Below are positions 1-64,000 of a stretch of 64,000 nucleotides of DNA, in pieces. The notes beneath the pieces were generated by a model. It saw nothing but the letters and a program-made list of their open reading frames with translations, did not search any database and was not told the DNA's origin. The position numbers and the translations under genes were made by a program. Position 1 is the stretch's first letter; each line of letters starts with the position of its first letter. Origin of the DNA: Nocardioides sp. QY071 (lineage in GTDB: Bacteria; Actinomycetota; Actinomycetes; Propionibacteriales; Nocardioidaceae). The stretch is taken from the NCBI RefSeq assembly GCF_029961765.1, contig NZ_CP124681.1, forward strand, positions 4,340,001 to 4,404,000, given 5' to 3'.

Positions 1-672
1 GTCGTGCAGCACCGCCGGCGTGGTCGGCGACGCCGGGTCAAGGCGGGCGTGGTGCCGGCTCACCAGCGGGTCGGCCAGCACCACGTCGTTGCTCTGCTCG
101 CGGCCGATGGTGAGCGAGCGGCCCGTCTGGACCTGCTGGGGGAGGACCACGGAGTGGCCGTGCGGCAGCTGTCCCGGAGGCAGCACGCCGGCCGGGCGCC
201 ACGCGTCGACCGGTCCGCCGATCGCGGGGACCTGCGGCGGCGGCAGGTTCTTCCAGAACTCACCGGCCGGGGCGGGGGCCGGCGTCGGCTCGACGGCAGG
301 TGTCGGCCGGGGTGCCGGCTGCGACGTCGGCCGGGGTGCCTGCTGGGCGGCCGGGGGCGGCGGGGGCGGGGGCGCCACCGCGGACGCCAGCACGCTGACG
401 ACGACCGGCTCACCGGTCGGGCCGCCGAGGTGGAGGCTGACCGGCGCGCCGGTCAGCGGGAGCCGGGTGATCCGCTGGCCGGAGACGAAGGTGCCGTTGC
501 TGCTCGCGTCGACCGCGACCCAGCCGCCGTCCTCGACCTGCAGGATCGCGTGGTGCCGCGACGCCTTGGCGTCGGTGACCGGCACGTCGCAGTCCAGCTC
601 GCGCCCGACGACGACACGGGGTCCGTCGAAGGTCCGCGTCTGCCCGGCCCACTGCACCTGGAGTCGATCCAC
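1..672 (-). CDS. Twin-FHA domain protein, N-terminal part (cut by window edge)
   Basis: This is the N-terminal 224 codons of a protein that runs off the left edge. An FHA domain (about residues 5-85) shows the phosphothreonine-binding signature VVGRE, SRHH and SNGTF. A Pro/Ala-rich linker (about 95-150) follows, then a second FHA domain with TIGREQSNDVVL and SRHHARLD. Two FHA domains at the N terminus match the layout of Rv1747-type ABC transporters, in which an ATPase and a membrane domain follow, but that part is not visible. GTG at 672 is preferred because AGGG lies 8 nt upstream; an in-frame GTG at 681 has no spaced ribosome-binding site. FHA domains bind phosphothreonine, so Ser/Thr kinase control is likely. 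Confidence 0.8.
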   Translation of the reverse strand, partial: MDRLQVQWAGQTRTFDGPRVVVGRELDCDVPVTDAKASRHHAILQVEDGGWVAVDASSNGTFVSGQRITRLPLTGAPVSLHLGGPTGEPVVVSVLASAVAPPPPPPPAAQQAPRPTSQPAPRPTPAVEPTPAPAPAGEFWKNLPPPQVPAIGGPVDAWRPAGVLPPGQLPHGHSVVLPQQVQTGRSLTIGREQSNDVVLADPLVSRHHARLDPASPTTPAVLHD

Positions 673-711
673 GACCGACACCCTAGGTGAACAGGCCGGG
701 CAGGAGGACAG

Positions 712-1764
712 TCACCGCCAGTCGGGGCCGGAGGTGTCGTCGACGTCGGCACCGTCCCGCGGGGCCACCGCGTGGTCCGGGACGTGGTCGTCGCCGCCGT
801 GCGAGGACTTCATCAGGCTGGCCACCGCGGTGACGACGAGGGTCACGATGATGACGCCCAGGCTGAACAGCGAGGAGATCTCCGGAGCACCGTGCACGCC
901 GTGACCGCCGTTGATGAACGGCAGCTCGTTCTCGTGCAGGGCGTGCAGAACCAGCTTGACGCCGATGAAGGCGAGGATGAAGGCCAGGCCCAGCGAGAGG
1001 TAGACCAGCTTCTGCAGCAGCCCGCCGAGCAGGAAGTACAGCTGGCGCAGGCCCATCAGCGCGAACACGTTCGCGGTGAAGACGAGGTACGGCTCCTGGG
1101 TGATGCCGAAGATCGCGGGGATCGAGTCCAGCGCGAACAGGATGTCGGTGACGCCGAGCGCGATGATCACGATGACGATCGGCGAGACGAAGCGGACGCC
1201 GTTCTCGACGTACCAGAGCTTGAGGCCGTGGTAGGCCTCACCGACGCGCATCCGCCGGCGGGCGAAGGCGACGATCGCGTTGTCCTCGGGGTGCTCGTCG
1301 TCGTGGCTGCCGTAGGACTTCACGAGCTTGACGGCGGTGTAGACCAGGAAGGCCCCGAAGAGGTAGAAGACCCAGCTGAAGTTCTCGATGAGCGCGTAGC
1401 CGAGGGCGATGAAGATGCCGCGGAACACCAGCGCCAGGACGATGCCGACGAGCAGCGCCTCCTGCTGGTACTTGCGGGGCACCTTGAGCGCCGACATCAA
1501 GATGATGAAGACGAACAGGTTGTCGATCGACAGCGAGTACTCCGTCAACCAGCCGGTGTAGAACTCGATGCCGTAGTCGTGCCCGTGGTGCACGAGGATG
1601 AACGCACCGAACGCGAGCGCCGCGCCGACGTAGAAGCAGAGCGCGATCGCGCACTCCTTCATCGACGGCTCGTGCGGGTCGCGTGCGATGACGACGACGT
1701 CGAAGAGGAGGACTCCGACGGTCACCGCGATGGTGATCGTCCATTCGAGAGTGGTCACGTCCAT
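712..1764 (-). CDS. TerC/Alx-family integral membrane protein
   Basis: A 350-residue polytopic membrane protein of the TerC family. Members are implicated in metal-ion (mainly manganese) export or homeostasis and in tellurite resistance. About eight hydrophobic segments are visible. Family motifs are the acidic membrane stretches EYSLSIDNLFVFIILMSAL and FALDSIPAIFGIT, where Asp residues probably line the metal path. An acidic His-containing loop (SHDDEHPEDN) and an acidic/His C-terminal tail could bind metal. The ATG at 1764 has GAAGGGA 7 nt upstream. A 193-nt leader with strong hairpins precedes the gene and suggests RNA-level control. Confidence 0.9.
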   Translation of the reverse strand: MDVTTLEWTITIAVTVGVLLFDVVVIARDPHEPSMKECAIALCFYVGAALAFGAFILVHHGHDYGIEFYTGWLTEYSLSIDNLFVFIILMSALKVPRKYQQEALLVGIVLALVFRGIFIALGYALIENFSWVFYLFGAFLVYTAVKLVKSYGSHDDEHPEDNAIVAFARRRMRVGEAYHGLKLWYVENGVRFVSPIVIVIIALGVTDILFALDSIPAIFGITQEPYLVFTANVFALMGLRQLYFLLGGLLQKLVYLSLGLAFILAFIGVKLVLHALHENELPFINGGHGVHGAPEISSLFSLGVIIVTLVVTAVASLMKSSHGGDDHVPDHAVAPRDGADVDDTSGPDWR

Positions 1765-1930
1765 AGGGGTGTCCCTTCAGGGGCGGATGCGTCGACAGAT
1801 CGCCCGAGGTCTCTTCCGCTGCCGACGACTGGCGCCGTCGTTGCAGCCTACGGGACCGGAGCGGGCGACTTCGACCGCTCGTGATGACGAGCCCGCAGCG
1901 AAGGAGTACTCCCCCCTGGTGCCCGGATCC
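1765..1930 (-). promoter_or_regulatory. Structured 5' leader of the TerC gene, candidate cis-regulatory RNA
   Basis: Read on the minus strand, the leader opens with GGGGGGAGTACTCC (palindrome at 1903-1912). A tight hairpin follows, GCTCGT-CATC-ACGAGC (1877-1892). Next is a long hairpin in which GCTGC and ACGAC pair with GTCGT and GCAGC (1818-1847). The element ends with AAGAGACCTCGGGC (about 1802-1817), then the ribosome-binding site. TerC-family genes are often governed by RNA elements: yybP-ykoY manganese riboswitches, and a separately described terC-associated leader motif that I recall only from memory. The class here is not proven. Confidence 0.5.
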
Positions 1931-1957
1931 TCGCACGCGGGCAGGAGGCGGGTCCAA

Positions 1958-3088
1958 TCAGGGCAGGCCGGTGACCCGCGCCATGGTCGCCAGCTTGGCG
2001 CCGGTCTCGCGCACCTCGGAGGCGGGGTCGGATCCCGCGACGATCCCCGCGCCGGCGAACAGCCGCAGCCGCGGACCGTCCATGACGGCGGCCCTGATGG
2101 TGATCGCGAACTCGCCGTCGCCGTGCCGGTCGACCCAGCCGACGCACCCGGCGAACCAGTCGCGCAGGTCGCCCTCGAGGTCCGCGATGACGGCGTTCGC
2201 CGCCGCGGTGGGTACGCCGCCCACGGCCGGGGTCGGGTGCAGCAGCTGGGCCAGGCGCAGCGCGCTCGGCCCGTCGACCGGGTCGGCGAGGCGGGCGTGG
2301 ATCGGGGTGGCCAGGTGCCACACCGTGTCGGTGGAGAGCAGCTCCGGCGTGGCGGGGTACTCGATCTCGACGCACACGTCCTTGAGCGCGTGCACGATCG
2401 CCTCGACCACGAACGCGTGCTCGGCGAGGTCCTTGGCCGAGTGCTGTAGCTCACCGGCCCGGCGCGCGTCCTCGGCGGGGTCGCTGGAGCGCGGCACCGA
2501 GCCGGCCAGCGGCGTGCACGAGATGACCGCGCCCTCGCGCCGCACGAGCAGCTCGGGGCTGGCGCCGACCAGGATCGGGCCCTCGCCGTCGGTCGAGCAG
2601 CCGAGCGGCACGCTGAAGACATAGCGACCAGGACGGGTGGTCAGCAGCCGGTCGATGATCTCGGCCGGCACGAGTGGCGGGGTGCTCACGACGTCGAGGC
2701 AGCGGCCGAGCACCACCTTGTGCAGGTCGCCGCTCGCGATCTTCTCGAGCGCGGACGACACCATCGCGGCGTACTCGTCGGGCGTCGGGAACTCCGTGAC
2801 CTCGTAGGTCCGCTCGACGTCCATGTCGGCGACGGGGCGCCGCAGCGCGTGCTCGGCACCGGTGACGAAGTGCGCCAGGCCCGGCGCGCCGGCGGCGAAG
2901 GACAGCGCGCACAGGGCCCGCTCCCCCGGCTCCAGCTCGGCGACGACCTCGTCGGCCCAGGCGGGATCGGCGCCGTCGGGCACCTCGGAGGTGCGCCGCA
3001 CCGCGCCGGCGACGTACGCCTGCTCGCCGGAGGCGAACAGCATCGGCCTGGCCGCGAGAGCCGCTGGCGTGATCGGGTCCCGCGTCAT
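1958..3088 (-). CDS. menF: Isochorismate synthase (MenF/EntC/DhbC family)
   Basis: A 376-residue chorismate-binding enzyme that converts chorismate to isochorismate, the first step toward menaquinone or catecholate siderophores. The C-terminal catalytic half shows SPELLV, CTPLAGS, the Glu-containing EAIVHAL, LHPTPAVGGVP and the terminal GAGIV motif. The LHPTPAVGG form is typical of isochorismate rather than anthranilate or aminodeoxychorismate synthases. Length is normal. The only reasonable start is the ATG at 3088, 5 nt after the stop of the giant surface-protein gene, so co-transcription is possible. No other men or siderophore genes are nearby; the menaquinone role is the default inference for an actinobacterium. 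Confidence 0.9.
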   Translation of the reverse strand: MTRDPITPAALAARPMLFASGEQAYVAGAVRRTSEVPDGADPAWADEVVAELEPGERALCALSFAAGAPGLAHFVTGAEHALRRPVADMDVERTYEVTEFPTPDEYAAMVSSALEKIASGDLHKVVLGRCLDVVSTPPLVPAEIIDRLLTTRPGRYVFSVPLGCSTDGEGPILVGASPELLVRREGAVISCTPLAGSVPRSSDPAEDARRAGELQHSAKDLAEHAFVVEAIVHALKDVCVEIEYPATPELLSTDTVWHLATPIHARLADPVDGPSALRLAQLLHPTPAVGGVPTAAANAVIADLEGDLRDWFAGCVGWVDRHGDGEFAITIRAAVMDGPRLRLFAGAGIVAGSDPASEVRETGAKLATMARVTGLP

Positions 3089-3093
3089 GCGAG

Positions 3094-6000
3094 TCAGCCT
3101 AGTTGACGCCTGCTGCGCAGCAGCGCACCGAGACCGGCGAGCAGGAGCAGGAGCCCGAGCGCGACGTGCCAGGGTCGGTACGGCGCGCCGGCGTTCGGCA
3201 GCCCGCCCCCGGGGCCGCCCCCGTGGCCGACCTCTTCGCCGGCCACGGCGTCGAAGGTGTTGACCACCCGCACCGACGCCTGTCCCGGCCCCGTCGTCGG
3301 CGTCAGGTCGACCGCGATCGTCGCCTTCTTCGAGGTGCTCGAGAGACCCGCGACGTTCGCCGTCATCGTGGTGGAGGTGGCACCGCCGTCCTTGGTCTCG
3401 GTGAGGGTGCAGGCCGCGCTCGACGGCAGCTCCTCGTACGACGCCCGGTAGCCGTTGCCCCGCGTCAGCTGCCGGGTCGCTCCCCCGGGCACGTCGAAGG
3501 CGACCCGCTGGCCGTCCACCAGCCAGGTGCAGGCGAGGGCCACCCGGAAGGGGCCCTTCGCACCGCCGGCGGAGGTGTCGCCGACGACCTTCTTGATCAC
3601 CTCGAGCGAGGTGAGCCGGAAGGTGTTCGTCGCGCTCACCGTCACGTGGCTGAGCCCGCCCTGCTGGTCCGGGGCCGGCACCACGACGGTGCCGTCGGCC
3701 GGAGCGAGCCCGGTAGACGTCGCGCCGCCGGTGCCGGTCTCGCTGACCGAGCACGAGGTGCCGATCGCGAACGGGCCGATGGTGCGGGTGCCGCCCGCGG
3801 CGAGCCGGACCGTCTCGTGGTACGGCGTCTGGCCGCGGTAGGTGCAGCGCACCTGGAAGGTGAAGGTGCCGGTGCCCCAGCGCGCCGCGCCGTCGCCGTC
3901 GACCTTCTTCTCCAGGGTCACGGTGCCCGCGTCGTAGGCGTTGGTGACCTCGACCTCGGCCGGCTCGGTGCCGGGCGTGACGGTCGCGGAGCCGTCGCCG
4001 TTGTCGACCACGTCGCCGCCGGTGACGACGATGTGGTCGGCGAAGTACCTGTCGGTCTCGGTGACCACGCAGGCCGCGCCCACCGGGATCGTGTCGGCCG
4101 GCGCCGTGAAGGTCTCGCCGTCGCGCAGCGTGAACTCCAGCTCGGTCGTGCCGGAGCCGTCGAAGGTGACGTCCTTGCCGGTGATCGAGGTGCAGCGCAG
4201 GGTGAAGGTGAACGGCCCGAAGGCGGTACCGGTCGCCTCGGTCTGCACCCGCTTGGTCACCGACAGGCCGGTGTACCGGTAGTCGTTGGTGATCGTGGCG
4301 GTGCCGGTGACGTCGGTGACGGGGATGGTCACCGGCGTGCCGGAGCGTGACGTCTCGCCGAACTCGCCGACCGCGCCCTGCTCGGTGAAGGTGCAGGAGC
4401 TGCCGTTCGCGCTGACCGGGACGCCGTCGACGACCGCCCGCCAGTCACCGGCCCGGGTCAGCGTGAGCTCCGCGCCCGCGCCGAGGTCGAGGGCGACGCC
4501 TCCGGCCTCGCACGCGACGTCGACCTTCACCCGGTCCGGGGCATACCCCGCAGCAGGTCCGGTGATGTCCTTGCGGATCTCGACCGAGCCGGTCCGCAGG
4601 TGGACGCCGACCCGGTTCGGCGCGATCTGCCGGAAGGCGGTGACCCCGGTGTACTTGAACTTGATGCCGTGCTGGTTCCACGCCACCAGGTCCGCGCCCG
4701 GCACGTCCCGCTCGACACCGCTCGGGTCGGCGTCGGAGGCGAGCACGTTGAGCGTCGAGAAGGTCACGTCGACCGCCTGACCGGCGCGCAGCGAGCCCGC
4801 GGTCGTCGTACGGAAGTCGAGGTGGACGCGGATGCCGGTCACCTTCGACCAGTCCGTGCTCGCGTCCGCGACCGACCAGCTCTCGCCGTTCTGCTGGCAC
4901 ACGGGCTGGGTGGCGAGGTCGGTCCAGGTGCCGACGCAGACGCCCGCGCTGGTGGTGACCTCGACGGTCCGGGTCGTGCCCGCGGGGGCGGAGACCTGCA
5001 GCGAGTCGGCCACCAGCTGGGGCCGGTACGCCGAGCCGCGCTGCCCGCCCGACACCAGCTGCCGGTCGCCGCGGACCGGGAGCTGGTCGAAGACGGTCAT
5101 CTCGTCGATGTTCACGGTGCCGGCGTTGATGCTGTGCAGCACCCAGTCGTCGGTGCCGTCGACCTCGCTGTTGGCGACACAGGGCGAGCGGTAGTAGGAG
5201 CCACCGGTCGCGGCCAGGTTCGGCGTGCACACCGCGGTCGGGTTGCCGGGCTGGGTGGCGCCCGCGAGCGAGCCGCGCACCCCCTTGACCGTGTACAGGT
5301 TGGGCCCGGTGACGGTGCCGACGTAGTCGGACGTGCCGCAGGTGTGGGCGTCCTGGCCCCAGTCACCGGTCAGCGGCCCGCCGGCCACCGTGTTGCGGCA
5401 GGCGGTGAGGGTCTCCTCGGTGCGCGCCGTCATGGTGTTGGTCGCGGTCTGGCCGGTGCCGAGCCCGGGTTGCAGCTCGAGGTGCAGCCGGATCCGGAAC
5501 ACCTCGCCGGGCCGCATCTGGGCGCCGCCGGCGGGCCAGGTGAAGCGCAGCACGGAGCCGCCGGACTCGGGCGTCACCGTCACGTCGTCCGACAGGGTGC
5601 CGGCCGGGGCGGCGGTGAACTCGGGCGCCGGAGTGCCGGTGTAGAGCAGCTCGGGCGGCAGTACGTCGCGCAGCTCGGTCAGGGTCAGGAAGCCGGTCCC
5701 GGTGTTCTTGACGGTGAGGTCGAACGGGACGTTGTCGCCGACCGACGCGAGCCGGTTGCCGTCGTTGGTGAGCTTGCGGACCGCGAGCTCACGGGTGCCG
5801 TGCGAGAGCTCGACCCGGGCGGTCGCGTCCTTGCGCTCGGAGTCGTTCCCGTCGGGCCGCGTGGTCCACGAGGTCTGCGTGTTCGGCACGGTGCCGGTGA
5901 ACTCCACCGACTCGCCCGAGTCACGGTAGGTCTCGCGCAGCTGCACGGTGAACCGCGCCGTGGCCGACCAGTTCGGGGCCGGCACGGTGGCGGAGAGCAG

Positions 6001-9000
6001 CTTGCCGTCGGCTCGGGTGAAGGTGAACCGGACACCCTGGACGTCGGCGTTCGCCACGCCGGCGGGCAGCGCCGCGGTGGCGGCGGGCGTGCCGAGGACC
6101 CACTGGGCGCCGTCGTACACGTCGACCTGGACCCGGTCCGCACCGGCCGGCAGGGTGACCGCGCCGAGGCCGGTGAACCGGAAGGTGTTCCAGAAGTCCG
6201 GCGAGCCGGCTTGGTCCTCGATCACGACCCGCTGCGGCGAGAGCGTGCTGCGCGGAGAGGTGCCCTGGTCGGCGCCCAAGGTCACCGTCACCGGCACGTC
6301 GGGCGACGGCTCGTTGATCAGCGTCGGGCTGACCGACTTGGTGGGCGCGATGTTCACGATCCCACCGGTCAGCACCACCTTCGCGTCGGCGACGTCGCCG
6401 GTGGCGACGCCCGGGCTGGTGACCGGGTCGTAGGACTGGGCGAACACCCGGTTGACCACGTCGAGCGTGTCGGGCGCGCGCAGCACCTGGTCGGCGCCCG
6501 TGCTCCGCAGCGTCGGGCGGAGCCGGGTCTGCAGGGTCATCGTCAGGTTGTTGTCCTGGGTGATCGTGCCACCGGACGTCGCCGGGTTGGTCGGCTGGAG
6601 GGTCACGCTGATGCCGACGACCGTGCCGGGGTCGGTGATCCCGGCGTTGACCGCCGCGGCGGTGGTCTGCTCGGCGGTGTAGTCGCCCGTGGCGGCGTCG
6701 TACCGAAGCAGCCAGACGACGCTCGCGGCGAGGTCGACCTGCGCCGGACTGCTGGCCTCGATGGCCACGCCGGTCAGGTCGAAGCGCTGGAACGGGTTGG
6801 GCCGCGACGGGTCGCCGAGATGGTCGGCACCGAGGTCGAACGGGTTGGCCCGCGCCCCGGTAGCGTCGGCGGCACTCTGGCAGGCCGGCAGTGTGGTGTC
6901 GGTGCAGGCCGCCGGGTCCGTGAGCCGGACGTACGACGCCCGCGCGGTCGACCCGTTGTGCCCGGTCAGGGTCCAGGTGGCCGTCGGGTAGTCGCCCGGG
7001 GCGGTGCCCACCGGCGGCACGTGGATCTGGGTGGTCGGCGTGACTGCCTTGGCCACCGCGACACCCGGGTCGGGGTCGAGGATCTGGATGGTGTCGGCGT
7101 CGGTATCGGTGACCTCCGGGCCACCCGCGCTCGGGGTGCCCGCGATCTCGGCGTCGTTCTCGACCAGGCCCTGGTCGGACGTGTTGTAGTCGCGGTCCTC
7201 GATGACGAAGGCGCCGTCGGAGCGGGCCTGGTCACGCACCTGCCAGACCAGGGAGAACCGGCGGTCGGTGCTGCCGGCGCCGACGCCGGTGCCCGGGTCG
7301 GGCGCGAACGGGTCGAACGCCGCGCCCGGCTGCTGGGCCGCCTGGCGGGCGGTGGTGTCGGCGGCGGTCTCGGCGAGCGTGATCCGCACGCCGACGGTGG
7401 AGGCACGCTGCGCGTCGGTCAGGACGTAGCCCTTGAACCCGCGGTTGGCGTCCAGCCACGAGCCGCCCGGAGCCGGGACGTCGGTCCAGCCGGCGCCGTC
7501 GTACAGGGAGACCCGGGTGATCGTGTCGTAGCGCAGGTACCAGCCGCTGGTGTACGGCGTGGAGCTCGCCGCGACCGGCTCGATCCGGACCAGGTCGAAG
7601 GCGTCGTACACGGTCTCGGCGACCGGCGTGGTGGCCGGGTCGACGCCGTCGGTGATCACGACCGGTGTGTGGCCGATGCCCACGTTCCAGTCCAGGTGCG
7701 TGGTCGAGCGGTCTCCCGACTGCGCGTCGACAGCCGCGTCGATCCAGGTCTTGCGGATCTCGACACCGTCGCCGGGGCCGCCGTCGTCGGTGACGACGGT
7801 GCCGGTGCCGGTGTCGCCGTCCCCGTCGTGGAGCGGGGTGTCGCCGGCTGACTCGCCGTCGGACTCGACGGTCGCGGAGTTCACGTACGCCGTGGGCCGG
7901 TCCGGGCCGGGCGTGATCGCGCCACCGTCGCGCAGGTCCCCGCGCGCGGCGAACTCGATGTTGGGCGTGACCGTGGTGTTGCTCGGGAAGCCAGCCTCGT
8001 TGTGGAACGAGAACCGGATGCCCTGGACGTCTCCCGAGTCCAGCCCGAGACTGCCGAGCGCCGCCGCCGTCGCTGCGGCGTCGAGCCGCAGCACGGAGGC
8101 CGCGGCCTGCGGACCGTGCACGACCAGGCTGTGCCAGACGCCGGTGGTGTCTTGCACCTCGACGGTCAGCACGGTGCCCGCCGGCACCTGGGTGGGCGCG
8201 ATCGAGACCAGGTCGAAGGCGTCCCAGAACTCGGCGCTGCCGGCACCGACGACGTCCTCGACCACGATGTCGTGGACGAGCGCGCCGTCGCCGTGGGCGA
8301 CCGCGTTGGCCTGCAGCGACGAGATCACCGAGTCGCCCGGCTCGACGGCGGCCGAGGGCCGCACGGTCTTGGTCAGGCTGGTGGTGATCGCGGGGTCGAC
8401 GATCCGCAGCGTGTCGCTGTCGTTGTCCGCGTCGGTGAGCCCGTTGCTCGCGCGGACGTCGGCGTCGACGCGGTTGGTGAGCGTCACCTCCGCGGCGCCG
8501 TCCGTGGCGTCCTCGGTGGTGTCGATGTCGAAGCTCGCGCCGCCGGACTCGCTGGCCTGGATCGGCCCGGTCCACTCGATGTCGAAGCCGGAGATCGGTC
8601 CCGACGGGTCGGCCGGCGTCTGGCCGCTGGTCACGACCACGGTCTCGGTGCCGCCCGCGAGCAGGTGATAGGTCACCGTCGCCTCGGTGGCGTCGGCGGG
8701 CCAGCTCAGCGGCGCGGTGAAGCCGCCGAAGGTGATCTCCTCGGTGAAGAAGTCACGGTCCTGCAGGCCCAGCGAGGTCACCGGAACCGCGCCGTTGGTG
8801 CCGCTGATCGTGGCCGACGCGTCCTGGCCGGCAGTGATGCTGCCCGGTGAGATGTCCTTGTTGGCCTCGACGGTCGGGATCGCCGGGCGCACGACGTACG
8901 ACGCCGAGGCGTTGTCGGTCGCGGTCGGCTGACCGCTCAACGCCGCGCTTCCCGTTGCCACGTTGTCGACCCGGTGCTCGGCGGTCGACAGGTCACCGTC

Positions 9001-10044
9001 GTCGTTGCGGTGCGTGGCGCGCTGCTCGAGGCCGAGGTCCGCCCGGACCGAGGCGCCGGGGGCGAGCTCGCCCAGGCAGGTGATCCGGATGCCGCCCACC
9101 GCGGCGTTGCTCACGCCGCTCGGCAGGGCCAGCGGGTCGCCCGCGGGCGCGTCGCTCCCCTGCACCCAGCTCCAGGCGCCCGCCGTACGGACGTAGGCGT
9201 CGACGCGGACCGTGTCGCAGCCGGCCGGGAGGTCGACGTCGCCGAAGCCGGTGAAGTCGGTGATCGTGAACGGGTTGCTCGCGTCGAGCGTCGCGGCGCC
9301 GTCCGGCGCAGCCTTCGGCTCCTGGACGGTGAGCCGGTCGACGGCGACGTTGCCGGTGTTGCGGATGCCCACGCCGATTGTCGAGTCCGCGCCCGGCTCG
9401 AAGGGCTGCGTGCCCGGCTGCCAGGTCTTGGTGACGTCAGCGCCCATCGTGATCGGCGCGTCGATGTTCACCGTGGCGCTGCTCTGCTTGGTGTCGGCGT
9501 TGCTCGCCGAGACGCGCGCGGTGTTGACGATGTCGGGGCTGCGGCCCGGCGGGTAGTTGTCGGGGACCTTGAGCGAGACCGAGATCGTGTACGTCGTGCC
9601 GGCCTGCAGGCCCGTGCCGACGGGACCGTCGGTCACCTGGTCGAGGTCGACAGTCAGGGAGGTGCCGGGCACCACCGTGGCCGGCGGCGTCGATCCGCCG
9701 CCGGGCTGCCAGGCCACCGTGCGCGGGACCGTGGCGGCGTTCGGGCTGAACGTGACGTTCTGGATCGGGAACCCGGCCAGCTCGGCGGGCAGCTCGTCGA
9801 CGATCTGCGTGTCGAGGCAGTCGTCCTCGGAGCAGCGCACCTGGATCAGGTAGGTGAACGTCTGCCCCGGCTTCGGCTCGGCCTGGTCGACCGTCTTGTC
9901 GATCTGCAGCGAGTCGGGGGCAGCCACCACCGGTGGCACCACTGCCGTCAGCCCCAGCATCACCATCAGCCCAGCCAGGACCCCGATGCCCCAGCTCCGC
10001 GCAATTCCGCCCAGCACAGGACGCACTTCACCCACGTTGTTCAC
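3094..10044 (-). CDS. Giant cell-wall-anchored adhesin-like protein with DUF11-type and DUF5979 repeats
   Basis: A 2316-residue secreted protein. It has an N-terminal signal sequence (hydrophobic core about residues 17-40, ending PPVVAAP). A long array of DUF11/Ig-like modules follows, recognisable by repeated SLQIDKTVDQAEPKPGQ-type openings and N-T-A-x-V endings. Near 1850-2250 are four DUF5979-like modules (VEIRKDITGPA, LSVTKRVQTEA, VTLEKKVDGDG, LEVIKKVVGDT), each with paired Cys and a TNxY/TNTF ending. The C terminus is a sorting signal: LPNAG at 2282-2286, a hydrophobic helix and a positive tail (RSRRQLG). It probably projects from the wall as a stalk or adhesin. The start is GTG at 10044 with GGAGGGA 4 nt upstream. 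Ligand unknown. Confidence 0.85.
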   Translation of the reverse strand: MNNVGEVRPVLGGIARSWGIGVLAGLMVMLGLTAVVPPVVAAPDSLQIDKTVDQAEPKPGQTFTYLIQVRCSEDDCLDTQIVDELPAELAGFPIQNVTFSPNAATVPRTVAWQPGGGSTPPATVVPGTSLTVDLDQVTDGPVGTGLQAGTTYTISVSLKVPDNYPPGRSPDIVNTARVSASNADTKQSSATVNIDAPITMGADVTKTWQPGTQPFEPGADSTIGVGIRNTGNVAVDRLTVQEPKAAPDGAATLDASNPFTITDFTGFGDVDLPAGCDTVRVDAYVRTAGAWSWVQGSDAPAGDPLALPSGVSNAAVGGIRITCLGELAPGASVRADLGLEQRATHRNDDGDLSTAEHRVDNVATGSAALSGQPTATDNASASYVVRPAIPTVEANKDISPGSITAGQDASATISGTNGAVPVTSLGLQDRDFFTEEITFGGFTAPLSWPADATEATVTYHLLAGGTETVVVTSGQTPADPSGPISGFDIEWTGPIQASESGGASFDIDTTEDATDGAAEVTLTNRVDADVRASNGLTDADNDSDTLRIVDPAITTSLTKTVRPSAAVEPGDSVISSLQANAVAHGDGALVHDIVVEDVVGAGSAEFWDAFDLVSIAPTQVPAGTVLTVEVQDTTGVWHSLVVHGPQAAASVLRLDAAATAAALGSLGLDSGDVQGIRFSFHNEAGFPSNTTVTPNIEFAARGDLRDGGAITPGPDRPTAYVNSATVESDGESAGDTPLHDGDGDTGTGTVVTDDGGPGDGVEIRKTWIDAAVDAQSGDRSTTHLDWNVGIGHTPVVITDGVDPATTPVAETVYDAFDLVRIEPVAASSTPYTSGWYLRYDTITRVSLYDGAGWTDVPAPGGSWLDANRGFKGYVLTDAQRASTVGVRITLAETAADTTARQAAQQPGAAFDPFAPDPGTGVGAGSTDRRFSLVWQVRDQARSDGAFVIEDRDYNTSDQGLVENDAEIAGTPSAGGPEVTDTDADTIQILDPDPGVAVAKAVTPTTQIHVPPVGTAPGDYPTATWTLTGHNGSTARASYVRLTDPAACTDTTLPACQSAADATGARANPFDLGADHLGDPSRPNPFQRFDLTGVAIEASSPAQVDLAASVVWLLRYDAATGDYTAEQTTAAAVNAGITDPGTVVGISVTLQPTNPATSGGTITQDNNLTMTLQTRLRPTLRSTGADQVLRAPDTLDVVNRVFAQSYDPVTSPGVATGDVADAKVVLTGGIVNIAPTKSVSPTLINEPSPDVPVTVTLGADQGTSPRSTLSPQRVVIEDQAGSPDFWNTFRFTGLGAVTLPAGADRVQVDVYDGAQWVLGTPAATAALPAGVANADVQGVRFTFTRADGKLLSATVPAPNWSATARFTVQLRETYRDSGESVEFTGTVPNTQTSWTTRPDGNDSERKDATARVELSHGTRELAVRKLTNDGNRLASVGDNVPFDLTVKNTGTGFLTLTELRDVLPPELLYTGTPAPEFTAAPAGTLSDDVTVTPESGGSVLRFTWPAGGAQMRPGEVFRIRLHLELQPGLGTGQTATNTMTARTEETLTACRNTVAGGPLTGDWGQDAHTCGTSDYVGTVTGPNLYTVKGVRGSLAGATQPGNPTAVCTPNLAATGGSYYRSPCVANSEVDGTDDWVLHSINAGTVNIDEMTVFDQLPVRGDRQLVSGGQRGSAYRPQLVADSLQVSAPAGTTRTVEVTTSAGVCVGTWTDLATQPVCQQNGESWSVADASTDWSKVTGIRVHLDFRTTTAGSLRAGQAVDVTFSTLNVLASDADPSGVERDVPGADLVAWNQHGIKFKYTGVTAFRQIAPNRVGVHLRTGSVEIRKDITGPAAGYAPDRVKVDVACEAGGVALDLGAGAELTLTRAGDWRAVVDGVPVSANGSSCTFTEQGAVGEFGETSRSGTPVTIPVTDVTGTATITNDYRYTGLSVTKRVQTEATGTAFGPFTFTLRCTSITGKDVTFDGSGTTELEFTLRDGETFTAPADTIPVGAACVVTETDRYFADHIVVTGGDVVDNGDGSATVTPGTEPAEVEVTNAYDAGTVTLEKKVDGDGAARWGTGTFTFQVRCTYRGQTPYHETVRLAAGGTRTIGPFAIGTSCSVSETGTGGATSTGLAPADGTVVVPAPDQQGGLSHVTVSATNTFRLTSLEVIKKVVGDTSAGGAKGPFRVALACTWLVDGQRVAFDVPGGATRQLTRGNGYRASYEELPSSAACTLTETKDGGATSTTMTANVAGLSSTSKKATIAVDLTPTTGPGQASVRVVNTFDAVAGEEVGHGGGPGGGLPNAGAPYRPWHVALGLLLLLAGLGALLRSRRQLG

Positions 10045-10047
10045 GCT

Positions 10048-10063
10048 CCCTCCACGAGGAGGG
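10048..10063 (-). promoter_or_regulatory. Hairpin sequestering the Shine-Dalgarno of the giant surface-protein gene
   Basis: In the mRNA sense the sequence is CCCTCC-TCGT-GGAGGG, a perfect 6-bp GC-rich stem with a 4-nt loop. The 3' arm GGAGGG is the ribosome-binding site, 4 nt before the GTG start. When folded, the stem would hide the ribosome-binding site completely, which suggests translational control. Pairing is seen directly; function is inferred. Confidence 0.5.
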
Positions 10064-10162
10064 TAGGAAGAAGAACCGAAGTTTTGCGCAGGGTTTGCCG
10101 AAAGAGTTGGCTAGATCACGCCGAACGTTCTCAGATCCGGCAACAAACGGGATGAACCACCT
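10064..10162 (-). promoter_or_regulatory. Probable promoter region between map and the surface-protein gene
   Basis: A 99-bp gap that is less GC-rich than its surroundings. In the minus sense it holds the palindrome GAACGTTC and three TTCGG words spaced 23 and 22 bp apart, which could be regulator sites. No clear -35/-10 pair was found. The gap separates housekeeping map from an accessory surface gene, so a separate promoter is expected here. Confidence 0.3.
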
Positions 10163-11002
10163 TCACTCGCCCCCGAAGGGGACGCCGAGGGCCTCCAGGC
10201 GGGCCCGCCCGCCGTCCTCGGCCGTCAGCACCCATAACCCGTTCTCGGTGAGGGCGAAGGTGTGCTCGTAGTGCGCGGCCCAGCTGCCGTCGGTGGTGAC
10301 GACGGTCCAGTCGTCGGCGGCGACGTCGCTGTCGTGGGTGCCGAGCGTGATCATCGGCTCGACGGCCAGCGCGGTGCCCTGGCGCAGACGCGGACCGCGT
10401 CCGGGGCGTCCCTCGTTGGGGACATCGGGCTCCATGTGCATGGCGGTGCCGATGCCGTGGCCGGTGTAGCCGTCGACGATGCCGTAGTCCCCCTGGCTGC
10501 GGACGTACGACGCCACGGCGTGCGAGATGTCACCGACCCGGCCACCGGCGCGCGCCGCGGCCAGGCCGCGCCACAGGGACTCCTCGGTGACCCGCATCAG
10601 CTCGGCGACCTCCTCGCGCACGGCACCGACCGCGACGGTGATCGCGGCGTCGCCGTGCCAGCCCTGGCCGGAGTCGTCGAAGACGATCGCGCCGCAGTCG
10701 ATCGAGATCGCGTCGCCCTCGGCGAGCACCCGGGGCCCGGGGATGCCGTGGACGACCTCGTCGTTGACCGAGGCGCAGATGCTGGCGGGGAACGGCGGCT
10801 CGCCGTACCCGAGGAAGGACGGGACGGCGCCCTGCTCGCGGATGCTCTGCTCGGCGAGTGCGTCGAGCTCGGCGGTGGTGACGCCGGGCCGGACCGCGTC
10901 ACGCAGACGCGCGAGCGTGCGGCCGACAACGAGGCCGGCCGCACGCATCACGCGTACCTGCTCCGGCGTCTTGATCTCGATCCGGTGCTGGTCGAAGAAC
11001 AA
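10163..11002 (-). CDS. map: Methionine aminopeptidase, type I
   Basis: A 279-residue metalloprotease that removes the initiator methionine from new proteins. All five metal ligands are visible in order: Asp in SIDCGAIVFD, Asp in HGDAAIT, His in GYTGHGIG, Glu in EPMITL and Glu in YEHTFAL. The substrate-contact motif IPGPRVL is also present. The likely start is TTG at 11002, 9 nt after the adk stop; it gives the N-terminal RIEIKTPEQ expected for the family, but no good ribosome-binding site is seen. It is the last gene of the secY-adk-map tail of the spc block, so it is probably translated from the ribosomal-protein transcript. Confidence 0.95.
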   Translation of the reverse strand: MFFDQHRIEIKTPEQVRVMRAAGLVVGRTLARLRDAVRPGVTTAELDALAEQSIREQGAVPSFLGYGEPPFPASICASVNDEVVHGIPGPRVLAEGDAISIDCGAIVFDDSGQGWHGDAAITVAVGAVREEVAELMRVTEESLWRGLAAARAGGRVGDISHAVASYVRSQGDYGIVDGYTGHGIGTAMHMEPDVPNEGRPGRGPRLRQGTALAVEPMITLGTHDSDVAADDWTVVTTDGSWAAHYEHTFALTENGLWVLTAEDGGRARLEALGVPFGGE

Positions 11003-11011
11003 GTCGGGAGA

Positions 11012-11587
11012 TCAGCTCTGCGGGATGTCGTCGAGCGCGTCGAAGATCCGCTGCTGGACGTCGTCGATCTCGCCCATGCCGTCGACCGAGACGACCAGCC
11101 CGCGCTCGGCGTAGACCGCGATGAGCGGCTCGGTCTCCTCGGCGTAGACCTCGAGGCGGCGCCGGATGACGTCCTCGGTGTCGTCGGCGCGACCCTCGAT
11201 CTCGGCCCGCTTGAGCAGGCGACCGACGACGGCCTCCTGGTCAACGGTCAGGCAGAGCACGGCGTCGAGCCGGTGCCCGGTCGCGTCGATCATGCTGTCG
11301 AGCTCGGTGACCTGCGCCAGCGTGCGCGGGTAGCCGTCGAGCAGGAAGCCCTTCTCGGCGTCCGGCTCGGCGATCCGGTCGCGCACCATGTTGTTGGTGA
11401 CCTCGTCGGGCACGTACTCGCCGGCGTCCATGTAGCGCTTCGCCTCGATACCGAGCGGGGTGCCCTGGCCGACGTTCGCGCGGAAGATGTCGCCGGTGGA
11501 GATGGCCGGGACGCCGAAGTGGTCGGCGACGGCCTTCGCCTGGGTGCCCTTGCCGGCACCCGGAGGGCCCATGATCAGAAGCCTCAA
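11012..11587 (-). CDS. adk: Adenylate kinase
   Basis: A 191-residue nucleoside monophosphate kinase catalysing ATP + AMP = 2 ADP. The P-loop GPPGAGKGT is at residues 7-15, the AMP-site motif STGDIFR follows, and DGYPRT is the conserved NMP/LID hinge. The protein is the short form without the long zinc-type LID, as usual in actinobacteria. The start is a TTG whose last two bases overlap the TGA stop of secY (TTGA), giving [10 protein letters not shown]; this implies translational coupling to secY. The secY-adk-map order is standard. Confidence 0.95.
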
Positions 11588-12897
11588 CGCAGGAATCCTT
11601 CGTAGTTGCGCTGCTGGAGCTGGCTCTCGATCTGCTTCACCGTGTCGAGCGCGACGCCGACCATGATCAGGATGGACGTGCCACCGAACGGGAAGTTCTG
11701 GTTGGCATTGATCAGCACGAACGCGATCAGCGGTACGAGCGAGATCAGACCCAGGTAGAGAGCGCCCGGCAACGTGATGCGGGACAGGACGTAGGACAGG
11801 TAGTCCTGGGTCGGCTTGCCCGCCCGGATCCCGGGGATGAAGCCGCCGTACTTCTTCATGTTGTCGGCCACCTCTTGCGGGTTGAAGGTGATCGACACGT
11901 AGAAGTAGGTGAAGAAGATGATCAACAGGAAGTAGGCCGCCATGTGCACCGGGTGGCCCTGGTCGACGAGGTACTCGTTGACCCACCGGATGAACCTGTT
12001 GGGGTTCTCCTGGTTGAACTGGACCGCCATCGCCGGCAGGTAGAGCAGCGACGAGGCGAAGATGACCGGGATGATGCCGGCCTGGTTGACCTTGAGCGGG
12101 ATGTACGTCGAGCTGCCGCCGAACATCTTGCGGCCCACCATGCGGCGGGCGTACTGCACCGGGATCCGGCGCTGCGCCTGCTCGATGAAGATGACCGCGG
12201 CCACGAGGACGAGGCCGATGATGACGACGATGCCGAAGGTCCACCAACCCTGGCTGATCTTGACCTGCCACAGGGCGATCGGGAAGGTCGCGACGACCTG
12301 GGTGAAGATCAGGATGGACATGCCGTTGCCGACGCCGCGCTCGGTGATGAGCTCACCGAGCCACATGATGACGGCGGTGCCGGCCGTCATGGTCACGACC
12401 ATGACGAGGAAGGTCTTGGTGTCGTTGCTGTGCAGCAACGGGTACTGCGTGCTGTCACAGCCCTGCAGCAGGTTGCCGGAGCGCGCGAGCGCGACGATGC
12501 CGGTGGCCTGCAGGAGCGCGAGGCCCAGCGTGAGGTAGCGCGTGTACTGCGTGATCTTCGTCTGGCCGGCCTGCCCCTCCTTCTTGAGGGCCTCGAGTCG
12601 CGGGATCACCACGACGAGCAGCTGCAGGATGATGCTCGCGGTGATGTACGGCATGATGCCGAGCGCGAAGATCGTCAGCTGGAGGAGAGCTCCACCGGAG
12701 AACAGGTTGACCAGGCTGTAGAGACTGGCGTTGCTGCCTTCCTCGACCACCTTGATGCACTTCTCCACGTTGGAGACATGCACGCCAGGTGCCGGGATCT
12801 GCGACCCGGCCCTGAAGATGACGATGATCAACAGGACGAACAGCAGCTTGCGCCGCAGGTCCGGGGTCCGGAAGGCGTTCACGAACGCGGTGAGCAC
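11584..12897 (-). CDS. secY: Protein translocase subunit SecY
   Basis: A 437-residue, ten-helix channel protein of the SecYEG translocon in the cytoplasmic membrane. It shows the N-terminal family sequence ([12 protein letters not shown]), the plug-region motif [22 protein letters not shown] and the cytoplasmic loop ending [19 protein letters not shown]. The GTG start at 12897 is preceded by AGAGGAC. It lies 172 bp downstream of rplO, separated by a large hairpin, so it may have its own promoter. The 3' end overlaps adk. Confidence 0.97.
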
Positions 12898-13012
12898 GCG
12901 GGTCCTCTTCTCTCATCGCTGGCCTTGTGGCCAGCGGGAAGCCTAACAGGGGGCACACAGCCGCCTGACGGGGTACGCCGAGCCTGCCGAGGAGCAGGTG
13001 CGGAGATGACAC

Positions 13013-13060
13013 GAGGGGCGCGGCGGGACCCGGGCAACACCCGGGGCCGACGCGCCCCTC
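13013..13060 (-). terminator. Large GC-rich hairpin between rplO and secY
   Basis: The outer arms GAGGGGCGCG (13013-13022) and CGCGCCCCTC (13051-13060) are perfectly complementary, and an inner CCCGGG/CCCGGG stem extends the structure. It starts about 10 nt after the rplO stop. There is no T-run, so it may be a U-less terminator, an attenuator or a processing/stability element that separates ribosomal-protein from secY-adk-map expression. Confidence 0.55.
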
Positions 13061-13069
13061 GCAGCGCCG

Positions 13070-13510
13070 TCACAGGACCGTGATGGTCCCGCCGGCGCCC
13101 TCGATCTTCTCCTTGGCCGACGCCGAGAACGCGTTCGCGCTCACCGACACCTTGACCGTCAGGTCACCCTGGCCGAGCACCTTGACGAGCTCGCCCTTGC
13201 GGACGGCGCCCTTGGCGACCAGCGTCTCCGGGGTGACGTCGCCGCCCTCGGGGAACAGCGCGCTGATCCGGTCGAGGTTGACGACCTGGAAGGTCACCTT
13301 GAAGGGGTTCTTGAAGCCCTTGAGCTTCGGGAGCCGCATGTGCAGCGGCATCTGGCCACCCTCGAACGCGACCGGGACCTGGTAGCGGGCCTTGGTGCCC
13401 TTCGTACCACGACCGGCGGTCTTGCCCTTGGAGCCCTCACCACGACCCACGCGGGTCTTGGCGGTCTTGGCGCCCGGCGCGGGGCGCAGGTGGTGCAGCT
13501 TGAGCGTCAT
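13070..13510 (-). CDS. rplO: 50S ribosomal protein L15
   Basis: A 146-residue large-subunit assembly protein. The N-terminal basic extension ([20 protein letters not shown], then a G/K-rich stretch) and the C-terminal globular part ending [10 protein letters not shown] are typical. I prefer ATG at 13510 (MTLKLHH) with GGAGG upstream. An in-frame GTG at 13516 that overlaps the rpmD stop would add two residues. It is the last ribosomal gene of the block before secY. Confidence 0.95.
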
Positions 13511-13512
13511 TG

Positions 13513-13701
13513 TCACTCGCCTCCGACGACCTCGACCGTCACCATGTGACGGACGGTGTGGACCATGCCCCGGATCTCGGGACGGTCCTCCTTGATCACG
13601 ACGTCGCCGATCCGCTTGAGGCCGAGGCTGCGCAGCGTCTCACGCTGGTTGGCCTTGGCACCGATCTTCGACTTGGTCTGCTGGACCTTCAGCTGTGCCA
13701 T
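13513..13701 (-). CDS. rpmD: 50S ribosomal protein L30
   Basis: A 62-residue large-subunit protein. The sequence has the family core [20 protein letters not shown], the motif LGLKRIGD and the C-terminal [10 protein letters not shown]. The start ATG shares one base with the rpsE stop (TGATG), so translation is coupled. It lies in the standard spc order rplR-rpsE-rpmD-rplO. Confidence 0.96.
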
Positions 13702-14345
13702 CAGATGGACACCGCCTCAGGGGCCGACGCCTTGGCGGCGGCCGCAGCGGCCTCGCCCTCGGCCTTGGCCTTGAGCAGCGCCGCCGGGGCGACGTGCTCG
13801 ACGGGCAGACCACGACGCGCGGCCACCGACTCGGGCTGCTCCAGCATCTGGAGCGCCGCGACGGTCGCGTGCACGATGTTGATCTGGTTGGACGAGCCCA
13901 GCGACTTGCTGAGCACGTCATGGATGCCGGCGCACTCGAGAACCGCACGCACCGGGCCACCCGCGATCACACCGGTGCCGGGAGCGGCCGGGCGCAGGAA
14001 CACCACGCCGGCGGCCTTCTCGCCCTGGACCGGGTGCGGGATGGTGCCCTGGACGCGGGGGACGCGGAAGAAGTTCTTCTTCGCCTCCTCGACGCCCTTG
14101 GCGATCGCCGCGGGAACTTCCTTGGCCTTGCCGTAGCCGACGCCCACCAGGCCGTCGCCGTCACCGACGATCACCAGGGCGGTGAAGCTGAAGCGTCGAC
14201 CACCCTTCACGACCTTGGCGACGCGGTTGATCGCGACGACACGCTCGACGTACTGGCTCTTCTCGGCGCCACCGCGACCGCCGTCACGGCCACCACGGCC
14301 GCCACGGTCGCCGCCCGAACGCTGTCCGCGCTGGGGTCCGCTCAT
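13701..14345 (-). CDS. rpsE: 30S ribosomal protein S5
   Basis: A 214-residue small-subunit protein involved in decoding fidelity and mRNA unwinding. The double-stranded-RNA-binding-like S5 domain begins at about residue 30 ([20 protein letters not shown]); the C-terminal domain contains IKTHAT-equivalent [13 protein letters not shown]. It carries a Gly/Arg-rich N-terminal extension ([16 protein letters not shown]) and an Ala/Glu-rich tail, both common in actinobacteria. It follows rplR by 25 nt. Confidence 0.97.
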
Positions 14346-14370
14346 GATCTCTCCTCAGTCCTGTTCGCGG

Positions 14371-14754
14371 TCAGAAGGTCAGGCCGCCCTCGCGGGCGCC
14401 ATCTGCCAGGGCCGCGATGCGACCGTGATACTTGTTGCCCGACCGGTCGAAGACGACCGACTCGACGCCCTGCTCCTTGGCGCGGGCGGCAACGAGCTCG
14501 CCGACCTTCTTCGCCTTGGCGGTCTTGTCGCCGTCGAAGGCGCGCAGGTCGCCCTCGAGGGTCGAGGCCGACACGAGGGTCTTGCCGACGAGGTCGTCGA
14601 CGACCTGCGCGGTGATGTGCTTGCTCGACCGGGTGACCACCAGGCGCGGACGCTCGGAGGTACCGGAGATCTTCTTGCGACCGCGGATCTGGCGGCGCAG
14701 CTTGGAGCTGGCGCGAGCCGAGAGGTTCCGCTGGTGCTTGAGGGTGATCGCCAT
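14371..14754 (-). CDS. rplR: 50S ribosomal protein L18
   Basis: A 127-residue 5S-rRNA-binding protein of the central protuberance. It shows [15 protein letters not shown] near the N terminus and the C-terminal [22 protein letters not shown] at 14754 gives the usual [10 protein letters not shown] start. An in-frame GTG at 14760 that overlaps the rplF stop is possible but would only add two residues. Confidence 0.96.
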
Positions 14755-14756
14755 GG

Positions 14757-15296
14757 TCACTTACCAGCCTTTCCGACCTTGCGACGGACATGCTCGCCGG
14801 CGTACCGAACGCCCTTGCCCTTGTACGGCTCGGGCTTGCGAAGCTTGCGGATGTTGGCGGCGACCTCGCCGACCAGCTGCTTGTCGATGCCGAGGACTCC
14901 GAGCTTCGTCGGGCCCTCCACCGTGAAGGTGATGCCCTCGGGAGCGTCGAAGATGATCGGGTGCGAGTAGCCGAGCTGGAACTCCAGCTGGGTCGGGCCC
15001 TTGGACAGGACGCGGTAGCCCACGCCCACGATCTCGAGCTTCTTCTCGTAGCCCTCGGTGACACCGACGACCATGTTGTTGATGAGCGTCCGGGACAGGC
15101 CGTGGTAGGCCTTGGACAGGCGCTCGTCGTCGGGACGCTTGACGTCGAGGACGCCATCGCCCTTCTCGACCGTGATCGGAGCGACCACGGTGTGGCTCAG
15201 GGTGCCCTTGGGGCCCTTCACCGTGACGACGGGGCCGTCCAGCTGGACGTCGACGCCCGCGGGGACCGGGACGGGGAGCTTGCCGATGCGCGACAT
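14757..15296 (-). CDS. rplF: 50S ribosomal protein L6
   Basis: A 179-residue large-subunit protein near the factor-binding site. The start [12 protein letters not shown] and the C-terminal signature [14 protein letters not shown] are diagnostic. Two homologous L6 folds are expected at about 1-80 and 85-170. ATG at 15296 was chosen over upstream in-frame codons because it gives the universal N terminus. It follows rpsH by 22 nt. Confidence 0.97.
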
Positions 15297-15318
15297 GTTC
15301 TTCTCTCTCCTTCCCTTG

Positions 15319-15723
15319 TCACCAGACGTAGGCGAGGACTTCCCCACCCACGCCCTTCTGGTTGGCCTGGCGGTCGGTCAGCAGACCCTGGCTGGTCGAG
15401 ATGATCGCCACGCCCAGGCCGCCGAGAACCCTCGGCAGACCGGTGTGCTTGGCGTACACCCGCAGACCGGGCTTGCTGATGCGGCGCACACCGGCGAGCG
15501 AGCGCTCACGGTTGCGGCCGTACTTGAGGGTCACGGTCAGCAGCTTGCCGACGCCGTTCTCGTTGTCGGCGACCGCGTAGGAGGTGATGTAACCCTCCTG
15601 CTTGAGGATCTCCGCGACGCCTTCCTTGAGCTTGCTGTACGGCATGGTCACCGCGTCGTGGTACGCCTGGTTGGCGTTGCGCAGACGCGTGAGCATGTCT
15701 GCGATCGGGTCAGTCATCGTCAT
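15319..15723 (-). CDS. rpsH: 30S ribosomal protein S8
   Basis: A 134-residue protein that binds 16S rRNA helix 21 and, in E. coli, represses the spc operon. It shows [13 protein letters not shown] at the N terminus and the C-terminal motif [12 protein letters not shown] with GGEVLAYVW. Two adjacent in-frame ATGs (15723 and 15717) are possible starts. It follows rpsN by 65 nt. Confidence 0.97.
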
Positions 15724-15788
15724 GATGTGTGTTCTTTCTGCTGTGGTTTCCCTCCGCGCACGGCAGAGGGACCTTCAACGGTTGGGTG

Positions 15789-15974
15789 TTACCAGCTCGA
15801 CTTGGTGACGCCGGGCAGCTCGCCGCGGTGGGCCATCTCCCGCAGGCAGATCCGGCACAGGCCGAACTTGCGGTAGACCGCCTTGGGCCGGCCGCACCGC
15901 TGGCAGCGGGTGTAGCCGCGCACCGCGAACTTGGGCTTGCGGGCCGCCTTGACCTTGAGCGCAGTCTTCGCCAT
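15789..15974 (-). CDS. rpsN: 30S ribosomal protein S14, zinc-binding type Z
   Basis: A 61-residue S14 of the short zinc type. The zinc ribbon is formed by CQRC (about residues 24-27) and CRIC (about 40-43); the C terminus [10 protein letters not shown] is conserved. Many actinobacteria carry a second, zinc-free S14 elsewhere for zinc starvation. It lies 1 nt after rplE in the spc order. Confidence 0.97.
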
Positions 15975-15975
15975 G

Positions 15976-16545
15976 TCAGTTCTCCTTGAACGGGAAACCG
16001 AGCTGCTTCAGCAGCGCGCGCCCCTGCTCGTCGTTGGTCGCCGTGGTGACGATGGTGATGTCCATGCCCCGCTGGCGGTCGACCTTGTCCTGGTCGATCT
16101 CGTGGAACATGACCTGCTCGGTCAGGCCGAACGTGTAGTTGCCGCGGCCGTCGAACTGCTTCGGCGACAGGCCACGGAAGTCACGGATGCGCGGGAGGGC
16201 GAGCGCCAGCAGGCGGTCGAGGAACTCCCACATCCGGTCGCCCCGCAGGGTGACGTGCGTGCCGATCGGCATGCCCTCGCGCAGCTTGAACTGGGCGATG
16301 GACTTGCGCGCCTTGGTCACGGCCGGCTTCTGGCCCGTGATCGCGGTGAGGTCGCGGATCGCGCCCTCGATCAGCTTCGAGTCGCGGGCGGCCTCGCCGA
16401 CACCCATGTTGACCACGATCTTCACCAGACCGGGGACCTGCATGACGTTGGCGATCTCGAACTCGTCCTTGAGCGCCGGGAGGATCTCCTCGCGGTACTT
16501 GGTCTTGAGCCGAGGGGTGACCTTCTCGATGGTGGTCTCGCTCAT
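15976..16545 (-). CDS. rplE: 50S ribosomal protein L5
   Basis: A 189-residue 5S-rRNA-binding protein that contacts the P-site tRNA. Conserved segments include [36 protein letters not shown], the [12 protein letters not shown] helix and the C-terminal [19 protein letters not shown]. It is one nucleotide from rplX upstream and rpsN downstream. Confidence 0.97.
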
Positions 16546-16546
16546 C

Positions 16547-16942
16547 TCAGATCTCCTTCCCGGTCTTGCGGGAGATGCGCACGCTGCGCGTCGAGGGGTA
16601 CTCGGAACCGTCGGGGCGACGCTTGGTCACGTCGACCCGCTTGTAGCCGACCTTGGTGACGCCGTCACCCTCGACCAGCATCACGTTGGACACGTGGATG
16701 GGGGCCTCGGTGGTGATGATGCCGCCGGTGTTGCCGGCGCGCCCACCCTGGTCGACGACCTTGGTGTGCTTCTTGATCCGGTTGACACCCTCGACGATCA
16801 CGCGCTCCTCCTCACGGAGGACCTTGATGATCTTGCCCTCGGCGCCCTTGTCCTTGCCGGCGATGACCTTGACGGTGTCGCCCTTCTTGACGCGCAGGTT
16901 GGGCTTCTTGCGAACCTGCTCGGACTTCTTGCGGGCAGCCAT
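16547..16942 (-). CDS. rplX: 50S ribosomal protein L24
   Basis: A 131-residue assembly-initiator protein that binds the 5' end of 23S rRNA. The KOW motif is seen in [32 protein letters not shown] and the C-terminal [10 protein letters not shown] follow. The ATG at 16942 overlaps the rplN stop by one base (TGATG). It is slightly longer than the about 105-residue bacterial norm because of a Lys-rich N-terminal extension. Confidence 0.96.
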
Positions 16943-17310
16943 CACAGCACCTCCGGAGCCAGCGAGATGATCTTCATGAACTTCTTCTCACGCAGCTCGC
17001 GGCCGACGGGGCCGAAGATGCGGGTACCGCGGGGCTCGCCGTCGTTCTTGAGGATCACCGCCGCGTTCTCGTCGAAGCGGATGTACGAACCGTCGGGGCG
17101 GCGGCGCTCCTTGACGGTGCGCACGACGACGGCCTTGACGACCTCGCCCTTCTTGACGTTGCCACCGGGAATGGCGTCCTTGACAGTGGCGACGATGACG
17201 TCACCGATCCCGGCGTAGCGACGACCGGAGCCGCCGAGCACGCGGATGCAAAGGATCTCCTTGGCACCGGTGTTGTCGGCGACCTTGAGTCGCGACTCCT
17301 GCTGAATCAT
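16942..17310 (-). CDS. rplN: 50S ribosomal protein L14
   Basis: A 122-residue protein at the subunit interface. It starts [19 protein letters not shown] and contains the signature [18 protein letters not shown] and [14 protein letters not shown]. Length is exactly typical. It is the first gene of the classical spc operon, 65 nt after rpsQ with no clear terminator, so readthrough from the S10 block is likely. Confidence 0.98.
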
Positions 17311-17375
17311 CGATTTCTCCTGGTTGTCGTGCCGGTTCTCATCGCCTCACGGGCGGTGAGCCTGGCCGAACGGAT

Positions 17376-17651
17376 TTACTTCGCGCGCTCGAGGATCTCC
17401 ACCACGCGCCAGCGCTTGGTGGCCGACAGCGGGCGGGTCTCCATGATGAGGACGCGGTCGCCGACGCCGCAGTCGTTCTGCTCGTCGTGGGCCTTGAGCC
17501 GCGTGTTGCGGCGCAGGACCTTGCCGTACAGGGCGTGCTTGACACGGTCCTCGACGGACACGACCACGGTCTTGTCCATCTTGTCGCTCACCACGAGACC
17601 CTCACGGGTCTTGCGGGCGTGGCGCTGAGTCGTCTCGGCAGACTCGCTCAT
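17376..17651 (-). CDS. rpsQ: 30S ribosomal protein S17
   Basis: A 91-residue OB-fold protein that binds the 5' domain of 16S rRNA early in assembly. The core is [20 protein letters not shown], then [22 protein letters not shown] in two segments. It has a short N-terminal extension ([15 protein letters not shown]). Its start overlaps the rpmC stop by one base. It is the last gene of the S10 block. Confidence 0.97.
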
Positions 17652-17887
17652 CAGTTCTCCTCCTCGGTACCCGGGGCGGTCCGGATGCCGAGCTCGCGCT
17701 CACGCACCACGGTGTAGATCCGGGCGATGTCCTTCTTGACCGTGCGGAGCCGACCGTGGCTCTCCAGCTGGCCGGTGGCCGCCTGGAAGCGGAGGTTGAA
17801 CAGCTCCTCCTTGGCCTCGCGGAGCTTGGCCTCCAGGTCGACGTCGTTGAGCTCGTCCAGCTCGTGGGCGCGGATGACGTTCGCCAT
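17651..17887 (-). CDS. rpmC: 50S ribosomal protein L29
   Basis: A 78-residue helical protein at the tunnel exit, near the binding site of trigger factor and SRP. The two-helix pattern shows as [21 protein letters not shown] and [18 protein letters not shown]. The acidic C-terminal tail (GTEEEN) is an actinobacterial feature. Start and stop each overlap a neighbour by one base. Confidence 0.97.
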
Positions 17888-18306
17888 CAGAACTCACCAG
17901 CCTCTCGCGTGATGAAACGGGCCTTCATGGGCAGCTTGTGGATCGCACGACGCATGGCCTCGCGAGCGATGTCCTCCGGGACGCCGGAGAGCTCGAACAT
18001 GACGCGGCCGGGCTTGACGTTGGCGACCCACCACTCCGGGGAGCCCTTACCGGAGCCCATGCGGGTCTCGGCAGGCTTCTTGGTGAGCGGGCGGTCCGGG
18101 TAGATGTTGATCCAGACCTTTCCGCCACGCTTGATGTGGCGGGTCATCGCGATACGGGCCGACTCGATCTGCCGGTTGGTGACGTACGCACCCTCCAGCG
18201 CCTGGATACCGAAGTCACCGAACGCGAGCGACGTACCGCCCTTGGCAGCACCCGACCGCTTGGGGTGGTGCTGCTTGCGGTGCTTGACGCGACGCGGCAT
18301 CAACAT
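17887..18306 (-). CDS. rplP: 50S ribosomal protein L16
   Basis: A 139-residue protein close to the A-site tRNA elbow. It begins [15 protein letters not shown] and has [20 protein letters not shown] split over conserved loops. The MLMPRR start (ATG at 18306) fits the universal ML-PRR N terminus better than the internal ATG at 18300. Three nt separate it from rpsC. Confidence 0.98.
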
Positions 18307-18309
18307 GGG

Positions 18310-19137
18310 TCAGGACTCCGTTCCGGTGGTCGGCTCCGCGGCGGCAGCCTCGGGCGCGGCGGACTCGGCCGGCGCGTCCGCGTTGCGGTCGGAGCGGTTC
18401 GGGCGGTCCCCGCGCGACCCACGGGTCGGACGGTCGCCACCACGGCTGGGGCGGCCACCGCGGCCGGGGACGCCGGCGCGGGCAGCAGCCTGGGCCTGGC
18501 GCTCGGCACGGGTGCCGGCGACCTCGCCCTTGTAGATCCAGACCTTCACACCGATGCGGCCGAAGGTCGTGCGGGCCTCGTAGAAGCCGTAGTCGATGTC
18601 GGCACGCAGCGTGTGCAGCGGGACGCGGCCCTCGCGGTAGAACTCGGTGCGCGACATCTCGGCGCCGTTGAGGCGGCCCGAGCACTGGATCCGGATGCCC
18701 TTGGCACCGGAACGCATCGAGGTCTGCATCGCCTTGCGCATCGCGCGGCGGAACTGGACGCGACCCGACAGCTGCTCGGCGACACCCTGGGCGACCAGCT
18801 GCGCGTCGATCTCGGGGTTCTTCACCTCGAGGATGTTCAGCTGGACCTGCTTGCCGGTGAGCTTCTCGAGCTCGCCACGGATGCGGTCGGCCTCGGCGCC
18901 GCGGCGACCGATGACGATGCCCGGACGCGCGGTGTGGATGTCGACGCGGACCCGGTCACGGGTGCGCTCGATCTCGACCTTGGCGATGCCGGCCCGCTCC
19001 ATGCCCTTGCTGAGCAGCTTGCGGATCGCGACGTCCTCGCCGACGTAGGACTTGTACAGCTTGTCGGCGTACCAACGCGACTTGTGGTCGGTCGAGATGC
19101 CGAGGCGGAAGCCGTTCGGGTTGATCTTCTGACCCAT
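18310..19137 (-). CDS. rpsC: 30S ribosomal protein S3
   Basis: A 275-residue protein at the mRNA entry site. It contains the KH type-2 domain ([19 protein letters not shown]) and the C-terminal S3 domain ([20 protein letters not shown]). After about residue 215 there is a Gly/Arg/Pro-rich, then Ala/Glu-rich tail ending EPTTGTES, longer than in E. coli and typical of actinobacteria. ATG at 19137 ([11 protein letters not shown]) overlaps the rplV stop (TAATG). Confidence 0.97.
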
Positions 19138-19556
19138 TACTTCTTGCCCTTCTTCGCGACGACATCGGCCGGCTGGACCGCGATGGTGATGTGGCTGGTG
19201 CGCTTGTTGATCCGGGTGGCCCGGCCCTGCGCACGCGGACGCCACCGCTTCATCGTCGGACCCTCGTCGACGCGCGCGACCGAGACGACCAGGTCGCCGG
19301 TGGCGAGGCCCTCGGTGGTCGCGGCGTTCGCGACGGCGCTCTGCAGCACCTTGTAGACGGTCTCGGAGGCCGACTGCGGCGCGAACTGCAGCAGGGTCAG
19401 CGCCTCGTCGGCGGGCAGGCCGCGGACCAGGTCGATGACGCGGCGCGCCTTCATCGGGGTGATCCGCACGAAGCGGGCGGTCGCGAACGCGCCGGGCTCG
19501 TCGCCCAGGAGGGACTCGCGGCGCGCGCTGACGCGGTTGCGCTCAGTGGTGCTCAT
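19137..19556 (-). CDS. rplV: 50S ribosomal protein L22
   Basis: A 139-residue protein whose long beta hairpin lines the peptide exit tunnel. Conserved stretches are [20 protein letters not shown] and the hairpin/C-terminal segment [19 protein letters not shown]. The end is Lys-rich (KKGKK). It overlaps rpsS by 4 bases (ATGA). Confidence 0.97.
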
Positions 19557-19834
19557 CGACGGCGTCCCTTCCGGTCTTCCTTGACGTGGCCGCGGTAGGT
19601 GCGGGTCGGCGCGAACTCACCGAGCTTGTGGCCGACCATGGAGTCGGACACGAAGACCGGGACGTGCTTGCGACCGTCGTGGACCGCGATCGTGTGGCCG
19701 ATCATCGAGGGGATGATCATGGACCGGCGCGACCAGGTCTTGATGACGTTGTGGGTGCCCTTCTCGTTCTCGGCGTCCACCTTCTTGAGCAGGTGGCCGT
19801 CGACGAAGGGGCCCTTCTTCAGGCTGCGAGGCAT
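19553..19834 (-). CDS. rpsS: 30S ribosomal protein S19
   Basis: A 93-residue small-subunit head protein that contacts S13 and the A-site finger. It begins [19 protein letters not shown] and contains [20 protein letters not shown] and [16 protein letters not shown]. Length and motifs are fully typical. It lies 12 nt after rplB. Confidence 0.98.
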
Positions 19835-19846
19835 CTCTCAGTTCCT

Positions 19847-20683
<837 letters not shown>

Positions 20684-20707
20684 GTCAGATTCCTCTACCT
20701 AGCCCGG

Positions 20708-21013
20708 TCAGGAGACCGGACCTCCGAAGATGTCGATGCGGTGACCGTCGGCCAAGCTCACGATGGCGCGCTTGGTGTCCTTGCGCTTGCCGAGGCCGTT
20801 GCGGGTGCGGCGGACCTTGCCCGGACGGTTGAGCGTGTTCACCGAGGTGACCTTGACGCCGAAGACCTTCTCCACGGCGATCTTGATCTCGGTCTTGTTG
20901 GCGTCCGGGTGCACCAGGAAGGTGTACTTGTTGGCGTCGAGGAGGCTGTAGCTCTTCTCCGACACCACGGGCGCGATCAGGACGTCGCGGTGGTCCTTGT
21001 GCAGGGTGCTCAT
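20708..21013 (-). CDS. rplW: 50S ribosomal protein L23
   Basis: A 101-residue tunnel-exit protein and docking site for trigger factor and SRP. Signature segments are [32 protein letters not shown] and [14 protein letters not shown]. The ATG overlaps the rplD stop by one base. Confidence 0.97.
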
Positions 21014-21624
21014 CAGTTGGTCTCCTCCTCGGCGTTGCCACCGACGAGGCGGTCGAACGCGGCCTTGCTGAACACCACGTCGTCGCTCACGAGGACGTCG
21101 CGGGTGTTGAGCTGGTCGACCGCCACGATGTGGACCTCGGGCGCGTTGCGCAGCGAGAGCCAGGTGAGGCTGTCGGCGCGCTCGAGCACGACGAGGAACT
21201 TGCGGCGGGTGGTCAGCTCGAAGAGCGAGGCGAGCGCGGCCTTGGTCGACGGCTTGTCGCCCGAGACGAGGCCCTCGACGACGTGGATCCGCTCGTTGCG
21301 GGCCCGGTCGGAGAGGGCGCTGCGCAGGGCGGCGGCCTTCATCTTCTTGGGGGTGCGCTGGCTGTAGTCACGCGGCTGCGGGCCGTGGACGATGCCACCG
21401 CCGGCGAACTGCGGCGCGCGGGTCGAGCCCTGGCGGGCGCGGCCGGTGCCCTTCTGCTTGTAGGGCTTCTTGCCACCGCCGCGGACCTCGCCGCGACGCT
21501 TGGTGGCGTGGGTGCCCTGACGCGCAGCGGCCTGCTGGGCGACGACGACCTGGTGGATCAGCGGGATGTTGACCTCGACGCCGAAGATCTCGGCGGGGAA
21601 GTCGACGGAAACGGTCTTGGCCAT
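21013..21624 (-). CDS. rplD: 50S ribosomal protein L4
   Basis: A 203-residue protein whose extended loop reaches the exit tunnel; in E. coli it also represses the S10 operon. The loop is visible as [20 protein letters not shown] followed by [14 protein letters not shown]. It lies 5 nt after rplC. Autoregulation through the long rpsJ leader is possible but not shown. Confidence 0.97.
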
Positions 21625-21629
21625 GGTGA

Positions 21630-22280
21630 TCAGCCCTTCTTCGCAGCCGTGCGGAGAACGACGAGACCGCCCTTGGGGCCGGGAACGGCGCCCTTGATCA
21701 GGACGATGCCCTTCTCGACGTCGACGGCGTGGACGGTGACGTTCTGGGTGGTGACGGTGTCGGTACCCATGCGACCGGCCATCCGCAGGCCCTTGAACAC
21801 GCGGCCGGGGGTGGCGCAGGCGCCGATCGAGCCCGGCTTGCGGTGGTTGCGGTGGGCACCGTGGGAGGCGCTCACGCCGGCGAAGCCGTGACGCTTCATG
21901 ACACCGGCGAAGCCCTTGCCCTTGCTGGTGCCGGTCACGTCGATGACCTGGCCGGCCTCGAACGTGTCGACGGGCAGCTCCTGGCCGACGGTGTACTCGC
22001 TGGCGTCAGCGGTGCGGATCTCGACCACGTGGCGACGCGGCGTGGTGCCGGCCTTGGCGAAGTGACCCGCCTGCGGCTTGTTGACCTTGCGGCCCTCGAT
22101 CTCGCCGAAGCCGATCTGGATGGCGTTGTAGCCGTCCGGCTCGGGCTGGCGGACCTGGGTGACGACGTTGGTGCCGGCGGCGACCACGGTCACCGGGATG
22201 ACCCGGTTGTTCTCGTCCCAGAGCTGGGTCATGCCGAGCTTGGTGCCCAGCAGGCCCTTCACGTTGCGCTCAATAGTCAT
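21630..22280 (-). CDS. rplC: 50S ribosomal protein L3
   Basis: A 216-residue protein whose extension approaches the peptidyl-transferase centre. Key segments are [32 protein letters not shown] with the methylatable Gln-region equivalent, and [23 protein letters not shown] at 22280 (MTIERNVKG) gives the family N terminus; longer in-frame reading into rpsJ is excluded. It is 10 nt after rpsJ. Confidence 0.97.
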
Positions 22281-22290
22281 GTCTCGAACC

Positions 22291-22599
22291 TCAGAGCTTG
22301 ATCTCGATGTCGACACCGGCCGGCAGGTCGAGGCGCATGAGGCTGTCGACGGTCTTCGGCGTGGGGTCGATGATGTCGATGAGCCGCTTGTGGGTGCGCA
22401 TCTCGAAGTGCTCGCGCGAGTCCTTGTACTTGTGCGGCGAGCGGATGACACAGAAGACGTTCTTCTCGGTCGGCAGCGGCACCGGGCCGGCGACCTTCGC
22501 ACCCGTCCGGGTGACCGTGTCCACGATCTTGCGCGCCGAGGTGTCGATCACCTCGTGGTCATAGGCCTTGAGCCTGATGCGGATCTTCTGTCCCGCCAT
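22291..22599 (-). CDS. rpsJ: 30S ribosomal protein S10
   Basis: A 102-residue protein, first gene of the S10 block, also the NusG/NusB partner (NusE) in antitermination. It has [35 protein letters not shown] and [11 protein letters not shown]. Upstream the region is not the str operon; instead there is a 388-bp gap with divergent genes beyond it. Confidence 0.98.
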
Positions 22600-22987
22600 A
22601 GGTCTCTCTCGTCCTTACTCGTCGTACGACTCTGGGTCCTTCAGCTCCGACCCCCGCGGTCGGGCGTGTCGCACCTTGTTGAGGGCGCGCACGTCTTCCC
22701 TGGGGAAGTCGAGCTGTTGTTCTTGGCTGCCTCGGGCCTCCCGGGCGTGCGGTGCGAGCTGATGTCGACGACCTGCACACGCTCCACGCGGCCCGGATCG
22801 GCAGGGCCGACCACTCCGCAGGGGAGACACGATTCAGTAGTCAAGATTGGCGCGCACCCCGACGTCCTGTCCGGGGCAACCGGAACATCTTGGCAGAGTT
22901 CGCGGGGGGCACCAAATTGCGGAGGGCGCTCCATTCCCGACCGCGGCTCCCGGGGTTCGGCAGGGGCCGGATGCAAGGATGAGCCGC
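22600..22987. promoter_or_regulatory. Divergent intergenic region: S10-operon leader and promoter of the DUF cluster
   Basis: A 388-bp gap without a gene. Plus strand: a good promoter, TTGGCA (22890-22895), 17-bp spacer, CAAATT (22913-22918), would start about 60 nt before the ATG at 22988. Minus strand: an AT-richer patch with TTGACTACTGAAT (22832-22844) is the best candidate for the ribosomal promoter, which would leave a leader of more than 200 nt. That leader contains hairpins such as CCGAC/GTCGG (about 22647-22663) and GTCGTACGAC. A leader of this length suggests attenuation or ribosomal-protein feedback, not demonstrated. Confidence 0.5.
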
Positions 22988-24124
22988 ATGACCGACGGCC
23001 CCTCGCAGCAGTACCCGCCCCCGGGTGCGCCCGCGCCTGCCGAGCCGGTCCCGCCCGGGCCAGCCGGGCCCCCGTTCCCGCCGCCGGGAGCTGCTCCCGG
23101 ACCGGTGCCGGGAGGCTGGGCGGCGTACCCGAGCGCCGCGGGGCCGCGTCCCCCCGCCGGCCTGGCACTCGGTGCGGCGCACAAGCCCGGCGCGCTCCCG
23201 CTGCGCCCCCTCAACCTCGGCAACATCTACGACGGCGCGTTCCGGATCATCCGGTTCAACCCCAAGGCCACGGTCGGCGCGGCGGTGATGGTCACCGCCG
23301 TCGCGATGCTGGTCCCGGTCGTGGTGACGCTGGCGCTCACCCTCACCATCGGGATCGCGGCCGACGCCTCCGGTGAGGTCGACCCCGACGCGTCGGTCGC
23401 CGAGCTGGTCGGTGCGCTGGCGGCGTACGGCTCACTGCTGCTGTCGCTGGTCGTGGCCCAGGTCGGCGTCGTGTTCGTGACCGGCATGGTCGCCCACGTG
23501 ACCCGGGCGGCCGCGGTCGGACGCCGGCTGGGACTGGCCGAGGCGTGGGCGGCGACGCGGGGCAAACGCTGGCGCCTGCTCGGCCTGACCCTCGTCCTCA
23601 ACCTGGCCTTCCTGGTCCTGCTCGTCGTATACGTGCTGCTGTGGGTGCTGGTCGTCCAGCTCAGCGACGGCCCCTGGCCGGTGGTCGTGTGGGGCGTGGT
23701 GAGCGTGCCGGCGTTCATCGCGCTGTGCTGCTGGCTGTGGATCCGCTTCTACTACCTGCCGGTGCCGGCGCTGATGCTCGAGCCGGTCGGCGTCTTCGCG
23801 GCGATCGGCCGCGGCTGGCAGCTGAGCGCCCGGCAGTTCTGGCGCACCTTCGGCATCGGTCTGCTGACCGTGATCATCGCCCAGTTCGCAGGCGGGATCC
23901 TGTCCTTCCCGGTCAGCATCATCGGCAACGTCGTGGCGCTGGCCGTGCCCGACTATGCCGTGCTCGCGCTGATCCTCACCCAGGCCGTCGCGCTGGTCAT
24001 CCAGAACGCCTTCGTCGCTCCCTTCCTCGCCGCCGTCACGTCGGTGCAGTACGTCGACCTCCGCATGCGCAAGGAGGCCTTCGACGTCGAGCTGATGCGG
24101 GAGGCGGGGATCGTCCCGGCATGA
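22988..24124 (+). CDS. Polytopic membrane protein with Pro-rich N terminus
   Basis: A 378-residue protein. The first about 75 residues are cytosolic, Pro/Ala/Gly-rich and disordered. A conserved patch, LRPLNLGNIYDGAFRIIRFN, precedes about six to seven membrane helices. This layout matches proteins annotated with a glycerophosphoryl-diester-phosphodiesterase membrane domain, but there is no catalytic phosphodiesterase domain, so no enzyme activity is claimed. ATG at 22988 is preferred over ATG at 22979 because AAGGA is properly spaced before it. The stop overlaps the next gene (ATGA), so it belongs to the DUF4129-DUF4350-MoxR operon. Confidence 0.75.
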   Translation: MTDGPSQQYPPPGAPAPAEPVPPGPAGPPFPPPGAAPGPVPGGWAAYPSAAGPRPPAGLALGAAHKPGALPLRPLNLGNIYDGAFRIIRFNPKATVGAAVMVTAVAMLVPVVVTLALTLTIGIAADASGEVDPDASVAELVGALAAYGSLLLSLVVAQVGVVFVTGMVAHVTRAAAVGRRLGLAEAWAATRGKRWRLLGLTLVLNLAFLVLLVVYVLLWVLVVQLSDGPWPVVVWGVVSVPAFIALCCWLWIRFYYLPVPALMLEPVGVFAAIGRGWQLSARQFWRTFGIGLLTVIIAQFAGGILSFPVSIIGNVVALAVPDYAVLALILTQAVALVIQNAFVAPFLAAVTSVQYVDLRMRKEAFDVELMREAGIVPA

Positions 24125-24753
24125 TCCCGGCGCTCGCCCTCGTCCGCCTCGACCCGCCGCTCGACCCGAGTGGTGACGAGGCGCGTCGCCAGCTGCGCCG
24201 CGAGCTGGTGCGCCCGGAGTACTACGAGGACGACGTCATCGGCCGGCTGACCCGCTGGCTGGACCGGTTGATCTCCGGCACGGTCGACGCCGCGTCGGGC
24301 TCCTCGGGCCTGACGACCGCAGCCGCGATCCTGGTCGTGCTGCTCATCCTCGGCGGCGTGCTGTTCCTGGCCAGCCGGGCCCGTCGTACGGCGACCGGGC
24401 GGGCCGCGAGCAGCCCCGCCCTCACCGACGAGGTGGTGAGCGCCGACCAGCTGCGGGCCCGTGCCGAGGCCGCACTGCGCGCCGGGGACGCGGCGGCGGC
24501 GCTCGTCGACGCCTTCCGGGCCGCGGCGGTGCGCCAGGTCGAGCGCGGCCGGATCGAGGACCTCCCCCAGGCCACCGCGCACGAGCTGGCCGGCGCGCTG
24601 GTGGCGGTGTTCCCGGAGCACCGCGCGGCGGTTCTGCACGGCGCGGACCTCTTCGACGGCGTCCTCTACGGCGAGCGGCCGGCCACGAGCGCGCAGGCGG
24701 CCGAGCTGCTGGCGCTCGACGACACCCTCGCCGGGCGGGCGGTGCGCCGATGA
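24121..24753 (+). CDS. DUF4129 domain membrane protein
   Basis: A 210-residue protein with one membrane helix (about residues 65-85, TTAAAILVVLLILGGVLFLA) and a cytoplasmic C-terminal helical domain with LRARAEAALRAGDAAAAL and LFDGVLYGERPA, the DUF4129 pattern. An N-terminal segment contains the family-like RRELVRPEYYEDD. The function of DUF4129 is unknown; it is found with MoxR ATPases and transglutaminase-like proteins. Both ends overlap neighbours by 4 bases (ATGA), which implies tight co-translation. Confidence 0.85.
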   Translation: MIPALALVRLDPPLDPSGDEARRQLRRELVRPEYYEDDVIGRLTRWLDRLISGTVDAASGSSGLTTAAAILVVLLILGGVLFLASRARRTATGRAASSPALTDEVVSADQLRARAEAALRAGDAAAALVDAFRAAAVRQVERGRIEDLPQATAHELAGALVAVFPEHRAAVLHGADLFDGVLYGERPATSAQAAELLALDDTLAGRAVRR

Positions 24754-25897
24754 CGACGACAGCGGCGCCGACCCGGCCGCGGACGCGCGTGACGCGGACG
24801 CAGCTGGTGGTCGCAGCGGCGGTGGTGCTCGCGCTGGTGGTGGCCGTGTGGACCACCCGCGGCTCGGAGAAGTACCCCGGTGCCGCCGACCCCCGCAACC
24901 CGGGACCCGACGGCGCGCAGGCGCTGGCGAAGGTGCTCGCCGACCAGGGCGTCGACGTCACCATCGCCCGCTCGGCCGAGGCCTTCGACGAGGCGACGGT
25001 CGACGACGCCACCACCGTCGTGGTGAGCAGCACCGAGCAGCTGGCGCCGAGCACCCTGCGCCGGATGCGCGAGCACGCCTCGGCGGCCGCCCGGATCGTC
25101 CTGGTCGAGCCGGACTTCGCGATCCTCAACCAGATCGACCCCGATCTCGGGCTGCTGACCGGGCCTGTCGGCGAGGACGACGGCCTCCCCGCCCGGTGTC
25201 CCGACGGGATCGCGGGCGTCGACCTCGACGGGCTGCGCGTCGCGGTGGACCGCGCGACGTCGTACACGGGGCAGGGGTGCTTCCCCGTCAGCGATCGCGC
25301 CCTGGTGCGCGGCGTCGACGGGCTGGTGCTGTTCGGCGCCGGGCAGGCGCTGACCAACGACCAGGTGACCCGTGCCGACAACGCGGCCGTGGGCCTGCGG
25401 CTGCTCGGGCACGACCCACGCCTGGTCTGGTACGTCCCCGACGCCACCGACGCCGTGTCCGACGACGCCGTCACGATCGGCACCCTGCTGCCCGACTGGA
25501 TCGGGCCGGCTCTGTGGGTCGTGGCGCTGGCCGGGCTCGCCCTGCTGCTGTGGCGGGTACGCCGGCTCGGTCCGCTGTCGACCGAGCCGCTGCCGGTCGT
25601 GGTCCGCGCGGTCGAGACCGCACGCAGCCGCGGGCGGATGTACCGCCGCAGCGGCGACCGCACCCATGCCGCCCGCGCCCTGCGCCGCGCCGCCCGCGCC
25701 GACATCGCGCGCCGGTTGCGGCTCGACCGCGGCACCCCGGCCCCGGTGGTCACCGAGGCGGCCGCGCGCCACCTCGGCGCTCCGGTCGAGACCGTGGCCG
25801 CCCTGCTCGACGACGACCGCATGCCGCCCGCGACCGACCAGGACCTGGTCCGGCTCGCGCAGGACCTGGCCCGACTGAGGAGAGAGGTACGACGCTC

Positions 25898-25901
<4 letters not shown>
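24750..25901 (+). CDS. DUF4350 domain membrane protein
   Basis: A 383-residue protein with an N-terminal helix (about 15-33), a large extracytoplasmic domain with RNPGPDGAQALAKVLADQGV and a second membrane helix near 245-265 (WIGPALWVVALAGLALLLW). The domain resembles the glutamine-amidotransferase-like DUF4350 fold. A cytoplasmic tail rich in Arg follows. It lies between DUF4129 and MoxR with ATGA overlaps at both ends. Members of such clusters are thought to form a membrane chaperone or envelope-maturation complex; the exact role is unknown. Confidence 0.82.
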
Positions 25902-26869
<968 letters not shown>

Positions 26870-26881
26870 TCGTCCGACGTC

Positions 26882-28219
26882 ATGGCGATCTCCGGCCGGG
26901 TCCCGCTGCTGCTCCTCCTGGGGCTGGTGGCGGTCGTGCTGCGCCCGCAGGCCGGCACGGTCTGGCTGTGGCTGCTCGGCGTGCTGCTGCTGGTCGGCCT
27001 GGACCGCCTGCTCACCCCCTCCCCCGCGCTCGCCACGATCACCCGCCGCCAGCCGGGCTCGGTCCGGCTCGGCGACCCGGCGTCGTCCGACCTCGTCGTC
27101 GCCGCGACCGGCCGCCGCCTGCACCTCGACGTCCGCGACGCCTGGCAGCCCTCGGCCGGGGCCCGCGACAACCGGTACCGTCTGCGCCTGGCCGCCGGCG
27201 ACCAGCGGCGGCTGACCACACCCCTGCTCCCCCGGCGCCGCGGCGACCTGCGCGCCGCCGGCGTCACGGTCCGGTCGTGGGGGCCGCTCGGCCTGGTCGC
27301 CCGACAGCGCACGTACGACGTCCCCGGCTCGGTCCGCGCGCTGCCGCCGTTCGAGTCCCGCAAGCACCTGCCCTCCCGGCTGGCCCGGCTGCGCGACCTC
27401 GACGGGCGGGCCGCCGTACGCGTGCGGGGGCAGGGCACCGAGTTCGACTCGCTGCGCGAGTACGTCCGCGGCGACGACGTGCGCTCGATCGACTGGCGCG
27501 CCTCGGCCCGCAACACCCACGTCGTGGTCCGCACCTGGCAGCCCGAGCGGGACCGCCGGGTGGTGCTGGTCCTCGACACGTCGCGTACGTCGGCCGGGCG
27601 GGTCGCCCGCACCGTCGACGAGCCCGAGACCGACGGCATGCCGCGGCTGGACGCCGCGATGGACTCCGCCCTGCTGCTCGCCGCGCTCGCCTCCCGGGCC
27701 GGCGACCGGATCGACTTCGTGGCCGGCGACCGTCGGGTCCGTGCCCGGCAGCGGGTGCACGGCGCCCGCGACGTGGCGATGCGGCTCCAGGAGCAGATGG
27801 CCGACCTCGACCCGGTCCTCGTCGAGGCCGACTGGGACCTGCTCGCCGGCGCGGTCCAGGGCTTCGGCCGGCAGCGCGCGCTCGTCGTCCTGCTGACCGC
27901 GCTCGAGCCGTCCGCGATCGCCGACGGGCTGCTGCCCGTGCTGCCGGTCCTGACGCGCCACCACCGCGTGGTGATCGCGTCGGTCCGCGATCCCGAGCTG
28001 ACCCGGATGGCCGCGCTCGCCGACGAGGCCGGTCCCACGCCGCCCACCGCCGACGACGTCTACGCCGCCGCGGCCGCCTCCCACGAGCTGGACCGCCGCG
28101 AGCGGACCCGGGCGATGCTGGTGCGCCTCGGTGTCGACGTCGTCGACGCCGACGCGGGCGAGCTGCCGCCGGCACTGGCCGACCACTACCTCGCGCTGAA
28201 GGCGCAGGGGCTCCTGTAG
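26882..28219 (+). CDS. DUF58 domain protein
   Basis: A 445-residue protein with two N-terminal membrane helices (about 8-45) and a cytoplasmic DUF58 domain marked by GTEFDSLREYVRGDDVRSID and WRASARN. A von Willebrand factor A-like region follows, with a MIDAS-like DTSRTS segment. DUF58 proteins are the standard partners of MoxR ATPases. It begins 12 nt after the moxR stop. Confidence 0.9.
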   Translation: MAISGRVPLLLLLGLVAVVLRPQAGTVWLWLLGVLLLVGLDRLLTPSPALATITRRQPGSVRLGDPASSDLVVAATGRRLHLDVRDAWQPSAGARDNRYRLRLAAGDQRRLTTPLLPRRRGDLRAAGVTVRSWGPLGLVARQRTYDVPGSVRALPPFESRKHLPSRLARLRDLDGRAAVRVRGQGTEFDSLREYVRGDDVRSIDWRASARNTHVVVRTWQPERDRRVVLVLDTSRTSAGRVARTVDEPETDGMPRLDAAMDSALLLAALASRAGDRIDFVAGDRRVRARQRVHGARDVAMRLQEQMADLDPVLVEADWDLLAGAVQGFGRQRALVVLLTALEPSAIADGLLPVLPVLTRHHRVVIASVRDPELTRMAALADEAGPTPPTADDVYAAAAASHELDRRERTRAMLVRLGVDVVDADAGELPPALADHYLALKAQGLL

Positions 28220-28283
28220 CGCGGGCCCGGTCCCGTCGTCGCGAATGCCGGAACCACCGAGGCGTGGGCAGCGTCGGAGTGCC

Positions 28284-29192
28284 ATGGACACCAGACCCCG
28301 CCGAACCGCTCTCCTCCTCGCCGGCCTCATCACGGCGCTGACCCTGACCGCGTGCAGCGGCTCCGACGAGGCCGGGGACGCCAGCGGCGCGAAGGCGTCG
28401 ATGGCGCAGGAACCGGCTCCCGAGGCCTCGGCCGCCCAGGACGGCGGGGGTGCGGCCGCCCCGGTCGCCGACGACGCCGCCCGGAACGCGCCGGTCTCGA
28501 CCGCAGAGCAGCCGGCGGTGATCTCCACCGGGACCGTCTCGCTCGAGGCGAAGGACGTCGCCAAGGCCCGGCTGGGCGTGCGCAAGGTCGCCGACGCCCA
28601 CCAGGGCACGGTGGGCGAGCAGGAGACGACGACGGGCGACAAGGGCGTGCTGAGCACGGCGCGGCTCGTGCTGCGGGTGCCGAGCGAGGCGTTCGACGAC
28701 GTGGTCACGGCGCTGGAGGAGGTCGCGACACCGACCGGCACGACCACGAACGGCCAGGACGTCAGCGCCGAGGTGGTCGACGTCGCCGCCCGGATCCGGG
28801 CCCAGCGCAAGAGCGTCAGCCGGATCGAGGCGCTGCTCGCCCGGGCCGAGTCGATCGAGCAGATCGTCGCGATCGAGTCGCAGCTCGCGAGCCGCCAGGC
28901 CGATCTCGACGCGCTCGAGTCGCGGCAGCAGTGGCTGGCCGACCAGACCAGCATGTCGACGATCACCGTCTACATCGAGCAGCCCACGGTGCGCCACGAG
29001 CGCGAGGACGACGACGCCGACGGCTTCCTCGGCGGGCTGAGCCGGGGCTGGGACGCGTTCGTCGAGGGCGCCGGCTCCGTGCTGGTCGTGGTCGGCTTCC
29101 TGGTGCCGTGGCTCGTCCTGCTCGCCCTGTTGGCGGTGCCCGCCCGGCTGCTGCTGCGGCGCCGGACGCGGGGTCCGGCCCGCACTGCGTGA
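28284..29192 (+). CDS. DUF4349 lipoprotein
   Basis: A 302-residue predicted lipoprotein. The signal peptide ends in a lipobox, LTAC, at about residues 23-26. A disordered Ala/Glu segment follows, then a DUF4349 domain (GTVSLEAKDVAKARLGV, with a coiled-coil section around RKSVSRIEALLARAESIEQI) and a C-terminal membrane helix with a basic tail. It would be anchored at both ends outside the cell. The start is ATG at 28284 after GGAG. The 64-bp gap from the DUF58 gene allows co-transcription. Function unknown. Confidence 0.85.
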   Translation: MDTRPRRTALLLAGLITALTLTACSGSDEAGDASGAKASMAQEPAPEASAAQDGGGAAAPVADDAARNAPVSTAEQPAVISTGTVSLEAKDVAKARLGVRKVADAHQGTVGEQETTTGDKGVLSTARLVLRVPSEAFDDVVTALEEVATPTGTTTNGQDVSAEVVDVAARIRAQRKSVSRIEALLARAESIEQIVAIESQLASRQADLDALESRQQWLADQTSMSTITVYIEQPTVRHEREDDDADGFLGGLSRGWDAFVEGAGSVLVVVGFLVPWLVLLALLAVPARLLLRRRTRGPARTA

Positions 29193-29312
29193 GCCGGGTC
29201 CGGAGCCCACGTCCCCCTCGTGATACTGTTTGTCTACAGACTTACTTGTATTTGATGCCCGGGCAAGGTCCCCGAGCCACGGCGTCACCGATGGACGTGA
29301 AAGGCCGGACCC
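29193..29312 (+). promoter_or_regulatory. AT-rich promoter/operator region of the LysR gene
   Basis: A patch of about 45 bp (29220-29265) is far lower in GC than its surroundings. It contains the interrupted palindrome GTCT-AC-AGAC (29232-29241) and CTTG...CAAG arms (about 29244-29266). It probably holds the promoter and an autoregulatory LysR site. No clear -35/-10 assignment was possible. Confidence 0.4.
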
Positions 29313-30242
29313 ATGCGCATCGAACAGCTGGAGTACCTCACCGCCGTGACGCAGCACGGCTCCCTGCGCCGGGCCAGCGAGAAGCTGCACCTGTCCCAGC
29401 CCGCACTCAGCGAGGCGCTCACCAAGCTCGAGCGCGAGCTGCGGGTGACCCTGCTCGACCGGCGCCGCTCGGGTGCCCGGATCAGCCGCGAGGGCCGCGA
29501 GCTGCTGCCCTACATGTCGGACGTGCTGACCGCGGTCGAGCGGCTGCGCAACGCGGCCGGCGATCGTCGTACCGACGCCCGGGTGATCCGCGTCGGCACC
29601 GTGCACGCCGCCACCTCGACCCTGCTCATCCCGGCGGTCCGCGCGTTCCAGGAGCGCCACCCCGGTACGACGGTCGAGGTGCTCACCCTCCAGCAGGCCC
29701 AGATCGACGAGGGGCTCGCCGAGGCCACCCTCGACCTGGGCCTGGTCAACGTCCTCGACGGCGACGACGCACCCGTCGGCCTCGACGGGATCGACCTGCT
29801 GCACGGCCGGCCGGTCGCCGTGCTGCCGGCCGGGCACCCGCTCACCGCCCGCCCCCAGGTGAGCATCGACGAGCTGCGCCAGGAGCGGTTCGTGATGATG
29901 CGGCCCGGCTACGTGATGCACCGCTACGTGCATCGTGCGTTCGGTCCCGAGGTCCCGCCGGCCGCGCACAGCACCGACGGCGCGGAGATGGGCAAGGCGC
30001 TGGTGGCCGAGGGCGTGGGCGTCACCGTGCTGCCGGACTACGCGGTGATCGGCGACCCGCTGCACCGCGTCGGCATGATCGAAGCACGCCCGATCGCCGG
30101 CGACCAGACCTTCCTCACCCTCCAGCTGCGCCAGCGCAAGGCGCTCCAGCAGCCGCTGCCCGTACGCGAGCTGCAGGCTGCGCTGACCGCCCGGGCGGCG
30201 GAGTACCGGGCGTCCGGCGCGAGCTCGAGCGCGGCCTCCTGA
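29313..30242 (+). CDS. LysR-family transcriptional regulator
   Basis: A 309-residue regulator. The N-terminal winged helix is clear (YLTAVTQHGSLRRASEKLHL, then SQPALSEALTKLERELRVTLLDR), followed by a linker helix and a substrate-binding domain from about residue 90. LysR regulators bind a small co-inducer and often control a divergent gene; here both flanking genes point the same way, so the target cannot be inferred from context. Confidence 0.93.
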   Translation: MRIEQLEYLTAVTQHGSLRRASEKLHLSQPALSEALTKLERELRVTLLDRRRSGARISREGRELLPYMSDVLTAVERLRNAAGDRRTDARVIRVGTVHAATSTLLIPAVRAFQERHPGTTVEVLTLQQAQIDEGLAEATLDLGLVNVLDGDDAPVGLDGIDLLHGRPVAVLPAGHPLTARPQVSIDELRQERFVMMRPGYVMHRYVHRAFGPEVPPAAHSTDGAEMGKALVAEGVGVTVLPDYAVIGDPLHRVGMIEARPIAGDQTFLTLQLRQRKALQQPLPVRELQAALTARAAEYRASGASSSAAS

Positions 30243-30275
30243 GCTTCGGACACCCGCCTCGGCCATGATGGGTGG

Positions 30276-31067
30276 ATGGCCGACCTGCGCATCGCCGTCC
30301 TGATCGACGCCGACAACGTCTCGCACCAGTACGCCGGCCCGCTGCTCGAGGAGCTGGCGAAGTTCGGCCGGACGACGGTGAAGCGTGCGTACGGCGACTG
30401 GTCGGGCGAGAACATGAAGGGCTGGAAGGACAAGCTCAACAAGCACGCGATCTCGCCCGAGCACACCTTCGCCTACACCCGTGGGAAGAACTCGACGGAC
30501 TCGGCGCTGATCATCGACGCGATGGACCTGCTCTACTCGGGCAACGTCGACGGGTTCGCGATCGTGTCGAGCGACAGCGACTTCACCCGGCTGGCGAGCC
30601 GGCTGCGGGAGTCGGGCAAGACCGTCTACGGGGTCGGCCGGGAGCGGACACCGCGGGCGCTGCAGGAGGCCTGCGACCAGTTCCTCCTGCTCGAGCTGCT
30701 CGGCACGGTCGACCCGGCGACCACGACGGCCGCGGACGAGCCCGACGAGCCCGGCGAGCCCGAGGCGGCGCCGGACCTCCCCAACCTCCAGAGCCTGCTG
30801 ACCCGCGCGGTCAACAACGCGGCGGGCGAGGACGGATGGGCCAACCTGAGCTCCCTCGGAGCCAACCTGCGGCGCCTGTTCAGCGCCTTCGAGCCCAAGC
30901 GCTACGGGTTCGACACCCTGCTCCCGCTGGTCGAGGCCCAGCCGTTCCTCGTCGTCGACAAGGAGCGGCAGCGGGTCGGGCTCAAGGGACAGGTCACGCA
31001 GGCGAAGGCAGCCGCGAGGAAGGCTCCGGCCAAGAAGGCGGCGGCGAAGAAGGCCACCGGCGCCTGA
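30276..31067 (+). CDS. NYN-domain (LabA/DUF88-type) protein with OST-HTH domain
   Basis: A 263-residue protein. The NYN ribonuclease-like domain (1-150) shows the conserved acidic positions in VLIDADNVS, DSALIIDAMDLL and VSSDSDFTRLA. An OST-HTH/LOTUS-like RNA-binding region follows (about 165-235, LLTRAVNNAAGEDGWANLSSLG). The tail is Ala/Lys-rich, like a nucleic-acid-binding tail. It is probably an RNA-processing or RNA-binding nuclease. The last 74 bp overlap the 3' end of the convergent apbE gene. Confidence 0.88.
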   Translation: MADLRIAVLIDADNVSHQYAGPLLEELAKFGRTTVKRAYGDWSGENMKGWKDKLNKHAISPEHTFAYTRGKNSTDSALIIDAMDLLYSGNVDGFAIVSSDSDFTRLASRLRESGKTVYGVGRERTPRALQEACDQFLLLELLGTVDPATTTAADEPDEPGEPEAAPDLPNLQSLLTRAVNNAAGEDGWANLSSLGANLRRLFSAFEPKRYGFDTLLPLVEAQPFLVVDKERQRVGLKGQVTQAKAAARKAPAKKAAAKKATGA

Positions 31068-31836
31068 CCGGCTCGTCGCCGTACGTCGAGACGGTTCCGT
31101 CGGCGGCGACCACCACGCCGGCCCGCCCACGGGCCAGCAGCCAGGGCACGCCTCGCTCCCCCAGCACGAAGGCGGTCGTGGCCTCGACGTCGGCGGCGAC
31201 CAGGTCGGGCGCGACGACGGTGACCTGCCCCAGCCTGTTGGGCGCGGTGCCGGAGCGCGGGTCGCGGATGTGGGCACCACGGTGCGCGGTGCCCGACGTC
31301 GCGACCGCGCCGTCGGCGACAGGGAGCACGGCGACCAGGCGATGCGGGTCGGCGGGATCCTCGATGCCGATCCGCCAGGCGGGGGCGCCGGGCACCCGGG
31401 TCCGGCAGACCATGTCGCCGCCGGCCGAGAGGCAGTAGTCGGTCGCGGGGAGCCGCTCGAGGGCGACGCTCGCACGCTGCACCGCCCAGCCCTTCACGAC
31501 GCCGGAGGGGTCCGGCCCGCCGCCGTACGGCGATCGGACGGCACCGATGTCGAAGGCGCCGCCGCTCGCCTCCCGTGCGACGTCGGCGAGGGTGAACACC
31601 TCGCTCAGCTCCGGCGGTGCGTCGACGAGGGCCAGTTCGCCACGGCCCCAGCGGTTGACGACGGAGTCGGGGCGGTAGGTGCTGAACACCGCGTCCACGT
31701 GGCGCAGGCTGGCCATCACCTCGGCCCAGGCCGCCTCGGCCTCGGGGCCCTCGGCGTGCCGGCCGCGCAGCGCGAGGCTGACCACGGTGCCCATCACCTC
31801 GAAGGCGCGGCGGTGGACCGTCGACGGGCCGCTCAC
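30994..31836 (-). CDS. apbE: FAD:protein FMN transferase (ApbE family)
   Basis: A 280-residue flavin transferase that attaches FMN from FAD to a Thr in partner proteins. Motifs include VMGTVVSLAL, a FSTYRPDSVVNRW segment, GGAFDIGAV, DPSGVVKGWAV, and the metal/FAD-binding SAGGDM, with GIEDP and AVATSGT. The GTG start overlaps the stop of the FMN-binding gene (GTGA). No signal peptide is obvious. The natural substrate is probably the protein encoded just upstream. Its C-terminal tail (about the last 24 codons) overlaps the NYN gene on the other strand. Confidence 0.9.
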   Translation of the reverse strand: MSGPSTVHRRAFEVMGTVVSLALRGRHAEGPEAEAAWAEVMASLRHVDAVFSTYRPDSVVNRWGRGELALVDAPPELSEVFTLADVAREASGGAFDIGAVRSPYGGGPDPSGVVKGWAVQRASVALERLPATDYCLSAGGDMVCRTRVPGAPAWRIGIEDPADPHRLVAVLPVADGAVATSGTAHRGAHIRDPRSGTAPNRLGQVTVVAPDLVAADVEATTAFVLGERGVPWLLARGRAGVVVAADGTVSTYGDEPVRRRWPSSPPPSWPEPSSRLPSPA

Positions 31837-32258
31837 AGCCCGGCCTTGTCGAGCGCGCTCTGCAGCGACTGCCGGTAGCCGGTGCTCGTCACCGTGGCGC
31901 CGCTGACCATGTCGATCGAGGCGCTCTGCGCGGCGAGGGTCTCCCGGACGAGGACCGGCAGGGCCCGGCTGTTGATCTCCTGGTCGTGACCATTGCCGTC
32001 GGGGTACTGCGGCACCTGGACGGCGGTGATCGTCCCGCCGTCGACGGAGAGCGCGACCTGGACCGGTCCCCAGCGGGTCTGGGCGACGTCGCCGGTGACG
32101 GTGCTGCCGGAGCCGCTGCCGGTGATGGTGCCGGTGATGGTGCTGCTTCCGGTGACGAGGGCCGCACCGCCACCGGTCGAGGTCTGGTGGCTGAACAGCA
32201 GGACTACGACCGACACGGTCCCCGCGAACCACAGCGCGATGCGTCGCATGCCGCTCAC
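31833..32258 (-). CDS. Small exported FMN-binding domain protein
   Basis: A 141-residue protein with an N-terminal membrane/signal helix (RRIALWFAGTVSVVVLLFS), a Thr/Ser/Gly linker and an FMN_bind domain. The motif DMVSGATVTSTGY carries the SGAT-type site where ApbE links FMN to Thr. It probably carries electrons outside the membrane between the membrane reductase and an acceptor. GTG at 32258 overlaps the reductase stop, and the stop overlaps apbE; all three are coupled. Confidence 0.88.
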   Translation of the reverse strand: MSGMRRIALWFAGTVSVVVLLFSHQTSTGGGAALVTGSSTITGTITGSGSGSTVTGDVAQTRWGPVQVALSVDGGTITAVQVPQYPDGNGHDQEINSRALPVLVRETLAAQSASIDMVSGATVTSTGYRQSLQSALDKAGL

Positions 32259-33661
32259 CACCCGAACTCCTCGACGTGGAGGTGCCGGTCCGGCACCCCG
32301 GCGGCGACGAGCGTCGCCCGGACGAGCTCGGACCATCCCGGCGGCCCGCAGACGTAGACGTCGCGCTCGTGGATGTCCGGCACCCAGCCCCGCAGCGCGG
32401 ACACGTCGTCGACCGGCCGGGACAGGACGGGCAACCAGGAGTCCGAGGCACGGCGGGCGCCCGGCAGGCGCAGCAGCTGCAGTCCGCGCTCCCGGGCGAG
32501 CCGGTCGACCTCGGCCGCGAACAGCGGCGCGGTGCGGTACCGCTCGACGTACACCGCCTCACCCGGGGCGAACGCCATCCCCTCGGCGAGCGCACGCAGC
32601 GGCGCCATGCCGACTCCCGCTCCGATGAACGCGACCTTGCGGGCCTCGCGGGCGCGAGGGGTGAGCCGCCCGTACGGGCCCTCGAGGAGGACCCGGCTGC
32701 CCGGGCGCAGCATCGCGACCCGACCGCTGTCGTCGCCGGCCGCGGCGACGGTGATCCGAAGGCTGCGGCCGTCCGGGACTGCGGAGAGGGAGTAGGGGTG
32801 GGCGCGGGACCGGCCGGGGGCGTCGAGGAAGCGCCACAGCAGGAACTGGCCGGGCTCGGCGCGGAGCAGGTCGAGGCGCCGCCCGGTCAGGTGCACCGAC
32901 CAGACGCCGGGCGCCTCGGGGACCACCGAGGCCACCCGGACCCGGTGCCGCAGGTTGACCGCGAGCGGGAGCAGGACCCGCCAGACGAGGACGGCGCCGG
33001 CCGCCGCGCCCCATGCGGTCCACCAGAAGACGGTGCGGGCGGGTGACGTGGTGAGCTGTTGCCCGGTCCACAGCTGGTGGGGCAGCGCGAGGCCCACGCC
33101 GAGGTAGGCGTAGAGGTGCAGCAGGTGCCAGGACTCGTAGCGCAGCCGGCGGCGCGCGGCGCGGATGCTGGTCACGACGACCATGACCAGGCACAGGGTG
33201 CCGGCCGCGGCGAGCAGCATGCCCGGGTAGTCCCAGGTCAGCGTCCAGAGCATCCCGGGCGTCGCGGAGAGCGAGCCGGCGGCGTACCCCCACGTCACGG
33301 TGAGGACGTGCACCAGCACCAGCGAGAAGGACGTGAAGCCGACGATCCGGTGCAGCCCGGCCAGCCGGTCCTGGCCGAACGCACGCTCCAGCACGGGCAG
33401 CCGGGCCATCAGCAGCACCTGGGCGAGAAGCAGCACCGAGCCGGCCAAGCCGCTGAGCTGACCGAGCGCGGTGAGCGCGGAGCCCGGGCCGACGATCATG
33501 CTCGGGCCGCCGTCGCGCAGCCACCAGTACGCCGGCAGTGCGAGGCCCGCCGCGAGGGCCCCAGCCGCGCCGACCCGAACGGCCTCGGCGCGTGCCGCCG
33601 CAGCGGGGCGGGCCGCGACCGGCGGCAAGGTGGCGCGGGGCGCGAGGTTCTGCTCGATCAC
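32255..33661 (-). CDS. Membrane ferric-reductase-like protein with FAD/NAD(P)H oxidoreductase domain
   Basis: A 468-residue protein. About six membrane helices (35-230) carry paired His residues suited to heme (LAGLHRIVGF, VLVHVLTV, ESWHLLHLYAYLG), as in the ferric-reductase transmembrane family. The C-terminal half is a ferredoxin-reductase type module: HPYSLSAVP (FAD), GPYGRL, FIGAGVGMAPLRAL (NAD(P)H) and VYVCGPPGW. It would move electrons from NAD(P)H across the membrane to the FMN-binding partner. GTG start at 33661 after GGAGGAC. Confidence 0.88.
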   Translation of the reverse strand: MIEQNLAPRATLPPVAARPAAAARAEAVRVGAAGALAAGLALPAYWWLRDGGPSMIVGPGSALTALGQLSGLAGSVLLLAQVLLMARLPVLERAFGQDRLAGLHRIVGFTSFSLVLVHVLTVTWGYAAGSLSATPGMLWTLTWDYPGMLLAAAGTLCLVMVVVTSIRAARRRLRYESWHLLHLYAYLGVGLALPHQLWTGQQLTTSPARTVFWWTAWGAAAGAVLVWRVLLPLAVNLRHRVRVASVVPEAPGVWSVHLTGRRLDLLRAEPGQFLLWRFLDAPGRSRAHPYSLSAVPDGRSLRITVAAAGDDSGRVAMLRPGSRVLLEGPYGRLTPRAREARKVAFIGAGVGMAPLRALAEGMAFAPGEAVYVERYRTAPLFAAEVDRLARERGLQLLRLPGARRASDSWLPVLSRPVDDVSALRGWVPDIHERDVYVCGPPGWSELVRATLVAAGVPDRHLHVEEFGW

Positions 33662-33767
33662 GGGGTCCTCCGGAGGTCGTCGGTGACCACCAGTGTTCGG
33701 CCGCGTCGTGGGTGCCGCCTGTCCCCGGTCTGTGCGCTCCCTGTGAAGCGCAGCAGGCTCAGCCTGC

Positions 33768-34814
33768 TCAGGCCAGCGGGTAGGACTGCACGAACTCCGT
33801 GAGCCGCGCGAGCTGGTCGGGGTCGGTGCTGGGGATGACGCCGTGGCCGAGGTTGAAGATGTGGCCGCGGGCGGCGCGGCCGGCCTCGATGACGGCGGCG
33901 GCGCGCTCGGTCATCACCTCGGTCGGCGCGAACACCAGCGTCGGGTCGAGGTTGCCCTGCACCGAGCGGTCGCCGACGACGGGGATGGCCCGGTCGAGCG
34001 GGGTGCGCCAGTCGACGCCGACCACGTCGGCACCGGCCTCGCCCATCAGGTCGAGCAGGTTCGTCGTACCGACGCCGAAGTGGATGCGGGGCACACCGAG
34101 CTCACCGACCCGCTCGAGCACGCGGGCGGAGTGGGGCTGCACGAACCGGACGTAGTCGTCGGGCGTCAGTGCACCGGCCCAGGAGTCGAACAGCTGGACC
34201 GCCGAGGCGCCCGCCGCGACCTGGGTCTCGAGGAAGACCGCGGAGACGTCGGCGATCTTGCGCATCAGCGCGTCCCACACGTCGGGGGCGCCGAACATGA
34301 GCGCCTTGGTCTTGGCGTGCTCCTTGGAGGGCCCGCCCTCGACGAGGTACGACGCCACGGTGAACGGCGCGCCCGCGAACCCGATCAGCGGGGTGCCCCC
34401 GTTGACCGAGGCCAGCTCGGCGACGAGGTTCTGGACGGCCTGCGTGACGTAGGGGATCTGCTCGGGCGTGAGGTCCGGGATCGACTCCACATCGGCAAGC
34501 GTGCGCACCGGCGCGGCGACGACCGGGCCGACGCCGGGCACGATGTCGAGGTCGACGCCGACGGCCTTGAGCGGCAGCACGATGTCGGAGAAGAAGATGG
34601 CCGCGTCCACGCCGTACCGCCGCACGGGCTGCAGCGTGATCTCGGTGATCAGCTCGGCGTTCATGCACGAGTCGAGCATGGCGACGCCCTCGCGCACCTT
34701 GAGGTACTCCGGCAGCGAGCGGCCGGCCTGGCGCATGAACCAGACCGGGGTGTGCGGCACCTTCTCGCCGCGGGCTGCCTTGAGGAGTGCGCTGTCGTGC
34801 AGAGGGGCGGTCAC
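33768..34814 (-). CDS. hemE: Uroporphyrinogen decarboxylase
   Basis: A 348-residue heme-biosynthesis enzyme converting uroporphyrinogen III to coproporphyrinogen III. Signatures are [15 protein letters not shown] near the N terminus (substrate-binding Arg residues), [13 protein letters not shown] with the catalytic Asp, [17 protein letters not shown] and HFGVGT / [11 protein letters not shown]. Length is standard. GTG at 34814. In related actinobacteria hemE lies divergent from the DUF3000 and RNase D genes; here those are 14 kb away across an island. Confidence 0.97.
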
Positions 34815-34879
34815 GGGGTCAGGGTCTCAGACGTGCGGTCCGAGGGCGCCATCGAGGGGCATCGACCGCGGGGACGCCG

Positions 34880-36577
34880 CTACGGCCGCGTCCGCAGGTA
34901 CAGCCGGTTCACCGCGACCGCCGTGCCCGGGACCAGGTCGGTACCGGTCGAGGTGAACGCGATCAGCCGGCCGTCGGCGCTGACCGACGGCCGTCCGGCT
35001 CCGCCGTTGCCCGCCGAGGCCGAGCCGTCCCGAGCAGAGGCGAGCTCGATCCGCCCGGACGCGTCGGCGGCGTACACCTGCCCCCTCCCCGGCACGGCAC
35101 CGGGCAGGTCGGTCGCGTAGGAGACGAACACGACGGCGCTGCCGTCGCGGCTGACACCCGGCTCGTGCGACCCGGCGTCGGCACTGTGGCCGGAGGCGTT
35201 GTGCGAGACCAGGGTGTTGACGCGCGAGGCGACGTCATAGGAGAAGACGTCGACCGCCTCGTTGTCGTCACCGGCGGCCAGGTCGTCCGCACCACTGGTG
35301 TAGACGATCGTCGCGCCGTCACCGCTGATCCGGGGGGTGCCACTGACGCCGGCGGCCGTCACCCGGGGCGATCCCGCGGTCCGGCTGACGCTGCGCAGCG
35401 ACGCCGTCCGTGCGTCGTAGACGAAGACGTCCTGCGCGCCGTTGTCGTCCCGTCCGACCAGCTCCGCCGACGTCGAGGTGAAGGCGATCATCTGGCCGTC
35501 GTCGCTGATCGACGGTGAGCCGGCCGAGCCGCTCATCGGGTCGGTGGAGCGCCAGGAGATGGCCCATCGCTCCCCCGTGGTGCGGTCCACTCGCATCACC
35601 TGGGTGTTGTTGTCGACGACCGGGTCGGGGCGCAGGTTGGCGGCGTAGGTGGTGAACGCGACGTAGCGGCCGTCGGCGCTGATGTCGGGCTCGATGCTGT
35701 GCCGGATCCCCACCGTCGCGCCGTTGCGGCTGATCAGCTCGACACTGTCGGCGACGCGGTCGTAGACGAAGACGTCGTACTGCTCGTTGTCGTCGCCGGG
35801 GGCCAGGTCGCCGGCCGTGCTCTGGAAGGTGACGAACCGGCCGTCGGCGCTGATCCTCGGTCCGAAGCTGGTCCCGTCGGCGGCCTGGCCGCCGGGATCG
35901 TGGGAGATCAGGGTCGTCGTGCCGGAGACGGTGTCGTGCAAGAAGACGTCCCAGGCGTTGTTGTGGTCGTTGCTGCCCTCGGGGAGGATGCCGTCGCGCC
36001 CGTCGAAGGCGACCCAGCGGCCGTCCGCGGAGACCACGACATCGCCGGGCCCGATGTCGCCGTGCTCGCGGGCGCTGACGTCCAGCAGCCGGGTCGCGCC
36101 GACTGGCGGCTCGACCGGGCCGCCCGGGCCGCCGTCGCCCGGCGGGGTCGCCCCGACGATCGTGCGCGCCGGCCCGGTCCAGGCCGGCAGCCGCACCCGC
36201 TTCGAGACCACGTGGGGGCCGGTGCGCTTGCGCACGGTGACCCGGTGGGCCGGCGCCACGACGCGGTACGTCGTGGTGGCGCTCGGGGCGGCGAGGGTGA
36301 ACGCCACGTGGCCGCGCCTGGTGGTGTGCCCCTCGCGCACGGAGGTCCAGCCGGCGGGCGTGGCCATCTCCAGTCGCACCGGGCGAACCGGGCGGATCCT
36401 CACGCGGGCACCGGCCACCCGGATCCGGGACGGGGACAGGACGGTGGCCGCGATCTCGACGGTGCCGGCACGATCTCCGGAATGCTCGACGGCATGCTCG
36501 AGGGGGCCCGCGTGGGCGCCGGCGACCGGGAGGACGAGCGCGGCGGCGGCCGTGGCCGCGGCGAGGAGGGTCTTCAT
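34880..36577 (-). CDS. Secreted WD40/TolB-like beta-propeller protein
   Basis: A 565-residue secreted protein. The signal peptide (MKTLLAAATAAAALVLPVAG) ends at AHA. An Ig-like N-terminal domain (about 30-145) is followed by repeated blades of the form ISADGRFVTFQSTAGDL..DVFVYD, at least seven times (VVSADGRWVAF, DISADGRYVAFTT, SISDDGQMIAFTS, RISGDGATIVYTS, GVSRDGSAVVFVS, SVSADGRLIAFTS). The function is probably binding or scaffolding outside the cell; ligand unknown. ATG at 36577 is preferred because it starts the signal peptide. A triple 11-bp repeat lies 20 bp upstream. Confidence 0.85.
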   Translation of the reverse strand: MKTLLAAATAAAALVLPVAGAHAGPLEHAVEHSGDRAGTVEIAATVLSPSRIRVAGARVRIRPVRPVRLEMATPAGWTSVREGHTTRRGHVAFTLAAPSATTTYRVVAPAHRVTVRKRTGPHVVSKRVRLPAWTGPARTIVGATPPGDGGPGGPVEPPVGATRLLDVSAREHGDIGPGDVVVSADGRWVAFDGRDGILPEGSNDHNNAWDVFLHDTVSGTTTLISHDPGGQAADGTSFGPRISADGRFVTFQSTAGDLAPGDDNEQYDVFVYDRVADSVELISRNGATVGIRHSIEPDISADGRYVAFTTYAANLRPDPVVDNNTQVMRVDRTTGERWAISWRSTDPMSGSAGSPSISDDGQMIAFTSTSAELVGRDDNGAQDVFVYDARTASLRSVSRTAGSPRVTAAGVSGTPRISGDGATIVYTSGADDLAAGDDNEAVDVFSYDVASRVNTLVSHNASGHSADAGSHEPGVSRDGSAVVFVSYATDLPGAVPGRGQVYAADASGRIELASARDGSASAGNGGAGRPSVSADGRLIAFTSTGTDLVPGTAVAVNRLYLRTRP

Positions 36578-36597
36578 CACCCCGCCACGATGCGGCC

Positions 36598-36630
36598 GAC
36601 CGCTGGCGGCGCGCTGGAGCGACGCTAGAG
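36598..36630 (-). promoter_or_regulatory. Triple 11-bp direct repeat, copy A
   Basis: In the minus sense three contiguous 11-mers are seen: CTCTAGCGTCG, CTCCAGCGCGC and CGCCAGCGGTC. The element ends 20 bp before the ATG of the secreted propeller gene. A -10-like CATCGT starts 5 bp after the third repeat, so the repeats would cover the -35 region. It is the same design as copies B, C and D in this window. Confidence 0.65.
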
Positions 36631-36741
36631 CCACCGGTCCGCGGATCCAGTGGTGCGCCAGCGGCACTCAAGTCACCGGTACGAGCCTGATCCCACGCAC
36701 CCGTGCGCCCACCGCCGCAACCGCCCCTGAAAGAGGACCCG

Positions 36742-37452
36742 ATGACCGACCAGATCCTGCTGCCGGGCCAGGCCGCCGCGCCGCCCGGCCCCGCCGACAT
36801 GACGATGATGTACGTGCTGCACCACGCCTTCCGCCGCGACGTTCGCGACTTCCGCGCGGTCGCCGCGGCCCTGCCGACCGACGACCGGCCCGCCTGGCAG
36901 CGGCTGGCGAGCCGCTGGCAGCTGTTCACCTCCGAGCTCCACTCCCACCACACCAAGGAGGACGAGATCCTCTGGCCGCTGCTGGCCGAGCGAGCCCGGG
37001 CCGCCGACGACGTCGACAGCCTGCGGGTCCTCGACGACATGGAGAGCGAGCACACGACCCTCGACCCGCTGCTCACCTCCTGCGACGCCGGATTCTCCGC
37101 GTTGGCCGGCCACCCCGACGCCGACCAGCTCTCCGACCTGCACACCGACCTCCTCGCCGACCTGGCCGATCTCGACCGTGCCCTCGACCGGCACCTCGGC
37201 CACGAGGAGTCCGCGGCGGTGCCGATCCTGCAGCGCTACGTGCCCGGCGAGGAGTGGGAGGTCGTCGAGCGGGAGAGGTTCCGCGGCCGCCCCTCGGTCG
37301 GCCATGCCCGCCGCTTCCTGCCGTGGATCTTCAAGGGCCTCGACGAGTCCGCAGCGGCCCGGGTCGCCGCGATCGGCGGGCCGCCGATGAGGCTACTGCT
37401 GGCCAGCTCGCGCCGCGGCTTCGCGCGACGGGAGGCCGAGATCTTCGGCTGA
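36742..37452 (+). CDS. Hemerythrin-like HHE domain protein
   Basis: A 236-residue cytosolic protein. The N-terminal four-helix HHE-type region shows His/Glu ligands in YVLHHAFRRDV, SELHSHHTKEDEILWP, MESEHTTLDPLL and DRHLGHEESAAVPIL, consistent with a di-iron oxygen- or NO-related site. The C-terminal part (RFLPWIFKGLDE) is typical of actinobacterial members. ATG at 36742 follows AAGAGGA. The last 60 bp overlap the 3' end of the histidine kinase gene on the other strand. Confidence 0.87.
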   Translation: MTDQILLPGQAAAPPGPADMTMMYVLHHAFRRDVRDFRAVAAALPTDDRPAWQRLASRWQLFTSELHSHHTKEDEILWPLLAERARAADDVDSLRVLDDMESEHTTLDPLLTSCDAGFSALAGHPDADQLSDLHTDLLADLADLDRALDRHLGHEESAAVPILQRYVPGEEWEVVERERFRGRPSVGHARRFLPWIFKGLDESAAARVAAIGGPPMRLLLASSRRGFARREAEIFG

Positions 37453-39486
37453 GCCCGAGTCCGAGTCAGCCTCGAGGACGGGAGCCGGCAGCCGCAGCTC
37501 GATCCGGGTGCCGGCCCCCGATCCCGCTTCCGATCCCGTCCCCGATCCCGTCCCCGGGCCCGAGGTCAGCCGGAGCACGCCACCGAGCTCCTGGGCCCGC
37601 TCCCTCATGGAGCGCAGCCCGATGCCGTCGGCCGCGCCCGGCGCCATGCCGATGCCGTCGTCGGCGACCGAGAAGACGATGTCCCCGTCGGCACGCCGGC
37701 GCAGGACGACGTCGCAGCGCGTGGCCCGGGCGTGGCGGCGGACGTTGAGCAGGGCCTCGCTGGCCAGCTGGTAGACGGCGACCTGGACGGGCACCTCCAG
37801 CAGCACGTCCTCGGCGACCGTGACCCGCACCACCAGGCCGTCGGCCGTGAAGCGGTCGGCGAGGGTGGACAGAGCAGTCGCGAGGTCGCCGTCGTCGAGG
37901 GCGAGCGGCACGAGCGAGCGGCTGAGCCGACGTACCTCCTCGCCCTGCTGGGTGAGCTCGCGCTCCAGCGCGTCGAACATCTCCTCGGACGCGCCCTGGT
38001 CCCGCATCCCGCGGGCGGCGATCAGGCCGAGCCGGATGCCGGCCAGCGCGGGACCGAGACCGTCGTGCAGGTCGCGACGCAGCATCCGCCGCTCCTCGTG
38101 GCGGATGCTCGTCATCCGGCGCCGGGCGGCGGTCAGCGCCTGCACCGACTGCATCAGGTCGATGGTCATGCCGACCAGGCCGGCGACCTCGGTCAGCATC
38201 CCGATGGTACGGCGATCGAGCCGCTCCCCGGGGCGGGGACTGGCCACCAGCAGGCCGACCGGGCGTCCGCGGCTGGTGAGCGCGATGGTGGCGTCGTGGT
38301 CGCGCACCGCGGGCGCCGCCGGCTCCTCACCGGCCTGGGCGGCCACGATGCGCACGTCGGCCAGCCGGAGGCTTCGGCTGAGGCGGGCGGCCAGGTCGTC
38401 GATGTCGTGGCCGCCCTGGCCGTCGACGCTCAGCAGCAGGCGGGCCGGGTCGGCTCCGGAGCCGTAGACGAGGTGGTCGACGCGCTGCTGCACCACTCGC
38501 CGCAGCGGTGTCGCGCCCAAGCCGACCAGCCCGACGGCCAGCGCCAGGGCGACGTCCGAATGACGCGGCAGCACCTGTGAGGCCACCCCGACCAGCAGCA
38601 GGTAGGCCAGCGCGATCGCGACCGTCATGACCGCCCACACGACTCCGCGGTTGACCCGTGCGTCGACGCCCCACAGCTGCTGGCCCAGCACCAGCACGAG
38701 CAGCGCGGCCGGCAAGAAGAGCTGGGCGACGAGCAGGAGGCTGCCGCTCACCTCGGCCGCGGTCCCCATCCAGTCCTCGGACATCGGCAACAGGAACGCG
38801 CCGAGCGCGACGACCATCGCGCCGTGTCCGGCAAGCAGCCAGCCGAGGCCACGCCGTTCGGCGGCGGGGGTGCGCAGCACTCGTCCCAGCAGCCAGAGCC
38901 ACACGAGCGCGCCGAACAGCGCGACCGTCCGGTCCGGCCAGAGTCCGAGGCGCTGTGACAACGACTGCCACCACGCCACCGGGACGCCGAACGGGTTGTC
39001 GGGCAGCCCGGGCAGGACGACCGTCAGGCTCGGCAGCGTGGAGACGACGATCGCCGCGATCGCGAAGGTCACCGCGGGCCAGCGCCGGCGCCCGCCCGGC
39101 ACGACGAGCAGCGGGACGACCGCGACGGTCGCGTAGACGCCCGGCACCCAGGCCCAGTACGGCAGGTAGATCGCGAGGTCCTGACCGGGCCAGGGGCCGT
39201 CGAGCGCGACGTACCCGGCCGCGAGGCCCGAGGCGCTGCAGCCGAGCGCGGTGAGCACCAGGATCCAGACGACGGGATGTCGCGAGCGCGGCAGCATCAT
39301 CAGCACGACGCCGCCGTAGACCGCGCCGGTGACCACGTCCATGATCCAGTCCGCGACGTTGGTGGGCGCGGTGCCGGTGCCGATCAGCGCAACCACCGCT
39401 CCGGCGGACAGCAGCCAGGCCGTGCCGGCGACCAGCCAGCCGAGGATCTGCCAGCGCAGCGGGGGCCGGGAGCGTGCGTCGGTCAC
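37393..39486 (-). CDS. Membrane sensor histidine kinase, NarL/DegS type
   Basis: A 697-residue kinase. About eight to nine N-terminal membrane helices (10-310) form the sensor, followed by a GAF-like cytosolic region. The HisKA_3 dimerisation domain has the phospho-acceptor His in RRDLHDGLGPALAG (about residue 485). The HATPase domain shows the N-box ASEALLNVRRHA, ADDGIGM and GIGLRSMRERA. Before the end is a Gly/Ser/Thr-rich repeat (GTGSGTGSEAGSGAG), and the tail overlaps the hemerythrin-like gene. GTG at 39486 overlaps the stop of the SARP-receiver gene, so the two form a coupled kinase/regulator pair. Confidence 0.92.
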   Translation of the reverse strand: MTDARSRPPLRWQILGWLVAGTAWLLSAGAVVALIGTGTAPTNVADWIMDVVTGAVYGGVVLMMLPRSRHPVVWILVLTALGCSASGLAAGYVALDGPWPGQDLAIYLPYWAWVPGVYATVAVVPLLVVPGGRRRWPAVTFAIAAIVVSTLPSLTVVLPGLPDNPFGVPVAWWQSLSQRLGLWPDRTVALFGALVWLWLLGRVLRTPAAERRGLGWLLAGHGAMVVALGAFLLPMSEDWMGTAAEVSGSLLLVAQLFLPAALLVLVLGQQLWGVDARVNRGVVWAVMTVAIALAYLLLVGVASQVLPRHSDVALALAVGLVGLGATPLRRVVQQRVDHLVYGSGADPARLLLSVDGQGGHDIDDLAARLSRSLRLADVRIVAAQAGEEPAAPAVRDHDATIALTSRGRPVGLLVASPRPGERLDRRTIGMLTEVAGLVGMTIDLMQSVQALTAARRRMTSIRHEERRMLRRDLHDGLGPALAGIRLGLIAARGMRDQGASEEMFDALERELTQQGEEVRRLSRSLVPLALDDGDLATALSTLADRFTADGLVVRVTVAEDVLLEVPVQVAVYQLASEALLNVRRHARATRCDVVLRRRADGDIVFSVADDGIGMAPGAADGIGLRSMRERAQELGGVLRLTSGPGTGSGTGSEAGSGAGTRIELRLPAPVLEADSDSGSAEDLGLPSREAAARAGQQ

Positions 39487-40730
39487 GGCCGGGCCAGTCG
39501 GGAGCGAGCGGCTCGCGCCACCGCCGAGCCGATGATCAGCTCGCCCCGGGCCACGCCGCGGATCGCCCGCAGCACGTCGTCGGCCTCCGCGGACTTCAGC
39601 AGGTAGCCGGCAGCGCCGGCCTGCAGCGCCGCTGCGACGTGATCGTCGTCCTCGTGCATCGTCATGACCAGCACCTTGAGCTCGGGGTGCTCGCGCGTCA
39701 GCTCGCCGGTCAGGTCGATGCCCGACTCCCCCGCGAGGTCGAGGTCCATCAGTACGACGTCGACGCCGCGAGCGACCAGCTCGCGGGCGCCGGCCGACTC
39801 GCCGGCCGCGCCGACCAGCTCGAGCCCGTCCAGCGAGCCGAGCAGGCCGGTCATGCCCATCCGGAACATCGGGTGGTCGTCGACCACGGCCACGCGGAGC
39901 ACCGCCGCCGGCTGGACCGCGGGCCCGGAGGCGACCCGCTGCTGCAGGATCGCGGTCTCGAGGGCGCCCACCGCGGGGCTGGCGTCGACGCCGAGCTCGT
40001 CGCGCAGCGCGTCGCGCAGGCGACGGAGCGCGGCGAGCGCGTCGACCTGCCTCTCGGCGCGGACCAGCGCCGCGGCGTACAGCAGCCAGAGCCGCTCCCG
40101 GTGGGGCTGGCCGGAGACCTCGGTCTCGAGCCTGCGGGCTGCCTCGGCGGCGTCCCCGCGCTGCATCCGGATCAGCTCCCGCACCTCCACCGCGGCGGTG
40201 CGGACCTCGTGCAGCCGGGCGCGCTCGACGGCGATGACCGGCTCCTCGGCGAGGTCGGCGTACGGCTCTCCGCGCCAGGCCGCCAGGGCGTCGTCGAGCA
40301 GGTCCGCGGCGGCGGCGAGGTCGTCGGGATCGGGATGGCCGGCGAGCAGCCACGGCCGGTCGCGGTCGGTGCGTGCGACGGCCCCGGCCGACCTGACCGC
40401 CGCCTCGAGCCTCGCCGCGTCGATGTCGTCGAGCGGGAGCCGCAGGGCGTAGCCCAGGGCCGAGGTCTGGATCACCGTGCCGGCCCCGCGGGGGGCCCGG
40501 TCCGGTTCGAGTGCCTTGCGCAGGCTCGACACGTAGCCCTGGATGGTGACCGCGTGGCTGGCCGGCGGCTCGTCACCCCACAGCGCGCCGGCGATGGTCT
40601 CCGGGCTGACCGGCTGCCCCCGGTGCAGGGCGAGCACGGCCAGCACCTGGCGGGGCTTGGGTGCCCCGAGGTCGAGCAGGCGGCCGCCCTCGACCTCCAC
40701 CTCGACCTGGCCGAGCACGCGCATCCTCAT
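39483..40730 (-). CDS. SARP-type (AfsR-like) DNA-binding/BTAD protein fused to a C-terminal response-regulator receiver domain
   Basis: A 415-residue regulator with an unusual order. Residues 1-95 are an OmpR-type winged helix of the SARP class (RVLGQVEVEVEGGRLLDLG, then KPRQVLAVLALHRG and TIQGYVSSLRKAL). Residues about 100-270 are the bacterial transcriptional activation (BTAD) helices. A receiver domain follows (about 290-405): acid pair VVDDHPMFRMG, phospho-Asp in VLMDLDLAG, Thr in VLVMTMHED, Lys in YLLKSAEA. All key receiver residues are present. There is no LuxR HTH. It is partner to the downstream histidine kinase (GTGA overlap). Confidence 0.92.
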   Translation of the reverse strand: MRMRVLGQVEVEVEGGRLLDLGAPKPRQVLAVLALHRGQPVSPETIAGALWGDEPPASHAVTIQGYVSSLRKALEPDRAPRGAGTVIQTSALGYALRLPLDDIDAARLEAAVRSAGAVARTDRDRPWLLAGHPDPDDLAAAADLLDDALAAWRGEPYADLAEEPVIAVERARLHEVRTAAVEVRELIRMQRGDAAEAARRLETEVSGQPHRERLWLLYAAALVRAERQVDALAALRRLRDALRDELGVDASPAVGALETAILQQRVASGPAVQPAAVLRVAVVDDHPMFRMGMTGLLGSLDGLELVGAAGESAGARELVARGVDVVLMDLDLAGESGIDLTGELTREHPELKVLVMTMHEDDDHVAAALQAGAAGYLLKSAEADDVLRAIRGVARGELIIGSAVARAARSRLARP

Positions 40731-40765
40731 CGCAGAGAGGCTACCGAGTTCCGGGTCGGGGGACG

Positions 40766-40802
40766 CCGGTATCGGGGACACTGGCGGGGTCCCCGACACC
40801 GG
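40766..40802 (-). terminator. Hairpin terminator after the propeller operon
   Basis: A 14-position stem with one A/C mismatch: CCGGT-A-TCGGGGAC pairs with GTCCCCGA-C-ACCGG around a 9-nt loop. It starts 15 nt after the stop of the last propeller gene and lies before the SARP-receiver gene, so it probably ends the upstream operon. No U-run. Confidence 0.6.
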
Positions 40803-40816
40803 CAGTGTGTTCCCTC

Positions 40817-42109
40817 TCAACGCCTCACCTTGGTCTTGGGGCTGGTCCACGACGTGCTCGCGAGGCCCGAGGTGCTGGCGGTGACCCGCACCGAGATCCG
40901 CTTGCCGCGGTCCTTGCCGGTGATCCGGTACGACGCCCTCGTGGCCTTCTTGATCGCCTTGCCGTTGCGCAGCCACTGGTAGGAGACCTTGCCCGGCGCC
41001 GGCGACCAGGTGAGGCCCTTGACCTTGAGCACCTTGCCGACGCGCGCCTTGCCGGCGACCTTCGGGGCCACGGCGAGCGTGAAGCTGCCGCCGCTGGTCT
41101 GGGGACCCTGGCTGCCGGGCGGGTCCGGGTACGTCGGCCGGACGGTCTGCAGCGCTGCATCGGTCCAGTGCGGGTCCGCGCCGCCCGGGATGGCCAGCTC
41201 GGGCTGCACCGCGCAGGCCAACGGCGCCGGCTTGACCACGATGCCGGTCGACTCCTGCCAGGCGATGGCACTGCCGTCCGGCGCGAACGTCGGGCTCGCG
41301 TAGCCGGGTCCGCGCGGGTCGGAAGCACACACGGGCGTCGGTGGGACGGGCGGCGATCCGTAGCGCACGTTGCCCTCGACCTGGTAGGTCCAGATGTGCG
41401 ACTGGTCGCCGTCGCCGCGCAGGGTGGCGAGGAGCGTCCCGTCGCGGGACACGGCCGGGTCCGACAGCTGGAGATACTCGCCCGAGTGGGCCCCGTCGTG
41501 GAACCACTGCTTCGTGCTGGTCGCCAGCTCGAAGAGCTGGATCGCGTCGAAGTCCTTCCCGTTGACGATCAGCCGCGAGCCGGTGACCCAGCTCGGGTTG
41601 CCGTAGAGGGTGGTGCCGTAGACGTCCGGCGAGGTCAGCCCGGTGGCCGCGGTCACGGCGGTGGCCCAGCGGGTCTTGCAGGCCAGGCCCGGCGGGCAGC
41701 TATAGCGGCTGTAGGAATAGGCGATGAGCCCGCCGTCGGGCGAGACCGCCGCCTTGTCGATGGCGCCTCCGGTGACCTGTCCGGCGGAGTCACGCAGGTC
41801 CGGCGGGTCGATCGAGTTCAACACCGTTCCCCACTGGTCCATCCGGTGCAGGACCGAGCCGTGGACCGCGACGACCGTCCCGTCGTCGGCCCCGGTCGGC
41901 GACCTCCAGGGCGCTGCGGCGGTGCCGTCGGTGGTGAGCCGCCGCTCGCCCGAGCCGTCGGGCTTGGCGACGTAGACGTCATGGCCCTTGAGGTAGACGA
42001 TCGTGCCCGGGCCGGGATCGGCCGCGGCCGACGCCTCCGGCGTCTCGGCCAGGGTCAGGGTCGACAGGGCGATCAGCCCTGCCGTGAGGGTGGTCAGCAG
42101 CCGTCTCAT
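40817..42109 (-). CDS. Secreted TolB-like propeller protein, paralog 1
   Basis: A 430-residue secreted protein. Signal peptide 1-31 (ending ASAAA), then TolB-like blades (VYLKGHDVYVAKPDGSGERR, AAVSPDGGLIAYSY, AVSRDGTLLATLRG, TFAPDGSAIAWQ), then a C-terminal Ig-like wall module with VGKVLKVKGLTWSPAPGK, SYQWLRNGKAIKKAT and SYRITGKDRGKRISV. Cys pairs (CPPGLAC; CASD..LAC) may form disulfides. The start overlaps the stop of paralog 2 (ATGA). It is one of four tandem paralogs with a FAD oxidase at the head of the operon. Ligand unknown. Confidence 0.85.
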   Translation of the reverse strand: MRRLLTTLTAGLIALSTLTLAETPEASAAADPGPGTIVYLKGHDVYVAKPDGSGERRLTTDGTAAAPWRSPTGADDGTVVAVHGSVLHRMDQWGTVLNSIDPPDLRDSAGQVTGGAIDKAAVSPDGGLIAYSYSRYSCPPGLACKTRWATAVTAATGLTSPDVYGTTLYGNPSWVTGSRLIVNGKDFDAIQLFELATSTKQWFHDGAHSGEYLQLSDPAVSRDGTLLATLRGDGDQSHIWTYQVEGNVRYGSPPVPPTPVCASDPRGPGYASPTFAPDGSAIAWQESTGIVVKPAPLACAVQPELAIPGGADPHWTDAALQTVRPTYPDPPGSQGPQTSGGSFTLAVAPKVAGKARVGKVLKVKGLTWSPAPGKVSYQWLRNGKAIKKATRASYRITGKDRGKRISVRVTASTSGLASTSWTSPKTKVRR

Positions 42110-43401
42110 CGGCGGACCTTCACTTTCTTGCTCGTCCATACGGAGCCGGCCAGGCCGGCGGTGTCGGCGGTGACGCGGACCGAGATCCGCTTGCCGCGGT
42201 CCTTCCGGGTGATCCGGTACGACGCCTTGGTGGCCTTCTTGATCGCCTTGCCGTTGCGCAGCCACTGGTAGGTGAGCGCGCTCGGCGTGGGCGTCCAGGC
42301 GCCGCCCTTGACCTTGAGCACCTTGCCGGGCCGCGCCTTGCCGACCAGGCGGGGCGCGGCCTGCAGCGCGAGCCCGGTGACTGGCGTCTTGCTGCCCGGA
42401 TCCTGCTGCTGGTCGGGCTGATTGCCGGGCCCGGCCGGCAGCTCCGGCTCGGCCCAGGACACGTCGCGAGCGCCGGGAAGCACGAGCGTCGCGTCCGCAT
42501 CGCAGTCCAGCGGGTCCGGCTTGACCCACACGCCCTCGGGCTGCGACCACGCCAGCGCGCTGCTGTCCGGGGCGAAGGCCGGGCTGCCCTGGCCCTGCGC
42601 GGCGGGGAGCTGGCAGATCGTGGCTGCCGGCGGCAGGTAGCTGCCCGTCACGATGTCGCCGTTGACCTCGTAGACCGTGACCCTGCTGTCGGCGCCCGTG
42701 CCCCGGGTGGTCGCCAGCAACCGGCCGTCGCGGGAGACCGCGGGCTCGGCGAGGCGGACGTACTTGGGGAACTCCCCGTCGTGGAACCAGTCCCACGAGT
42801 CGTCCCCGATGTCGAGCAGCCGCAGCCCGTAGCGGTCGGGGCCGTTGCCGATCAGCCGCGAGTCCGAGACCCAGCTCGGGTTGTCGCCGCGCAGGAAGCC
42901 GTACTCGATCGACGGCGACGTCCCGTCGGCGCTGGCGATGCCGGTCGCGAAGTAGTCGGCGCAGACCGCCAGCTCGCAGTGGTAGTCCCGATAGGTGTAG
43001 GCGACCCTGCCGCCGTCGGGAGAGACAGCGGCCTTGACGACCGTGCCGTCGTAGTGGACCTCGGGACCGTCGTCGATCGCCGGCGGGTCGAAGGAGTCGA
43101 GGATCGTCCCCGAGCGGTCCATCCGGTAGACCATGGAGTCGCGGGCGGCCACGATGGTTCCGAGGTTGTCGCCGGTCGGCGAGACCCACGGGTCGCTCGC
43201 GGTGCCGTTGGTGGTCAGCCGCCGCTCGCCCGTGCCGTCGGGGCGGGCCAGGTAGACGTCGTACCCCTTGACGTAGACCAGGGTGCCCGGCGCCCCGGCC
43301 TGCGCCGCGGCCGCCTGCGGTGGGCCGGTGACACCCGATCCCACGGCGAGCCCGGTCAGCGCCGTCGCGCCGGCCGCCGCGACCGAGAGCAGCCTCCTCA
43401 T
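42106..43401 (-). CDS. Secreted TolB-like propeller protein, paralog 2
   Basis: A 431-residue secreted protein with the same layout: signal peptide (about 1-33), blades (VYVKGYDVYLARPDGTGERR, SPTGDNLGTIVAARD, AVSPDGGRVAYTY, PSWVSDSRLIGN, AVSRDGRLLATTRG, AFAPDSSALAWSQ), a Pro/Gln linker, and the C-terminal module QWLRNGKAIKKATKASYRIT with RKDRGKRISVRVTA. Cys pair CELAVC sits where paralogs 1, 3 and 4 also have one. It is most like paralog 3. Both ends overlap neighbours by ATGA, implying translational coupling and recent tandem duplication. Confidence 0.86.
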   Translation of the reverse strand: MRRLLSVAAAGATALTGLAVGSGVTGPPQAAAAQAGAPGTLVYVKGYDVYLARPDGTGERRLTTNGTASDPWVSPTGDNLGTIVAARDSMVYRMDRSGTILDSFDPPAIDDGPEVHYDGTVVKAAVSPDGGRVAYTYRDYHCELAVCADYFATGIASADGTSPSIEYGFLRGDNPSWVSDSRLIGNGPDRYGLRLLDIGDDSWDWFHDGEFPKYVRLAEPAVSRDGRLLATTRGTGADSRVTVYEVNGDIVTGSYLPPAATICQLPAAQGQGSPAFAPDSSALAWSQPEGVWVKPDPLDCDADATLVLPGARDVSWAEPELPAGPGNQPDQQQDPGSKTPVTGLALQAAPRLVGKARPGKVLKVKGGAWTPTPSALTYQWLRNGKAIKKATKASYRITRKDRGKRISVRVTADTAGLAGSVWTSKKVKVRR

Positions 43402-44678
43402 CGCCGCACCTTCTTGGCGGTGCTGGTCCAAGTCGTGCTGGGCAGGCCGGTCGCGCCGGCGGTGACCCGCACCGCGATGCGCCTGCCGCGGTCCTTGCGG
43501 GTGATCCGGTACGACGCCTTGGCGGCCTTCTTGATCGGCTTGCCGTTGCGCAGCCACTGGTAGGTGAGCACGCTCGGCGCGGGTGACCAGGCGCCGCCCT
43601 TGACCTTGAGCACCTTGCCGACACGCGCCTTGCCGACCAGGTGGGGTGCGGTCTGCAGCGCGAGCCCGGTGACGGGTGTCGTGCCGCCCGGATCCTGCTG
43701 CTGGTCGGGCGCGGCGGGCAGCTCCGCCGTGGTCCAGGAGACCTCGGTGCCACCGGCGACGACCCGGGCCGCCTCGGCCGCGCAGTCCAGCGGGTCCGGC
43801 TTGACCCAGACGCCGTCGGGCTGCGACCACGCCAGCGCGCTGCCGTCGGGCGCGAAGGCGGGGCTGCCCTGAGCCGCGACCGGGTCGTTGACGCACGCCC
43901 GCGTCGGCTCCACCGGCGTCGTGTCCGTGCGGATGTCGCCCCTGAGCCGGTACGTCGCGACATGTGCCCCGGCGCCCCCGCCGCGCACCAGCGCCAGCAT
44001 GGTGCCGTCGCGGGAGGTGACCGGCTCGCTGAGCTGCACGGCCGTAGGGCTGGTCCCCTCGTGGAACCAGTCCTTCGCCGGCTTCTTGCCCAGGTCCAGG
44101 AAGTCGACACCGAGCTCGCCGCTGTCGTTGAGGATCAGCCGGGAGTCGGTCACCCAGCTCGGGTTGTCCTCGCTGGCCTGGCTCTCGCCCGAGGGCGGGG
44201 TGAGGTGATCAGCAGCGGTGATCGCGGTGGCCCAGACCGGACCGCAGACCCACTGGCAGCTGCGGCCCTCGTAGGAGTAGGCGATCTTGGTGCCGTCGGG
44301 CGAGACCGCCGCCGTGTCCAGGTCGGGCCCGAGCGGGTTGCCCCACACGTCGATGAGGTTCGGCGGGTCGATGTTGTTGAGCGGGCTGCCGGTGATGGTC
44401 ATCCGGTGGATCAGGGAGCCGCGCACGGCGACGACCCGGCCGTGGTCGTCACCCGTCGGCGAGCGGTACGGCGAGGTCGCGGTGCCGTCGGTGGTGAGCC
44501 GGCGCTCCCCGGTGCCGTCGGGGTGCGCCGCGTAGACGTCGTACCCCTTGACGTAGAGCAGGGTGCCCGGCAGGTCCGGGCTGTCCACCGCGGCGGCCGT
44601 GGTGGCACCCGCGGCCAGGCCACTCAGGGCGATCACGCCGGTTGTGGCGGCCGAGGCGGCATGGAGCAAGGTCCTCAT
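43398..44678 (-). CDS. Secreted TolB-like propeller protein, paralog 3
   Basis: A 426-residue secreted protein; signal peptide about 1-30. Blades include LLYVKGYDVYAAHPDGTGER, SPTGDDHGRVVAVRG, AVSPDGTKIAYSY, PSWVTDSRLILN and AFAPDGSALAWSQ. The linker TPVTGLALQTAPHLVGKAR is nearly identical to that of paralog 2, and the C-terminal module has QWLRNGKPIKKAAKASYRIT. Cys pair CQWVC. ATGA overlaps at both ends. Stretches near the ends are so similar to paralog 2 that gene conversion is possible. Confidence 0.86.
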   Translation of the reverse strand: MRTLLHAASAATTGVIALSGLAAGATTAAAVDSPDLPGTLLYVKGYDVYAAHPDGTGERRLTTDGTATSPYRSPTGDDHGRVVAVRGSLIHRMTITGSPLNNIDPPNLIDVWGNPLGPDLDTAAVSPDGTKIAYSYEGRSCQWVCGPVWATAITAADHLTPPSGESQASEDNPSWVTDSRLILNDSGELGVDFLDLGKKPAKDWFHEGTSPTAVQLSEPVTSRDGTMLALVRGGGAGAHVATYRLRGDIRTDTTPVEPTRACVNDPVAAQGSPAFAPDGSALAWSQPDGVWVKPDPLDCAAEAARVVAGGTEVSWTTAELPAAPDQQQDPGGTTPVTGLALQTAPHLVGKARVGKVLKVKGGAWSPAPSVLTYQWLRNGKPIKKAAKASYRITRKDRGRRIAVRVTAGATGLPSTTWTSTAKKVRR

Positions 44679-45928
44679 CGCTTCACCTTCTTGGGTGCGC
44701 TGGTCCAGGTCGCGCTGGTCAGGCCGGGCCTGCTGATCGTCAGGCGCACGGAGATCCGCTTGCCGCGGTCCTTGCGCGTCACGCGGTAGGACGCCTTCTT
44801 GGCCTTCTTGATCGGCTTACCGTTGCGCAGCCACTGGTAGGAGACCGCGGTGGGCGCCGGCGACCAGGCGCCGGCCTTGGCCTTGAGCACCTTGCCGACC
44901 TTCGCCTTGCCCTTGACCTTGGGCGCGGTGGTGGCGGTGAAGGTGCCGTGCTGAGTCCCGACCGGCTCGGGGTTGTAGGTCGCGGCAGACCAGTCGGGAG
45001 CCGAGGCACCGGGGATCAGCAGGTGGAAGCTCACGGCGTCGCAACCCACCGTGACGTCGTCCGCGACCCAGACACCGTCGTCGGCCTGGAAGGCCAGTGC
45101 CCTGCTGTCCGGGCCCCACGTGGGGCTCACGAGCGCTCCGCCGTCGTCGTCGTCCCACGTGCACCGGTGGTCCGGAGGGAGCGGGACCGGGCCACTGGTG
45201 ACGTCCCTGTCGGCGTCGTAGGTGGAGATGCCGTCGTTGCCCTGGTAGCCGGCCGCGCCGGCAAGGCGCAGACCGTCCGGGGAGAGCTCGACGTCGGTGA
45301 TCCCGCCCTGCGTGTCGAACCAGTGCACGGCGCCGCCACCGAGATCGTGGACCATCACCTCGGAGCCGGAGCCGCCGCTCTGCAATGTTCGGCTGCTGCC
45401 CGCCCACGAGGGCATCTTGAAGTAGGTGGACCCGTCCGTCTCCGGGTCGGTGGCCCGGTCGGAGGCCGTGTAGCCCGTGGCGGTCGAGCATCCCGTTCCC
45501 GTGCAACCGGTGTTCACCATGCTGTAGGCGATCTTGACGCTGTTCGGTGCGATCGCGACCTGGCCGAGGTTGGTGAGCGAGCCCTTCAACGCTCGCGGCG
45601 TGAAGCGGTTGAGGGGGGTGCCGCCCTGGCGCATCCGGACGATCTGCCCGTCGTGGCCGGCGGCGATCGTTCCGTCGTCGGCCATCGACGGCGAGAAGTA
45701 CGGCCAGGACGCCGTGCCGTCCGCGGTGACCTGCCGCTGGCCGCTTCCGTCGGGACGGGAGATCCAGACGTTGTGGTCCTTGACGTACACGAGGGTGCCG
45801 GCAGACGCCGCCACCATCTGGCTCTCCGTGCTGGCCGCGGTCGCCGTCTGCTGCCCCAGGACGGGAGATCCACCGGCCAGTACCAGTGCCATCGCCGCCA
45901 CGGCAGTGCGGGTTCGCTGAGTTGTCAT
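44675..45928 (-). CDS. Secreted TolB-like propeller protein, paralog 4
   Basis: A 417-residue secreted protein. ATG at 45928 (MTTQRTRTAVAAMALVLAGG) is preferred because GGTGGAAG precedes it; an ATG 21 nt further upstream lacks a site. Blades: VYVKDHNVWISRPDGSGQR, SPSMADDGTIAAG, AIAPNSVKIAYSM, ELSPDGLRLAGAAG, TWGPDSRALAFQ. The C-terminal module is VGKVLKAKAGAWSPAPTAVS with RKDRGKRISVRLT. Cys pair CTGTGC. It resembles paralog 5 more than 1-3 in its N-terminal half (DHNVWI; ATGYTASD). It begins 54 bp after the FAD oxidase stop. Confidence 0.86.
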   Translation of the reverse strand: MTTQRTRTAVAAMALVLAGGSPVLGQQTATAASTESQMVAASAGTLVYVKDHNVWISRPDGSGQRQVTADGTASWPYFSPSMADDGTIAAGHDGQIVRMRQGGTPLNRFTPRALKGSLTNLGQVAIAPNSVKIAYSMVNTGCTGTGCSTATGYTASDRATDPETDGSTYFKMPSWAGSSRTLQSGGSGSEVMVHDLGGGAVHWFDTQGGITDVELSPDGLRLAGAAGYQGNDGISTYDADRDVTSGPVPLPPDHRCTWDDDDGGALVSPTWGPDSRALAFQADDGVWVADDVTVGCDAVSFHLLIPGASAPDWSAATYNPEPVGTQHGTFTATTAPKVKGKAKVGKVLKAKAGAWSPAPTAVSYQWLRNGKPIKKAKKASYRVTRKDRGKRISVRLTISRPGLTSATWTSAPKKVKR

Positions 45929-45982
45929 GACTTCCACCTGTTCCTGCATCGTTGCCCGGGCCGCGTGGCGGACCGGATCGGG

Positions 45983-47263
45983 TCAGTGGCCGATGACGCC
46001 GGCCGGGTCGTGGTGCTCCCGAACGCGCTCCAGCCGCTCGCGCATCTCGGCAGGCCATGCCGTCTCGAGCGCGCTCGGCTGGTTCAAGGAGCCGACGAAG
46101 TTGGGCTGGAAGCCGCCGCTCGCCCACGGCGCCATCGCCTTTGCCAGCCCGCCGACAGCGGCCGGCACCGGCCCGGCGAACAGCTCGGGCACGGGGGCGC
46201 TGACCACGAAGAGCCCGTACGCCGCGTCGCGGCCCACGACCGAGTCCGGGCGCTGCGGCGCCTGGGCCAGGCGGCCGCCGAGCCGGCGTACCTCCACGGC
46301 GGCCAGTGGGACCTCGACCTGCGGACCGGCGGCCGCGAGCAGTGCCCGGGCGGCAGCGGGGTCGAAGTCGCGCAGGAGCGCTCCCGCCTCCAGCGCCGGC
46401 ATCGGCTGGTCGGGGTCGGCATGGACGGCGCCGAGCGCGGTCACCGGCAGCTCGGCGACGGTGTCGACGATCGGCTCGGCCAGCTTGCGCAGCGGCTCGA
46501 CCAGAGCCGCAGCGACCTCCACGTCACCCACCATCGCGACCCGGAGGTGCACGACGAACCGGCCGCGCAGTGGCGCGGGGACGAAGTCGAGGTCGGGCAG
46601 ACGCAGCAGGGCGGCGGAGGTGTTGGCCTGCTCCGGCACGAGGGCGGACCAGACCGCCCACTCGGTCAGCACCCGCTCGGCATCGGCAGCGTCGAAGAAC
46701 AGGCCGCCGCCGTACACCGTGGTCAGCTCGACCAGGCCGAGCTCGACCGAGGTGACCACACCCGGCAGGTGCTTCCCGCCGAGCAGCGCGGCGAACAGGT
46801 CCGGATGACTCGTGGCCGAGACGGTGAGGAGCTCGCCGGCGCCCGTCACGATCTCGGCGGAGCGCACGAAGTCGCTCGCCCACCCGTAGCTGCGGCCGAG
46901 CGGGCTGAGCCCGCCGCCGAGCAGGTAGCCGACCGCGCCGACTCCGGGCGCGGAGCCGGCCAGCGGCGCCAGCCCGTGCGGCGCGGCGGCCGCGATCACC
47001 TCGGCCCAGGTCGCTCCCGCACCGATCCGGGCGAGCCGCATCTCCGGATCGACCTCGACCCCGGCGAGGCCGCGGGTCAGCAGGGCGACACCGCCCTCGA
47101 TGGCGTGGGTCCAGCCGTGACCGGTGCCGACGGGGTGGACCCGCTCACCCAGAGCGGTGGCAGCGCGGACGATGCCGGCCACCTCCTCGGCGGTACGGGG
47201 CTCGACCACCTCCCGCGGGGCGTGGGCGTGGGCGAGGTTGAACACGGGGAGGGCTGCAGACAT
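45983..47263 (-). CDS. FAD-binding (PCMH-type) oxidoreductase
   Basis: A 426-residue flavoenzyme of the berberine-bridge/glycolate-oxidase superfamily. The FAD domain shows EPRTAEEVAGIVRAAT, GTGHGWTH (a His that may link FAD covalently), GAGATWAEVIAAAAPHGLAP and GAVGYLLGGGLSPLGRSYG. The second covalent-link Cys of classical berberine-bridge enzymes is absent. The C terminus (RVREHHDPAGVIG) is the usual end motif. No signal peptide, so cytosolic. ATG at 47263 after AAGGAA. It heads the operon with four secreted propeller genes; the substrate is unknown and the link to the propellers unclear. Confidence 0.87.
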   Translation of the reverse strand: MSAALPVFNLAHAHAPREVVEPRTAEEVAGIVRAATALGERVHPVGTGHGWTHAIEGGVALLTRGLAGVEVDPEMRLARIGAGATWAEVIAAAAPHGLAPLAGSAPGVGAVGYLLGGGLSPLGRSYGWASDFVRSAEIVTGAGELLTVSATSHPDLFAALLGGKHLPGVVTSVELGLVELTTVYGGGLFFDAADAERVLTEWAVWSALVPEQANTSAALLRLPDLDFVPAPLRGRFVVHLRVAMVGDVEVAAALVEPLRKLAEPIVDTVAELPVTALGAVHADPDQPMPALEAGALLRDFDPAAARALLAAAGPQVEVPLAAVEVRRLGGRLAQAPQRPDSVVGRDAAYGLFVVSAPVPELFAGPVPAAVGGLAKAMAPWASGGFQPNFVGSLNQPSALETAWPAEMRERLERVREHHDPAGVIGH

Positions 47264-47303
47264 GGGATTCCTTCGCATCGGGTGAGGTGGCCAGACTCCG
47301 TGG

Positions 47304-47336
47304 GCGCACTGGAGCGCCGCTGGGAGCTGGCTGGAA
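47304..47336 (-). promoter_or_regulatory. Triple 11-bp direct repeat, copy B
   Basis: In the minus sense the three 11-mers are TTCCAGCCAGC, TCCCAGCGGCG and CTCCAGTGCGC. The CCAG cores lie exactly 11 bp apart. The element ends 40 bp before the FAD oxidase start and would drive the five-gene operon. A -10-like GAGTCT follows 5 bp after the third repeat. A decamer array abuts the upstream edge. Confidence 0.65.
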
Positions 47337-47410
47337 CTGGCTGGGGTTGGCTGGGGTTGGCTGGGGTTGGCTGGGGTTGGCTGGGGTTGGCTGGGGTTGG
47401 CTGGGGTTGG
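47331..47410. repeat. Tandem decamer array CTGGGGTTGG, seven perfect copies
   Basis: Seven perfect copies of CTGGGGTTGG occupy 47341-47410, preceded by one degenerate copy (CTGGAACTGG, 47331-47340) that overlaps copy B of the 11-bp element. It lies in the promoter region of the FAD oxidase operon. The plus strand is G-rich with regular GGGG and GG runs, so a G-quadruplex or slippage-prone tract is possible. It is not a CRISPR: there are no spacers. Confidence 0.9.
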
Positions 47411-47442
47411 CTGGCGAGCTCGACGTGTGCGCTGATCCGCGG

Positions 47443-47478
47443 GGTCTCGAAGGACAGCGAGGTCTCGAAGGACAGCGA
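47443..47478. repeat. Two tandem copies of an 18-bp unit
   Basis: The 18-mer GGTCTCGAAGGACAGCGA occurs twice in direct succession (47443-47460 and 47461-47478), then begins a third time (GGTC). It lies between the stop of propeller paralog 5 and the decamer array. No reading frame of note crosses it; together with the decamers it marks a recombination- or slippage-prone spacer. Confidence 0.85.
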
Positions 47479-47530
47479 GGTCGTCCCCGAGCTCGCTGGT
47501 GTCAGAGGGCTCGGAGGGTCCTGCCGATGC

Positions 47531-48763
47531 TCATCGGCGCACCCGGACCGGCTTGCTCGTGACCTTCACGGCCGGCTTGTCCGGCGCCTTGACGACGACC
47601 CTGATCCGCAGCCGGTGCCCGCGGTCGGCGGCGACGACCTTGTGCTTGCGACCCTTGCCGACCTTCTTTCCGTCACGCAGCCAGGTGATGGTGACCTTGC
47701 CTGTCGCTGCCAGCCCGCTGACGTCGGCGCGCAGCACCTTGCCGACCCGTGCCTTGCCCTTGATCCGCAGCTCTCCGGTCCCGGTCCCGTTCCCGTTCTG
47801 CTGGCCGTCCTGTGCCGGAGCGCTCAGCGGCGCCGGCGACCAGTCCGGCTCGGACCCGCCGGACAGCAGCAGCGTCGAGGGCTCGCCGCAGTCGTGGGCA
47901 CCGGAGCGGGTCCAGACGCCGTCGCTCTCCTGCCACGCCAGCGCGTCGCTGTCGGGCGCCCAGGTCGGATGGTCGATGGCGGTCGGGCCGATCTGGCACA
48001 GCGGCGAGGGAACGGCGGGCGGCGGCCCGGAGACCGCGTTGCCGCTCACGTCGTACCAGATGATCCAACGGTTGTCGTCGAAGCCGCGTACGGCGGCCAG
48101 CAGCCTGCCGTCCGGGCTCAGCTCGGCGTTCCCGAGGTCGGTCGACCCCTCGCCGTACACGTCCTCGTCGTCGAACCAGTACTGCGGCTCCTGGCCCAGG
48201 TCATGGAGCTGCGTCTGCGAGTGGTAGCCACCGGACTGCAGGGTGCGACCGTTGCCGATCCACGACGGGTCCCAGAAGAAGGTGGTGCCCAGCGTCGCCG
48301 GATCGGTGAGGTGGTCGGCGGCCGTGTAGCCGGTGGCGGAGCGGTAGCCGAACGGGCTCACGTAGTTCGTGATGCTGTAGGCGATTCGCTGGCCGTCGGG
48401 CGAGATCGCGGCGCTGGTGATGTTGCCGTCGACGTTCGAGCCGACCGACGTCGGCAGGGACGGCGGGTCCATCCTGGTGAGGACCCTGCCCTGCTGGTCC
48501 ATCCGGACCAGCAGCGGCCCCTGGGTGGCCACCACGACGCCGCCGTCGGACTGGGTCGGCGAGCCGTAGGGCAAGGTCGCCGTGCCGTCCCGGGTCAGCG
48601 CACGCTGGCCCGATCCGTCGCCAGCGGCGATCCACACGTTGTGGTCCTTGATGTAGACGAGGGTGCCGCCCGGAGCGGCGGCGGCAGCGGGCCTGGGCGC
48701 CGCGACCGGAGCGGCGACGAGAGCGCCCCCGGCCAGCAGAGCGAGGGCGAGCAGGCGGGACAT
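47531..48763 (-). CDS. Secreted TolB-like propeller protein, paralog 5
   Basis: A 410-residue secreted protein; signal peptide about 1-29 (LLALALLAGGALVAAPVAAP). Blades: VYIKDHNVWIAAGDGSGQR, SPTQSDGGVVVATQG, AISPDGQRIAYSI, ELSPDGRLLAAVRG, TWAPDSDALAWQE. The C-terminal module is a divergent version (ITWLRDGKKVGKGRKHKV, ADRGHRLRIRV). It lacks the first Cys pair found in paralogs 1-4. ATG at 48763 after GAAGGAG. It is its own transcription unit behind copy C of the 11-bp element. Confidence 0.86.
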   Translation of the reverse strand: MSRLLALALLAGGALVAAPVAAPRPAAAAAPGGTLVYIKDHNVWIAAGDGSGQRALTRDGTATLPYGSPTQSDGGVVVATQGPLLVRMDQQGRVLTRMDPPSLPTSVGSNVDGNITSAAISPDGQRIAYSITNYVSPFGYRSATGYTAADHLTDPATLGTTFFWDPSWIGNGRTLQSGGYHSQTQLHDLGQEPQYWFDDEDVYGEGSTDLGNAELSPDGRLLAAVRGFDDNRWIIWYDVSGNAVSGPPPAVPSPLCQIGPTAIDHPTWAPDSDALAWQESDGVWTRSGAHDCGEPSTLLLSGGSEPDWSPAPLSAPAQDGQQNGNGTGTGELRIKGKARVGKVLRADVSGLAATGKVTITWLRDGKKVGKGRKHKVVAADRGHRLRIRVVVKAPDKPAVKVTSKPVRVRR

Positions 48764-48808
48764 GGTTCTCCTTCGGACGACACGGGATGTCACGCCGATC
48801 GTCGGCGG

Positions 48809-48841
48809 GCGCGCTGGAGCCGCGCTGGCGTCCCGCTGGAG
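48809..48841 (-). promoter_or_regulatory. Triple 11-bp direct repeat, copy C
   Basis: In the minus sense: CTCCAGCGGGA, CGCCAGCGCGG and CTCCAGCGCGC, the best-conserved copy. It ends 45 bp before the ATG of paralog 5. A -10-like GACGAT follows about 6 bp after the third repeat. It lies in the 141-bp gap shared with the divergent DUF3000 gene. Confidence 0.7.
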
Positions 48842-48904
48842 ACGGGCCGGGGCCAACGGCGTGGGACGCACGCCGATCCGGCCCGGGGGTCCTAGGGTGG
48901 CCCC

Positions 48905-49513
48905 ATGGTCGCCCGCCAGGAGATGAACCAGGGGTCCGGCGCGGCCGGCACTCCCCCCGAGTTCACCGCTGCCGTCGCGGGCCTGCGTGCGGCCACGTTC
49001 CGCCCGGAGGTCTTCTGCGAGGAGATGCCGGCGCCGCAGCGGATCGCGCCGTACGCCGCCGCGCTGTCGGCCGACGTCACCGTGGACGACGAGGAGGTCG
49101 CCACCGGGCGGCTCGTCCTGCTCCACGACCCCGCCGGCAACGAGGCGTGGCAGGGCACCTTCCGCTGCGTGGCGTACTGCCGGGCCGAGATCGACCACGA
49201 CCTCGCGACCGACCCGATGCTCACCGACGTCGGCTGGACCTGGTTGAGCGACGCGCTCGAGGCCCACGGCGCCGAGCACGTCGCGGTGTCCGGGACCGTG
49301 ACCAAGGTGGTCACCGAGTCCTACGGCTCGATGGCCGACGAGCCGGGCAGCGCCCAGCTGGAGATCCGGGCGTCGTGGACGCCCGTCGATCCCGGAGACA
49401 TCGCCACCCACGCCGAGGCGTGGGGCGAGCTCATGTGCACCGCCGGCGGGCTGGAGCCGGTGCCCGACGGGATCGCGGTCATGCCGTCGCGGCGCGGCCA
49501 GCGGGGCGGCTGA
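48905..49513 (+). CDS. DUF3000 family protein
   Basis: A 202-residue protein of an actinobacteria-specific family. Characteristic stretches are ATFRPEVFCEEMPAPQRIAP, VGWTWLSDALEAHGAEH, SGTVTKVVTESYG and IRASWTP. Function unknown. Its stop overlaps the start of the RNase D gene (TGATG), the standard pairing in actinobacteria. The 5' neighbour in relatives is usually near hemE, which here is 14 kb away. Confidence 0.92.
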   Translation: MVARQEMNQGSGAAGTPPEFTAAVAGLRAATFRPEVFCEEMPAPQRIAPYAAALSADVTVDDEEVATGRLVLLHDPAGNEAWQGTFRCVAYCRAEIDHDLATDPMLTDVGWTWLSDALEAHGAEHVAVSGTVTKVVTESYGSMADEPGSAQLEIRASWTPVDPGDIATHAEAWGELMCTAGGLEPVPDGIAVMPSRRGQRGG

Positions 49514-50871
49514 TGGCCGACCAGGCACCTGACGAGACGCCCGAGGAGGACCAGCAGCCGGTCGAGCTGCTGACCCTCGCCGACGGCCTGCCGCCGGTGA
49601 TCGACACACCGGAGGCGCTCGCCGCCTACTGCGGCCTGCTCGCCGCGGGCAGCGGGCCGGTGGCGATCGACGCCGAGCGGGCGTCCGGCTACCGCTACTC
49701 CAACCGTGCGTACCTGATCCAGGTCAAGCGCGCCGGGGCCGGCATCGGCCTGATCGACCCGATCCCGTTCGGCGACCTGACACCCCTCGCCGACGCGATC
49801 GGCGACGCGGAGTGGATCCTGCACGCCGCCACCCAGGACCTGCCCTGCCTGGCCGAGGTCGGGCTGCGCCCGGTCGCCCTCTTCGACACCGAGCTCGCCG
49901 GCCGGCTCCTCAACTACCCCCGGGTCGGGCTCGCCACCCTGGTCGAGACCCTCCTCGGACGACACCTGCGCAAGGAGCACTCCGCCGTCGACTGGTCGAC
50001 GCGGCCGCTGCCCGAGCCGTGGCTGGAGTACGCCGCCCTCGACGTCGAGGTGCTCGTCGAGCTGCGCGACCTGCTGGCCGCCCAGCTCGAGGAGGCCGGG
50101 AAGGCCGACTGGGCCCGGCAGGAGTTCGAGCACGTGCGTGGGTTCGAGCCGGCGGTGCGGGTCGACGCGTGGCGTCGTACCTCCGGCCTCCACAAGGTGC
50201 GCGGCCGTCGTACCCTCGGCGCCGTGCGGGCGCTGTGGGAGGCCCGCGACGCGATCGCCCGCGAGCGCGACGTGACCCCGGGCCGGTTGATCCCCGACAC
50301 CGCCATCGTCGCTGCCGCGACCGCGATGCCGACCACCCGCGGCGCGCTGCTCGGCACCTCGGGCTTCCACGGCCGCGGCGCCGCCCGCCACGCCAAGGAG
50401 TGGCTCGCCGCGCTGCAGTCGGCCGCCGACCTGCCGGAGAACGACCTGCCCACGCGGGTCACCCACGGCGACGGTCCCCCGGCGCCGCGCACCTGGGCCG
50501 ACAAGGACCCGGTCGCCGCCCGCCGGCTCGAGCTCGCCCGCGCGGCGGTCTCGGCACTGGCCGAGGAGCACTCCATCCCGCTCGAGAACCTGCTCACGCC
50601 CGACACCCTGCGCCGGGTGATGTGGACGCCGCCGGGCACCCGTGACCCCGTCGACCTGCTCGAGGCGGTCATCGACCAGCTCCGGTCGCTCGGCGCACGC
50701 AGCTGGCAGATCGGGCTGACCGCTCCCGCGCTCAGCCGCGCGGTCCTCGACGCCGAGTCGACGCCCGCGAGCCGGCCGAAGAAGAAGCGTCAGGGCGTCG
50801 CGGAGCCGGACGGCGTCTCCGACGCCTCCCCCGAGGGCGAGCCCGACGGCGTCTCCGACGGCTCCACGTAG
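49513..50871 (+). CDS. rnd: Ribonuclease D (3'-5' exonuclease with HRDC domain)
   Basis: A 452-residue RNase. The DEDD exonuclease domain shows VAIDAERASGYRYSNRAYLI (first Asp-x-Glu), HAATQDLPCL, FDTELAGRLL and EYAALDVEVLVELRD. An HRDC domain follows (LWEARDAIARERDVTPGRLI). Its role is tRNA/stable-RNA 3' processing. The C terminus carries a repeated PDGVSD tail, absent from ordinary RNase D, that overlaps the convergent solute-binding gene by 82 bp. Confidence 0.94.
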   Translation: MADQAPDETPEEDQQPVELLTLADGLPPVIDTPEALAAYCGLLAAGSGPVAIDAERASGYRYSNRAYLIQVKRAGAGIGLIDPIPFGDLTPLADAIGDAEWILHAATQDLPCLAEVGLRPVALFDTELAGRLLNYPRVGLATLVETLLGRHLRKEHSAVDWSTRPLPEPWLEYAALDVEVLVELRDLLAAQLEEAGKADWARQEFEHVRGFEPAVRVDAWRRTSGLHKVRGRRTLGAVRALWEARDAIARERDVTPGRLIPDTAIVAAATAMPTTRGALLGTSGFHGRGAARHAKEWLAALQSAADLPENDLPTRVTHGDGPPAPRTWADKDPVAARRLELARAAVSALAEEHSIPLENLLTPDTLRRVMWTPPGTRDPVDLLEAVIDQLRSLGARSWQIGLTAPALSRAVLDAESTPASRPKKKRQGVAEPDGVSDASPEGEPDGVSDGST

Positions 50872-52208
50872 TCCGGGTCGAGCAGGCTGCTCGACTTCTC
50901 GTCGATCGCCTTCAGCGACTCCTGGAGGTCGGCGATGTCCGGCGTGGTCAACAGCGTCTCGATGTCGGGATCGACCAGCTGGCGCAGCTCGCGGCCCTGG
51001 GTCATCAGCGGCGGCAGCACGATCGTGCGCATCACCGAGTTGAAGATCGAGGCGTGCTCGGGCGCCTGGCCCGGCTGGAGGAAGTCGGCGGAGAAGGCCA
51101 CGGTGAGCTTCGCGGGCTGGACGTAGCCGGTCTCGGCCACCCGGGCCAGGGCCTCGTCGCTGACCAGGTAGCTGAGCACGTTGGCCGCGGCCTCGTTTCG
51201 CGCGGGCCGGGCAGGCGCCAGGCAGATGCCGTTGAGGTCGGCGATGGTCTTGGCCGACCCGAGCGAGGGCATCGGGATCACGTCGAAGTTGAGGCCCTCG
51301 ACGCCGCGCAGCTCGGGGGTCAGCCCGCGGAAGCCGGCGATCATGGCGAGCTTGCCGCGCTTGAACCAGTCGACGGCCGAGCGCTGCCCGAGCTGCTTGG
51401 CACTCAGGGTGAGCCGGGGGTCGCGCAGCAGCTCCAGGGTACGACGCAGCGCGTCGGTCGAGCCGTCGTCGCCGAGCGCGAGCGCGGTCGGGTCGTTGTC
51501 GTCGTCGAAGAGCTCGCCGCCGCCGGAGTAGATGAACGGCGCCAGGCCGCGCAGGGTGGGCTCGATGTAGATGCCGCGGGTGTTGCGTCGCGGCCGGCTG
51601 CCGAACTCGGCGGCCGCGCGGAACTCCGCGAAGTTCCAGCTGGTGTGGCCCTCACGCGGTACCGGCAGGCCCTCGGCCTCCATCGCCGCGAAGTCGACGA
51701 GGTCGGTGTTGTAGTAGATGACCATCGGCGAGGCGGCGTACGGCATGCACTGCAGGTCGTCGTCGACCGAGAACGCCGACACCGCGTCGCGGGCCCAGTC
51801 GTCGCCGATCGGGATCTCGCGCTCGTTGACCAGGTCGAGCAGCGGCACGTTCCGCTTCTCGGCGACCGTCTGCGCCAGGTCGCCGCGCGGGAGCAGGTAG
51901 AGGTCGGGCTTGGCGCCGCCGCTGCGGATCGCGTCGAGCATCGCGTCGGCGTCGGGCCAGGACACGATGGAGACGTTGGTGTCCTTGCTGCTGGCGTTGT
52001 AGTCGTCGACGACCGTCTGGTACGCCGCGATCTCGGGCGCGGTGCCCCACACCGCGAGCTGCAGCTCGGTCATCGTCTGCGCCGTCGGCTGCGGCCGGTG
52101 CGGGCGCTGCTTCTGCTCGGTGCCGCTCGCAAGGGCGATCATGCCCACGAGGACCACCAGAGCGACCCCGACAACGACTGCACCCGTCCGCCACGTGAAC
52201 CGACCCAC
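50790..52208 (-). CDS. Extracellular solute-binding protein, ABC type
   Basis: A 472-residue protein of the sugar-type solute-binding family 1 (WGTAPEIAAYQTVVDDYNAS, then YAASPMVIYYNTDLV and FKRGKLAMIAGFRG). It has an N-terminal signal anchor (TGAVVVGVALVVLVGMIALA) with no lipobox Cys. No permease or ATPase gene is adjacent, so it is an orphan. The C-terminal tail is Ser/Thr/Pro/Glu-rich with repeated ETPSGS, encoded opposite the RNase D tail. Substrate unknown. Confidence 0.88.
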   Translation of the reverse strand: MGRFTWRTGAVVVGVALVVLVGMIALASGTEQKQRPHRPQPTAQTMTELQLAVWGTAPEIAAYQTVVDDYNASSKDTNVSIVSWPDADAMLDAIRSGGAKPDLYLLPRGDLAQTVAEKRNVPLLDLVNEREIPIGDDWARDAVSAFSVDDDLQCMPYAASPMVIYYNTDLVDFAAMEAEGLPVPREGHTSWNFAEFRAAAEFGSRPRRNTRGIYIEPTLRGLAPFIYSGGGELFDDDNDPTALALGDDGSTDALRRTLELLRDPRLTLSAKQLGQRSAVDWFKRGKLAMIAGFRGLTPELRGVEGLNFDVIPMPSLGSAKTIADLNGICLAPARPARNEAAANVLSYLVSDEALARVAETGYVQPAKLTVAFSADFLQPGQAPEHASIFNSVMRTIVLPPLMTQGRELRQLVDPDIETLLTTPDIADLQESLKAIDEKSSSLLDPDYVEPSETPSGSPSGEASETPSGSATP

Positions 52209-52269
52209 GGCCGCAACCCTACCGGCCGGTCACAGGGCTCCCTGCGGCGCGTGGTTCTAGAGTGAGTGG

Positions 52270-52869
52270 GTGTCCGAGCACCGGCGTCACCACCGCCCCG
52301 CACCGCGGGAGGCCGCCTTCTTCGACGAGTACGTCGGCGCCGCCGACCCCGCGCTGCTCGCCGAGGCCGCCGAGAGAGCCGCGGTGCTCCTGATCCGCGG
52401 CGCTCGCACCAGCGACGACACCGGGGTCGCCGAACGACTGGTCCACCTCGCCGACACCGAGGGCATCGAGGCGATCGCCGAGGTCTGGTCCCACGCCGCC
52501 GCCGACTCCCTGGCCGGCTGCCTGTGGCGGCTCTACCTGCTCCGCTCGTGGGTGTACGCCGACCCGGCCGGGGTCGCCCGGCAGTTCGAGGCCGGCCGCA
52601 GCCGCGCCGAGTTCGCCCGCGTCGTCGCCGGGGTCGCCGACCCGCCCGGACCCGACGAGCTGCGGGCCATGGTCGACGAGGTGCTCCGCGGGATCGCCGC
52701 TGGCGAGTTCGCCGACGTGCTGCTCCGGGCCGCCGCCTTCGCCCGCGTCGTCGCGGCGGGCCGCGCCACGCTGCACGACGTACCCGACGCCGACGTCCGG
52801 CGGATGCTCGTGCTCGGCGAGCAGCTCGAGGCGGCCGGACACCTGGAGCTCGCGAGCCGGTTGGCCTGA
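52270..52869 (+). CDS. Conserved hypothetical protein, helical
   Basis: A 199-residue, largely helical cytosolic protein with no known motif. It starts at GTG 52270 (MSEHRRHHRPAP) and contains FDEYVGAADPALLAEAAERA, EVWSHAAADSLAGCLWRLYL and LEAAGHLELASRLA. The codon pattern and the strongly helical, Ala/Asp/Glu-rich composition look like a genuine actinobacterial gene. I do not recognise a function. It is divergent from the solute-binding protein gene and convergent with the Ig-like genes. Confidence 0.75.
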   Translation: MSEHRRHHRPAPREAAFFDEYVGAADPALLAEAAERAAVLLIRGARTSDDTGVAERLVHLADTEGIEAIAEVWSHAAADSLAGCLWRLYLLRSWVYADPAGVARQFEAGRSRAEFARVVAGVADPPGPDELRAMVDEVLRGIAAGEFADVLLRAAAFARVVAAGRATLHDVPDADVRRMLVLGEQLEAAGHLELASRLA

Positions 52870-52887
52870 GCACTGGTTCCGAGGCCG

Positions 52888-52992
52888 TAGAATAGGCAAT
52901 CGAGCACGCCGGGCCGCGGCAGCCCCGGGTCCCAAATTCAGCCGCTACGAGCGGCCCTGCGCCGTGAGGCGCTCCCGGTCCGGCGTGCTCGA
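52888..52992 (+). ncRNA. Candidate small structured RNA (or elaborate terminator) with its own -10 box
   Basis: A near-consensus -10 box, TAGAAT (52888-52893; a weak -35 CTGAGC lies 16 bp upstream), would place the start at about 52900. Exactly there begins a 13-bp perfect closing stem: TCGAGCACGCCGG (52900-52912) pairs with CCGGCGTGCTCGA (52980-52992). Inside are two perfect hairpins, GCCGCT-ACG-AGCGGC and GCGCC-GTGA-GGCGC, and a possible CCGGG/CCCGG inner stem. The predicted RNA is about 93 nt, with both ends paired. It lies between convergent genes, so a bidirectional terminator is the alternative. Confidence 0.45.
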
Positions 52993-53006
52993 CCTCTCCC
53001 GCCGAC

Positions 53007-53765
53007 CTAGCGCACGACGACGCGATAGCTGGCGCTCGACGCGGTCACGGTCGAGGAGCCGAGGAAGCGGATCCTCAGCTTGTGCTTGCCCTTCGTCAGC
53101 TTCTTGGTCGTCAACGTCACCGACGTCGCGCCGTTGGGGAGAGTCCCCTGCGCGACCAGCCGCTTTCCGTCGCGGATCTGGACCTGACCCGACGCGGGGC
53201 GCGACGCGGAGACGACGATCTTGACCCGCACGCGCCGCTTCGACACCTTTGCGGAGCCCACCTTCACGGTCGAGCCCACCGCCGCCTGGGAGTGGCTCGG
53301 CACCCCGATGGCGGGATCGACGACATAGCTGAGCGTCCGGCTCACGGAGGGCGCCTGGGTCGCCGTACCGGTGTAGCGCGCCGACACCTGGTAGGTGCCG
53401 ACCTGGTCCGTGGGCATGGTCATCCGCGCCGTGCCCTCCTCGTCGACGGCGACCTCCTCGCCGATCTGCGCGCCATCGAGGTAGAAGGCCACCGTGCCGT
53501 TGGCGGGGTCGACGCTCTCGTAGACGTCGACGGTCGCGATCGCCTCGATGGGGTAGGCGTTGGGCGAGCCGGGCGGCCAGGTCCGCCACCCGCTCAGCAC
53601 CAGGGCGGTCACGGTCTCGAAGGCCGCGGTGCTCACCTGGGGGACGGCGTACGCCGAGGGGGCCGGTGCTGCTGTGGAGACGCCTGCCAGCGTCGTGGCC
53701 AGCGATACCGCCAAGGCGGCGGTCCCACGCAGCGCGACGCCTCGACGACGGGATCGGCAGCTCAT
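53007..53765 (-). CDS. Secreted Ig-like repeat protein, small
   Basis: A 252-residue secreted protein. Signal peptide about 1-40 (LRGTAALAVSLATTLAGVST). It holds one Big_3-like domain (ATVDVYESVDPANGTVAFYL, VDEEGTARMTMP, GTYQVSARYTGT) and a C-terminal domain with KVSKRRVRVKIVVSASRP and TTKKLTKGKHKLRIRFLGS. That C-terminal domain matches the end of the upstream gene, so the two are paralogs. ATG overlaps the upstream stop (ATGA). Probably wall-associated; function unknown. Confidence 0.85.
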   Translation of the reverse strand: MSCRSRRRGVALRGTAALAVSLATTLAGVSTAAPAPSAYAVPQVSTAAFETVTALVLSGWRTWPPGSPNAYPIEAIATVDVYESVDPANGTVAFYLDGAQIGEEVAVDEEGTARMTMPTDQVGTYQVSARYTGTATQAPSVSRTLSYVVDPAIGVPSHSQAAVGSTVKVGSAKVSKRRVRVKIVVSASRPASGQVQIRDGKRLVAQGTLPNGATSVTLTTKKLTKGKHKLRIRFLGSSTVTASSASYRVVVR

Positions 53766-55762
53766 CGCACCCTCACTCGGTAGGTCCGGCTCGACTCGGC
53801 CACGCTCGGCGAGCCGAGATAGCGCACCGTCAGCCTGCGCTTGCCGGGCTTCAGCCTCTTCGTCGTCAAGGTGATCGACGTCGAGCCCGCGCTCAGCACG
53901 CCGGTGGCGACGACGCGCCTGCCTGCCCTGATCTCGACGATCCCGGTGGCAGGGGTCGCGGCCGACACCGCGATCCTCGCCTTCACGCGGTGCCGGGCCA
54001 GGCTCTTGAAGCTGGCCTTGACACCCGACGGGGACAGGGCCGGCGGGATGGAGCTGCCCGGGTCGGATGGTCCGGACGGGCCTGGGGTCACCGTGAGCGT
54101 GAGTCTCGCCTGCGATGCACGCACGTTCACGTCACCCGTGTAGTCCAGCGTGAGGTCGTGCGTTCCGACCGGCAGTGCGATGGTCCCGTGGCCGGCGACG
54201 AGTGTCACCGTGTCCAGGAGCGTGGTGCCCTCCCTCACGGCGACGGACCCGGTCGGCGTCACGACGGAGCCGGATGCGACGACGTCGACGGATGCCGGGG
54301 TGCCGGCGACGACGGTGTCCGGTGTCACCGAGATCGCCGAGGACGCCTGCTCGACCGTGAGCATCCGCGCGGGGCTGAGCGAGCCGTCGTGGGTCGCGCT
54401 CCCGAGATAGCGCGCGGTCACCGAGCGCTGCCCGACGGCCCCGGGTGCGAGGGAGAGACGTGCGCTCGCGTCCGTGTCCACCGGGGACCGGCCGACCTCG
54501 TTGCCGTCCACGAAGAAGGCCACCTGGCCCGTCGCGCGAGCCGCCGCGCCCTCGACCGCGACGCGGGCGGTGGCAAGGACCTCGTCGCCTCCGACGGTGG
54601 CGGTGCCCCGGTCCAGCTGGAGCGAGGTGGTCGTCGGGATCGCGGTGCTGCCGGGCTCCTTGATCTGGATCGTGGTGCGCGCGACCGCCGACTCGGCGGT
54701 GGTCGCGTCGCCGGTGTTGGAGACCCGGATCTCCCAGCTCCCGGTGTGGGTGGCGGCGAACTGGCTCAGGTCGAAGCGCGCCGCCTGGTAGCCGCCGGGG
54801 TAGGGCCGTCCGGGCTCGATGACCACCGGGTCCCCACCGTCGGTGCGCTGCGCCACGACCCTGATCGCGCCCCTCGGCGACTCCCTCAGGAGGAACGGGG
54901 TGTCGTTTCGCGCGACGGCGTTCATGATGAGGGGCTCGCCCCGCGTCAGCACGGTGGCCGAGAAGGTGGCATCGATCCGGTTGGGGATCCGCTCGACGAC
55001 CAGGTCGCCCACGAAGCTCCCCGTGCCGGGAGCGGTGGCCCCGTAGGCGGCATCGCCGGCGTACTCGACCTCCACGAAATGAGTACCGGGCTGAAGGTGA
55101 TCGTCGGCCGCCCCCAGCAGCGTTCGTCCGTTCGCATCGATACTGCCCGTGCCGACCGAGCGCTGTGCGCTCGTGTGCAGCCTGACCGCGGTGCCGGCGG
55201 TCGGGCGCACCGCGGTCGGTTCGTCGGCCGCGAACTCGACCGGGATGAAGGCGCTGTACGGCACCGTCGTGCTCGGCAGCCGCACCGTGCCCGGGATGAA
55301 CTGCGGGACGAACCGCTCGTAGGTGGTGCCGCCCACCGTGCCGTCGCCGGCCGCGACGTCGACCCGGTACGACGTGCCGATCGTCAGGCCCGTGGTCGGG
55401 ATCTGGAACTGGGCGGGGAGCTCCTTGGTCTCGAGGTCGATGCCGTTCATCGACACGGTCGCGTTGATCGGGTCCCCCGTGCCCCCGAACGCTCTCACGT
55501 TGAGCAGCAGCGGGTCGCCGTACCTGGGATCGGCCACCTTCGTCGCGCTGACCTTGAAGGCCGGCGCGGCCGTCGCGATGGCCGGCGGGCCGGCGTTCGC
55601 TCCCGCGACGCCGAGGGCGGCCGGCAGACCGACCAGGCCTGCGAGCAGCGTCGCGATCAGCGCTGCGCGGGCTCCGGGTCGTGCGATGCGACCACCTGGC
55701 GTCCGTACCGCGCGCGCGCGGCGGGAGTCGGCGGATCTGGATGCTTCTCTCGGATGTCTCAC
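53762..55762 (-). CDS. Secreted multi-domain Ig-like repeat protein
   Basis: A 666-residue protein. The N terminus is Arg-rich, then a hydrophobic signal segment (ALIATLLAGLVGLPAALGVA, about 34-53). Several Ig-like/Big_3_5 modules follow: VSMNGIDLETKELPAQFQIP, FVEVEYAGDAAYGAT, ATGQVAFFVDGNEVGRSPVD, TGSVAVREGTTLLD. The C-terminal domain is the same type as in the small partner (TTKRLKPGKRRLTVRYLGS). GTG at 55762 is the first start after copy D of the 11-bp repeats. No LPxTG signal is present. It probably strengthens or decorates the envelope. Confidence 0.83.
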   Translation of the reverse strand: MRHPREASRSADSRRARAVRTPGGRIARPGARAALIATLLAGLVGLPAALGVAGANAGPPAIATAAPAFKVSATKVADPRYGDPLLLNVRAFGGTGDPINATVSMNGIDLETKELPAQFQIPTTGLTIGTSYRVDVAAGDGTVGGTTYERFVPQFIPGTVRLPSTTVPYSAFIPVEFAADEPTAVRPTAGTAVRLHTSAQRSVGTGSIDANGRTLLGAADDHLQPGTHFVEVEYAGDAAYGATAPGTGSFVGDLVVERIPNRIDATFSATVLTRGEPLIMNAVARNDTPFLLRESPRGAIRVVAQRTDGGDPVVIEPGRPYPGGYQAARFDLSQFAATHTGSWEIRVSNTGDATTAESAVARTTIQIKEPGSTAIPTTTSLQLDRGTATVGGDEVLATARVAVEGAAARATGQVAFFVDGNEVGRSPVDTDASARLSLAPGAVGQRSVTARYLGSATHDGSLSPARMLTVEQASSAISVTPDTVVAGTPASVDVVASGSVVTPTGSVAVREGTTLLDTVTLVAGHGTIALPVGTHDLTLDYTGDVNVRASQARLTLTVTPGPSGPSDPGSSIPPALSPSGVKASFKSLARHRVKARIAVSAATPATGIVEIRAGRRVVATGVLSAGSTSITLTTKRLKPGKRRLTVRYLGSPSVAESSRTYRVRVR

Positions 55763-55779
55763 CTCGGCACCCTGTCCGG

Positions 55780-55812
55780 GGGCGTTGGAGCGCGGCTTGA
55801 GACCGACTGGAG
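55780..55812 (-). promoter_or_regulatory. Triple 11-bp direct repeat, copy D
   Basis: In the minus sense: CTCCAGTCGGT, CTCAAGCCGCG and CTCCAACGCCC. It ends 17 bp before the GTG of the Ig-like gene, in the 62-bp gap after hrpA. A weak -10-like CAGGGT lies about 6 bp after the repeats, which would make the transcript nearly leaderless. It matches copies A-C in register, number and orientation. Confidence 0.6.
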
Positions 55813-55824
55813 TTCCCGCGACCG

Positions 55825-58800
55825 TCAGAGAGAGTCGAGGGCCTTGCGGATCCGCACGTCCGAGATCGGGCCGTCGGTGCCGAGCTGCTGGGCCCACAGG
55901 GAGACCCGGTACTCCTCGAGCATCCACCGGATCGCGCGCAGGCCGGTGCCGGCGGGGCGCCCGTCGGGCAGGGCGCCGACCCGGGCGAGATAGGCGTCCT
56001 GGAGCGGCTGGAGGACGTCCATGCGCTGCCGGTCCTTCGCGAGGGCGGCCGGGCCGCCGGTCTCGAGGGCGGTACGACGCTCGCGCATCGCCGCCAGCCA
56101 GGTGCGGTAGCGCCGCAGCCGGACGAGCCCGGCCTCACCGACGAAGCCATCATGGACGAGACGGGCGAGCTGGCCCTGCAGGTCGGTCAGCGCGGGCAGC
56201 ATCGGCAGGTCGGCGCGACCGCTGAGCAGGCGGTCGACCTCGCGCCAGGTCGCGAGGACGCGGAGCAGCTCGCCGAGCACCTCGCGCACCCCCGCGGCGG
56301 CGGAGGCGCGCACGGCGGCCAGCAGGTCGTCGTACGCCGCACGGCTCCGCACGGCGGGCCGGGCGTCGACGGCGTCGACCACGACGGCGCGCAGGCAGTC
56401 GTCGAGGATCGCGGGCACGCCGGCGTACGGCGTCCCGGCGAGGCCGAGCTTCTCGGCGTTGCCGAGGCTGTCGAGCACGCCGGCGAGGGGTGCCGAGCCC
56501 AGGGCGAGCAGGGCCAGGCGGACCACGCCGAGCCGGTGCCGGGCGTCGCGCTCGTCGGCGGAGCCGAAGACCTGGAGGCCGACGGTGCTGCCCTCGTCGA
56601 CCAGGCCGGGGAACGCCTCGACCTCGTGGCCGGCGCGGGTCCAGGTGGCGGTGACGGGGATCTCGTCGAAGACCCAGTCGGTCTCGCCGGTGCGGGCGAC
56701 GCCGGAGTCGGAGGCGACCGCGGCCATCGCGCGCTCGAACTGCGGTTGCAGCGGGGCCTTGAGCTCGGCGAGCGACTTGCCGCGGCCCTGAACCGCTCCC
56801 CGCTCATCGACGACGCGGTAGCTCGGCGTGAGGTGCGCGGGCAGCGAGGCGAGGTCCCAGGCCGAGCGCGGGACGTGCACGCCGGTGGTCGAGCGCAGGT
56901 AGCGCTCGAGGGCGGTGAGCAGCGCCTCCTCCCCCGCGGGTACGGCGGCCAGGAACTCGCGCGCCGTGTTCGGCGCCGGGACGAAGCTGACCCGCAGCGC
57001 CTTCGGGAGACTGCGGATCAGCTCGGTGACCAGCTCCTCGCGCAGGCCCGGGACGATCCAGGAGAAGTCGTCGTCGTCGACCCGGTTGAGGGTGGCGACG
57101 GGGATGTCGATGGTCAGCCCGTCGTCCTTCGCGCCCGGCTCGAAGTGATAGCTGATCGGGAAGCTCAGTCCCCCCGTCACCGACCACGACTCCGGGTAGT
57201 CCGCCTCGCGGACCTCCTCGGCCGTGTCGTGGGTGAGCATCGCCGGGTCGAAGGTGAGCAGCTCGGGCTGGGCGCGCCGGGCGTCCTTCCACCAGCGGTC
57301 GAAGTGCGCGCCGCTGACGATCCCCTCGGGGACGCGGGCGTCGTAGAAGTCGAAGAGCGTGTGCTCGTCGACGACCAGGTCGCGTCGACGGGCGCGGTGC
57401 TCGAGCTCCTCGGCCTCGGCGAGCAGCCGGCGGTTCTGCTGGAAGAAGCGGTGCCGGGTGTCCCACTCGCCGTACACCAGCGCGTGCCGGATGAAGATCT
57501 CGCGCGACAGCTCGGGGTCGACCTTGCCGTAGGAGACGGCCCGGTCGGCGGCCAGCGGTACGCCGTACAGCGTGACCCGCTCGCGGGCCATCACGGCCTG
57601 CCGCTTGCGGGACCAGGCCGGCTCGGAGTAGGTCCGCTTGACCAGGTGGGCGCCGAGCCGCTCGGCCCACCGTGGGTCGATCGCGGCGTTCTGGCGCGCC
57701 CAGAGCCGGCCGGTCTCGACGAGCTCGCCGGCCATCACGAAGGGCGGGTTCTTGCGGGCGAGGCCGGAGCCGGGGAAGATCGCGAACTTCGCGCCGCGGG
57801 CGCCGAGGTACTCGCGTGGGCCGGGGCGCCGGTTGTCCTTCCGGGCGCCCGGCCCCGACCGGGCCGGCTTCTCGCGCTCCTCGAGCACGCCGATGTGGGA
57901 GAGCAGCCCGGAGAGCAGGGCCTGGTGGATGCCGTCGGCGTCGGGGGTTTCGAGGCTCGTCGCTGGCGCTCCTCGCACCTCAACCACCGGGGCTGGCGCC
58001 TCGAGCCGGACCCCCATCTCCTTGGTGACCTGCCGCAGCTGGGCGACGAACTCCTGCCACTCGCGCACCCGCAGGTAGTTGAGGTACTCGCGCTTGCACA
58101 TCCTGCGGAACGCGCTGCTCGACAGCTCGCGCTGCTGTTCGCGCAGGTGGCGCCACAGGTTGAGCCAGGAGAGGAAGTCGGAGCCCTCGGCCTTGAAGCG
58201 GGCGTGCAGCTGGTCGGCCTGCGCGCGCTCGGTCGGGTGGTCGGCGCCGGGCCGCTCGCGCGGGTCCTGCAGCGAGAGGGCGGCGACGATGACGAGCACG
58301 TCGCGCACGCAGCCGAGACGCTCGGCCTCGAGCAGCATCCGGCCCAGGCGCGGGTCGATCGGCAGCCGGGCGAGGCGGCGGCCGACCTTGGTCAGCTCGC
58401 CCTGGCGGGCGCCGGAGGTGACCGCGCCGAGCTCCTCGAGCAGCTGGGTGCCGGCCTGGACGTTGCGCCGGTCGGGCGGCTCGACGAACGGGAACCGCTC
58501 GATGTCGCCCAGGCCCAGCGAGGTCATCTGGAGGATGACGGAGGCGAGGTTGGTGCGCAGGATCTCCGGGTCGGTGAACTCGGGGCGGGCCTCGAAGTCC
58601 TCCTCGGCGTACAGCCGGATCGCGATGCCGGCCGCGACGCGGCCGCAGCGTCCGGAGCGCTGGTTGGCGGAGGCCTGGCTGATCGGCTCGATCGGCAGGC
58701 GCTGGACCTTGGTGCGCGCGGAGTAGCGGGAGATGCGGGCGACGCCGGTGTCGATGACGTAGCGGATGCCGGGGACGGTCAGCGAGGTCTCGGCGACGTT

Positions 58801-59685
58801 GGTGGCCAGGACGACGCGACGCCGGGAGCCCTTGGCGGGGGCGAAGACGCGGTGCTGCTCGGCGGCGGAGAGGCGCGAGAAGAGGGGCAGTACGTCGACG
58901 CCGCGGATGCCGTCGCCGAGCGGCGCGAGCGCCTCGGCGGTGTCGCGGATCTCGCGCTCCCCGGGGAGGAACACCAAGATGTCGCCCGGCCCCTCGGCGG
59001 AGAGCTCCTTGACCGCGTCGACGATCGCCTCGGTCTGGTCCCGGACGATCGGCTCGCCGTCCTCGTCGTCCTCGGGCAGGTCCATGAGCGGGCGGTAGCG
59101 CACCTCGACCGGGTACGTGCGCCCCGAGACCTCGACCACGGGAGCGTCGAAGTGCTTCGCGAACCGCTCGACGTCGATGGTCGCCGAGGTGATGACCAGC
59201 TTGAGGTCGGGGCGCTTGGGGAGCAGCTGGCGCAGGTAGCCGAGCAGGAAGTCGATGTTGAGGCTGCGCTCGTGGGCCTCGTCGATGATGATCGTGTCGT
59301 AGCGGCGCAGCAGCCGGTCACGCTGCAGCTCGGCCAGCAGGATGCCGTCGGTCATCAGCTTGACCCGGCTCTGCTTCGACGTCTTGTCGGTGAACCGGAC
59401 CTGGTAGCCGACCAGGTCACCGAGATCGGTCCCGAGCTCCGAGGCGATCCGCTCGGCCACCGAGCGGGCCGCGATCCTGCGCGGCTGGGTGTGCCCGATC
59501 ATCCGCGGACGCCCGTCCTCGCCCGGTGTGCCGCGTCCCAGCTCGAGGCAGATCTTCGGCAGCTGGGTGGTCTTGCCGGAGCCGGTCTCGCCGGCGACGA
59601 TCACGACCTGGTGGTCGCGGATCGCGGTCGCGATGTCGTCGCGTCGGGCGCTGACCGGGAGGTCGGGCGGGTAGGAGATCTTCAC
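55825..59685 (-). CDS. hrpA: ATP-dependent RNA helicase HrpA
   Basis: A 1286-residue DEAH-box helicase. Motifs in order: Walker A GETGSGKTT (about residue 32), TQPRRIAA, DEAH in IIIDEAHERSLN, SAT in ITSATID, and the motif VI NQRSGRCGRVAAG. The HA2/OB-fold region and a long DUF3418 C-terminal part follow, ending RIRKALDSL. In E. coli HrpA acts in mRNA processing and ribosome rescue. GTG at 59685 lacks a strong ribosome-binding site and is close to the AT-rich AATAATGG, so it may be leaderless. Confidence 0.96.
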   Translation of the reverse strand: MKISYPPDLPVSARRDDIATAIRDHQVVIVAGETGSGKTTQLPKICLELGRGTPGEDGRPRMIGHTQPRRIAARSVAERIASELGTDLGDLVGYQVRFTDKTSKQSRVKLMTDGILLAELQRDRLLRRYDTIIIDEAHERSLNIDFLLGYLRQLLPKRPDLKLVITSATIDVERFAKHFDAPVVEVSGRTYPVEVRYRPLMDLPEDDEDGEPIVRDQTEAIVDAVKELSAEGPGDILVFLPGEREIRDTAEALAPLGDGIRGVDVLPLFSRLSAAEQHRVFAPAKGSRRRVVLATNVAETSLTVPGIRYVIDTGVARISRYSARTKVQRLPIEPISQASANQRSGRCGRVAAGIAIRLYAEEDFEARPEFTDPEILRTNLASVILQMTSLGLGDIERFPFVEPPDRRNVQAGTQLLEELGAVTSGARQGELTKVGRRLARLPIDPRLGRMLLEAERLGCVRDVLVIVAALSLQDPRERPGADHPTERAQADQLHARFKAEGSDFLSWLNLWRHLREQQRELSSSAFRRMCKREYLNYLRVREWQEFVAQLRQVTKEMGVRLEAPAPVVEVRGAPATSLETPDADGIHQALLSGLLSHIGVLEEREKPARSGPGARKDNRRPGPREYLGARGAKFAIFPGSGLARKNPPFVMAGELVETGRLWARQNAAIDPRWAERLGAHLVKRTYSEPAWSRKRQAVMARERVTLYGVPLAADRAVSYGKVDPELSREIFIRHALVYGEWDTRHRFFQQNRRLLAEAEELEHRARRRDLVVDEHTLFDFYDARVPEGIVSGAHFDRWWKDARRAQPELLTFDPAMLTHDTAEEVREADYPESWSVTGGLSFPISYHFEPGAKDDGLTIDIPVATLNRVDDDDFSWIVPGLREELVTELIRSLPKALRVSFVPAPNTAREFLAAVPAGEEALLTALERYLRSTTGVHVPRSAWDLASLPAHLTPSYRVVDERGAVQGRGKSLAELKAPLQPQFERAMAAVASDSGVARTGETDWVFDEIPVTATWTRAGHEVEAFPGLVDEGSTVGLQVFGSADERDARHRLGVVRLALLALGSAPLAGVLDSLGNAEKLGLAGTPYAGVPAILDDCLRAVVVDAVDARPAVRSRAAYDDLLAAVRASAAAGVREVLGELLRVLATWREVDRLLSGRADLPMLPALTDLQGQLARLVHDGFVGEAGLVRLRRYRTWLAAMRERRTALETGGPAALAKDRQRMDVLQPLQDAYLARVGALPDGRPAGTGLRAIRWMLEEYRVSLWAQQLGTDGPISDVRIRKALDSL

Positions 59686-59709
59686 AGCGCGCCCATTATT
59701 GCCGGGGTT

Positions 59710-59749
59710 GGGTGGGTGAGAGTGATCCAGAGGTCACTCTCACCCACCC
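59710..59749 (-). terminator. Perfect 16-bp inverted repeat
   Basis: GGGTGGGTGAGAGTGA (59710-59725) is followed after 8 nt by its exact complement TCACTCTCACCCACCC (59734-59749). It starts 10 nt after the SRPBCC stop and lies upstream of hrpA, so it most likely terminates the SRPBCC transcript. It may also be a mobile palindromic (REP-like) unit. Confidence 0.7.
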
Positions 59750-59759
59750 GACTCCCGCC

Positions 59760-60200
59760 TCAGAGCGACTCCACGTTGCGCACCAGCGCCTCGCTGGAGT
59801 GCTTGACCGCGATGCCGACGACGGGCTTGACCGCGCCGGCGATCGCCTTGCCGGCCGGGCCGCCGGGCAGGGTGAAGGAGATCCAGGCATCGACCCGGGT
59901 GCGGTCGTCGCCGAGGTCGGTGAAGCTCCAGCGCTGCGTGGTCTCCACGCCCTTGACCGAGGTCAGCTCGAGCAGCCGGTCCCGCTCCCACGCGGTGCAC
60001 TCGATGCGCGCCTTGAGCGGTACGCCGACCTTCATCACGCCGTCGTACTGGGCACCGACGCCGTGGAGCTGGTCGGTGACCGGCTCGATCTTGCTGAGGC
60101 CGTACATCCAGTCCTTCGTGGTGCTGAAGTCGTCGACGTACGCGAACACCTTGCTGATCGGCGCCGCGATCTCGACGCTCTGCTCCACCACGTTGCTCAC
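59760..60200 (-). CDS. SRPBCC/polyketide-cyclase-like protein
   Basis: A 146-residue protein with the START-like SRPBCC fold: VEQSVEIAAPISKVFAYVDD at the N terminus, WMYGLSKIEPV, a central strand region (RIECTAWERDRLLELTSVKG) and the C-terminal helix GKAIAGAVKPVVGIAVKHS. Such proteins bind hydrophobic ligands in a cavity. GTG at 60200 gives the family N terminus (SNVVEQ). Ligand and pathway are unknown. Confidence 0.85.
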   Translation of the reverse strand: MSNVVEQSVEIAAPISKVFAYVDDFSTTKDWMYGLSKIEPVTDQLHGVGAQYDGVMKVGVPLKARIECTAWERDRLLELTSVKGVETTQRWSFTDLGDDRTRVDAWISFTLPGGPAGKAIAGAVKPVVGIAVKHSSEALVRNVESL

Positions 60201-60228
60201 CGCGGAAGTGTGACACGCCGTCACAGGT

Positions 60229-61335
60229 TCAGCGGGGAGGGGGCAGCGCGTCGGTGGCCTCGAGCTGGCCCATCCCGGTGACCATGAGCAGGTCGGCGAC
60301 GATCGCGCGCAGCTGGGCCAGGATCGCCTCGGCGGTGAGGATGTCACTGCGCTCGACCTGTCCGGTCGCCGCACCGACGGCCAGCACCTCGTCGCGGGCC
60401 GCGATCGCGACCCGGTCGGCGTGCAGCTCGCGGGCGATGGCGTCCGCGGCCGAGGCGAGGTCGGCGGTGAGCCCGATGTACGACGACGGCACGGGCAGGC
60501 GTCGGTAGGCGATGATCGTGGTCTGTCGCACGAGCACGCGGGTGCTGCGCAGAGCGCGGTCGAGCGGGTCGACCAGCTCGACCATCCGCCGCAGCGGCTC
60601 GCGGTGCCGGATCCGGAACGGCGAGGAGCTGACGACGGCCATCCCCTCCTCGGCCGCGGCCTGCAGCTCGCGGATCAGCCGGTCGGTGGTCCGGGCGTCG
60701 GCGAGCAGCTCGAGCGCCGGCGTGACCTCGCCGTCGACCATCACGTCGGAGGCGGCACGCAGCAGCTGGGCGATCTTGCGGGCGACGGCGGAGGCCTGCT
60801 CGCGGGGCCGGCGCAGCGGCGCGGCCGGGACCGCCATCGCGGCGAGCAGTGCCACGCAACCTCCGATGACGGCGTCGGTCCAGCGCAGGAACGAGCCCTC
60901 GGCGCCGGGCAGCAGGACCGTGACCACGATCGACTGGACGGCGGCCTGGGAGACGAACATGATCCCGGCGTCGAGGAAGAGCGCGATCGACATCGAGAGG
61001 AACACGATCAGCGCCAGCTGCCAGGCGCCCGAGCCGATGCCCGAGACCAGGACGTCGGCCATGAAAACGCCGATCGCGACGCCGAGGGTGACCTCGACGA
61101 CGCGCCGGAGCCGCTGGCCGTACGACGTGCCGAGGCACAGCACCGCTGCGATCGGCGCGAAGAACGGCAGGGTGTGGTCGAGCAGGTCGTGCGCGACGAA
61201 CCAGGCCAGGCCGGCCGCGATCGAGCACTGCCCGACGACCCACAGCTTCTCGCGCCACCGGTCGAAGCGGCCGCGCAGCGACAGGCGGCTGCGCGACCAC
61301 ATCCGGTCCAGGACTCCGTCGGTCACCGCCTCCAC
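60229..61335 (-). CDS. FUSC/aromatic-acid-exporter-like membrane protein
   Basis: A 368-residue protein with about six membrane helices in the first half (LWVVGQCSIAAGLAWFVAHD; FFAPIAAVLCLGTSYGQRLR; VVEVTLGVAIGVFMADVLV; ALIVFLSMSIALFLDAGIMF) and a long cytosolic helical C-terminal part. The pattern is that of the FUSC/ArAE family, which exports aromatic acids or other small molecules. GTG at 61335. The gap to the SRPBCC gene downstream is 28 bp, so they may be co-transcribed. Confidence 0.85.
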   Translation of the reverse strand: MEAVTDGVLDRMWSRSRLSLRGRFDRWREKLWVVGQCSIAAGLAWFVAHDLLDHTLPFFAPIAAVLCLGTSYGQRLRRVVEVTLGVAIGVFMADVLVSGIGSGAWQLALIVFLSMSIALFLDAGIMFVSQAAVQSIVVTVLLPGAEGSFLRWTDAVIGGCVALLAAMAVPAAPLRRPREQASAVARKIAQLLRAASDVMVDGEVTPALELLADARTTDRLIRELQAAAEEGMAVVSSSPFRIRHREPLRRMVELVDPLDRALRSTRVLVRQTTIIAYRRLPVPSSYIGLTADLASAADAIARELHADRVAIAARDEVLAVGAATGQVERSDILTAEAILAQLRAIVADLLMVTGMGQLEATDALPPPR

Positions 61336-61361
61336 ACGGCAACCCTAGTGGGCTTCCGGCG

Positions 61362-62198
61362 TCAGACGGCCTTGGCCGGAAGGACCCTCTTGGAGAGCAG
61401 CGCGACGACGTCCTCGTAGCGCGAGCCGGTGAACTTCTGGAAGTTGTGCAGGGCGTGGGCGTCGAGGCCGACGAGGACCCGGGCCTGGTTCTTCACGATG
61501 CCCTTGACGATGATCTCGGCGGCCCGCTCGGGGGTCATCCGGGCGAGCTTCTCGTCGAACAGCTTCGCCGTGGCGGCCTGGTCCTCCTTGTCGGAGACCC
61601 GGGCGTTGCGGGCGATCGCGGTCTTGATGCCGCCGGGGTGGACCGAGGTCACGCCGACGTTGTGGCCGGCGATGAGCATCTCCTCGCGCAGCGCCTCGGT
61701 GAAGCCGCGCACGGCGAACTTGGTCGCGTTGTAGGCGCTCTGGCCGGGCATCGCGAGCAGGCCGAACAGGGACGACAGGTTGACCACGTGGCCCTCGCCG
61801 GAGGCGATCAGGTGCGGCAGGAACTCCTTGGTGCCGTGCACGACGCCCCAGAAGTTGATGCCGACGATCCAGTCCATGTCCTTGTACTCGAGGTCGACCA
61901 CGTCACCGGCCAGCGCGACGCCGGCGTTGTTGATGACCACGTTGACCTGACCGAAGTGGTCGGCCACGGCAGCGGCGTACGACGCGAACGCCTCGCGGTC
62001 GGCGACGTCGAGCCGGGCGGTCTGCACGTCGGGCGAGCCCGCCCCGGAGGCCAGCTCGGCGGTCTCGGCCAGGCCGGCCTCGTTGACGTCGGACAGCGCG
62101 AGCCGCGCGCCCTTGCCGGCCAGGTTCACGGCCAGGGCGCGGCCGATGCCCGATCCCGCACCCGTGATGACGACGACCTTGTTGTTGAGGTTCTTCAC
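61362..62198 (-). CDS. Short-chain dehydrogenase/reductase (SDR)
   Basis: A 278-residue classical SDR. The NAD(P) motif GAGSGIGRA is at about residues 12-20, NNAG at NVVINNAGVA, and the catalytic Ser/Tyr/Lys in NLSSLFG and YNATKFA. GTG at 62198 overlaps the stop of the monooxygenase gene (GTGA), so the two are co-translated. It probably oxidises or reduces an alcohol/ketone upstream of, or next to, the Baeyer-Villiger step. Substrate unknown. Confidence 0.93.
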   Translation of the reverse strand: MKNLNNKVVVITGAGSGIGRALAVNLAGKGARLALSDVNEAGLAETAELASGAGSPDVQTARLDVADREAFASYAAAVADHFGQVNVVINNAGVALAGDVVDLEYKDMDWIVGINFWGVVHGTKEFLPHLIASGEGHVVNLSSLFGLLAMPGQSAYNATKFAVRGFTEALREEMLIAGHNVGVTSVHPGGIKTAIARNARVSDKEDQAATAKLFDEKLARMTPERAAEIIVKGIVKNQARVLVGLDAHALHNFQKFTGSRYEDVVALLSKRVLPAKAV

Positions 62199-63724
62199 GC
62201 GCTGACTGCCTCTCGCTGGTGGGACACCTCGACGTCGTACCGGTCGAGGTCGAACTTGCTCAGGTGCTGCCGGAAGGTGAACGTCTGACCCGGCCACAGG
62301 GTCGTGTTGTTGCCGAACTTGTCGAGGTACCAGCTGGCGCAGCCGCCGGTCTGCCACACGGTGGGCTTCATCCTGCGACGGATCTCGGCGGTCCACTCGT
62401 CCTGCGCGGCCTGGGTCGGCTCGACCGCGGCGAGGCCCTCGCGGCGCATCGCCCGGGCCGCCTCGACGACGTACTTCACCTGCGACTCGATGATGAAGAT
62501 CATGCTGGAGTGGCCCAGCGCGGTGTTGGGACCGACGATCTGGAACAGGTTGGGGAAGCCGTGGAAGGTGGTCCCCTTGTAGGCCGCCATGCCGCTCTCG
62601 TCCCACAGCTCGCCCAGCGTGACGCCGGCACGGCCGGTGATGTGGCGGGCGATCGGGGGCTCGGTGACATAGAAGCCGGTGGCCACGACGAGCACGTCGA
62701 TCGGCCGCTCGACGCCGTCGGCGGTGACGATGGCGTTGCCGGTGACCTTGGCTACGGGAGAGGTGACCAGGTCGACGTTGTCGGCATCGAGCGCGGGGTA
62801 CCACTTGTTGGAGATCAGGATCCGCTTGCAGCCGGCCCGGTAGGCGGGGGTGACCTTGCGGCGCAGCTCGGGGTCGGTGATGCCCTTGGCGATGTTCCTC
62901 TTCCCCTGCATCTCGACCGCGCGCATCGCCTGCGGGAACTTCGCGAACGCCGGGACGCGGGACTCGAGGGTGCCGTAGACGAGGGCGCGCAGCGCGCGCT
63001 GGGCGCCGGGGACCCGCTTGAACACGGTCTTCTCGAGGGAGCTGAAGGAGCGCTCGTTGCGCGGGATCACCCAGTTGGGGGTGCGCTGGTAGACGTCGAG
63101 GTGGCCACCCGACTCGGCTAGCACCTTCTGCAGCTCGGGCACGAGCTGGATGGCCGAGGCGCCGGTGCCGATCACGGCGACCCGCTTGCCGGCGAGGTCG
63201 ACGTCGTGGTTCCAGCGGGCCGAGTGGAAGATCTCGCCCTGGAACGAGTCGATGCCCTCGATCTCGGGCAGGCGGGGCTCGGAGAGCCCGCCGGCGCCGG
63301 CGATGAGGGTGCGGGCGGCGTACTCCTTGACGCCGGCGGGGCCCTCGGTGCGCACGATCCAGCGCTGCGCCTGCTCGTCCCACGCCGCGTCGAGGACGGC
63401 GGTGTCGAACACGAAGCGGTCGAGCGTGCCGGACCTCTCGGCGACCTTGCGGGTGTACTCCCAGATCTCCTGCTGCGGCGAGTACACCTTCGACCAGTCG
63501 GGGTTCAGCGCGAAGGAGTAGGAGTAGAGCTGGCTCGGCACGTCGCACTCGGCACCGGGATAGGTGTTGATGTGCCAGGTGCCACCGACGTCGCTGTCCT
63601 TCTCGATGACGACGAAGTCGCGCTCGGCGGCCTCGTCGAGCTTGATGGCTGCGGCGAGCCCGGCGAAGCCGGCGCCGACGATGAGGTGGTCGACCTGGGT
63701 GCGACCCGCGCTGCTGGAGCTCAT
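62195..63724 (-). CDS. Baeyer-Villiger-type flavin monooxygenase
   Basis: A 509-residue FAD/NADPH monooxygenase. The first Rossmann motif is IVGAGFAGLAAAIKL; GGTWHINTYPGAECDVPS is a hallmark of BVMOs; the second Rossmann motif is AVIGTGASAIQLVPEL. The fingerprint FQGEIFHSARWN fits F-x-G-x-x-x-H-x-x-x-W, with Asn at the last variable place. It likely inserts oxygen next to a ketone. ATG at 63724; the promoter appears leaderless. It is in an operon with an SDR and divergent from a TetR regulator. Confidence 0.92.
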   Translation of the reverse strand: MSSSSAGRTQVDHLIVGAGFAGLAAAIKLDEAAERDFVVIEKDSDVGGTWHINTYPGAECDVPSQLYSYSFALNPDWSKVYSPQQEIWEYTRKVAERSGTLDRFVFDTAVLDAAWDEQAQRWIVRTEGPAGVKEYAARTLIAGAGGLSEPRLPEIEGIDSFQGEIFHSARWNHDVDLAGKRVAVIGTGASAIQLVPELQKVLAESGGHLDVYQRTPNWVIPRNERSFSSLEKTVFKRVPGAQRALRALVYGTLESRVPAFAKFPQAMRAVEMQGKRNIAKGITDPELRRKVTPAYRAGCKRILISNKWYPALDADNVDLVTSPVAKVTGNAIVTADGVERPIDVLVVATGFYVTEPPIARHITGRAGVTLGELWDESGMAAYKGTTFHGFPNLFQIVGPNTALGHSSMIFIIESQVKYVVEAARAMRREGLAAVEPTQAAQDEWTAEIRRRMKPTVWQTGGCASWYLDKFGNNTTLWPGQTFTFRQHLSKFDLDRYDVEVSHQREAVSA

Positions 63725-63729
63725 GGCAC

Positions 63730-63766
63730 GACGCTATTGGCGTTATTGAACATCTGTCAATAGAAT
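63730..63766. promoter_or_regulatory. Divergent BVMO/TetR promoter with palindromic operator
   Basis: An inverted repeat, TATTGA-7 nt-TCAATA (63744-63762), lies between the genes. On the minus strand TTGACA (63755-63760) and TAGCGT (about 63731-63736) with an 18-bp spacer form a good promoter whose start falls at the BVMO ATG. On the plus strand TAGAAT (63761-63766) is a -10 box for the TetR gene. The palindrome overlaps both, as expected for a TetR operator. Confidence 0.65.
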
Positions 63767-63773
63767 GCCCGGC

Positions 63774-64000
63774 GTGACGCCCGCCACGCCCTCCCCCGCC
63801 CCGCGCACCCGGCTCTCGCCGGCGCAACGGCGTACCCAGCTGCTCGACCTCGGTGTCCGGCTGCTCGCCACCCGCTCCCTCGACGAGCTCTCCATCGACC
63901 TCCTCGCCGAGGAGGCAGGCATCTCGCGCGGGCTGATGTACCACTACTTCGGGGGCAAGCAGGGCTTCTACGAGGCCGTCGTCCAGCACGCCGCCGACGA
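63774..64000 (+). CDS. TetR-family regulator, N-terminal part (cut by window edge)
   Basis: The first 75 codons of a TetR regulator that runs off the right edge. The HTH is clear: LSIDLLAEEAGISRGLMYHYF, then GGKQGFYEAVV in separate segments. GTG at 63774 is chosen; an ATG at 63765 is in frame but sits inside the -10 box. It probably represses the divergent BVMO/SDR operon and itself through the palindrome between them, releasing upon binding a substrate-like ligand. Confidence 0.88.
   Translation, partial: MTPATPSPAPRTRLSPAQRRTQLLDLGVRLLATRSLDELSIDLLAEEAGISRGLMYHYFGGKQGFYEAVVQHAAD

Follow-up and report, generated by a model that had tools for sequence, protein, structure and literature searches.

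Genes and direct repeats at the locus

The window analyzed in this study is a 64,000-nucleotide stretch of the Nocardioides sp. QY071 genome. It encodes a 415-amino-acid regulator (39483–40730, minus strand), here termed the SARP-receiver, in which Trans_reg_C and BTAD domains are followed by a C-terminal Response_reg domain. The start of the adjoining minus-strand gene (37393–39486), which encodes a membrane histidine kinase with HisKA_3 and HATPase_c domains, overlaps the regulator stop. On one side of this pair are a minus-strand gene for a secreted PD40 (WD40-like) β-propeller protein (34880–36577) and, divergent from it, a plus-strand gene for a hemerythrin HHE-domain protein (36742–37453) with a weak resemblance to Fe-S repair proteins. 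On the other side, four minus-strand genes for secreted propellers (40817–45949; individually 44675–45949, 43398–44678, 42106–43401, and 40817–42109) are joined by overlapping ATGA stop/start junctions and form one operon with a gene for an FAD-binding oxidase (45983–47263, minus strand). The oxidase is homologous to the BagK/FevA1 and BagG/FevA2 oxygenases at a level below the family cut-off. Two further minus-strand genes encode secreted propeller 5 (47531–48763) and a secreted Ig-like (Big_3_5) protein (53762–55762).

Triple 11-bp direct repeats had been noted at four minus-strand places in the window, 17–45 bp before start codons, and all four are present. The layout comprises three 11-mers with the core C(C/A/T)AG, then 4 bp, then an xAxxxT hexamer that resembles a −10 element. 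Operator 1 (36597–36629, minus strand; TCTAGCGTCGC TCCAGCGCGCC GCCAGCGGTCG) is located 20 bp from the ATG of the PD40 gene at 36577, with the hexamer CATCGT at 36587–36592. Operator 2 (47303–47335, minus strand; TCCAGCCAGCT CCCAGCGGCGC TCCAGTGCGCC) precedes the FAD oxidase–propeller operon by 40 bp (ATG at 47263) and has the hexamer GAGTCT at 47293–47298. The corresponding distance for operator 3 (48808–48840, minus strand; TCCAGCGGGAC GCCAGCGCGGC TCCAGCGCGCC; hexamer GACGAT at 48798–48803) is 45 bp to the ATG of propeller 5 at 48763. For the divergent operator 4 (55779–55811, minus strand; TCCAGTCGGTC TCAAGCCGCGC TCCAACGCCCC; hexamer CAGGGT at 55769–55774), it is 17 bp to the GTG of the Ig-like gene at 55762. 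The core, proposed to be CCAG throughout, is not uniform: operator 1 begins with CTAG, and operator 4 reads CCAG-CAAG-CCAA. Two sites had been overlooked. One is operator 5 (36646–36678, plus strand; TCCAGTGGTGC GCCAGCGGCAC TCAAGTCACCG), which is upstream of the divergent hemerythrin-like gene and extends to 36688 with its hexamer GAGCCT (36683–36688). The other is a remote site at genome position 330833.

In operators 1 and 4, the distance from the end of the hexamer to the start codon is 9 and 6 nt, respectively, and the mRNAs made from these two promoters are therefore probably leaderless. Immediately upstream of the FAD operator is a 10-bp tandem array (CCAGCCAACC, ∼7 units, 47336–47420); a related locus (L002) has just a few of these units. 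Since PimR reportedly uses a secondary operator with 10-bp spacing, the array might add binding sites. Alternatively, it might be a plain minisatellite. The intergenic stretch that separates propeller 1 from the regulator (40730–40817) contains an inverted repeat (ggggacactggcggggtcccc). This repeat may act as a terminator, in which case transcription of the regulator could be independent of the propeller operon. The regulator gene itself is not preceded by a triple-repeat operator.

Promoter geometry and genome-wide specificity

In all five window operators, the xAxxxT hexamer begins exactly 15 nt past the first base of the last heptamer. The same geometry was evaluated at 22 sites, namely those of the window together with sites from three close relatives and from distant SARP loci. 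The A and T of the hexamer fall 16 and 20 nt past this base in 22 of 22 sites, where the register of L017 was picked with the −10 in view and those of L009, L014, L045, and L071 were picked among more than three repeats; no such choice of register was involved for the window and L001–L003 sites. At any other offset, both nucleotides are found in at most one of the 22 sites. According to the published rule for SARP promoters, repeats are 11 bp apart and the 3′ repeat is 8 bp from the −10 element, and the afsS promoter carries TTCAGC as its −35 and CACTGT as its −10 (PMC10936776). The TCCAGC of the window aligns with this TTCAGC at the equal position. The geometry of the window operators equals both the published rule and the arrangement of the afsS promoter.

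The pattern CHAGN7CHAGN7CHAGN11ANNNT has five matches in the 5.7-Mb genome, four of which are within 12.3 kb at the locus, and its reversed control has one match. The repeat without the −10 position is not rare. An exact CCAGN7CCAGN7CCAG occurs three times in the genome (two in the window) versus 12 times for its reversed control, and thus shows no excess. Loose repeats (YCMR triplets) without the −10 are likewise not enriched, with 13 in the window versus 8.8 ± 3.6 in shuffled sequence. Specificity comes only from the repeat together with the fixed −10 position, and operators of this design are readable from sequence at about one chance match per genome. Across 147 genomes of the genus, 151 pattern matches were counted versus 58 for the control (summed from the per-genome table). 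When one mismatch was permitted in seven genomes, the count was no higher than that of the control, and the positions alone are informative.

The sole remote match in the genome, at position 330833, is 4 Mb away and ∼100 bp upstream of a gene for a secreted protein with RCC1-propeller and Ig-like repeats. In G135, the orthologue of this gene (84% identical) lies 59 bp downstream of a site with one mismatch. The gene and site in G140 are identical copies and add little weight. Most of the genes behind these operators encode secreted propeller or Ig-like proteins.

A sequence-only model (R1) was also built from 11 sites with operator 4 held out. It ranks the four window training sites highest in the genome and operator 4 fifth, with nothing else above operator 4, which is the best non-training match among the 150 of 17,483 first-look candidates that were scored. 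The remote site is not among the listed matches of R1, probably because just these 150 candidates were scored. The rule that combines a triple 11-bp repeat with a −10 at a fixed offset finds SARP promoters in other Nocardioidaceae as well, including sites upstream of genes for relatives of the bagremycin/ferroverdin FAD oxidases. In each of six genomes (G008, G010, G032, G038, G066, and G102), between three and six sites of the form CAAGTCGGCTCCCAGTCGGCCTCAAG are scattered, with the −10 at the equal offset, and these probably belong to the regulon of another SARP.

Conservation of operators and their association with SARP genes

The operators recur upstream of orthologous genes in relatives. 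The PD40 operator is kept in L001, the propeller 5 operator in L002, and the Ig-like operator in G034 and G442. The FAD operator is found in L001, L002, L003, and G442, and with one mismatch in G125 and G135. The operator of the hemerythrin-like gene is kept in L001, L002, G125, G135, and G442, and no site was found upstream of the HHE gene in L003. G442, which was found after the pattern had been fixed and took no part in defining it, carries an additional site upstream of a second secreted Ig-like gene. Orthologous sites are 94% identical at core positions versus 56% elsewhere, a difference that is partly owed to the way in which sites were picked. In the FAD promoter of L004/G146, the number of repeats is just two, and the offset position lacks a −10. 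The region of L004 that separates a secreted Ig-like gene from the FAD oxidase (8459–8655) holds divergent promoters whose repeats run in both directions, again without a −10 at the usual offset. In L001 (N. daeguensis), propeller 5 is gone and a propeller-5-like promoter region (5485–5620) is now directly upstream of the FAD oxidase.

Among 29 further FAD-oxidase loci of Nocardioides, the operator is accompanied by a SARP gene at most 8 kb away in 20, and both are missing from the other nine. No locus is discordant (Fisher 1e-7). Six of the 29 were chosen via the pattern, and without them the counts are 14 and nine (p = 1.2e-6); the loci are not phylogenetically independent, and one of the negatives is a 3.9-kb contig. 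The SARPs beside these operators include the large kind that carries AAA_16. The original prediction that the repeats are operators of one regulon is supported by this co-occurrence, by their conservation, and by the genome-wide pattern.

A SARP under probable phosphorylation control as the likely activator

The proposed binding protein had been described as a SARP with a receiver domain, and Pfam searches agree with that description. Trans_reg_C (37.8 bits) and BTAD (94 bits) both score above cut-off, and Response_reg scores 80.3 bits. The SARP part aligns with EmbR and AfsR, and the receiver aligns with VraR/NarL. An OmpR-type domain followed by BTAD, 11-bp repeats, and 8-bp spacing to the −10 place the regulator among SARPs, and its receiver residues and adjoining histidine kinase place it among response regulators. 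The order winged helix–BTAD–receiver is not that of OmpR/PhoB proteins, and the length of 415 amino acids with a receiver as sole C-terminal domain is not that of large SARPs (AfsR-like, SARP-LAL). The receiver pocket is intact, with D284/D285, the phospho-acceptor D329, T357, and K379. The AfsR contact residues W74, P79, S91, R94, and K95 are conserved, and Q48, T88, and R92 are changed to K, G, and S, respectively. Since the base-contacting R92 and T88 are among the changed residues, the specificity of AfsR is not transferable to this regulator.

We conclude, with a probability of roughly 0.86, that the sites are operators for a SARP-type activator, that the SARP-receiver at 39483–40730, under the control of phosphorylation, is their most likely cognate activator, and that the regulon includes at least six promoters. 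In the mechanism that we infer, which runs from phosphotransfer to DNA binding and activation by the SARP-receiver, two or three protomers of the SARP would sit side by side on one face of the DNA, one per 11-bp repeat, and would cover the place of the missing −35 element. The bound SARP would then recruit RNA polymerase to the weak xAxxxT hexamer. The adjoining histidine kinase is expected to control the regulator by phosphorylating its NarL-like receiver at Asp329. The predicted regulon consists of the FAD oxidase–propeller operon, propeller 5, the PD40 and Ig-like genes, the divergent hemerythrin-like gene, and the remote RCC1-propeller gene. That an envelope or oxidative signal is sensed is a guess.

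Several other explanations for these observations were considered. The operators could be bound by another winged-helix regulator, either of the OmpR/PhoB type or another BTAD protein, with the SARP-receiver being a mere neighbor. Two further BTAD proteins, and just two, are encoded in the genome, and PhoP-type regulators are reported likewise to bind 7-bp repeats with 4-bp spacers (PMC4832192). However, four of the five pattern matches surround the SARP-receiver gene, all 20 loci with a FAD operator have a SARP gene within 8 kb, the nine loci that lack such a gene also lack the operator, and the 8-bp spacing to the −10 is a feature of SARP promoters. We therefore regard binding by a different regulator as unlikely. 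It is far less probable that the repeats have no operator function and are chance or low-complexity GC-rich motifs spread through common descent of promoters. The lack of enrichment of the repeat without its −10 and the 10-bp CCAG minisatellite next to the FAD operator would fit such an origin. They are outweighed by a −10 geometry that is fixed at 22 of 22 sites, by orthologous sites that are 94% identical at core positions versus 56% at the positions between them (in part through the way in which sites were selected), and by the shared design of remote and unrelated promoters.

A further scenario accepts SARP-type activation but holds that the adjoining kinase does not phosphorylate the SARP-receiver, which would instead use its domain as a pseudo-receiver or be subject to cross-talk. 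The inverted domain order relative to ordinary response regulators speaks for this scenario, which we consider unlikely, if a little less so than binding by another protein. Nevertheless, the receiver retains the Asp pair, the phospho-accepting Asp329, Thr357, and Lys379, and the HisKA_3 kinase gene, which overlaps the regulator gene, is kept beside it in four relatives (L001–L004). Phosphorylation control of the SARP-receiver remains the preferred reading. Together with operators that are readable from sequence, a SARP with a phospho-receiver beside a kinase delimits a regulon of secreted propeller and Ig-like proteins that is open to testing.

SARPs are known mainly as activators of antibiotic clusters that are controlled by ATPase/TPR domains or by their level of expression. 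A review of the family distinguishes just small, medium, large, and SARP-LAL types (PMC10972967). Our literature search found no SARP with a C-terminal receiver and, as the original prediction had supposed, no description of the present regulon. As far as the literature searched shows, the operator class is already known, and the SARP-receiver architecture and the secreted-protein regulon are undescribed. Among the closest counterparts is AfsR with the afs box at afsS of Streptomyces coelicolor (PMC10936776). AfsR likewise combines an OmpR-type domain at its N terminus with BTAD, and the 11-bp direct repeats of the afs box cover the −35 region, with an equal distance from the last repeat to a weak −10 and with TTCAGC in place of the similar TCCAGC. 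AfsR differs in having NOD and TPR in place of the receiver, two repeats rather than three, and targets in antibiotic regulation. A triple repeat is not new, since the PimR operator of Streptomyces natalensis already has three heptamers with 4-bp spacers (PMC5930380). In that case, however, the consensus is CGGCAAG, the operator lies off the −35, the regulator is a SARP-LAL, and pimM is the single target. BagI/FevR are SARP activators that are required for production in the bagremycin/ferroverdin biosynthetic clusters, where they are clustered with the homologous FAD-dependent oxygenases BagK/FevA1 (PMC6692506). They are small SARPs, and no receiver, kinase, or secreted propellers are reported with them. 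EmbR of Mycobacterium tuberculosis (PDB 2fez) is the best sequence match among solved structures and also joins a SARP domain to a C-terminal phospho-signaling domain, which is FHA in place of a receiver. OmpR/PhoB response regulators share the winged helix, the receiver, and 11-bp direct repeats, but their receiver is N-terminal and they lack BTAD.

Of 392 genomes searched across the order, seven encode the SARP-receiver, and these come from a single genus; G135, from the genus search, brings the number to eight. In a phylogenetic tree, the SARP domains of these proteins form one clade (100/99), which groups (91/92) with large SARPs encoded beside FAD and/or HHE genes in Nocardioides, Phycicoccus, Nostocoides, and Gordonia. 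The loci of these large SARPs have 11-bp CCAG/CAAG triplets upstream of FAD, HHE, or MMPL-HHE operons, and the related SARPs in L006, L009, and L045 carry AAA_16. The simplest reading of these sequence relationships is that the C-terminal sensor half was exchanged and the operator code was retained, in a direction that the tree leaves unfixed. A more specific proposal, which we make only tentatively, is that a large SARP of the Nocardioides/Pimelobacter lineage swapped its ATPase/TPR half for a NarL-type receiver and a histidine kinase, kept the 11-bp code and the FAD/HHE targets, and then recruited dispersed genes for secreted propeller and Ig-like proteins. This would have yielded a two-component SARP whose regulon serves the cell surface instead of antibiotic production. 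In L030, L031, and L035, a SARP gene is near a separate pair of HisKA_3 kinase and NarL-type receiver genes, an arrangement that possibly corresponds to the state before fusion. An MMPL transporter gene followed by an HHE gene is found in L006 (16474–14183), L029 (16330–14102), L045 (16501–14321), and L071 (16439–14298), each with triple 11-bp repeats upstream of the MMPL gene and a large SARP nearby.
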